A stretch of DNA of 43,387 nucleotides from Punctularia strigosozonata HHB-11173 SS5. Its lineage: Eukaryota; Basidiomycota; Agaricomycetes; Corticiales; Punctulariaceae. The notes under the pieces were generated by a model. That model was not told where the DNA came from. It ran no database searches and was given only the letters and a program-made list of their open reading frames with translations. The DNA is taken from positions 486,775 through 530,161 of the forward strand of contig NW_006767448.1 in the NCBI RefSeq assembly GCF_000264995.1, given 5' to 3'. The stretch's first letter is position 1, and the number at the start of each line of letters is the position of its first letter. Below, one piece after another: positions 1 through 43,387 of the stretch. Both the position numbers and the translations under genes were made by a program.

Positions 1-27
1 GGGGGGGGTGAGGGGTGGGATATTTAC

Positions 28-196
28 CGAGTTCTGTAAGGACTGGCTCGATGCGGACGATGAGCTCGTGGAGCACATCCACGACGTTGTGCTCCCGTGC
101 GTCATTCTGGATCGGTGCGGGCGCTGCCGTCGCGAGGGGAGGAGAGACGAGAACGAGAGTCGCTGCAAGCGCGTTGGCGAAAGTGAAGAGGCGCAT
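28..196 (-). CDS. Secreted protein, first exon only (possibly HsbA-like)
   Basis: The minus strand reads from an ATG at 196 through 56 codons to a GTAAAT donor at 27, so this is a 5' exon running off the window. The protein begins with a textbook signal peptide: Met-Arg, a hydrophobic core rich in Ala, Leu and Val, and an Ala-Thr-Ala-Ala-Pro-Ala-Pro stretch near residues 22-29 that suits signal peptidase cleavage. The mature start is polar and then becomes an amphipathic helix (VVDVLHELIVRIEPVLTEL). A small secreted helical protein with this kind of start fits fungal hydrophobic-surface-binding protein A (HsbA)-type cell-wall proteins, but one exon cannot prove it. The signal peptide and donor are seen directly; the family name is inference. 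Confidence 0.55.
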
Positions 197-2141
197 CGAG
201 CGCGCGCGGAAAAACGTCAGGGTCCAGAGAGCTCAAAAAAAAGGTGGCAAGTGAAGAGAGTAGTGAGAGCGACCGGCCAAGGTGAGCGAGCATTCACGTC
301 GAGCAAGGAGCTGCGGTCGGCGCGCGGTGCGCTCCAGAGAACGAATAGCTGATGGCGCCTCCGACGCACCCCAGAAATGGCGTCCCCAGGAATAGGACCA
401 AGCGAACCCCTTTTCAGATCCTTTGTGTCCGCATTTAGCAATTTCCGGGACCGGCGCGGGGTCGGCGAATGCCGAGGGACGGTAAATATAGCCTGGCCCC
501 GCTGGATGGGTATCAGAGGAAGAGCCGGCCAGAGCTTGTTGCTAGGGTTGCTAGGTGGAGTGGGGAGGGAAGAAGATCTGGGACTATGATACGCGAAGGC
601 GCGGTCCCGATATTTGCGTTGGCGGAACGTCGAGGATGTGCTTTCGATTTTGCGGTACCGCATGCAGCTCGGGTATATGGATGCCCATCCATGAAGGAAT
701 ATTGTACCTGTCGTCGGACAGGGTCCTGTAAATACGGACGCTTGAAATTCAGTCACGTACGCGTCCTGAACGACGAGCGCTGGCGCAGGAGTGACGCTGG
801 TGTACCGAGGTCGCCGGACCGCAGTGGGTCGTGTACGAGCAAAATCCCATGCGGGCGGTAATTGAAGCACGAAGGCCCGAGCGTGAGATCTCGAGAAGAA
901 GCAACGACTGGGAGAATGCTTGAGGGCATGTCGGTGATTAGAAGGAGCGAATGCGGTCGAAATCGATCTCCGTACCCTCGAGCTATGATGATCTCCCCAC
1001 CGCGATCGTTGATGGTCGCTGCATGTCGACAACGTAACCCACTTGTTCCGTTAGACACTTGATATGACGGATCAGTGAGCGATGGGTCGTCCATGGAGAG
1101 GGTCGAAAAACGACGTGGAGCTTTTGCCTCGAATGACAAGTACTTCCATTATCACTATTTGTAAAATTTCCGCGTCGCATCCGTCGAGCAAGCTGCGCAT
1201 GAGTTACATATAGACAGCGCTCGCAGGTGTGCGTTGTAGAATCACGACGACGACCGGGATATTTCAACAACATCCTGAACATCGTTCGGGGTAAACGAGT
1301 TTTCGATCGAGGGCAATCCAGTCGTCTCCGTTGGATAAGATGATCTTATACCGCAGGTATCGCTCAGGGCCTCTCGTCAATAGGAGATAAGGGCGTGGTG
1401 AACAACGCCTGTCGAGGGACAAACCCGCGAGTGCGATCGACGAGATCACGCTACGCGCCTCGAAGCGCACGCGCTGATTTCAGCCCAAGGATGATGGTCT
1501 TCCTCATGTGCGTACGACACGGGCCCACACGAGGAAATAGGTGCCGGGATCAGTGCTGCTGGGTACGCATGAGGGAATATTGACGCCATTGCAAAGTCCG
1601 GTTCCGTCGGAGAAGTTGACTAAGCACAAAGAGGTCGATTGGAGTGGATTCGAATTGCTGAGCTTCGGTCGAACGAGCCGATACGACAGACCGTCTGTAC
1701 TGTTAGGCAACATCAAGCTACGGTGGCGGCTAATCCCTGTTGGATTTCTGTCATATTACCAGTGCAAAAGCGCGGCGTCCAGCGCGTGCGGGGTACGATT
1801 ATCGGCGTGAAGAACGTTCAGCCCACGGTGCGTCCTGAATGCATCCGCCGAGGCGCTTCGGTAACGTTTCGGTTCAGGCCCTCGTCTAGAGACGCTTTCA
1901 CGATGCGAAGGTCATGAGAAGCCAAGCATCGAGCCCTATCAAGTTTTAACAGGCCTGGGACGACGGTCTGACGACGTGGACGAAAGCAACCAAACAGAGC
2001 GCGCAGATTCTCCACCTAATCACGTGGCCGTTCCGCTCTTTCTCCTTTCGTCGATTCTGTGGTTTCCTCCGCAATGGATCTCCGTCGTCCGAGCAATTCA
2101 CGCGTATGTGGGCTCAGCGTTGGTTGAAAAATCAACATATC
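197..2141. other. Intergenic region, no supportable gene
   Basis: About 1.9 kb between the secreted-protein exon and the DUR3 promoter. Several open frames exist, the longest being 271 codons on the minus strand at 217-1032. They have Arg/Ser-rich, low-complexity translations, no recognisable motif, and run straight into the promoter side of the secreted-protein gene. I see no gene in this stretch. Confidence 0.5.
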
Positions 2142-2277
2142 TTTATCCCCCCCGCCGCGTCCACCTCGCTGACTGTGAGAGGCTTATCGGCTCTTTCGGG
2201 TATTCGTTTTTGGGCAGAAGCTCGGGGGGCAATCCGTGGAAAGAAGCATCGTAGCAGCCAGCGCCGTCCCTTATCAG
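2142..2277 (-). promoter_or_regulatory. Cluster of three GATA-factor-type sites upstream of DUR3
   Basis: Three GATAA-type sites read on the minus strand lie 155-290 bp upstream of the DUR3 start: TTTATC at 2142-2147, CTTATC at 2183-2188 and CTTATCAG at 2270-2277 (reverse complement CTGATAAG). Fungal nitrogen regulators of the AreA/NIT2/Gln3 type bind GATA sites in promoters of nitrogen-scavenging genes, and DUR3 is a classic target. The sites are seen directly; their function is inferred from the downstream gene. Confidence 0.45.
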
Positions 2278-2431
2278 TTCCGACGGTCTCCGTCAAGCTC
2301 GTGGAATCCGTGGCACTTAAGAGGGAAGGCCCCGCTGCAGAGAACATGCGGAGCTTCTCAATTCGCTCGCTCGTCCCAGAAGTCGCTTGTCTTTCGACTC
2401 TCATATCCTATCGCGCCCCCGGGGTTGAGAT

Positions 2432-5400
2432 ATGTCTTCGAGTCAACCGATATTGCCCCAAGGCGCGGGCTATGGTGTCGGTGAGTACACGTGTCTCGGT
2501 GCATAAGTCCCCGTTTGTGTTGACGCTTTGAGCAGTCGTCGGTAGGCTTCCTTATCTGAGCCTTACTACGCGGCGAGGAAGCTCATAGATGGGCGATAGG
2601 GATCGGGCTGTTCTTCAGCGCGTTCATGGTGATGTTGACCGCCATCCAGGCGCGCTATACTGGCTTTTCTCCGAAGAACTCGGAAGAGTTTAGCAGCGCG
2701 TCGAGAAGCGTCAAGCCTGGGCTGATCGCGTCCGGCATCGTGTCCGCGTGGACGTGGAGCGCGACCTTGGTAAAGGCGCCCCTTCCGCGCAGGAGCCCAA
2801 ACTCTGATCGCTGATAGGTTGCGTTTTGACAGTTGCAATCGAGCGCGGTGGCGTACAAGTACGGCATCTCGGGTCCGTGGTGGTACGGAGCCGGCGCGAC
2901 GGTGCAAGTCCTGCTGTTCGCTCAGGTAGGCAGAACGCTATCTACGTTTGGTCGTGCCCGCGAAAGGCATTCTGACCGTCGCGTCTTAGCTCGCTGCAAA
3001 GCTGAAGCTGCATGCGCCGTACGCCCACACCTGGCTCGAAATCGTCGGCGCACGATGGGGTAATATCGCCCACGGCGTCTTCATGTGCTTCGGGTACGCT
3101 ATGGGACGCTCGCTCTTATCGCACGGTCGACTTACCGGTCCTTCGTAGCCTCGCGACGAACATCATTGTCTCGTCCATGCTCGCTGTGGGCGGCTCAGCC
3201 ACCGTGACTGACCTCACTGGGATGAACACCCTCGCCGTGAGTCATGATTTTTTCCTACCTTCATCCGCAAACCACGTCATGAACCACGCATCCCCAGGCC
3301 TGCTTCCTCACCCCCCTCGGTGTCGCCATCTACGTCGTCGTCGGCGGCATGCGCTCCACCCTCCTCTGCGACTACACCCACACCACCGTCCTCTTCGCCA
3401 TCATCCTCGTCTTCGTCTTCACCGTCTACGCCACCTCCCCCAAAATCGGCTCCTTCGCGCGCATGCACGCGCTCCTCGCCGCCGCCGCCGAACGGACCCC
3501 GGTCGACGGGAACGCCCAGGGCTCCTACCTCACCATGCGCAGCCGCAACGGCCTCATCTTCGGCGTCATCAACGTCATCGGCAATTTCGCGACCGTGTTC
3601 CAGGACCAGGCGTACTGGCAGCGCGCGATCGCGAGCAGGCCCGCGAGCACGGTCAAGGCGTATCTGCTCGGCGGATTGGCTTGGTGCGTTTGTCCCCGGA
3701 CTTTGTTTTGCCGTGGACCCGATCCGTGTCTTATATATATATCGATTCGTCAGGTTCGCGATCCCCTTCACGTTCGCGACGACGTTGGGCTTGGCGGCGG
3801 TGGCGTTGAGAGGCGATCCCGCGATGCCGACGTTGTCCGCTGCGGACGTCTCCGCCGGCCTTCCGGCGTCCGCCGCCGCGGGCGCGCTCCTCAACAAAGC
3901 CGGCGCCGGTATCCTCCTCGTCCTTCTCGTAAGTCCAATCTCGACGTGCGGAGAGCGCGCGCGCGTTCTCCTTTCCCGACCCGATCCTGATCGACTCGCG
4001 CGCAGTATCTCGCCGTCACGTCCGCGACGTCGGCAGAGCTCATCGCCGTCTCGTCGATCCTCACGTATGACGTGTACAAGCGCTACATCAACCCCAACGC
4101 GACCGAAGCGCAGATTCTCACCATGGGACACGCGATGGTGTGCAGGCCGTATGCCGTCTTCGAGTTCAGGTCTTGATATTCCCGGACAGGTCGCTTTCTT
4201 CGCGGTGGTGATCGGATTCTGCGGCCTGATATTCTTCTACATTGGTAAGCAATATCTCGCGGGATCTAGTCGCCCTCCGTTGACTGGCTCTCAAAGGGAT
4301 CTCCATGGGGTGGCTTTACGTGCGTCCTCATCTGGAATGTTCAGCAAAACGATGGCTGATTCGCGTCTTTCGTAGACGTTCATGGGTGTCATACTCGGAT
4401 CCGCGGTTGTACCTATCGCCCTCTGCATCACCTGGTCCAAAGCAAACAAGTGGGGCTGCATCAGCGGCGCCCTCATCGGTTTCTGTTCCGGTGTCACCGC
4501 CTGGCTCGTGACTACCAGCGCCCTTAACGGGGGCGAGATTAACGTGACGGTGAGCTGGATTTACTTCCTATCTTATAAATAGACGCTGAGTGCCGCTCCA
4601 TAGACTAGCGGAGGTACATGAAGCCGGTGCTTACGATGCTGTATCCGGCTGACCAGCATTCACAGGCGACTTCGAGATGCTCGCAGGCAACCTCGCCTCT
4701 ATCTGCGTGGGCGGTATCGTGGCCGTCACCGTCTCGCTCATCGTAAGCTCTCCCCTCTCCATCTCGCGTCGTCGTTGCTATTCCCTGATCATGCGACACC
4801 CCAAAACCCGATCGACAGTGGCCGGAGAACTACGATTTTGAGGGCACGCGCGCTATCAACGCGCCCGTACGCGAGCCGAAGCCGAGCGTGACCGAGCGGT
4901 CCTCTGCGGACGAAGAAGAGGACTACGAGGAGAAGAACGCGAGGGAGAAGCACCCGGAAGCCGTGAACGTGCACGCCGTCTCCGAGGAGGAAGAGAACGA
5001 GCTCGACCCGCGCGCGCTCAAGAAGGCGTTCCGCTTCGCCGCGTGGTCGTCCGCCGCTCTCGTGCGTTTCATTAGCCTCCCCCCCCCTCTCCCTATCTCC
5101 CCCCTTTTCACTCGACAGCGCGCTGAAAAACTGGCGTTGATTTAGACTCTGGTCCTGCTCATCCTCGTCCCGTTCCCGCTCTTCGGCGCGCAGACGATAT
5201 TCGGCGTGCGTGGGTTCACGGCGTGGACCGTGATCGGCATCATATGGACGTTCATGTCCGCCTTTTCTGTTGTGCTATACCCTCTTTGGGAGAGCCGGGC
5301 GGCCCTGCGGCAGATTACGCAGGGGATGATCAAGGTGCGTCGTTGCGTCGATATGCGAAGAACCGACGCTGAGGATAGCATGTAGGATATGTTTGCGCCG

Positions 5401-5457
5401 GGTACAGGGAAGTACACGCACTCGGAGCCTCAGACGAACGAGGATACGAATGCCTGA
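2432..5457 (+). CDS. DUR3: DUR3-type urea active transporter (sodium:solute symporter family)
   Basis: Sixteen exons join in frame into 679 residues, near the size of yeast Dur3 (about 735): 2432-2480, 2600-2769, 2833-2925, 2990-3093, 3149-3236, 3298-3683, 3754-3928, 4006-4137, 4190-4244, 4297-4319, 4376-4549, 4604-4613, 4666-4742, 4819-5061, 5146-5334, 5386-5457. The product imports urea, and often polyamines, across the plasma membrane by ion-coupled symport. Family signatures include LPQGAGYGV at the N-terminus, [69 protein letters not shown] and [27 protein letters not shown], among many hydrophobic segments. Residues about 513-593 form an acidic hydrophilic loop before the last membrane segments. 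Exon 12 is only 10 nt and exon 10 only 23 nt. The gene is convergent with the P450, 190 bp from stop to stop. GATA sites upstream suggest nitrogen control. Exact borders of exons 1-2 and 8-9 are the least certain. Confidence 0.93.
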
Positions 5458-5647
5458 GGATTGTGATAAAATGTTTGAGATAGAATGGCTGCGACTTATT
5501 CGTACAGCCAAAGAACGTATTGGGAATGAATGTTCGGAGGAAAATGTAGTACTACAATGATATGATGGCCATGCAGGGATGTAGCTATTACTGGCCGAAA
5601 TGCAATGAACAAGTTGGCATTGCTTCCTGGAGACTATAAGGCTTCAT

Positions 5648-7717
5648 TCAAAAGTTCGGAGCCGCAGCGCGAAGCTTGATCGACACCGGAAAGACGTTTG
5701 GGGTCCTGACGATATGGCGGGGTTAGCTCGAACCCAACTTTAGACTGGTTATCACCGACCTGAACACGCCGTTCTCGACGACAAGTTCCGGTGGCATCTC
5801 CTTCCCGTCGGTATCACGGGCCGGTTCGATGTCGAGAGCGGCACACATGGTGGCAATCAACAGCCAAGCTGAGGACTCGACGAGGTGTGTACCGGGGCAG
5901 CGCCGCCGACCCTATGCAGATGCGAAACATCAATTTACTCGCACTTAGCACCTGTTTATAAAGACACTCACAAAACCAAACACATAGTTCCTAGGATCGC
6001 GCCTACGCCTTTCCCGCTCGAGGTTTTCCTCGTCGTCTGCAACATTCGGGTCCTGTGGATCCACGTTGCTGACCTCATACCTCTCCGGAAAGAATTCGTC
6101 AGGATTAGGGTAGACCCGCTCGTCGCGTAAAATTGCCCAGATGTTCGCGAACACGAATGATCCTTTGGGGATCAAGTACTCCTTCGCTTGATCCCCGTTC
6201 TCGGATACGGCGTAAATGTCGTCCGCCTGGAGTCGATGCGGCAACCCTGCTGGGACCGGCGCCGCGTACCGCAGCGTCTCGGAGAGAACGTGTTCGAGGT
6301 ATGGAAGTCGTGGGCGATCGGCGAACATCGGTAATCTTACGGTTCTCTCTCTTGTGACCGGATCGGTAGAGCGTAAGACGGAATCGAGCTCTTTCTGGAC
6401 TTTGCGAAGGATGCGGGGGTGAATCGCCATCAGTCGGACGAAATGGAGCGCTAGCGTGACAGTGGTGTCGATGGAGGCGGCATAGATCGAGTTGGCCGTC
6501 CAACGGATGTCGTCTTCGTCTTTCTCCGAGAGATCTAAGCCGCTGGCCAACAGGGTAGAGCAAAACGATGGAGGGGCGACGCCGCTGCCCTATCATCATG
6601 TGTGATCCATCAGTTCCGCTGCTGTAGATCGTCTCACATAGGAGGTAAAGGACGTACCAGTTTAGCCTTCATGGCATCATACGGCTTATCGACCCAGTCT
6701 TGCATGACCCGCTTCCATGTTTGGGCCTGGCGTTTGAAGTGCATGCCTGGAAGCCACGCCGGCAGATGCTTGAGGAAGGGGAAAACATCGACAATCCAAA
6801 CCGCGTCCGGAGAGGCGATCCGGTTGGAGAGAAGATCCACACACGACTCCGCCTGGGCCAGATATGGATCCTCAAATGTAGTCGAGACACGATGTCCATA
6901 GACAACGTTGAGCGTCAGTCCACCCGCATACCTAGGGTTATCGTGGATCAGTGTTCGGCTCCCGATACGCGGTAGCGGGGACCTACCATCGAATGTGCCG
7001 GGCGTAGTCATCTGGATCGCGCACGATACGCTGAAGAAAGTCGCGCGTGTTCGCCTCGATGAGTGGATGGTACGCTTTCACCGCGGCTCCTGATAGGGCT
7101 TTTTGCAGGAGACGCCGTTGACGGCGCGAGGCATCGCCGTAGCGCGTGAATGCCACCATGCGCTCGCACCCGCATCTGTATTTGGCCCCAAAAGGAAACA
7201 TGAAGAGGAAGAAGTGAAACATGAGATTAGGCGCTTGTGGGAAACGTGAGGTTTACAACAGAGTACTCGCAGTTCACCCGACATCGTCATGTGCGGTCGG
7301 TCAGAGTAGATGGAGCCGCGCTTCTCGAGAAGGTCAAACGCAGCTTCAGCCGTGTTCAAGAATACCAGGGAGAGGCCGAAAACGTGTAGGCACACGACTG
7401 GGCCTACGAGAATCAAGATGACATGAGGAGGAATCAGAAGACAGGAGAAATCGAAGAGACCATAGATTTTAGCCCATTCTGTCGCGCGTTCCCAAATGTG
7501 ACGAGAGCTAGCGAGCTCTCTGATATTGCCGACTGATGACATGGCGCGCGTATGAGCGAGATGGTTGATATTGTCACGAAGTGTTCGACGTACGAATGGG
7601 GAGCCCTTCAGGACCCGGAGGTAGAGAAACCCTTTTCGACCTTCGATGACGCGTCCATAGCCATGCCGCCAGCACAACAGCACCGAAGGTGGTGTATGTG
7701 TTTCCCAGAACAAGCAT
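5648..7717 (-). CDS. Cytochrome P450 monooxygenase, membrane-anchored
   Basis: Eight exons give 539 residues, a normal length: 7717-7594, 7532-7461, 7403-7271, 7175-6987, 6931-6658, 6589-5972, 5911-5760, 5705-5648. An N-terminal anchor (about residues 8-23) is followed by the proline hinge LPPGPEGLPI. The I-helix AASIDTT lies at about 301-307, ETLR of the K-helix at 368-371, FFPER at 430-434, and the heme loop FGFGRRRCPG carries the ligand Cys475. It should oxidise a small molecule in the ER membrane with a P450 reductase; the substrate cannot be told. Intron 3 works only with a GC donor (GCGAGT at 7270), which restores GEL-CGCER and keeps the total an exact multiple of three; otherwise the gene would be broken. 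A TATA-like box is 76 bp upstream of the start. The layout is that of basidiomycete microsomal P450s; I do not assign a CYP family. Confidence 0.9.
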
Positions 7718-7792
7718 CGTCCTGCAGATTGCGTGTGGAGAGACACAGGGAGCGAGACGAGGCAAAATTTGGGCTCTGAGTTCGGTATGTTA

Positions 7793-7798
7793 CTTATA
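7793..7798 (-). promoter_or_regulatory. TATA-like box of the P450 gene
   Basis: TATAAG on the minus strand, 76 bp upstream of the P450 ATG and within the context CCTATAAGTAAC. Position and sequence fit a core promoter element; no start-site data. Confidence 0.4.
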
Positions 7799-10700
7799 GG
7801 CGGGCAGAATGATGGGCATGAACATATGTATAGTCGCTAGCTCGGCGGGAAGCAGTACCCGATTCGCGGGGGTGACTCTGACCAGAAGTTTCATATGCAT
7901 TGAGCGTTATTAAAAGCCGAGGCCGGTGTATATGGCTGTGGTTGCCACTGCAAGTCATCGGTGACCGAGTAAACCGTAGAGATGTGTGATTTCGTTAGGC
8001 AAGAGATCGCGACTTGGCCACTTTCGCTCACGGACGAAGACAAACTCGAGCGGAGTGGCTGTGCCACCAAGGCGCCGGATTGGCTGCGGCCGGTGCCGGG
8101 CCCGTTGACCCGAAAGCTTTCGTTGTCGTCGCCGCTCAACATTGTTCGTCTTTGCTCTTGCACCCTTGCGGTTGGTGAAACCTATCCAGCTTGTCACTTC
8201 ATTATCATCAGACCTACTATCCTGACCTATCAGCGATGCATTCTTGACGCGAAATGGAGATTCACGATCATTTGACCTGAGACTCGCCTATGCCAAATGA
8301 CTGCTTTGCTCATTAATACCATTCCCGCTACAAGTCATATGCAGTAGCCGTCGAGCACACTGCAGAGAACTACCTTCCCTCCGCTCTTCTAGTAACGATC
8401 AGACAAACACCACGTCGCTTGCCTAATATAGTGTTCTGGTGACTACTCATCTCCGGGTTGGACGTTCATCTCGTGCGGACAAGGGAAGCTTCAAAGCATG
8501 TGAAACTGACTGCTCTCCAAACCGCGTATCTCCCGAACCATGCACATTCTTCTTCACGGTTCAGTGCTGAAGTACTCTTAGGCTCTCCCGTGCTTGCTGC
8601 GTATTCGCGGCTGTGATATACTCAGCAGGGTTGCGACATGCTCCTTACAATTGCCGCGGCATCTCCGCCTCCAGAATTTCGGCATTTAATGAGCACCCTT
8701 GATCTCTGGGCTAAATCTGAGCTTTATGTTCTCTGGTTGCTGGAAACCATTGCGTCGACTGCGTCGTGTCCGCTCGATGGAGAGCATCCAATCTTCGCTG
8801 GACTACTTATGCGTATGCGGAGACGAAAACTGGGACTATGATGGGGGAACCTATGAACTACTCCGACTGCGATGAGTCTCAGTATTAACAGTACATATGC
8901 CTTATACAGCAAATTATCATTCGTCCCAGGTGGGGAGCCAGTGTTAGTTGCACTTTCGCTTAGCTTTCCGGATCCGGATCTCCACAAGGAGGCCATGGCT
9001 TACATTGTTTCTTCGTTTCTAGCGCGTTCCAACAGTACCGTCCAAGCACGCATCTCGAACTTGTCAACGATTACCATCTCAGACTTCTCCTAGTACTTCG
9101 GCGGTAGTGTGACACAAACATCTTGTAAGAATTGACGGATCTGGTATGGCGCGGAAGACGGACGAAATGAATTCACAGGTGGAGTTCCAACGCGTTGTGG
9201 AAGCTGGGCATGACAAGACCGAGTCACGTTCAAGCGCATGATTCCGAAGGGATTGGAACTTCGAGAGGGGCTGAGATCAGGCTGCGAACTCAATCGATTC
9301 TGGTAGCAAGCTCGAAAACGCAACTGTCGGACGATGTGTTGGTACGTCTTTGTGTCAGAATGACGTGAGAAATCATCAAGGCCGACGCGAGGAGATACAC
9401 CCGCATATTATAGTGCACTCGACAGTACACTGAACGTCTACTTGAAATTTGTGGTAATATTGCAAAGTCGATCGAACTGACCCTCCGTTCGGCTGCACTT
9501 TGCATAGTGATGAGCAGACCGCTGGGGGTTAATGAACAATACACTCTCGTATACTTGATACAGGCCTGGCTGACCAGCTGTATAAAACCTGCAACGATCT
9601 TCTCTATGCGCAGGTATATTCGACCGCCCATCGTTCTGTGGGCACAGTGTCACGGAAAGGCCGAAGCTTACCGATAGACGACATGTTCAAAGCCACTGCC
9701 GCCATCAAAGATTCTCGAACCCTGAAGAAACGGAGAACTATCCAGAATGCTCTGTTTGTTCCAGTACGATGGAAAACGAGTCGAGCCACCTTTCACGAAG
9801 GAAATTTTGGATTGCACTTGCAGAGGCACGGCAACTATTCCTGCCCACCGGACCGAGCCACCAATCGGTGACCGGCGGAGATACAGATAGAAGCCCAGCT
9901 GACGGTGACTATTATTGGGGCAAGTCCATCAGGCTGTGGCGTCAATTATTTCTGATTCAATCTCCATCTCGTGTCCTACATTGGTCTGAGCCAACGAAGC
10001 ACGAGGCGGTCTGAGCCAATTCGATCGAATCGGTTAACCGAGCACGCGACTGTGGGACCTAGGTGGGTCCACAGACTCTTTGCGCATACCTCGTCGCCCT
10101 CAAAAACTATGCGCCTGTATAATTTTCCGTTCAAACGACTAACCAAGGGCTGAGATATCAATAACTGCATCGCACGCTCTTATTATAGAAGGTGTTTATC
10201 GTTGCACGGGATAGCTCAAATAATTGGTGCGCGTAATAAGAAATCTTTTAGCTTATACAGACGCAGCAAAAACATGACAGAGTCAGTATGGGTTCATCGC
10301 GTTGAAGAAGGGCGTATTGAAGAAGCTTCAGATGGCGCAGCCATATATAGAAGGTGGAATAGGGGCAGCGCTTATCCTGTCCACGTCACGGGCTCTCGCC
10401 GCCGCAACCGCCTCATTGGCGTTCTTGCAACATTGTATGGTAGGGAAAAGTCGGGCATAACCAACACGCTGAGAATATGGCAGAACGGGGTGCCCAAGTG
10501 ACCTTGCCGAGTTTCTACCACATCGATGCACAGTGGGTGTTCACGCCATGTAGACGGAGGATACAAATACTCACTGACGGATTCGTTACGTAGACGCTAT
10601 GACCCCTGATGGGCGTATGATACTATGGATTCTACTGTGGAATCTGAGGGTCCCATTCTTTGGCTAGCTTGATGCGCAGTCGGAACGAGTTACAACTTGT

Positions 10701-11192
10701 GCTCCAGGAGAAGTTAATGATGCAGATGAGGTAAGGAGACGGGGCCATGTTCATGGTCTACGAAACTCGACAAGACGACGCGATGAACGAACAACCATCA
10801 CGTATTTCGAATGTGTGCCTTACTGTTTTGAAGGTGATTCCGATTGTGTATTATTCAGCAAGTCTCTGCTCTCTGCCCTCTTACAGGAGACGCCCAGAAA
10901 CTCCTGTGCATACTCTTTAGATGGTCAGGAAGAGACCAGTTTCACATATCCAATGGGTAACTTCAAATTATAGAGCCCCAAATCGAGGCAGCTCTCAGGG
11001 CTAAATCTCTCTGCCCCCACGAGGCAGAGTTGTCGAAGGTGAAATGTAGTCGTATAGGCCACTTCATGGGGCACAAATTAACCGGATATCGCAGACCAGC
11101 AATCTACACCTGTGGCCTCCTCCGAAGGTGAGTAGCGCCCCTTCCTTCGCCTGTCTCTCATAGGTGGTTGCGTCTGCAGGCACGAAGCTGGT
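7799..11192. other. 3.4 kb gene-poor stretch
   Basis: Lower GC than its flanks, with only short open frames. Weakly protein-like pieces are seen at about 8872-9093 (plus) and 9662-9800 (plus, a Lys/Arg-rich stretch), but I could not connect either to a splice-consistent gene and neither carries a family motif. They may be decayed genes or chance frames. No repeats, transposon ends or RNA genes were recognised. Confidence 0.45.
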
Positions 11193-11198
11193 TATAAA
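11193..11198 (+). promoter_or_regulatory. TATA box of the 11.4 kb finger gene
   Basis: TATAAA within GGTTATAAACTC, about 175 bp upstream of the ATG at 11373, followed by a pyrimidine-rich leader. Fits a core promoter with a 5' UTR of roughly 140 nt. Confidence 0.45.
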
Positions 11199-11372
11199 CT
11201 CGGACTGCTCCCCCGATTCCTCGGACGTCTTCTCCTCCGGGAAGCATCGCTCTCGACTCCACTCACACATTCGCGGTGATATCAAAACTACACTGCTTTC
11301 GTGCATCGACCCTTAATCAAACCTTCCATTTCGATCGTCATCTCCTAGCACTTAATTCAAAGCAAAAAAGCC

Positions 11373-13541
11373 ATGCCAGCGCTCCGCTCGCACTCTTTCA
11401 GCAACACGTCGAAGTCTCTTTCGTGAGTACTAAGCTTTGATATACCTCTTGTACGCCTCTACTAACGCAGATGGACAGCCTGGGGCAGGCGTCGACCAAA
11501 ACACGGCTTGCCTCACTGGCTTCCCCTCATCCAACACGATATCATACGCCAGCATATCTTCCTACTGGTAGTGAAGTCTCGTTCTCGACGGCATACCCCA
11601 AATCTGTTCTTTCCGCTCCATCGTCGAACGTCTCTCATCCTTTTCATGCCGGTGGTCCACAGAACGGCGGGTACATATCGAATGCGACGACAGGATATCA
11701 CCATAGCTCCCACTAGTGCGCATCACGGTGCAGTTGAATCTCACATGTTACTAACCTCCGTGCTAGCTATACCGTCGGTTCAAGTGGCTACCCCAGCGCG
11801 CCTCCAGCCTCGCAGGCCTCACGGACCGGATTTCCAGATGGATTAGAGAACGTCCCGGTCGTTCCGGCAACCTCGCAGCCGGCTTATAGTTCTGTTCAAA
11901 CTTACGGTGCTCCTGACCAGGTTTCCGAACGGCGGTCTGATCCGATCGGGTGCGCGTGAGAGATCTCTTCCGGTGAATCAAATTTAATCGTTTCGTCAGA
12001 CACGCCACGGACGCGACCGGTGACTATGGTATCGTTACATCCCCAGCTCCATCACTCGCCCTCGCGGAACGTGAGTGGCAACCCTACTACGAGAATGCAC
12101 CCGTTTCCCTTTCCGCGATGGAGAACAATCAAGACCAGCAGCCTTGTTCTTTACCCCTTTCAACCTTTCCTGCCGATCATTCAGCAGCGCCTGATACCGG
12201 CAAGTCATCGAGCCCATCGTTCGACCGTGGTTTAACTTATTACATATTATCTCAGGCGCGAGCTACCCCGCTTTTGACTTCAACCGGAATACGGATTGGA
12301 TTTTCGACGAGCAATTGATGAACCTCGCCTCTTCAATATTCTCTGCCTCGGACGAGTCGGTTCAAGCCTCGCTATCCGCACAGGACTTAATGGCCCAAAT
12401 ATCGACATACGTACCCAACGACAGTGCCATACTACAACCCGTCCTTCCCCAGCAGGCCCCCGGCAACATACCTACGGTTCAGGCTCCCACCACGTTGTTG
12501 GCTGCTGCAATGTCCGCTGCTTCATCTAGTTCGAATATTCCCATGCCCCCACTTTCGCCTCCGGATCTTGTATCAGATGACGGACGGACCGAGTCGAGTC
12601 CTGAGACTTCGTTTTCCCTTGCATCTGGATGCTCCTCGAACGCTTTTCCTTCACCGGGGGAGATGCCCATGCTTCATGGTCCTATTCAAGATGAAACCCT
12701 GCGGGATATCTCATCCCAGTACCCGCTCCCGGCCACTGTTCCCGCCGCAACGAGCTCCCCGGAAGCCGCGCCGCTGTGGCAGGCACACCCTGCACATGAC
12801 ATGGGCGAACCCTGCACGCCTTCTCAACGCGACTCTTCTGCGATTGGTTTTGTTGCTCCCGGCGTATACGGATCAATGGCTTCCTCAGCTCACGAGCAAT
12901 ATCACCAGAGCTACGAAATTACTCTTACCCAGCCCAAAAAACCGAGCAAGAAGGATCCGAAAAAAACGCTTTTCAAAAACGCAGCCCCCTACACGCCGCT
13001 CCATGGAGCCCTCTTCGACCGATACGTTACGCTCCTTCAGCGCCTTCCATTGCGTCAAGACTGTCCCGTCGGAGGCTGCACCGATTCGCAGCGCACGCAG
13101 TTGACATACTGCCAAATGCAGGCTCATATGGAGAAGGTTCACTACCCAAAAGGCAAGTCGAAGAACGAGAAGATTTTCGGGTGCCCGTTTCATGCCCTAG
13201 GTCGCTGCAATCTCGATAGACCTCTGGAATCTCGCGCAATCACGCGACATGTCATCGCGTCTCACACACACCTGGACAACACCCAATGTTCGATGCCAGA
13301 CTGCGGACACATCGCGTCGCGCTTGGACGCAGCCCGGCGTCACTTAGCCACGCAAATCATCAACAATATCAAGGCGTGGCGAGATAATGACGCCGCCCAC
13401 CCCGAGGTAACGGAGGTTTACAACTCCCTGACGCCTGCCGATTGTGAAGAGACAGATCGACGTCTTCCACCAGCATCCAACAAGTCGTCAAACCAGTCCT
13501 CCTTTCCTCTACTCTCTCCCTCTAATGAGAAGACTTTCTGA
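11373..13541 (+). CDS. C2H2-like three-finger protein with disordered N-terminus (family member D)
   Basis: My model joins 11373-11422, 11479-11715, 11767-11955, 12000-12199 and 12256-13541 into 653 residues. The first 450 or so are Ser/Pro/Ala-rich and disordered, as in fungal transcription factors. A basic patch (KKPSKKDPKK) precedes three finger-like units. Finger 1 is C495-x4-C500 with H516-x4-H521. Finger 2 has FGCPFHALGRC with RHVIASH. Finger 3, QCSMPDC with SRLDAARRH, lacks a clear second His. It is probably nuclear and DNA-binding; the target is unknown. Intron 4 uses a GC donor with the ideal GCAAGT sequence at 12200. A GT-AG interval at 12071-12184 (114 nt, divisible by three) could be an optional intron. 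Introns 1-3 are phase 2, as in the paralogues at 14.3, 18.4 and 34.6 kb. The large last exon is firm; exons 1-4 are best-fit. Confidence 0.75.
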
Positions 13542-14252
13542 TACTCGCGTACTACCTGCGCAAGCAGCCTACCCCTCGCATGCAAATGTTGTTGCGTGGT
13601 CTACGGTTTGTTTATTTTCCCCCACCCTGCATTTCGGAATCATATACCTTACCCCCGGCGTCGTATGCGCTCTCGTAGTTTTTTTGCGGTGTGGATCTCA
13701 GTGGATTTGTTGTACCGGATTATGCCTTTTGTCTCACCATTCATACGTTATCATAGTAATTTACACGCCGGAATCTGTACAACTATAATACAAAATATAT
13801 AAAACGCTTCGTCGGACAAATTCTCAGGCAACATTTCCGCAATAGACGCCGGTAAGGCTACGAGTACGGAAAGAGTCGAAAGAGTCCTGGTTACGTATGC
13901 TTAGCCACAGTGAAATCCAGAGGAGAATCGCCCCGAATCAGAGTAACAGTTGTATCCTGCACTTATTTCTACCCAGCGGCACGCTTTTCACTCCGGACTG
14001 AGTGATATAGTTGGATTGTAGAAGTAAATGTAGGATCGTTGTTCACAAGATCACGCGAGGGAGTAACACGGTATCATGGGATAACATGTCAAAGATATGA
14101 CGAAACGCAAACTAGAAGCGCTAAATGTTGAAGAAGATACTTAGAAAGGATGTTTGTACGGCTATGTGGTACAAATGAAACCGAATTAAATGTATGGTAA
14201 AGCAACGGGTCAAGGACACGAACACAAAAAGGTAGGGAAATAGCCGGTATCA
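13542..14252. other. Intergenic, convergent 3' ends
   Basis: AT-richer spacer between two convergent finger genes. Contains a T/A-rich run near 13785-13805 that could serve 3' end formation of the upstream gene. I see no gene or repeat. Confidence 0.5.
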
Positions 14253-16141
14253 TCAGGGAAACTCGTCATCGTCAGCTTCGTCCTGGGTGTCGCACTCGTA
14301 AGTGGGGTCCAGTTCCGCCATAATCTCCTTGTGCGTCTTCGATTTGCGATGGCGAGTCCGCGCATCGGCGCGCGAAAAAGACCTGCCGCATTCACACATG
14401 AACTTGACACACATGCCATGTTTCTCCGAGACGAGGTGCCTTAAGAGCTCCTTGCGCGTCCCCGATGTGTGATCGCAAAATGGGCAGTGAAAGCTGCGTC
14501 TCCCTTCGGCCAGGTTTCGTTCCGAGATGTGGTCGCTCAGATGGGAAATGAGGTGCTTTGTCGGCACCTCGTTGTTCTCGCAGCGCGGCCAGCGGCAAGT
14601 AGTTCTGCCGCCCGATTCGACGGTATCGTAAGGCTTGCTCCCGCGGCGGCGTACCGGAGCTTTCGCAACGTTGCGCCGGGGACGGGCGGTCTCCGACTGC
14701 CGGGGCTTTGTAGTGCGTCTAGGATGACGAGAAGTACGCGACGGTCCCGCAAGTGATTCAGATGACGAGTTAAAGTTCGCAATGTCGGACGCTGCGTCCG
14801 CGAGGGCGTGTGGTTGGTCGGGAGCTGCCAAAGCAGGGGGTAGAGCCGGTTGACGAGGCTGTTGCAAGTCTAAAGCGGCCTGCGCATGACGGGGTCCGAT
14901 TTCGTTCACGAAAGGGGGGAAAGTTGAAGTTGTTGCGGTGCCTCCGGTCACAAAGAATTGTTGAGATGATGCCGACGCTTGCTGAGAGTAACTCGCGGTA
15001 AATGGAGGTTGACGATGATTCTGCCGGTGGCTTATGGCGGCATTGCGGGCAGGGTCGTAGAAAGGATGAGCCATCGACGGTGCGATGTAGCGGTGATGCG
15101 CATCAGGAGCGCCGCTATACTGGCGGTTCCAGTGGGCAGGGAGACGAGAACCGGTAGAGACTTGCTCGCCTGGAAAGAACGTCGGCGCCTGAGTTGGAAT
15201 ATGCGAATCAAAACCGGGATAAGCCGCTTCGGGAGGAGGCCTGCGCAATAGAAAAATACCTGTCAGTGTATTTTTGGGGAATCGCGGACGGGTGACGTAC
15301 AGGTTAGCATAGCCTTGAGCGAGAAAGTCTCTCATCATCATCGGGTGCGCGCCATGAGCTCGATTAGAGCTAGCACTGACAGTAAGTGAGCAAGCCAGTC
15401 ACATTCGAGAAAACACTCCTGGCACGTACAAGGGTGGCTGATTAGTCATGTCGGTGAAAGTCTCGTTTTGCGTCCCCGAGGTAGAGACGTATCCGGTGAA
15501 GGGCATGCCGGACTGCTGAGTATGCGGAAGGGACGCAAACGGCAGATGTTGAGGCCTTGATGTCGCACTGTTGTATACTTGACCGCGGGGTGGCGCATTA
15601 TGGGCAGAAGGAACCTGTGGTATGGGAACAGCCTGGCACGGATAAGACGCCTCGGCCTCCTGTGGATAGAAGCGCGCAGTGGAAGGCACCGACGGCATAG
15701 ACACTGTACGAGAGCCGAACGCAGGAGTCTGAAGTTGAGGAGACATATTAGGCACCGAGGCTGCGCGATTTACGAAGGCAGTAGGATGAAGCATGGACGG
15801 CTGGCTGGCTGTAGAAAAAACCGGTCGCGACATCGATCCCTCCCATGAGCTCGGAGCAACCGCCATGTGTGATTGAGGCGATGGTGGCAAGGAGAACTGA
15901 TCGGGTGTATATTCGAGTCCAGCATCGAAGGTTGGAGTGCGACCTGGGGCTGTCGAGTCGCTCGGTATATGTTCAAAGGTGGTAAACACGCCTTGGCCCT
16001 TGGGCTCATCATCGAGTCCGGGATTTGTCGATCTGAACGAAGGAGGTGAGCTGCTGTGGACCTGCACGAAAATGAGGTCGCTTACGAAGACAGGATCGAT
16101 TGGATGACGGCTTCCCAGTCACACTCTTGAGTCGAATGCAT
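14253..16141 (-). CDS. C2H2 three-finger protein with disordered N-terminus (family member B)
   Basis: Exons 16141-16086, 16032-15430, 15375-15301 and 15240-14253 join in frame to 573 residues; the three introns are 53, 54 and 60 nt and all phase 2. The N-terminal 400 residues are Pro/Ser/Gln-rich and probably disordered. Basic patches (TKPRQSETARPRR, RRRGSKP) look like nuclear localisation signals. Three fingers follow: C460-x4-C465 (CRWPRC) with HLISHLSDH; FHCPFC with x12 and HLVSEKH, a near-canonical C2H2; and FMCECGRSFSRADARTRH with KSKTH, also near-canonical. The tail is acidic (DEADDDEFP). It is probably a sequence-specific DNA-binding regulator; the target is unknown. It is convergent with family member D and has the least degenerate fingers of the four. 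A TATTTAAG box lies 88 bp upstream of the ATG. Confidence 0.83.
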
Positions 16142-16228
16142 GTTGATGTTCAAGGAGATACGATGAGATGCGGATTGTCAGATGGATGGGAGTTGCTTTG
16201 GGATAAGCCGTAGCGCGATGCGAAACGG

Positions 16229-16236
16229 CTTAAATA
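16229..16236 (-). promoter_or_regulatory. TATA-like box of family member B
   Basis: TATTTAAG on the minus strand, 88 bp upstream of the start codon at 16141, in an otherwise GC-rich leader. Confidence 0.4.
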
Positions 16237-17032
16237 ATCGCATGGCGACGAGCGTGCAAGGCTAGACGGTACAACGCAAATGATTGACGACAAAGGATTC
16301 CAAAGAAGCGCGTCTATGGGAGCAGTGGCCACAGCAGCAGGGTTGTAATTTGGCGGACGGGGCGTGCGCAACCCTGGCCGCGTTGCACGAGACCGATCGG
16401 GGCCTTGCACAAGAGCCGCACCCGGGTGATCATATATGGTCCTGCCTGGCTCCATAAAGCCTGGCCATTATCGGAGGTGCGCAGGTTTGGACTACTGGCA
16501 TGGTGCAGGTCGGAGGAGCATGGATTCGACAGATCCGGAGCCGAGCTATTAGATTTAGTTAGGATTCACGTCTGCAGATACTACGGAGTTCCACTCGCCG
16601 TGTGAGCTATTTCTCAAACATATCACTACCACGCTTGAAGCGTAGTCAAGGCGAGCTCCACAAAGCACGAAACATCGCATTGTCTGAGGCGACGCAGCGA
16701 TCACGCTGTGGTTTTACACTACGCATTGCATTGAATGATCTAGATGAGATCTTAACCCATGTCAAGGCCACTGGGGCCGATACTTAGGGAGATTGACCAG
16801 ATCCTTGCAGTGAGTTGAGAGCTGGCAGCACATGATGATGGCGATACAATAAGCGCCGGCGCGGAAGTGAGTTCCTGGGATATGTCCTATCTTCTGGTAA
16901 TGTTTAAGACGGTCCACAGATTACATTATAGGCGAAGAGGCTAGCCATGAGGACAGGTTCGATCTAGGGTTAGCGATGGCACAAAGGAAAGCTTACTACA
17001 GCCGCCGGCTCGACGCTCGAAGGGGACACCGC
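16237..17032. other. Intergenic, no supportable gene
   Basis: Lies behind the promoter of the minus-strand finger gene. Only short frames, none protein-like. A single TAGGGTTAG occurs near 16965. Confidence 0.4.
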
Positions 17033-18150
17033 GGATGACTAAGCATGGCAACTTCCGCGCTTTCCATCAAGAGCGATCTACACGCCGACGTCGGACGACC
17101 AGGGCACAACGACGAGCCAAATGCTCTCTTTGCTAAGAAAGCCAATGAACTCTCCTGGGGACTACCGACATATTCTCTCTTGCTTTCTATAGCTCTCAAG
17201 GATGGTTCATGCCAGTGTTGATGCACATCGCTGGCACATTGGACGAGAACGAGCATAAACAACCTCTCGCTTCCACCGGTTTTTTTCCCCTACTTCTTAG
17301 TACGTATGGAGGCTACATTACGGGGCTTTTGTGGTTGACGATGATTACCTTGTACAGGCAAACCTTGGCGACTCGTGCGCAGTGCTCGCAATCTGGGCGT
17401 GTCCAACCTCCAGAGTATGCGTAATTCTCAAGAGTTTTTCGAGAGAGGTCAGACGGGTCATGATGATATTCGTGTTTCAAAGGCGGTTAACCAGCTCGTG
17501 AGCAACGATTATTACGGTGCATCCGCTACTTGCTCCTTTCGATCCAGGTGTGTCCCACATCCTACACCCACACGTGTCGCTCACGTCGCTCACTCTTACC
17601 ACCTCCAGCCCTACATCCAAATGGGCCCTGAATGATGTATGGAAGAAGGGAGAAGTCACGCGTCCTTGGCCGTCCTTGGACACTGGTCCAAATAACTTGC
17701 GCGCTGGACTGCCTGACAACGCTCAACTCGGGAAACACCACGCAGCACGACCCTCCGTCACCATCTTTCCCCCCTCCCCCTGGTCCTCGAGAACTACCAC
17801 GAGCAATACTAGGTGGACGCCCATACTCGAAGCCGCAGACCCCCTTTGTTGAGGACAGCAAAGGGGAGCGGATGTATACCATCCTGGATCGACTTGCTAT
17901 CTCGCCATCTCTAGTTGCAACGCTACGAACTTCTCGCCGAACTATTGTTCGGCATCGTCCGACTGCTCCGTGACAACGATCTTCCTATTCCCGGCGTCTG
18001 CCCTCGTCAACGGAACGGCGTTCCTGGCCGGTTCCACCCAAGGATTAGGAAGATGGAGGTTTGCAGACCTAAACCTTACGCCTACCTCCAGTCTTCGTAG
18101 GAGCGTCATCTTGGTTGGCACAAGAATGTACATTGAACATCATGTGTATT
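17033..18150 (+). other. Unresolved coding blocks, possible PP2C-like gene remnant
   Basis: Several plus-strand blocks have protein-like codon use but no single model joins them. The frame across about 17311-17400 reads GAFVVDDDYLVQ followed by ANLGDSCAVLA, which closely matches the conserved VANxGDSRAVL core of PP2C-type Ser/Thr phosphatases. Other PP2C signatures (DGHGG, the later DGL/DNxT motifs) were not found. An overlapping different frame at 17375-17512 is also open and protein-like. A third block at 17853-18120 reads as a Cys- and N-glycosylation-site-rich segment. This could be a decayed phosphatase gene, parts of two genes, or chance. The motif is seen; the rest is open. Confidence 0.22.
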
Positions 18151-18428
18151 GCTTAGTCATATCTATCTACCTGTCTACTTTGCTCTCTGCGCTACCTACT
18201 TGGCGATTATAAGAGTATGTATCGTAAGCATCGGGAAATGACTGTGGAGGAGGAAAGAGAATCGGGAGATAGATAGTTAGTGGCTGAATGAACGGTTTGA
18301 TCGAACGCCAGCCGCTCTGCTGGTGCCCGTGCGAGGCGCATTGACGTCGGCGTGACCATCACCATTTTGACCGATTGGCAATTATGGCCTGACTTGGACT
18401 GGTTGAATCTCTCTTCCGTGTTGGAACC

Positions 18429-20179
18429 TCAGCCTTCCATGTCGGCATACAAATCGTCCTCGTCGCTGTCGTCGCCGTCGTCGCCTTCTTCTGAGTAATC
18501 GTGCTCGTAGTCCTCTTCGTCTTCCGATATGGCTCGCTCTTTGCCCTTACGAGACTTCTTGTTGGTGCCTTTGTCATTGTCCACACCGATCGGCCGTGGA
18601 GAGCGAGACCCACTCCCGAAAATTGGTTCGGCCGTCGATAAGTTCGAACGTTGAAGCTCCTCCTCTTCCGAGTCGTCTTCATATTCGTATTCGGACTCGG
18701 GATTGGATTCTGGCACAAGGGGCAGGGGCAGCGAGTGCAAGGGGCCTTTGCGGAGCCAGAAAGCGATCAGGGAAGGAGCTGTGGACGGGGTGATTCGACT
18801 TGTTATCTCGACGGGCTTTCTGCGACGGAGCCGTTTGCCTCGTCTGCGACGAAACATTTTGCTTGGTTTGCGACGACGAGGAGTGGATGGAGGAAGAGTC
18901 GACGGCCCTGCTTCGGCAGATTGACTTGCCGATGTGCACGATGTAGAGCATGTGCTAGTACCTGCACAGGCGGGCGTTGTTCCTTGACCGTCACGAAGAG
19001 CACATGCCCTGGTCGCGCATTCATGCAGAGGCCGAGATGCACCGCGACGAGGAGTCGCTGGAGGAAGGATCGATGATCCTAACAAAGCAGATCTACTTGC
19101 CGATAACCATGCCGATGACCAGGATTCGGGGTGTGTACTGGTACCAGCGGCCTTTGTCCCTTGACCTTCATGAAGAGCGGTACTAGCGACCTTTGTTCCT
19201 CGACCGTCATGAAGAGCGGTACCAGCGGCCTCTGTTCCTTGACCGTCATGAGAAGCGGAAGCCCGGGTCGCGACTCCAGGCGGAGGTTGAGAGCCGTGAC
19301 GACGGGGAGGGGTCGGAAGAGGGGCCGTTGGTCCTGACACAGCGGATTGATTCGTTGATGACAAGGATGTACGGGTCCCAGTGGGCGTTGTTCCTCGTTC
19401 ATCACGAAGAGCGACGTTCGCGAATCCGGAGACAGGCTGAGATCCACCGCAATACAATACCGCCCCGAGTCCCATTGCCAGAAAGAGGGGATCATCCTGC
19501 GAACGTTGAACGGGATGCAGGAAGGGGCTGCGCTGCCTCGCCTGGGCAGACGGGATGTTTTGGACATCGCGCTCCCATGTCGTTCGAGGATACAAGGCGT
19601 TTATTGAAGGGAGCAGAGCCGAGGAAGGTACGGAATCTTGCTCTACATCGACGCGAGAAGAAGGACCAGGAGAAGAACGGCGGTCCAAGCCAGAATGAGC
19701 GTCAGCGACTCCGTAAACTTGATTGCTGAGACTGAGCTCCTGCAAGGGACGTCGGCTGGGGGATGGCTGTGATGACGAACGTCTGCGGGTGTATGCGATT
19801 AGATGGCGCTCGCGTATATAGTATGAAGGAGGACGTACCTAGATGCGCCACGGTCATCCACCATCTCGGGACCCGGACTCGGCGTACGGACATACAAGCG
19901 TTGCCGTTTGGGGGGTGGGCTACGAGTATAGAAGCTTTGTCAACAGACAGAACACACGATGTCGTGGCTCGTTGTAGTCGCACCTCAGCTGTACGGGAGC
20001 TATGTCATACTGCCGAGTTCTCTTCGGCCCCGGGTCACAGGGAGCGGATCTCCCGCCGGTCATCCATGGCGGCCGTTGTTCTTTATCCGGATCATCATTC
20101 CTAGAGCGTTGATCAGCGAGTGCTATGAAAGATAATGAATCGTAGATAAGATGGTGCAAGCGTACTCGGAGGAGGGCAT
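18429..20179 (-). CDS. Disordered repeat protein with acidic C-terminus (family member F, no zinc finger)
   Basis: Exons 20179-20166 (14 nt), 20100-19984, 19919-19839 and 19782-18429 join in frame to 521 residues; all three introns (65, 64 and 56 nt) are phase 2. Residues around 45-50 (PPPKRQRLYVR) resemble a nuclear localisation signal. The middle is built of nested repeats: a longer unit with the pattern SAxxGPxxLPPxTPRR appears three times, and a DGQGT-centred 13-residue unit appears in tandem. A very basic segment (RRRRGKRLRRRK) is followed by an acidic C-terminus (EDEEDYEHDYSEEGDDGDDSDEDD). No known domain is recognisable. The gene architecture and location match the finger genes, so it may be a sister that never had or has lost the fingers. 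A nuclear acidic-tailed protein is a reasonable guess only. Confidence 0.68.
19151..19267 (-). repeat. 39-nt coding minisatellite, three units
   Basis: Three imperfect 39-nt units (19151-19189, 19190-19228, 19229-19267) in the coding exon, each giving 13 residues of the form DGQGTxAAGTALH. Diverged single copies of the core lie at about 18975-19000 and 19385-19413, and a fainter one in exon 2 near 20066-20095. The period is a multiple of three, so copy-number change keeps the frame. Confidence 0.8.
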
Positions 20180-20289
20180 GATCACAAAGAGCTTATGAGA
20201 CGTGCCGATTGGAAAGCAACGCTTGATCGGCGTTATAGATATTGGAATATGTTCGTGATCGTGAAAATGAGCAGAGGTCGTGAATGAAT

Positions 20290-20297
20290 TATTTAAA
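20290..20297 (-). promoter_or_regulatory. TATA-like box of family member F
   Basis: TTTAAATA on the minus strand, 111 bp upstream of the ATG at 20179. The spacing is similar to that of family member B. Confidence 0.4.
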
Positions 20298-20403
20298 CAC
20301 GAGAGTAGCTTTGAGAAGGGGAAAGTCGTAGGCAAACAGGAGGTAGACAAAGACACACCTCGAGGCGTCATTTTATACTCCGGCAAAGGGCGCGTGACGC
20401 GCC

Positions 20404-21660
20404 TCACCAGGCTGTCTTCGCCAAGAGCTGGTCATCCTGGAGGTGTTTGGCGCGCAACAGAGTACGAAGAGCGACGTTGGCCCATAGACGACCACGGGCG
20501 ACGATCCACCGACGACGATCATCGGTGATACAGAGCAAGCGAGGACGTTGGACCCACAGAGCATTCGTTGCTCGGCAGACGATGATGCCGGTCTTCTCCG
20601 TGTCACGCTCAACCTTGATGTGCTGGCGAACGTCACGGAAAGGATCTGAAGGAGTGTTCGTATAAATATCACGAAAATCGGTCTCGCAGTCAGACGTACC
20701 CTGTGGTAGTACGAGAGCCCGTCGGTTCCGTACTCTACCAGAGCAAAACTGAGCAAAAAGTGTTCCGGCCTCCAGTGCGCCGGGAGAAAGCATCGCTGAA
20801 CTACAGTCACGTTGCATCGTTGATGGGACTCGGATACCACGTGGCGGTTCCAGTGCGCGGGATAATCTACACCGCAAGCGGAGGTTAGTACACTGATATT
20901 ATTGAGGGCTCGTATGAATGACGAGCGAGAACCTACCCGATCTCCTGACACAAAGTCACAACCTCGGTAACTCCACAGGTAGCATTCCAACCAGAAATGA
21001 CTTCCCAACAGGACTCCGGGGGCATACCAACACGAGATCTGTCCAACACGCATGAGTATTGCGCCTCGTTGCACCGAGATGCACTCCATACTGACTTCGG
21101 TATCTGCGGCGTCCATGTTTGCGGACCGTCGACTAATCAACCGTCAAGATGGCTCCAACGAGCGGTGAGGAAGAACATACCTCCGGCCAAATGTAATGCG
21201 TAAGAATGAACACATCGAAGGGAGGCCGACTCTCGATGAGAAGGGCGTTGGAGTTAGGAAGAGTTGGAAGCGATTTCTCTGATATCCGTGACAACAAGCA
21301 GGAGGGATACACAAAGGCACAGACCGACCGTATTGTGCACGCTGACCAACGGACTATCCTCTAATCTGCCGGGTACGGACGATCGGAGAAAATCAGGGCA
21401 AGCGTGCTTGGCAAACAGTATCCTGGTCAAAGGAAGAGAGTCAGCGTGCATAACCAAGCTGATAACCATGGCTTGCATTGATATACCGCAACGTGAACAC
21501 CCGCAGGATTTCTTCTAGCATTAGCTGGACTATGCTGCTTCGTAAGAGCTGACTGGCTGCGACCCACGCGGAAGAGGTAGAAAGTTGGACGATCGTCCGG
21601 AGTATCATCGTCCTTATGGCAGCAGTAAGTGTAATGCGGTATAAGATGTCTGTATACTTA
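20404..21660 (-). CDS. Unresolved multi-exon gene (locus G)
   Basis: The minus strand shows good splice signals (GTATGT...GATTAG at about 21180-21133; GTAGGT...CTAAC...GTGTAG at about 20935-20866) and several open, codon-biased frames, but not one unambiguous model. The 3' exon ends at TGA 20404-20406 and encodes a charged segment ending in LRAKHLQDDQLLAKTAW, with few A-ending codons, so it looks truly coding. A block reading DYPAHWNRHVVSES and FLPAHWRPEHFLLSFAL precedes it in another frame and would need one more intron. The last exon shares 17 of 18 nt with the finger-less repeat gene where both read ANVALR. The family is unknown; it could be a live gene or a decaying copy. Confidence 0.33.
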
Positions 21661-22540
21661 CCTCCGAAAGTCAGTCGTGATCGCAAAAACGACGTGTAGG
21701 GCCAGTAGCACGACGATTTAACTGCAGTGTGGGCGTGGACGAGAGGCCGTGCGCTGAGAAGGGATCTATGAGCCACGGTGATATAAGTTTGCGGGGTATT
21801 CAATGGTGAGAAATCCCGTTCAGAGTTGGATGGGAGCGAGCGATATTTGTGCACAAAAGGAAAGGTGTCCAGCGCAAATATATGTTTGAGGGCTTCTTAT
21901 CAGCTGCAAAGAATAATCATATATAATACGGAGTCCTGCAGTGAAGTGAAACATGCATTTGAGTAGCTAACAATGTTCAACCACAACAAAAACTAGTTAA
22001 CTCGCATGTTTGTAGCCGACAAGGAACACGTCAAAATGGGGGGGAAGGGACCATATGATTGCGAGAGGTCATTTCTCGTCGCATTCCACGAGAGAGCGGA
22101 AGGGGTCGTTATACTTGAGACCGGCGGCAAGTTGAGATGTGGCTGCCGCTGATACGACTCGGCAACACGAGACAGAGCGATTCAATATCATGATGGATGC
22201 AGCGTTCGAAGTGACAGCTTGGGAGATGGCAGCAATGCGTTTTCCAACCAGCTCAACGGTGGATGCGGTGAGGAAAGACGGGCAAAAGGGGCGCTTGTTG
22301 ATCCATGCTGACTAAGCGCGATTTCGAGGGGTCTGAGCGAGATGGTTCGTTCGTCTCAGATGGATTTAGCAACGTCGGAGTCTGTATCTTGATTATGGGT
22401 GTATAATACAATAACCGCGGTCAACATGAAACACTGATCTCTAACTTAAGCTGAGATATACTAGAAAAAAAACAGGAAATCCATAACGAAAAGGGTACAT
22501 TGCGAGAGGGTATCTGATGCTTGGAATCTCTGTAGGTCGA
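21661..22540. other. Intergenic, no supportable gene
   Basis: AT-richer spacer between locus G and the 3' end of family member C. A TATATTTG stretch near 21880 on the minus strand could be a promoter element for locus G. Nothing else recognised. Confidence 0.4.
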
Positions 22541-24540
22541 TTATAGAATATCTTCGGAGGACATGATCTTCTTTCCTTTGCCAGCTCGACCGCGCCCACC
22601 AGCGGCCCGCGCGTTGGATCGCGTCTTTGGCTTCTTCGTGAGATGAGTCACCCCACCGCGATGGGAAGAGTCGGACCTTGTGTACGTAGACTTGCAGTCG
22701 GGACTATCGCACTTGCAACCGTACCTCCCCTCCTGACAATGCGACATGGTCGTCATGTGGCGCGCGAGCGTACGTGGGTGCGCAAAGCGTCTCCCTGTGC
22801 CGTCACCGAGACGGCACCGCGGACGAGGAGACGGGCAGGCACAATAGCCGTGGGTTTGTTTGTACTTCATCGCATGGCCCGTGAGGTGCCACTCCACATC
22901 GAGGTGCAAGGTTTTCCGGCAGTCCGGCCACGGACATTGAATAGGTCCTGAGCGCTCGGCTCTGTCGGCGAGTCTTTCGGGGACGACCCGCTTCAGGCGG
23001 GGTTTCTTCGCGGTCCGCTGTGGACCAGAGGCGGGAGCGCGCTGTTCGAAGGCCATCGACATCGAATCGGGAGGCGCGTACGACGCGATCTGCGGTCCCG
23101 CCTGGGCAGGATGTTGACCGAAGCCGGTGGGCGTGGGTGGGGAAGAGTACGACGCGTTCGACGAAGAGGAAGAACATAGCGAAGGGGTGCGGGAGGGGCC
23201 CGGCGCAAGGGGGGTTCGGGTCGGGTTTGGATCTATCTGCCAGAAATTGTCTCTGAGAACGGCAGGCGCTGAGGCCGGTGCTTGTCCGTACAACGACGCC
23301 GGCGGTAACGATGAACTCGCATTGGAGGTGCCTGACGCGATCGACGACAGAGCCAGATCTGGATGTGCCTGACATGCGCTGGCTTCGTGCGCTTGCCTGT
23401 AAACGTCTTCCCAAGAAACGTGAGCCGAAGGTGGCGGACGGGTGGAAGATCCTGTGCTGGAAATGTGGAGTCGGGGTTGCTTGATCGGGAGGTAGGCCGA
23501 CTGATGTGCGCTTCCATACTCGGGTGAAAAACCATGAGAGGACTCGGAGTTGATTTGGGAGTAACCGCCGGGCACTGCTGGAGCCGCACGGAGCCACTCC
23601 TCCCAAGGGGTCTGAGAGACTACCGCTGGCCTCGAGGCGCCCAATGCCGAAGCACGGCTGATAGAGGGAAGAGGCCACATGTTCTCATCGTCTAGGGCGA
23701 GAATTGGCTGGTAACTGGCGTACGAGCAAGTCAGGACGGCGATATGTCATTTTCGTGAGACGCGTACCTCGAGGGTAAAGGCGAATTCAGCCAATTGCTC
23801 GGCGGCGGCGAACCCGAAGGACGGCCGTGCGCGAGCCGCAAATCGGGATGAGCCGCGACGGGTTGCGCATGAAAAGCGTTGGATGAGCGGTCCGTGGACA
23901 TCAAAGTCGAAGGATGTCCGCGCGTCGGCGGCGGCGCAGAGATAGATGGCTGTGTGGTGACGGGCACAGGCTGATTGTAGGATACCGCTTGCCCCGAGGA
24001 GAGGTCATACCAGCCGTTCGCGGATGGCGCGACCGGAGAGTGGCGGGGCGGCTGCGACGGGATGAGCAACGACGACAGTGCGGCGAACGCTGGGTGGTCG
24101 GCGGACACCGGATGCATGTAGGCGGCGTCGTCGTCGAACGACTCTGGCATTAGAGCTTGGAAGCAGGCTTCCAGTTCTTCATTCCAGTCGTCGGATGATG
24201 CTCCAGAGGTGGGAGGAGGCGCGGGAGGGATGGAGAAAGGGTCGGGCTCGAAAGTCATCGCGTTGTGGGCGAGGTCGTGTGGCGGAGGTGTATCCGTCAA
24301 GGAAAGCTGAGCGAAAGAGGAGGATCTGAGCGATGGACGAGTTACAAATCGGTGAGCAGAGGGCAGCGCGGAGGATATCATTTGAACATACGGGAGGCGC
24401 GCGTGAAGGTCATTGTTCGATTCGTGAAGCGAGCCGTAGATCGGCTGTGCGTGAATCTGGTCGTAGATGGACTGGGCGAGAGAAGGCGGATCATAGCAGG
24501 GAAGTGGCTGATTACGGGACGATTGGTATGAAGAGGACAT
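22541..24540 (-). CDS. C2H2-like three-finger protein with disordered N-terminus (family member C)
   Basis: Two exons, 24540-23768 and 23714-22541, join through a 53-nt phase-2 intron (branch-like CTGAC) to 648 residues. The N-terminal 450 residues are Pro/Ser/Ala-rich and disordered, with one acidic patch (SDDWNEELEACFQALMPESFDDD) that could be an activation segment. A basic linker (TAKKPRLKRVVPERLADR) precedes the fingers. Finger 1 is C518-x4-C523 (CPWPDC) with H534-x3-H538. Finger 2 has CACPSPRPRC with RRFAHPRTLARHMTTMSH. Finger 3 has CKCDSPDC with YTRSDSSHRGGVTH. The C-terminus is Arg/Gly/Lys-rich. It is probably a nuclear DNA-binding protein. It differs from its paralogues in having a long coding first exon. 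The role is inferred from domain layout only. Confidence 0.85.
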
Positions 24541-24698
24541 GACGCAGGTGAAGAAACACGGGCTGGAAGGAAAATATACGAGTAGAGAGCAAGGGAAAAA
24601 AAATATGAAAGAGATGAGAGGCGGGGCGAGCGAGGAGTCGGTTCTTGAGGAGATCGCAGGGCGTTGGAGTGGCTGATATCAAGCGCAGAGCGTCGAGG

Positions 24699-24704
24699 CT
24701 TATA
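24699..24704 (-). promoter_or_regulatory. TATA box of family member C
   Basis: TATAAG within ACATATAAGCC on the minus strand, about 160 bp upstream of the ATG at 24540. Confidence 0.4.
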
Positions 24705-26563
24705 TGTCGGAAAGTAAGCCCCTCCGGCCACTGGATGCAAGGCTTTCCAAAGCAAAAAAAGTTTGGGAAATGAAAGCCAAAGGAAGCCCGGCTCTGCGTC
24801 AAAGGTGCGCCAGGATGATACCGGAGGCGGAATAACGCCGAGTCTCTTTGTGCTGGTTTTCAGGTAGTGGCCTCGTAGTCGCGCCTTGAGGAAAGCGCGA
24901 GGGATTCTAGATTTCGTAGCCACCGCACACAGCGCCTCTTGGGGTGAGCCGGTGGCTTGCTGCGTCTTCCACAGTGGAAATGAAAGTTGGTCAGATTGCC
25001 TCTTGTGAGAGAATACAGCGCATCTGGACAATGCACGAGCGGACCTTTGCAGTGCCGTAAGTATTCTGAGGCCCCATTGTTGGATGTGCGAGTTCCAGAG
25101 AGGGTACTAGAGGTCGCGTGCGCACCCACAGTGTGCAGCTAATGTGAAGACTAAGGGGTATAGTAGCTTCATGAACGCCTGTCGCCCATAGATCAGACCG
25201 TGCCACAGCCCACAGGATCAAAGGAGAGGCAGGGATGACTCACGAGTCGACTTCTATCGGCAGCAGGCCGCGACGAAGAGCCACCGTTCATCTCTTCGAT
25301 GGATCTGCGACAGCGAAGTCCTCGAGCCTCCCCTTTGCCAGGCCGTTTCAGCCACAGGCCGCGTGAGAGGCGGAGATGACAGCGCGGGGCGGAGGCCCTT
25401 CGCGCATGGCAATGACATGTAGGCGCGGGGGCCACGAACGGAGATCGGCGGCAGGAGGGGTGGTTTCGATCCTATGAAAGATTCCAGGCGTTTGCTTTTT
25501 TCTTTCGCGGTGGATGCCCGTTATACGAACCCTGACGTATTCGCACCAACCACGAACGAGTGTCGACACAAATGACGATCCTAAAGACAGTGGAGGAGTA
25601 GTAATGAAGGTCTTGCAGTCCTGTGCGCCCAGATGAACCGGAGGGGTCTCCTAGCCCTGACGTCTCCTCCGGTGGCTAACGGCGGCACCAAGACTCCAGG
25701 GACAAAGACGGGGGGGGGGGGATGTGCGGCCCATCGCGAGTCGCAAACCTAGTATAGAGAGAGAAGGACGCGGGGGGGGGGGGGGGGCGATCGCAGCGTC
25801 ATGTTACATAACCTCTGTTGGCGCGTTGTTTCCTTTTGAGAATCGGGATGTGAGACAGGTTGCTATGGAGCGTCTGTTCGAGACTGTTGTTGGAGTGCAC
25901 CGGGAACGAGGTGGAGGTCTGTACCTGCCCGGTTAGTTTGCTCAAGCGTGGGTAAAAGGCAATCTAGAAACGGACGTAGTAGTACGCACCGGCTGTGACT
26001 GGGGCGGAAATTGGGACACAAAAGTGAGAAGAGCGAGGAGCAGACCACAGTTCGCTACACGTTATCGCCCTGCACGCAGTCGTACGGGTCAGGCGCGAGG
26101 CAAACGGAGGTATTTGCTGTACTCGATGATCTGAAGCCTGGATTTGCCGGCGGACCGGGGTTTTACGCGTCGTTTTGGAAAAAAGGATGGGGCGCGATAA
26201 AACGCGGAAGAAGCGTTGCGATCTCCGGTCCCGGGTTGAACTGGGGAACGTACGGATCGTATCGCCTGTATATATGGTCGCTAACGGGAGCACCATCGGC
26301 TTGTAGAAACGTCTGTGTAACGGGCGCATCTAACAATGCCCGTTTCGCCACGTTTCAGGGCCTTGTCTGTGGTCGCGCGAGCCGCACAAACTCGGTGCAC
26401 ATCGATCGATCGTGTCCTGGAACGTCGTTCCTGCGCGTATGCCGTTCGATCGCTGTTGCCCGTAGGGGTGCTGCACGAGATGCGAGGAGACAAATAAGAG
26501 CGGTTCGCACACTCGCCGGTGACGCGGACCGTTTCGTTGTTTCGATTTGGGCGCTTATGTTGC
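24705..26563. other. Intergenic, long G-runs, no supportable gene
   Basis: No convincing gene. A 217-codon minus frame at 24378-25031 overlaps the finger gene's leader and start and looks like chance. A short exon-like piece with a GTGAGT donor at about 25237 (minus) could not be extended. Two long G homopolymers occur (G12 at 25710-25721, G16 at 25772-25787). A 189-codon plus frame at 26011-26580 has no motif. Confidence 0.4.
25710..25787 (+). repeat. Paired G homopolymers (G12 and G16)
   Basis: G12 at 25710-25721 and G16 at 25772-25787, 50 bp apart, both on the plus strand. Such runs can fold into G-quadruplexes and are prone to length error in assembly. Confidence 0.7.
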
Positions 26564-27265
26564 TTAGTCATCATGCATGATTTGCTGGATCAGCGCTAGC
26601 AAGGCGCCGGCGTCTTCTGACAATGTTTTGACGACCTCGCTAGCGCGGTTCAACGAAACCTGGAAGTGATGAATGAAATTCAATCGCGGTACGATTGGAG
26701 CGGAGACTGGCCACGTCCACCCTGAAGCTCGATTCTATCCTTCGCCACGCGACGGGGCGTCTTCTTCGCGTCGTTCTTGTACGACGCGAGAGTGTGTCCA
26801 GGACGTGGCGGCTGTCTACGTCAACTGTAATGGAGAGATCCTGGTTGGGTTGGATCTGTGGGATGACTTGAACAGGAGTTGGCGGTCCGCGTCGGCGGGT
26901 TGACCTGACTTCGGTGCGTGATCCGATTCGCTGTACAACCTACCGCAAAAGTACTGATACCTGCAGTTCAGGATATGGATATCCCTCATGTACACTCGTC
27001 GGAGCGAACCATCGAGTCTTCCTCATGTACCAAAGCATCAATGATCCGTCTGAATCTGAAAGGCTATATAGCAAGACACCGTGCTCGACCTGAACAAGAA
27101 CTGCGACTTCCCCAGAGAGCGCGTTCGCATCGCCGCCCACGCTTCTCTGTCAACAGCGTCGAGTCTAAACGAACGCGCGAACGCGTGTTACGCACGTCTC
27201 CATGACGTCGCGTCAGCTTTCTCCGGATCCGCGTCCTCCGACAGAGCCAACCGCCTCTCCGTCAT
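26564..27265 (-). CDS. Hypothetical multi-exon gene (locus H)
   Basis: The 3' part is well supported. Exon 26939-26721 (73 codons) and last exon 26659-26564 (32 codons) join through a 61-nt phase-0 intron into RPVAWRRIESSFR followed by VSLNRASEVVKTLSEDAGAL and a TAA stop. The exon before them ends at 26994 (GTACAT donor) and includes GSLMLWYMRKTRWFAPTS. A possible start is the ATG at 27265, reading MTERRLALSEDADPEKADAT and ending at a GTGCGT donor, but the link from there to the middle exon is unresolved. Charged and helical at the C-terminus; no known family recognised. The opposite strand is also open here, so strand choice rests on the splice signals. Confidence 0.38.
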
Positions 27266-27641
27266 CTCCGTGTTCGCTCGCGTTTCACGGTTCAGACCGC
27301 CGGTTCTTGTTCACCGCTCGTCCCATTATCTCCCTTGCCTCAAGGCGCTCAACCACACGACGGCTCACGTACGTCAGGGCATCGGAAACGCTATCGCGCC
27401 CGAGGTCGCATTCAACACCCCTGTGTGTGCCTGCGCCCTTCCGCGGCTGATGAAACTCAACGCCGGGATCCGCACCGGCGCTGATCGCGTTTCCAAACGC
27501 CACGAAGGGAGAGACTCGGTCGTCACGCCTGTCGGCCGAACATGGCACTCTTCCTCCCGCCCGCGTCCTCGTCCGCCCGCCGCCCGCGAAAATCGCGATG
27601 GCGCGCCTACACCCTTCCCCCCCCCTCCCGCGACGCCTCGC
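27266..27641. other. GC-rich stretch beside the gap, no assigned gene
   Basis: A plus-strand frame is open from 27081 into the N gap, but the Ns inflate its length and it overlaps locus H on the other strand. C-rich at its right end, which may explain the assembly gap. Confidence 0.3.
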
Positions 27642-28205
27642 NNNNNNNNNNNNNNNNNNNNNNNNNNNNNNNNNNNNNNNNNNNNNNNNNNNNNNNNNNN
27701 NNNNNNNNNNNNNNNNNNNNNNNNNNNNNNNNNNNNNNNNNNNNNNNNNNNNNNNNNNNNNNNNNNNNNNNNNNNNNNNNNNNNNNNNNNNNNNNNNNNN
27801 NNNNNNNNNNNNNNNNNNNNNNNNNNNNNNNNNNNNNNNNNNNNNNNNNNNNNNNNNNNNNNNNNNNNNNNNNNNNNNNNNNNNNNNNNNNNNNNNNNNN
27901 NNNNNNNNNNNNNNNNNNNNNNNNNNNNNNNNNNNNNNNNNNNNNNNNNNNNNNNNNNNNNNNNNNNNNNNNNNNNNNNNNNNNNNNNNNNNNNNNNNNN
28001 NNNNNNNNNNNNNNNNNNNNNNNNNNNNNNNNNNNNNNNNNNNNNNNNNNNNNNNNNNNNNNNNNNNNNNNNNNNNNNNNNNNNNNNNNNNNNNNNNNNN
28101 NNNNNNNNNNNNNNNNNNNNNNNNNNNNNNNNNNNNNNNNNNNNNNNNNNNNNNNNNNNNNNNNNNNNNNNNNNNNNNNNNNNNNNNNNNNNNNNNNNNN
28201 NNNNN
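27642..28205. other. Assembly gap (564 N)
   Basis: Unsequenced stretch flanked on both sides by C-rich DNA. It removes most of the upstream region of the O-methyltransferase; only 97 bp of leader are visible before its ATG. Confidence 0.99.
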
Positions 28206-28302
28206 TTCCACTACTCTCCTCCCCCCCCCACCCCCCACGCCTTCCCCCCGCCCGCGCGACACCCCCCCACCATCGGTAGGCCCCCATCGCTCTCCCCCCC
28301 CG

Positions 28303-31268
28303 ATGACGTTCGCCGAGCTCCGCGCCCTGCACGCCCTCATCGGCACCGCGCTCGACGACATCCAGCGCACCTACACCGCCTCCGCCGCTCCCCACCCCCT
28401 ACACCCGCCCGACGCCGATCCCGACGGCACCTCGCCGCCCGACTTCCCCTCGCTCTCCGCCCCCTACGACCCGTCCTCGCCCTCCGAAGCGCTCCTCCAC
28501 GACCCCGCCGTCGCCCGCGCCTGCGCCCGCATCGTCGCCGCCGCAGGCCAGCTCACCGCCGCCGTCCAGAACCCTTTCCTCACCATATGGTAAGGGCAAA
28601 AAATAAAAATCTCTTTTCCGTTCCCTTCGTTTTTTTGGGGGGGCCTGAGCGAAGTCGATTTTTTTTTTTGTTTGTTTTAGCGACGCGACGATGACGTACC
28701 ACCTCCCGGCCTGCATGCGCGTCCTCGAAGCATCCCACGTCGTCGAGATCCTGCGCGAAGCCGGCCCGGACGGTCTGCACGTCGAACGCATCGCGGCCCG
28801 GGTCCCGTATCCCATCGACTCCCGCACTCTCGGTGCGTTCCACTTTTTTTTTCACCAGTTTTTATACGCATATCGTCGCTGACGGCCTATCCCCTCGGTT
28901 CAAATCAAAATCACATTGTGGAACGCTCAGCGCACGTGCTCCGCCTGCTCGCGACGCACCACGTCCTGGCCGAACGCGCGCCGGACGTGTTCGCCAACAA
29001 CCGGCTTTCGTCGTACATCGACACGGGTGCGCGTCTCTTTCTTATTTATCATACCGTTCCTCTACCGCGCCATCGCTGATCGGTGATACGTTGGGTGGGG
29101 CGGGCGGGCATGCAGGCAAATCCGTAGCCGAGATCCTGTCCAACCCGGACTCCAAGTACGCCGACACGGACGGCGTCGCCGCTTTCGTAGGGCTCAAGTA
29201 CGTGCCCACCCCCCCCCCTTCCCCCCTTCACCGACATCCCGAAAAAAAAAACCTTACGATGCATTTTGACAACCCCTCTTTGCTCTGTAGCACGGACGAG
29301 CTGTTCAAGTCCTCGGCGTACCTCGCCGACGCCCTCCTCCGCCTTCCCGAGGACAGACCGCCGACCCGCCGGCCGCATCGTCGCGGCGGCCAGGTCTTGC
29401 CGACGCTGCGCTCGTTCGGGAGCGGCACGTCGCGCGAGTCGCTGTTTGGCGACCCGGGGGAGGACCTGCTTCTCCTCCGTAAACCCGTTAGTCAGGACGT
29501 CACGCCTGAAGCACGAGTACAGACTCGCGTTCAAGAGAAGGAGAAAGAGCAAGAGCAAGAGCAAGTCCTGCAGGAGAGGAAGAAGGAGAGGGAGAGGGAG
29601 GGACAGAGGGACGTGCTCATGAGCCCCGGCTTCGGCTCCGGCTCGCACTTTGGCTGCGAGCCTCCTTCTGCCCACCACCCCTTCGATATCGCGGAAGGCA
29701 AGCGCGATGGTAGCAACAGAAAACGCCCGCCGCCGCCGCCTTCTTCTTCCCCGCTCACCGCCCCGCCCGCCGAGGGAGCCGGATCGGGATCGGCGACGAT
29801 CCTCGCGAGCTCGTCGTCGCCGTGGAGAGTCCCCGCCTCGCAGACGTTCTCGTGGGCGCGTCCGTTGGATCTCGGGGCGATGCAGATGAAGATGACGAGG
29901 GAGGGAGGGAGAGACGAAGGAGGCGGCGGTCCGGGTGGTGGGGGGGACGAGGGGGCAGGCGGGAGCGGGAAGGCGAGCGGGCTGGGGTTGGGGTTTCGGC
30001 ATCCCCCGTCTTGGGCGGCGAAGCGCGCGCGAAGGGGTTCGACCTCGAACGCGCCTTTGGTGACCGCTTCCGACTCTGCTACCGAGACCGGGACCGAGGC
30101 CGAAGAGAAGACGACGCCGGTGCCGGTCGTGACCACGGCGTTTGCGCGCGCGTTCGGGACGGACGAGCCGTATTTTGCGTGGCTCGAGTCGTGCGCGAAG
30201 GCGGGCGGGGGCGAAGGAGGAGAAGGAGAAGAAGGAGAAGGGGAAGAAGGAGGAGAAGAAGGGGAAGAACGCGCGTTGACGTTTTGCTCGCGGCTGCACC
30301 GGTTCGGCGCGGCGATGAGGGGGAGCGCGCGGTGGGAAGGCGAGAGCGGGATTTTGGACGGTAAGTTTGACCTCTTTCTTCCTCCTCCTCCTCCTCCTCA
30401 CCCTCTCCTCCTGCAACACTGTATCTGACACTGTGCTTCTTTGTTTTTTGTTTTGCCAAGGTTTTGACTGGGCGTCGTTGGAGCCTGGCGCGCTCGTGGT
30501 CGACGTGGGGGGCGGGGTGGGGAGCCACGCGATGCGGCTCGCGCGCGCGTTTCCGGCGCTGAGGTTCGTGGTCCAGGACCGCGCGAGGGTGTGCGAGATG
30601 GGGAGGGAGGTGTGGAAGGTGCAGTTTCCCGGGGCGGTGGAGGGGGGTAGGGTCGTGTTTCAGGGTGCGCGTTTTTTTTTTTTTTTCCTTTTTTTTTTTT
30701 GTTCTTTTGGATAGAGGCTGACCTTTTTTATCTTGGTTGGTTTGGTCTGGTTCTGGTCCAGGACACGACTTTTTCGACGAGCAGCCGCGCGTGGCGAGGG
30801 AGGCGGATGTGTTCTTGCTCCGGGTCATTACGCACGATTGGCCGGATGCGGACGTGAGGCGCATCCTGGGTCGGTTGAGGGAGGTGGCCAAGCCCGGCGC
30901 GAGGCTCGTAGTCGGGGAGCACGTTCTGGGCGAGGCTTGCCATCTCGGCGGGCGAGGAGCAGACGGTGCATGGGACTGGCCTCTGCTCGCGAATGGTGGA
31001 AGGGCGAGCGCGTGTGGGCATTATATGGACATGACGGTATGTCCACTCTGCGCCTCTTTTTTTCCCACCCGTGGACGCGCAGCGCTGAGTGTGAGATGTG
31101 AAGATGCTCTCCATGTTCAACGCGCAGGAGCGTACCGCACGCGAGATGCGGGCGTTGTGGGCGAGTGCGGGGTGGTGCGTTGGGGAGGTGAGGAGGGCGG
31201 CGGGCAATGGCGGGTTTGGATATATCGTGGCGGAGCCTGCGGTCGAGCTGCATCAGGGACGTCTTTAG
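28303..31268 (+). CDS. COMT-like O-methyltransferase with large low-complexity insertion
   Basis: Eight exons join in frame: 28303-28589, 28681-28832, 28931-29026, 29116-29197, 29291-30360, 30461-30664, 30762-31036, 31104-31268, giving 776 residues against roughly 450-500 for the family. The N-terminal helical dimerisation part reads through LRLLATHHVLAERAPDVFANNRLS and DELFKSSAYLADALLRLP. The SAM site DVGGGVG is at 577-583. The catalytic His is probably H655 in RVITHDWPDADVRRIL. The end matches the family (LLSMFNAQERTAREMRALWASAG-like). It should methylate a hydroxyl of a small aromatic or polyketide-type molecule in the cytosol using SAM. Between residues about 228 and 484 lies an insertion of Lys/Glu/Gln, poly-Pro, Gly and acidic repeats, all in exon 5 and continuously open. 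Introns carry unusually long T-runs. The insertion could hide an unrecognised intron, or be a true linker between the two domains. Confidence 0.85.
30213..30275 (+). repeat. Purine-rich GAA/GGA simple repeat in coding exon
   Basis: Imperfect GAA/GGA repeat coding for Gly/Glu residues inside exon 5 of the O-methyltransferase, next to the FAWLES segment. A sister tract of AGAGCA units lies at about 29546-29563. These look like slippage products. Confidence 0.7.
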
Positions 31269-34200
31269 GCTCCCCGGATGCGCGGTGGAAAGGAAGCGGT
31301 TTAGTTTTATTCGTTGGATCGGCGGTCGGTATGTTCGAGCGCTGGGATGTTTTTCCGGGTGCGCGCGAGATGATCGGATGTCCCTTCTATAGATTATGTT
31401 CGTGTAATACAACATCAGCTGTTACCTCAGTTATTGCGTTGCTGAGATGAGGGATCGGATCGTCGGACGTTATGATCTGCTCAGAACCATGCTCGCTCAC
31501 TCGTCAGCTAATCAAGGTACTATTGTAACCTATCAAGGAACATCCCTTTGGAACAGCCTCAAGGTAGGTAGATAGGTAGATTGCCGACGAGGTCCCGGTA
31601 GCGGAACAGCCGGTTGCTGCGCTGCACGTACGCCACTCGTGCAGTCTACAGCGTCTTCCCATCGAACATACATAAAGGGGTTGCAAGTCGTCCTGAAAGT
31701 TACGAGAAAATGTGAATAACAGGATCATGATACTTAGAGCCCTACAGTTTACTCTGACTGTAACTGTTTTCATTGTAGTCCTCGAGATGAGTGAGTCAGG
31801 CGAGAGCAGCGCTTCTTAACATCTCTGATGTTTCATACCTTCAGTTGTCATGGCCTTAACGTGAGTAATATCCACGAGTAGACTCATGCGCAGGTCATTG
31901 TAACGAGTTGTAGGTTCAAATATCCGAAGGACGCGCAGTTTCATAAAATCACGGTCTGATCATGTTTTGCTCATGCTCGACCTACGCTACTAATTATCCC
32001 GATACATAGAATTACGACACCGGATCACTGGCTGTGGCAGCCGTAAATGACATAGTAATTGCGATTGCAATGTCGTACTACCTGTCCACTTGGCAAACGG
32101 GTATTAAACGGTACTCTCCTCCTCCTGTTGGCCCTCCTTTTCGAAATTTGACTCGCTATCCGCACAGAACAAACACGTTGCTCAACCGCATGATCACGTA
32201 GTGTAATTACGACAGGAGCCCTCACCAGTATGGCGGAGCTGGCCATCCGCATATGCGTATATCCTATGCAGTGGGTGGCCATATGACCATACTCATCGTA
32301 AGAAACCAAATTTGTTACTATGCCCGACAATCTACAGCTTCGTGAATAGCCATAAGTTAGTAATTATGTTATCTGTGTAAACGGACAAGGCAGATAGGTT
32401 GATTGTAGTCTATGCCAGCTCTCTTCTGGCTATGTACGGTTGCATGTCCATGCGCAAAGCACGTCGCTGACACAAATATGTCGACCTTCACCAGGCTCAA
32501 CGCGCGCCAATCTCTCAAGCAATACTCTCAAGGAAACAACATCATCGCGTCGGACAACGGCTTCCCTCTCATCCGGATGACATCAGGAACATCCTCATGG
32601 TACAAATTAGCTAGAATTAGCTGAGGTTGGAGATACTTAGAAGTAATTGTACTGATTGCACCAAAGTATGCAAATTATGCCCAATTATCTGAATTCAACA
32701 GGTCCCCCTTCAATTAGTTGTAACTGGGGATAACAGATCAGGCTCCTGGCGGTTTGGCTGCAGGAGGTTCGGGAGAAACAGGCAGCGAAATTCTAGGAGG
32801 CGAACCCATTACAAGTCAGGTTCGGGACTGTCTTCGCACAAATTACTACGATCAACCGCTCACTGACTACGCCATCGCAGCTCCTATTTTTGCGTCGTCA
32901 GGGTTGGATGATTCAACGAAGATCATTGACTGCAGTGTATACGGTGACATTGGCGCTAATGCCTGACATAGGAGGTCATCCTGTATGTGAGACGTTGTCA
33001 GCAGCTTTCCTGAGATTATCGCACTCCCGGGGATAGAGGGAAGTGCTAAATAGTGTTGCAAGCAATCGTGAGCCGTAAGCAGCATCTTATAGAAGTACAC
33101 CATGTTCATGCGCCGTATCTACTCGCTGGCACCCAATACGACCATCTCAGAAACTTGTCTCCGGAGAGAGGTTGCACCGTCGGCTCCGGGGGCGTTCACG
33201 TTGCGTTCAAACATCAACTTTGGGCTGAGACCGAGAGGGAGGCAGTACAAATTTAGGCTGTCTCGTGGCGGTAGTTGGCGCCTTTTCATGAATCCCATCG
33301 CCAGTATTCCACGATAGTCCCGTTGAATGGTTCAATCCACCAAGAGGATAGTCTCTCCAGTTTGGGAGGTTGAGACTCTCGCATCGGTTCGACTTTGCGA
33401 TGACCCTGCTCTTGATCTCGATCTCCCCAATTCAGGGTTGCAAAGCAGAGTTCTCAGGCGTAATCTAGAGCTCGATATCTCACCAAGTTTCATCGATATT
33501 CCTTGGTTTTCGCTTCACAGTTCGCCGATACGCCTGTGCTGACCTGGAGCAAGCTCTCCGCGACCTTCTTTCGCGTCATGCCTCGCATCCGGCCCTCAAG
33601 TGGCAGTGTCGTGTCGGAAGCCCGCGTCGCTGGTGAACGTAGGGAGGCAGATAAGTAATGTAGCGCAGAGCTTAGTGTGGATAATAGCGTGCATCACCTA
33701 CAGCTGATCGGAGAACATCGAGCTCGGCGTCGCCGATTGATTAGTCAGCATGACGTGCCGGCGTCGGCTGACGTCGGGGCCGCCCGGTGCTTCCTCGATG
33801 GGCGCTACGGTGCTGGCTGCGATGCGTCTTAGACTCTGGTAGTCCATCCACTCTGGCTTGCAACTGTCTGACAACACCAGCCTTGATAAACAACAAAGAA
33901 GCCCCTCAAAAGGTGCCCATGTCGGCGCTGGCTGGCTCTATCCTCCAGCAAGCCGAACTCGCATCGCCAACAACGCTTTGTCGAACTTTACCCCTGCATT
34001 AGCGGTGCATTGCACTGCGCGCGCCAAGCTCTTGTTGCTTGAGAACAAAGACGACGCAGGAGGACATCCTGATCTATCCTGATGTACGGAGAATCAGGAA
34101 TGGGGGGGGGGGGGGCTTTGTGCATATGTCACATGTCGCATTGTCGCATTGACCTCGTTCTGCTTAGCGCTCCGGGCGACATAGGGAACGAAAGCGGTCT

Positions 34201-34621
34201 ATACTCCATTACGCCGGCCCAGACGAGGTGATTTCCTGGGCAAAACTATTCGCATGTTCCCGCTGTGAGAGCGTCACATACTGAAAGGAGTTGGGTACGC
34301 GCAGACAGGAACGCGGTCACGTTCGAGCATCTTCCCGGAGCCGACGCGCGCGTCACGAGCATAGGAACTGTGGAAACAACGCGCTGCGCGTCTTTACCGT
34401 ACAACGCCTCGGTTGAAAGACGAAGGAGTGTAGCCCTCGTACAAAATACCTGTAGCAACGCGTTCTACTCCTTCCCCCGCAATCCCTCTTCTAGCGCTCT
34501 TCAGCTCTTCATCGCATACGCTCAGGTCTAGCCCACATCTCTCTCCGTTCTGTCTGCCCTTACGAACAACTTTCATCAACTTGATCGTCGCGTCTCGTTC
34601 CTCCACCTCGACAGACTCAAC
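31269..34621. other. 3.3 kb gene-poor, AT-richer stretch
   Basis: Only short frames. The most protein-like ends at 32966 (plus, about 50 residues) but has no splice-consistent partners or motif. G14 occurs at 34102-34115. TGACGTCGG with a nearby near-copy lies around 33750-33775. I see no gene, transposon or RNA here. Confidence 0.4.
34102..34115 (+). repeat. G14 homopolymer
   Basis: Fourteen consecutive G on the plus strand in the gene-poor stretch, about 0.5 kb upstream of family member E. Confidence 0.8.
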
Positions 34622-37029
34622 ATGGACGACAAGTTCAATTGGAGATCCTTTGTCAACTGGGCCTGGTTGGGAATAAACCAGACGTGGGTTGCTTACATCC
34701 CACCATTATATCTTTCTCATACGAGTATATTAGGCCACCGGTCACGCCAAACCAGACCGCCACGGCTCTACCCTCTCCGGCGGCCAAAGACCCGCATGGC
34801 GCCTCCTTGTCGACCTCGCAGAAAAGCCGCACAAGTCATTCACCAATCAGCTCTACAGTCAGGTGCGACGGGTTGTATTCGTTGAAGACCCGCTGTGTCT
34901 TATTCCTTTAATTTTTCAATAGCCTTACTGGCCCGGTACACGATAAAGAACTTCCTGCAGACTCGAACGTTACGGCGCCTATACCGATAGAAGTTGACCC
35001 GAAAGTATCTCTGCCTGCAAGACGCGCGAGAGACGCTGCCATTGTGCAACTTTGGTACGACAACTTTCTGTCCTCCTAGCTCATGGTTCTTACTCATCCC
35101 TGCCCCGCTTCAAGCGTCGATCCAAGGCTACTCACACTCGATGGGAAGGAAGTAGACGGATGCATCCCGAATCTGGGAAACGGTGCTCCTTCCAAGGCCT
35201 CGGAACTACTCGAGTGGCTCTATATCAACTATGGGAAGAATCAAGTGCTCCCGGCTCCATCCGCATTCGGTCCGTTTATCAAACAAGCTTCAGCTTCTCC
35301 GAAGGATGTGTCGCCTTCTGGCTCCCGGGACGCCCGCTCAGGAAATGATCACGCCCAGCCGTCCGACTTACCGTTGCCCGAGACGGTGAACGCGACACCT
35401 CAGCCACATACTTCGCATCCACCTGCGTCGCACCTATCGACTGCTTATCAACCCGCGTCGTCTTTCGGCAGACATGCCGCCCTTCCTGGCGTTGCTCGCC
35501 CCCAGTTCGATGCTTCGCAGCCGCATATAAATCCGCGTACTCCCCAGCAACCGGTGATTTGGAGGTACCCGCACGCGCAGGCACTCCTCGTTGAACCCGT
35601 TTACGCTCAGCAGCATGTTATGCTGCCTCACGCTCAGGTTACCCGCTCTGGCGATACCCGCGTTCAGGCGCGCAGCGTGCAGCCGTCCGTTGCTCACCAG
35701 CCCACCATCCAGCAGCTGCTCTGGACCCAATACGTTCAAGCCGTCCAAGAGGGTCGAATTCGTATCCAGCAACATACCCTACAGCCCTCTCCGGCTGCCC
35801 TCCAGCAGCCAACGCTTCACGATGACGCACAGTCCGTCCGGGCTGCAATGGTTCGAGCCCAGCAGCAAGCCCGTACGCCACCTGCGGCTCAGCATCAAGC
35901 TGCCACCCCCGAACACTCGCACGGTCAGGCCGTTCGCACCGCTCATGTACGCGGTCAGGCAAGACACGGTGCAACGCCGTACGATCGTCCCGCGGCTGTT
36001 CCTGCGCAAAGATCGAGCCTTGACTCGAGGCTGAACATCCTATGCCGCCCAGCCGTTAACCTTGCCACTCGCCCGTCTGCGGAGGCACATGCTCAGTACC
36101 TGCAGATATACCGTCAACCTCCACCACCGTATACCGATCAATATCAGGCGCCTTCCTACTCCGAGCATACACAGCCCCAGCCGCAACCCATATCACGGCA
36201 GCCGATCCCCATACAGCTTCCGAATCATCACCCTCCCCAAAATCCGCATGTGATCCAGCAACAACAAAACGCGGCACTTCAGCGGTTCATGAGGACGTAC
36301 CCTGACGAGTTCACGAACCCGCGGCAGTTGATGATGCTCGCTCCGGAAGATTCACACTTGCAGCACGCAGTGTTTCAGCAGTACCAGCGTCTGCCTCAGT
36401 CGTCGACCGATGACGCTGACGATGAATCCTCGTGCTCGATCGTGCCGGCTTCGGACCAGCCTGCACATTTTATACCGACACCTCCTCCGTCTGATCGGTC
36501 CACGAACTCTTCGTCTCCTGAGCCGGGCCCTTTGCGCACGCGGAAGCAGAAGAAGATTCGCAACGCGGCCGCGCCGTACGCGAAGGCGAAGGCTGCCCGT
36601 AATAAATTGCAATCGGGCAGCGAAAAGCCGAAATGCATGGGAGCCAGGCGGAAGGCTGTGGTGCTCAGGGGACCATGCACATGGGACAATTGCGAGACTG
36701 CCAACGGTGACAATCCCATCACCTTCACGCGGAGCGAAGCGCTCGCACACGTCAGGAAGTGCCACATCCCAAAGAGGGACGGGGACGCCAACTATCTATG
36801 CGCGTGTAAGCATGATGCCAGCTTTGTGACGGGCCGGCAGACGATGGTTCGACACTACGTCGCGTGTCACATGGGTATCGGGGCCTCCTGCGCGGCGACT
36901 GGCAATATTTCATCCCGATCGGACTCAGCACATCGCTCGGCCAAGACAAAGAGGGCTCGGGAGGCGAAACAAGCGGAAATCCAGTGGCCTGCCGACTCCA
37001 ACGACGCAGAGGACGAGGACGAGATGTAG
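34622..37029 (+). CDS. C2H2-like finger protein with long Gln/Pro/His-rich N-terminus (family member E)
   Basis: Exons 34622-34683, 34734-34862, 34923-35054 and 35115-37029 join in frame to 745 residues; the introns (50, 60 and 60 nt) are all phase 2. Residues about 200-560 are rich in Gln, Pro, His and Ala with many QPSxxxQQ runs, a typical disordered activation-type region. A basic segment (RTRKQKKIR) precedes the fingers. Finger 1 is C629-x4-C634 (CTWDNC) with H653-x4-H658. Finger 2 has YLCACKHDASFVTGRQTMVRH with YVACH. Finger 3 keeps SRSDSAHR but has lost its second Cys and last His. It ends in an acidic tail (DSNDAEDEDEM). An ATG at 35083 is in the same frame but lies inside the predicted third intron. 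It is probably a nuclear regulator; the target is unknown. Confidence 0.8.
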
Positions 37030-37585
37030 TCAGCACTGGAGTGACCGACTGTTCACCGTTATTTTCTTTATTGTAGAAGACACTGTCGAAGACACTGATC
37101 CTTTGAATTTACCAGATCATCGTATTTCTTGAAGCATGGACAGGAACATGTATACGTATTCAAATGATTCGGTGGGATAAATCATGTAGTTTCAATGTAG
37201 CATTTGAAGACTTTGATGTATTAGTTAGTGTCTACTGTGCTTTACTTTCTCAGCGTAACGACACTTTCCGTGTCTGGACGAGCACTTGTTTGATAAGATA
37301 AGATAAATCAGGGCAACGGCCGCTACTCAAGCCTTGTCCACGGATATCCGCAGATAACCCCTCACTGACCATGTAGAGTACCAGAAACATCCCACGGTCA
37401 GAAATCGTCAATTCGTATGTGCCCATGTATGTATCCTCTGACTTCCTGCTGTGTCCTTGCAACTACTAGTACCACATCTCCTTTCTAGACGGATACGCAC
37501 TGATAGAGAAATACTCGAGCAAACTGCAAGGGGAGGCGGAATGCGGCGCTCGGCGCTCGGCACGTTAGGCTAGAGAACCCGATCC
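37030..37585. other. Intergenic, 3' flank of family member E
   Basis: AT-rich 3' flank followed by GC-richer promoter DNA. A short direct repeat, CGGCGCTCGGCGCTCGG, is at about 37544-37560. No gene seen. Confidence 0.45.
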
Positions 37586-37598
37586 AGGGTTAGGGTTT
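37586..37598 (+). promoter_or_regulatory. Telomeric-repeat box (AGGGTTAGGGTTT) upstream of NOP4
   Basis: Two adjoining TTAGGG-type units, 183 bp upstream of the NOP4 start codon. Internal TTAGGG motifs bind Tbf1-type factors in several fungi, and the related telo-box marks ribosomal and translation genes in plants. The motif is seen; regulation of a ribosome-assembly gene by it is inferred. Confidence 0.45.
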
Positions 37599-37780
37599 CG
37601 GGGAGTTGGTGCGCTCGCGGAAAGTTTCTTGCCCTTGTGCCTCTCCTCATCGTCCTCGACGGCGTCCAGAATTCATTCTCGACAGGTTTCGTTACATAAA
37701 GCGTTTTCTATCCGCACAAGGAAATAATTGGTAGACGACGACTGGCACGATTCTTGCTTGCCGCGCGCCGCACACACGAC

Positions 37781-40700
37781 ATGTCGTCCGCTCTGGGGAA
37801 ACGCAAGGAGCGCGAAGACGAAGATACAACGACCGCAAATCATGGGTACGCTCCATTATCCTCACCTGAATGTGACTATCAAATACTATTCGCAGTTCTA
37901 CGTTGTTTGTCTCAAATCTGCCGTACACCGCGACGTCGACCGACCTACAGACGCTGTTCTCCGACATCGCTCCCGTGCGCTCGGCATTTGTCGTTACGGA
38001 GCACGGATCGGGAGTCTCCAAGGGCGTGGGCTATGTATCCTTTGCGATCAAAGAGGATGCGCAAGGCGCCTACGATAAGATTGCGGAAGAAGGCATAGAG
38101 CTCGACGGGCGGAAACTGAGGGTAACGTGGGCGGAGAAGAAGGCGCGTCTACGTTTCGTTCTTCATCGCGGAAGTCATCTAACACGAACTTGGTATGACA
38201 GGGAAAGCACGACGAGTTTCCTAAAAAGCGCAAGAACGACGACGATGCGGCAGAGTCGACTACCAAGCCGAAACTGCAGAGGAAGCAGACGCCTAAAGCG
38301 GGCCCCTCATTGTCTAAAGCCCCCGACCCGCTCGCAATCCGCACCGTTGTCGTTTCCGGCTTGCCCTCTGGACTCGACACCAAAACGCTGTGGAAGAAGG
38401 TGCGCAAGAGCGCCGGCGCCGAGAAGGTCGATTGGCCGCTCAAAGCCGCTGACGGGTCCGAGGATCCTGCCGTTGGTGAGCCTTTCCATACTCCCTCTCT
38501 CTCCTCCTTGGGCGATGCTTGATTGGGTTGCGCATGTTAGCCCACGTGTTGTTCTCCACCCCTGCCCAAGCGCAGGACGCTGTCAACAAGCTGCACGCGC
38601 ACGTCTACAAAGGCGCGCTGCTCTCTGCGACGCTCAAGAAGCGCATACAGGGGCTCGCGAAGGCGAAGGTCAAGGCCTCCGCGTCTACGAAGAAGGCGAA
38701 GGACGCGCCAAGCCCGGCAAGTCGGCTCATCGTCCGCAACCTGCCGTTCAACGTGAGCGAACAGGACCTCCGCGCCGTCTTTCTACCCTGCGGCCCGATC
38801 TACTCCGTGCACATCCCGACCAAGCGGCCGGAAACGGAGGACGAAGATGCAGATGCAAATGCGGGGAAGAAGGAGCCGCGACAAAGGGGGTTCGCGTTCG
38901 TATGGATGTTCAGCAAGAAGGATGCGGAGAAGGCGATCGAGCGGTGTAATGGTGCGAAGGTGCGAAGCGGGATGGCGGAGCGGATGGTGAGGGATAAACA
39001 GCGAAAGAAGAAGGAGGTGAGGGAAGAGAGGAAACGAGAGGTGGCGGAAAAGAGGAGGCTCGCGAAGAAGGTGAAGGAGAATGAGGAGGAAGGTGAAGAC
39101 GAGGGTGAGGAGGATGGTGGCGAAGCCTCGGCAGAGGACGAGGAGGAAGAAGAGTCGGCCACCAACGAGCGAGTTATTGCGGTGGATTGGGCGCTGAGTA
39201 AGGGCAAGTGGGAGGAGGAGAAGGCGAAGATGGAGCAAGAGCAGGAGGATGTTTCCGATCAGGAGGCAAGCTCGAGCAACGCAAGCTCCGCCGAAGAAGA
39301 GGCGAGCAGTGAAAGTGAAGGCAGCGTCTCGGACGCAGAGAGCGCAATTTCAGACGAGGAAGGGGACGAAGATGCGCGCAGCGCAGACGGCGACGACGAC
39401 GCTCCACAAAAGCCGCAGCTGCCTGCCACGGACGTTGGCACGACGCTTTTCGTGCGCAATGTTCCCTACGAGGCCACCGAAGAGGAAATGCGCACCCTGT
39501 GAGTCAAACTGTCCTCTTTAGCGTGACTCTATGTTGACCATATGGCAAAAGCTTCCGCGCCTTTGGCCCGCTGCGTTACGCGCGCATCACTATCGACCCG
39601 GAGACAGGCCGCTGCCGCGGGACAGGATTCGCGTGCTTCTGGAACAAGGAGGACGCGGACAAGGCGATCGAGCAGAGCGAGCTGCTCAAAGCCGAGACCG
39701 GGCTTGGATCCGTACGTCCATCCCCTTCCACTCCTTTCCCTCGTCCTTCACTCATATATTCCGCTTTCCTTCTTTCTCGCGTTTATCGATAGACACCGGC
39801 GAAGGAGAAGAAGAACCCGTTCAAGCTGCCGTCGATGCTGACGCCGGACCCGTCCGCGGGCCTAGCGCGCAACCTCGTGCTGCACGGACGCACGCTCGAC
39901 GTCGTCCGGGCGGTGACGAGGGACGAGGCGGGCAAGCTGAAAGAGGCTGGCGAGCGCGCACGTGAGAAGGCGGACAAGCGAAACCTGTATCTCCTTCGCG
40001 AAGGACGTACGTCTCCTCCCTTTCCTGTCTTCTATCTTCTTCGCGTATCAACGTCTTGCTTGCCCCCCCCTCTTTCTGTTCAGTGATATTGCCGAACTCG
40101 CCCGCGGCGGCGGGGCTCGCACCGGCCGAGCTCGAGAAGCGCGCGGCTGCGCACGACGCGAGAAAGCGGCTATTGAGGACGAATCCGCTGTTGTACGTGT
40201 CGCGGACGCGGCTGAGTGTGCGCGGGTTACCGACGTTCGTGACGGATCGGACCCTGAAGCGGATGGCGATCCATGCCGTCCGGGCTTTCGAGGCCGAGGT
40301 CGGGGAGGGGGTGAGGGAGCCGCTCAGTAAGGAGGAGTTGTTCGAGCCCATTCACGAGGATGGGGAGCAGAAGGAAGGGAAGAAGAGCAAGAAGGGGAGA
40401 CATACGGCCGTGAAGCAGGCCAAGGTTGTGTTACAGACGGACCGGGTCGATCCCATCACGGGGAAGGGGAGGAGCAAAGGGTACGGATTCGTGGAGATGC
40501 ATACGCACGCGGACGCGCTGCGCGTGTTGAGGTGGGCGAATAATAACCACGAGCTGGGCGCGCTGTGGAGGGAGTGGTGGAAGGCCGAGCTCGAGGATCT
40601 GATCAAGGCCGAGAAGGGGAAGAAGAAGGCCGAGGGAGACGATGAGGCGAGGGTGAAGAGGATGGAGGAAGAGCTGGAGAGGGTGAGGGAGGAGACAGGT

Positions 40701-41197
40701 GATGGGAAGGTTAAGGCGAAGGGCGCGTTGATCGTGGAGTTTTCGATCGAGAACGCGCAGGTGGTGCAGAGGCGGGCGGCGAAGATCAAGGAAGCGGTGG
40801 GTCACGGTTTCGCGATGTGCAAGACCCACTCGAGTCTTACTGACAATGTTTCGGACAGAAAACGGGAGAGGGAGCGAGGGGGCGTCGTGAAAGCGACGAT
40901 CGTGCGAGAGGACGCGATGCTCAGCGGGGCGATAGGTCAAAATCGCGCGACGGCGGCGAGCGGTCCAAGGCTCGCAACGGGGATGGACGTAAATCTCGCG
41001 AAGGGGCAGGCTCGGACAAGAAGGCGTGTGCGGGCGAAGCTCGCGAGGACGAAAAGGCGGAACGCGCCAAGCGGAAACGGAGCGTGGACGACGCGAAGCC
41101 GGGAAATTCTGATGCGAAAACCGATGAGGACAAGCCCGGGCGGACGCTCGGGTCGATCATAGGGCGGAAACGGAAGAAGAGAAAGACGGGACATTGA
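37781..41197 (+). CDS. NOP4: NOP4/RBM28-type nucleolar RNA-binding protein, 60S ribosome biogenesis
   Basis: Eight exons join in frame: 37781-37845, 37896-38142, 38202-38475, 38541-39498, 39552-39711, 39793-40006, 40084-40796, 40859-41197, giving 989 residues, long for the family. The protein assists early pre-60S assembly and 27S pre-rRNA processing in the nucleolus. RNA-recognition motifs: residues 23-104 (TLFVSNLPY; GVGYVSFA); a degenerate one around 115-230 (RTVVVSGLPSG; AHVLFSTP); 256-340 (LIVRNLPF; RGFAFVWM); about 496-575 (LFVRNVPYEA; GTGFACFW); and about 680-800 (LSVRGLPTF; KGYGFVEM at 771-778). A long acidic Glu/Asp/Ser tract lies between the third and fourth. The C-terminus is Arg/Lys-rich, ending GSIIGRKRKKRKTGH, as in NOP4 relatives. 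Intron 2 keeps the frame best with a GC donor (GCGCGT at 38143); a weaker GT donor (GTTCTT) at 38160 is the alternative. Confidence 0.92.
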
Positions 41198-41300
41198 GCT
41201 TACCCGGCGTGTATGATACTCTCATAGCCAAACGTTTGCTGAGGATGACCTCACCAACCGCTCTTGTTCTGCGTGCACTGGAACGCGGCAAAAACCGTAC

Positions 41301-41481
41301 CAGAGGAGGCCTAGACGCCGCATGCGAGTCCGATGATGGCTGCTTTCGCACAAGCTCCTGTACCGGAGAGGTCATTGTGGACGTATGCTATGGTTGTGGA
41401 GCACGAAGAAAGGTCCAAGCTCAGGCCTGAGCTTCGCGTGGTAGGCTTGGTCTCGATCGCGCGGGAACCTTGCCAGGACAT
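41301..41481 (-). pseudogene. Truncated profilin pseudogene (exons 1-2 only)
   Basis: The minus strand repeats the start of the profilin gene. ATG TCC TGG CAA G at 41481-41469 is followed by a GTTCCC donor, an acceptor at 41388, and an exon-2 copy at 41387-41301 reading AYVHNDLSGTG, then AKAAIIGLACGV, a TAG stop where the intact gene has Trp (TGG), and a donor-like GTACGG. Exon 3 is missing. About 10 nt (Pro-Gly-Tyr-Thr region) are lost before the donor. It lies 450 bp downstream of the intact copy and about 100 bp from the NOP4 stop, in the same orientation as profilin. Splice sites are retained, so the copy is not processed: it arose by DNA duplication. Confidence 0.85.
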
Positions 41482-41930
41482 ATCGTTCGAGAATCGATAG
41501 AGGAGGAGGTGATGATGTTGGCGGTATGTCGAAAAGAACGAGCTGCAGAGGATGTGTGGTTTATAGCCACTAGCCTTGAAAGGGAAACTGCTAGCGAAGA
41601 TCGCAGCTGGTCAGATGCTTATGGAGTACGACACCGTTTCTCCAAATGAAACATCTCTGCCAGGAGGGGTGTTCACTCGACATGGGACCCTCCTGCCGCG
41701 AAAGCGATGGGTCTCGACAGGAAATTTGTCATGCCTATATGGATAGCCGGTGTGTTCATCCTCTCTGAGTATCTTGCGAGGAAAGGCGGACAGCGTTTAT
41801 TCTCTGTTCACATATGTATACATTCCGACGTTACTTCATCGTGTTCCCAGCGACAGCAGCCCGCGATACCCCTGCCGCGACCGATGTGAGCCACAGAAAA
41901 TCCATAGAGAAGCACGACTGGCTCACCCGC
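41482..41930 (-). promoter_or_regulatory. Duplicated profilin upstream region (decaying)
   Basis: Sequence upstream of the pseudogene resembles that upstream of the real profilin. For example, 41572-41650 aligns with about 42570-42645, sharing blocks such as AAGATCGCAG/AGAGATCGCGG and TGGTCAGATGCTTAT/TGATCAGATACTTAT. The duplication therefore took the promoter as well as the first two exons. No other gene is seen between 41482 and 41930. Confidence 0.6.
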
Positions 41931-42459
41931 CTAGTAGCCCACGTTGATGAGGTAGTCCCCGAGGCCCTCGACGATGGTCGTCGCCTCGCCCGCCTGAGTG
42001 GGCGCGGCGTACTCGGCGACGAGCACGGCCTGCTTCGTCTTGACGATCACGCAGCCGTCCGCAGCCTGCTTGCCGTAGATGTGCCGGTCGGTGGCCTGGA
42101 GGGTGAAGAACTTCTTGCCGCCGAGGCGGACGCCGCTCGCCTGCACCTGCGCCGGGTTCGTGAACCCGTCCACGATCGCCTTCTGTTCCTCCGCGGAGAG
42201 CTGGGGCGGGGACGGTGAGCGCGTGCGAGGGGGTGGGGAGACGAGGGGAAGTGGGGGGGGGGGGAACGTACCGTGTAGCCGGGCGAGGAGGCCCAGATGC
42301 CGCCTGCGAGCCCGATGATGGCCGCCTTTGCGATCCTGCCGGTCCCGACGAGGTTTTCGTCGACATAAACTGCGAGCGCGAAGAAGGCGTCATGTCAGAT
42401 CTTTGGGTTTGCCCAAGCTGTGAGACCGATGCGAGCGCGGACGCACTTTGCCAGGACAT
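41931..42459 (-). CDS. PFY1: Profilin
   Basis: Three exons, 42459-42447 (13 nt), 42369-42272 and 42200-41931, give 126 residues, the standard length. Profilin binds actin monomers, poly-proline stretches of formins and phosphoinositides, and feeds actin filament growth in the cytoplasm. The N-terminal MSWQ-YVDENLVGTG motif, AAIIGLAGGIWASSPGY, the GVRLGGKKFF core, DGCVIVKTKQAVLVAEY and the terminal VEGLGDYLINVGY are all family hallmarks; the terminal helix plus N-terminal Trp form the poly-proline site. Intron 2 starts with a normal GTACGT donor followed by a C12 run on the coding strand. A truncated copy lies downstream. It is divergent from the gene at 42878, with 418 bp between the starts. 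Start and exon 1 were chosen because MSWQ is invariant in fungal profilins. Confidence 0.95.
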
Positions 42460-42495
42460 GTCGTTAGAGAGGAGATGCGGGAACTGGAAACGCGG

Positions 42496-42522
42496 GGTGG
42501 TGGTGGTGGTGGTGGTGGTGGT
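42496..42522 (+). repeat. (GGT)9 microsatellite
   Basis: Nine perfect GGT units between the divergent profilin and 42878 genes, 37 bp upstream of the profilin ATG (CCA repeats on the profilin strand), so within its likely 5' UTR or core promoter. The corresponding place in the duplicated promoter has only a short GATGATGTT-type remnant. Confidence 0.9.
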
Positions 42523-42877
42523 ATGTCAGAAAGGGCGAGTTGTACCGAGATGGTATGTTGACCCAGTCCCTCGAAAAGGCAGCAGAGATCGCGGTTGATC
42601 AGATACTTATCGAGTACAGCCTCGTCTCTTCACGTTTGTCCAGTACGTCACCGGCCTGCCCTAAACCGCCCGGCGCTTTGACTCACCCCTCTTCAAGATA
42701 ACGTCCAATCATCAATGCCATGGATGAACCGGCTCCCCCTATCATGACAACCCGCCGACCAACGTGAACTTTTACTCTCCCTCTTTTTCCTCCTCCCCCT
42801 CGCCTCGCCTTACCCTTCTCCCTTCACCCCCGCCGTCTCGTATACGACATAATAACGTACAACGTAACATAATTAAC

Positions 42878-43366
42878 ATGGAGGTGTTCGGCACGACCGT
42901 TCCCCGCGGCTCGTTCGTCGTCAAAGTCAACTACAGCCTTCCGCGTTTCCGCGAACTGCAGGCGCTCGACCTGAGACAACTGCACGCCGCGATCCGCGCC
43001 GACCTCGACGCGCTCGGGCGCATCCCGTACCCTGCCGCGCGCACGCTGCAGCACTGCCCGGACCCCCCTATCATGGGCACGGTCCTCTTCTCTTGGAACA
43101 TATCCAAGGTACGTACCCTGTCCACGCGAAAATGTTTTAATTTCTTTTGACATATCTCTACGTTCCCCCAGCCTTTGCTGCAGAGCGCGTGCCCGAAGAT
43201 CACCGGAGCTGACCGCGACGTCCTCTTCCGCCGTCACATGTGAGCTTTTTTTTTTTAATCCCCACTCCAGTTCTCCCGGAGCAGCACAATAAACGCGATC
43301 TGATCTCATCAAAAAAAAAAAAACTCCCCGGTTTCAACACGACAACAGCGTATACATGGAATACCG
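42878..43366 (+). CDS. Hypothetical protein, first three exons (runs off window)
   Basis: Exons 42878-43108, 43172-43239 and 43349-43366 (18 nt) have clean GTACGT, GTGAGC and GTCAGT donors and stay in frame for 105 residues; the gene continues past 43387. The start reads MEVFGTTVPRGSFVVKVNYS, then LPRFRELQALDLRQLHAAIRADL, PPIMGTVLFSWNIS, and a Cys-containing SACPKITGADRDVLFRRH. It is not a family I recognise; no signal peptide or membrane segment. The start is chosen as the first ATG after a pyrimidine-rich, then AT-rich leader (TACGTAACATAATTAAC). It shares a 418-bp promoter region with profilin. Confidence 0.7.
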
Positions 43367-43387
43367 GTCAGTCCTCCCCTCCCCCCC

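What the first reader, a model, noticed from the sequence alone, without database searches (positions are those of the whole stretch)
11373..37029. A local family of finger-type regulators whose introns are almost all phase 2
Four genes (11373-13541, 14253-16141, 22541-24540, 34622-37029) share one plan: a disordered N-terminus, a basic linker and three C-terminal fingers. Finger 1 always has C-x4-C (CPVGGC, CRWPRC, CPWPDC, CTWDNC). Finger 2 ends in R-H-x(4,5)-H. Finger 3 has a shared [ST]-R-x-D-[AS]-x(2)-R core (SRLDAARR, SRADARTR, TRSDSSHR, SRSDSAHR). The N-termini do not align by eye. Intron phases in my models are 2,2,2,1 / 2,2,2 / 2 / 2,2,2, and the finger-less gene at 18429-20179 is 2,2,2. 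Other genes here have mixed phases. Phase-2-flanked exons are symmetric and can be lost or duplicated without frameshift. This looks like a duplicated, fast-diverging, possibly undescribed regulator family. Caveat: I chose some splice sites by frame continuity, which biases toward consistency.
Basis: partly seen in the sequence, partly recalled or inferred. Interest (0 to 1): 0.75.

Follow-up and report, generated by a model that had tools for sequence, protein, structure and literature searches.

The report
Fungal finger-gene family, phase-2 introns
A fungal chromosome segment carries about a dozen fast-diverging zinc-finger genes, probably gene regulators, whose introns almost all cut the reading frame at the same codon position, a rare gene layout that lets exons be added or lost without breaking the protein.

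Summary
The fourth (D) and the finger-less gene stay undecided. Of eight related loci elsewhere on the same contig, six have models with introns, all phase 2. Inside the training region 27 of 28 introns of eight finger genes are phase 2, against 38 of 170 in other genes; where stop codons alone force the phase, 14 of 15 against 18 of 83. Simulation shows no phase-2 bias, but a finder trained without these genes loses A and B and recovers 9 of the 28 introns. Six member queries put 27 of 72 non-self genome hits on this contig, 2% of the genome. The proteins are C2H2-type finger proteins, probably DNA-binding regulators. Sequence kinship of A and C to the rest is weak, and finger 3 lacks zinc ligands in A, C and D. 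Two precedents for phase-2 locking, aphid bicycle and Tetrahymena LRR genes, concern other proteins. RNA evidence is missing.

The parts
11373..13541 (+). Gene A: exons 11373-11422, 11479-11715, 11767-11949, 12000-12070, 12256-13541; introns phase 2,2,2,1; finger block within 12945-13538 (finger 3 lacks its second histidine)
   Evidence: intron 4 (185 nt, phase 1) is the least certain; lost when finger genes are left out of training
14253..16141 (-). Gene B: exons 16086-16141, 15430-16032, 15301-15375, 14253-15240; introns phase 2,2,2; complete three-finger block in 14256-14681
   Evidence: relatives on the same contig by whole-genome search; all three phases forced by stop codons given the borders; lost when finger genes are left out of training
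22541..24540 (-). Gene C: exons 23768-24540, 22541-23714; one phase-2 intron; finger block in 22544-23014 (finger 3 has Gly in place of its first histidine)
35083..37029 (+). Gene D: single-exon model preferred; alternative start 34622 with three 5' introns (50, 60, 60 nt, all phase 2) scores lower (66.9 against 71.6); finger block in 36532-37026 (finger 3 lacks ligands)
18429..20179 (-). Possible finger-less relative or relic P: 14-nt first exon (20166-20179) and three phase-2 introns with good signals, then a stretch without coding signal
   Evidence: forced models only, scores below zero

Best explanation
These genes belong to a clustered, fast-diverging family of C2H2-type finger proteins, most likely nuclear DNA-binding transcription regulators, spread over about 236 kb (C16:425931-662322) of one 684-kb contig of a fungal genome. 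SHOWN by computation: the contig is strongly enriched for relatives; members share a C-terminal finger block (finger 1 usually C-x-W-x2-C; finger 2 often ending R-H-x4,5-H; finger 3 often R-x-D-[AST]-x2-R) and a long N-terminal region, rich in S, P, Q, T, G and N around its introns, that no longer aligns; nearly all their modelled introns are phase 2, so 19 of 20 internal exons are a multiple of three long. INFERRED: fingers 2 and 3 read DNA (helix positions -1, 2 and 6 of finger 3 are R, D and R in 7 of 11 members, the Zif268-like pattern for a G-n-G triplet, recalled), finger 1 packs against finger 2 (recalled from GLI), the N-terminal region works as an activation or repression surface, and copies arise by local duplication and then diverge or decay. 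The phase-2 lock most likely descends from an ancestor whose 5' part was already built of phase-2 exons; it tolerates exon gain, loss and length change without frameshift, so gene structure has outlasted sequence.
For: Whole-genome single-protein searches with six member queries (B, F, E, K, M, H): 27 of 72 non-self rows at E up to 10 lie on C16, 2.0% of the genome; rows are not independent. Gene models: 27 of 28 introns phase 2 in eight members against 38 of 170 in other genes of the region. Phases forced by stop codons alone: 14 of 15 against 18 of 83, p = 2e-7; internal exons divisible by three: 19 of 20 against 49 of 129, p = 9e-7. Gene M, outside the training region: 2,2,2. Other C2H2 genes of this genome: phases 7/12/4 in ten models from 13 partial loci. 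No effect of S/P/Q/T/G/N-rich flanks: other genes 20/23/9 at a flank fraction of 0.4 or more, family 0/0/20. Simulation: inserted phases 56/66/71, predicted 50/61/54; 109 of 193 inserted introns recovered exactly, 37/35/37. The finder rebuilt UBC13 and profilin nearly end to end. Family profile against PDB: classical C2H2 proteins, best E 1.4e-18. Model of D: three helices, each after short strands; best fold match GLI, probability 0.94 but E 0.05. H and I: neighbouring duplicates, dS 0.61, dN/dS 0.50, fingers 0.66.
Against: No RNA evidence for any border. The finder was trained on a region that includes the finger genes. Trained without them it lost A and B altogether and recovered 9 of the 28 introns; over 11 family loci it then predicted 20 introns, 15 of them phase 2, against 37 of 166 elsewhere; over six penalty settings the family share ran from 6 of 16 to 16 of 21. 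A first version of that test, which wrongly counted the finger loci as non-coding, gave 6 of 12 at the default setting. For G, M, C and A the best model beats the best one without phase-2 introns by only 1.4, 2.4, 5.5 and 5.6 log units, and a phase-2-only model of A is no better than one without introns. The related locus N on contig C13 gives a weak model, phases 2,2,1,0,1 when forced and phase 1 when free. K is a single exon in the free model and 2,0 when forced upstream. A, C and D as queries found only themselves plus one 12-bit row. The all-member profile also hits other C2H2 genes of this genome (14 best frames printed, 19.9-39.6 bits), as high as or higher than A, C and D when left out (21.3, 17.2, 22.6 bits). 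The fold model of A has no confident match. Finger 3 lacks ligands in A, C, D, H and K.
Confidence: 0.7

Rival explanations
1. Modelling artefact: introns in weakly coding, S/P-rich sequence were chosen because they keep the frame open, and the true phases are mixed.
For: Low coding scores of these genes (0.045-0.111 per residue); loss of A and B when they are left out of training; no RNA data.
Against: 20 of 28 introns are the top-scoring overlapping GT-AG pair by splice signal and length alone; 14 of 15 stop-forced phases are 2; simulation gives no phase-2 excess and spurious introns fall 13/27/15 in 96 intron-free genes; 39 introns of other weakly coding genes fall 17/12/10.
Confidence: 0.1
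2. Real phase-2 genes, but not one family: unrelated C2H2 genes of one region that share the layout by chance or by a regional insertion bias.
For: A and C score alike with a generic C2H2 profile; the all-member profile hits other C2H2 genes too; N-terminal exons share no sequence.
Against: Other genes between them on the same contig have ordinary phases; queries B, E, F, H, K and M find one another or G, I and J on this contig; left-out E and F score well above the control profile (61.3 and 54.6 bits, against 39.2 and 35.9).
Confidence: 0.13
3. A genome-defence family: fast-turnover finger proteins that silence transposons, as KRAB zinc-finger proteins do in vertebrates (recalled).
For: Clustering, local copies, decay (I, J) and divergence; contact positions of finger 2 other than position 6 vary between members.
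Against: Only two or three fingers, few to single out one element (recalled reasoning); no repressor domain above cut-off in the stretches given to Pfam (finger-bearing frames, not all 5' exons); no test of expression or binding was possible.
Confidence: 0.1
4. Finger proteins that have largely given up DNA binding and act through protein or RNA contacts.
For: Finger 3 lacks zinc ligands in A, C, D, H and K, and J has two fingers only.
Against: Helix residues R(-1), D(2), R(6) of finger 3 are kept in A, C, D and K although ligands are missing; four ligands can be assigned by hand in fingers 1 and 2 of all 12 members tabulated, with unusual spacing in A, C, D and H.
Confidence: 0.12

Closest known systems
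Bicycle genes of aphids (PMC9168663; start of abstract and passages seen)
   Same: Fast-diverging paralogues whose kinship shows in gene structure more than in sequence; almost all internal exons phase 2.
   Different: Bicycle genes have about 17 exons on average (minimum 5), unusually small, and encode putative gall effectors; here 1-8 exons, internal ones 48-603 nt, and finger proteins. No kinship is claimed.
Tetrahymena 90-bp-exon LRR genes (PMC6564038; parts of the abstract and passages seen)
   Same: Extreme phase-2 bias (more than 96% of 90-bp exons) in young, tandemly expanded genes.
   Different: There the exons are exactly 90 bp and form arrays in LRR genes; here exon lengths differ and exons share no sequence.
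Basidiomycete C2H2 finger proteins (PMC12295980; parts of the abstract and passages seen)
   Same: Same superfamily; tandem copies are reported in Agaricomycotina such as Volvariella volvacea (23%) and Pleurotus ostreatus (14%).
   Different: The word 'phase' does not occur in that paper's main text; no phase-locked cluster appears in the passages seen.
tandem-CWCH2 proteins: Zic/Gli/Glis, PacC, Zap1 (PMC2837044; parts of the abstract and passages seen)
   Same: C-x-W-x2-C in finger 1 in 9 of 12 members; D's best fold match is GLI.
   Different: The motif needs tryptophan in two successive fingers; finger 2 has none in 12 of 12 (segments listed).

Membership tests
Classical C2H2 zinc fingers (PF00096) | score above Pfam's curated cut-off | tested here: inconclusive
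   Met for 2 of 11 proteins scanned: F (25.9) and K (28.8; cut-off 25.2). Below it: E 19.9, M 19.4, H 15.5. No PF00096 row for G, N or A, B, C, D; B has sub-threshold finger families only, C and D no Pfam row up to E 1. I and J were not scanned.
Classical C2H2 zinc fingers (PF00096) | two Cys and two His ligands in every finger | tested here: inconclusive
   All three fingers complete in B, E, F, G, M, N; finger 3 incomplete in A, C, D, H, K; J has two fingers (by hand; I not tabulated).
Tandem CWCH2 (Zic/Gli/PacC) | tryptophan between the cysteines of two successive fingers | tested here: not met
   Finger 1: 9 of 12; finger 2: 0 of 12. Definition.
Bicycle-type phase-2-locked genes (as a kind of gene structure) | almost all internal exons phase 2 | tested here: met
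   27 of 28 introns in eight members, plus 3 of 3 in M, by prediction. Against: N and the leave-out run, 15 of 20.
Bicycle-type phase-2-locked genes (as a kind of gene structure) | five or more, unusually small exons | tested here: not met
   1-8 exons; only A, E, H and J have five or more.
Bicycle-type phase-2-locked genes (as a kind of gene structure) | secreted effector protein | not tested
   No signal-peptide predictor was run.
Tetrahymena 90-bp-exon LRR genes | exons of exactly 90 bp | tested here: not met
   Internal exon lengths 48-603 nt, none 90.
The C16 family itself | whole-genome match among members on C16 | tested here: inconclusive
   Met for B, E, F, G, H, I, J, K, M; not met for A, C, D as single queries. 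Left-out profile scores: D E 2e-5, A 5e-5, C 8e-4 among 3068 frames, but generic C2H2 genes score as high.

The most novel reading that the evidence does not exclude
An independent case of a fast-diverging gene family locked to phase-2 introns, beside aphid bicycle genes and Tetrahymena LRR genes, and to my knowledge the first in fungi and in transcription regulators: a modular 5' half made of interchangeable phase-2 exons in front of a DNA-binding finger block, so that regulators can change their activation surface exon by exon while gene structure, not sequence, marks the kin.
Probability: 0.45. Interest if true: 0.75.

Novelty: new variant of a known kind. Interest (0 to 1): 0.6.

Why it matters
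If borne out by RNA, extreme phase-2 bias would be a recurring mark of fast-diverging families in insects, ciliates and fungi, and could be used to find regulators in mushroom genomes that sequence searches miss. It would make a question testable: does a symmetric exon layout speed the turnover of disordered regulatory regions, or is it only inherited from one founder gene? It also points to a cluster of young regulators whose targets are unknown.

Tried and rejected
Tried: the first version of the gene finder put introns everywhere because GT and AG were counted as signal (discarded, replaced). The first leave-out test counted the finger loci as non-coding (biased against them, repeated properly; both reported). 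Exon-to-exon homology between N-termini: nothing better than E 0.12. Search for further hidden phase-2 genes between the called genes: 4 weak models with two or more introns, none all phase 2. Composition of the flanks as cause of the phases: rejected. Position near the 5' end as cause: other genes' first, second and third introns fall 19/11/11, 13/9/9 and 13/10/3, rejected. Fold of A: no confident match. Locus N on C13 as a second clean test: weak model, counts against. Decayed-looking locus on C2 (L019, judged by eye): no model.

Not examined: 49,360 of the 240,000 bases of C16:380001-620000 read N, among them 27.7 kb directly after the window, so members may be hidden. Of C16, 380001-620000 and 660301-663500 were read; the rest only through searches. 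G, I, J and N were not used as search queries. No fungal proteome, RNA-seq or other fungal genome was on hand.
Full report
WHAT WAS CHECKED. The window is C16:486775-530161 of a 33.57-Mb genome in 32 contigs. Aligned, the blocks share 22-26% identity with the first and eleven invariant columns. Pfam finds no family above cut-off in the finger-bearing frames of A, B, C and D.

THE FAMILY IS LARGER AND CLUSTERED. A whole-genome protein search with B found relatives, the best four non-self rows all on C16. Fetching C16:380001-620000 and scanning it with the profile and with single blocks gave E (426.5 kb), F (428.4), G (566), H (571.6), I (575), J (577) and K (580 kb); M at 660 kb came from a genome search. 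With A-D that makes 12 loci on C16. With six member queries 27 of 72 non-self rows (E up to 10) fall on C16, 2% of the genome. Outside C16 one relative lies on C13 (N, 40% identical to M over about 105 residues) and a decayed-looking one on C2 (L019, by eye). A, C and D as queries find nothing but themselves, apart from one 12-bit row for C. With a profile built from B, E, F, G, H, J, M and N they come next after the other members among 3068 open frames of the region, but with modest scores: D 19.0, C 13.5, A 12.1 bits. A control profile from other C2H2 genes of this genome gives A 14.5 and C 13.3 bits; D is not among the 20 rows printed. The all-member profile also hits other C2H2 genes at 19.9-39.6 bits (14 best frames printed), as high as or higher than A, C and D left out in turn (21.3, 17.2, 22.6). 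So D is a likely member; A and C are attached by place, motif and gene layout rather than by score. E and F are well above the control (left out 61.3 and 54.6 bits, control profile 39.2 and 35.9).

THE INTRON PHASES. I wrote a small gene finder (donor, branch-point and acceptor matrices, intron lengths, 3-periodic coding model, no phase preference) and self-trained it on C16:380001-620000, of which 190,640 bases are not N (an earlier version was discarded). D and K came out as single exons; I had no gene model. Together 27 of 28 introns are phase 2; the other 170 introns of the region are 75/57/38. Of genes with two or more introns, 6 of 7 finger genes but 1 of 31 others are purely phase 2. 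M, outside the training region, gave 2,2,2.

CONTROLS. Splice-signal medians of family and other introns are alike. In 67 simulated genes with introns put at random the finder returned 50/61/54 for true 56/66/71, recovering 109 of 193 exactly (37/35/37), and in 96 intron-free genes it invented 55 introns, 13/27/15. Introns of other genes with similarly S/P/Q/T/G/N-rich flanks, in weakly coding genes, or at positions 1 to 3 show no phase-2 excess. Other C2H2 genes: 7/12/4 in ten models from 13 loci of about 3 kb, so partly cut. By splice signal and length alone, without frame, and with a model trained without the finger genes, 20 of the 28 introns rank first among all overlapping GT-AG pairs of 42-200 nt (the printed heading says 42-120). 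Where only one frame is free of stops, the phase is 2 in 14 of 15 family introns and 18 of 83 others; 19 of 20 family internal exons are multiples of three against 49 of 129. The last intron, whose phase follows from the finger frame, is phase 2 in 8 of 9 genes with introns, counting M (binomial 4e-5 at background 0.22). As checks of the finder, its UBC13 model aligns to solved UBC13 over residues 2-147 of 148 and its profilin model to a solved profilin over 1-126 of 126.

AGAINST. Trained without the finger genes the finder loses A and B, which suggests that their codon usage is unlike the rest; over 11 family loci it then predicts 20 introns, 15 of them phase 2, and 9 of the 28 earlier introns return; over six penalty settings the share ran from 6 of 16 to 16 of 21. 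The best model beats the best one without phase-2 introns clearly in E, B, H (17-19 log units), J (9.3) and F (7.4), less in A (5.6) and C (5.5), and hardly in M (2.4) and G (1.4); for A a phase-2-only model is no better than one without introns. N is weak and mixed, K forced upstream is 2,0, D is undecided, and the finger-less locus P is not a confident gene. A curious point: G, M, N and P all show a 14-nt first exon before a phase-2 intron, a length not seen among 41 other first exons, four of which are 20 nt or shorter; N and P came from forced or lowered-threshold models.

WHAT THE PROTEINS ARE. The family profile matches classical C2H2 proteins in the PDB (WT1, CTCF, KLF, Egr1 among the 60 best of 222; best E 1.4e-18). 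The model of D's block (mean pLDDT 74) has helices 67-77, 102-114 and 130-150, each after short strands; its best fold match is GLI (probability 0.94, E 0.05; none at 0.001 or better). The model of A's block (pLDDT 69) has helices 55-66, 96-107 and 127-151 but no confident match. In 12 members tabulated (I left out, N included), helix positions -1, 2 and 6 of finger 3 are R, D and R in A, B, C, D, E, F and K (7 of 11 with a finger 3); position 6 of finger 2 is R in 8 of 12; finger 1 varies. By the recognition code as I recall it, this suggests a shared G-n-G G-n-n core with variable flanks; this is inference. In A, C, D, H and K finger 3 lacks one or more ligands, yet in A, C, D and K the contact residues are kept.

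TURNOVER. H and I are a neighbouring pair, 70% identical over 721 aligned nucleotides, dS 0.61, dN/dS 0.50 (fingers 0.66). I has a stop in frame, has lost part of finger 2, and lacks what in H lies between the 5' flank and a point about 140 nt into exon 5 (the last by my arithmetic), so this loss is decay, not a clean exon loss. J's frame ends after finger 2. The picture is duplication and decay.

COMPARISON. In aphid bicycle genes almost all internal exons are phase 2 and gene structure finds kin that sequence misses (PMC9168663, passages). [quoted passage not shown] A survey of 1032 C2H2 genes in 30 Basidiomycota reports tandem copies, but 'phase' does not occur in its main text (PMC12295980, passages). 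Ten word searches showed no paper on a phase-2-locked finger family, judged by titles and abstract starts of the rows listed (at most 20 per search, while searches had more hits than rows); the library is open-access only. The tandem-CWCH2 definition (PMC2837044) is not met.

VERDICT.

Noticed in passing
window 42878-43243 (+); C16:558493 and C16:591503: A second local family: three predicted proteins begin alike (...FVVKVNYSLPRFRELQALD...DALGRIPYP...FVVGITYTPARFRHLRTLD...DALGGIPHP...VVAIAYAPPRAQVLTALH...ALGGIPLP). The first has no Pfam match up to E 0.01.
   Followed up: partly
window 18429-20179 (-): Finger-less locus with a 14-nt first exon and three good phase-2 introns in forced models, but no coding signal further on; may be a relic or a finger-less relative.
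   Followed up: partly
A, C, D and K, finger 3: The presumed DNA-contact residues R(-1), D(2), R(6) are kept although zinc ligands are missing.
   Followed up: no
C16:660464-662322 and C13:984500-986405: The two related loci M and N each lie about 18-23 kb from the end of their contig (contig lengths), possibly near chromosome ends.
   Followed up: no
C16:404402 and 408445; 413225 and 414849; 407029, 411310 and 456443: Other sets of similar predicted proteins in the same stretch (by eye), so the region is rich in local duplication in general.
   Followed up: no
window 27642-28205; C16:530162-557855: Runs of N inside and directly after the window; members may be hidden there.
   Followed up: no
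window 5945-6589 (-): Cytochrome P450 frame (PF00067, E 9e-31) about 5 kb from gene A.
   Followed up: no
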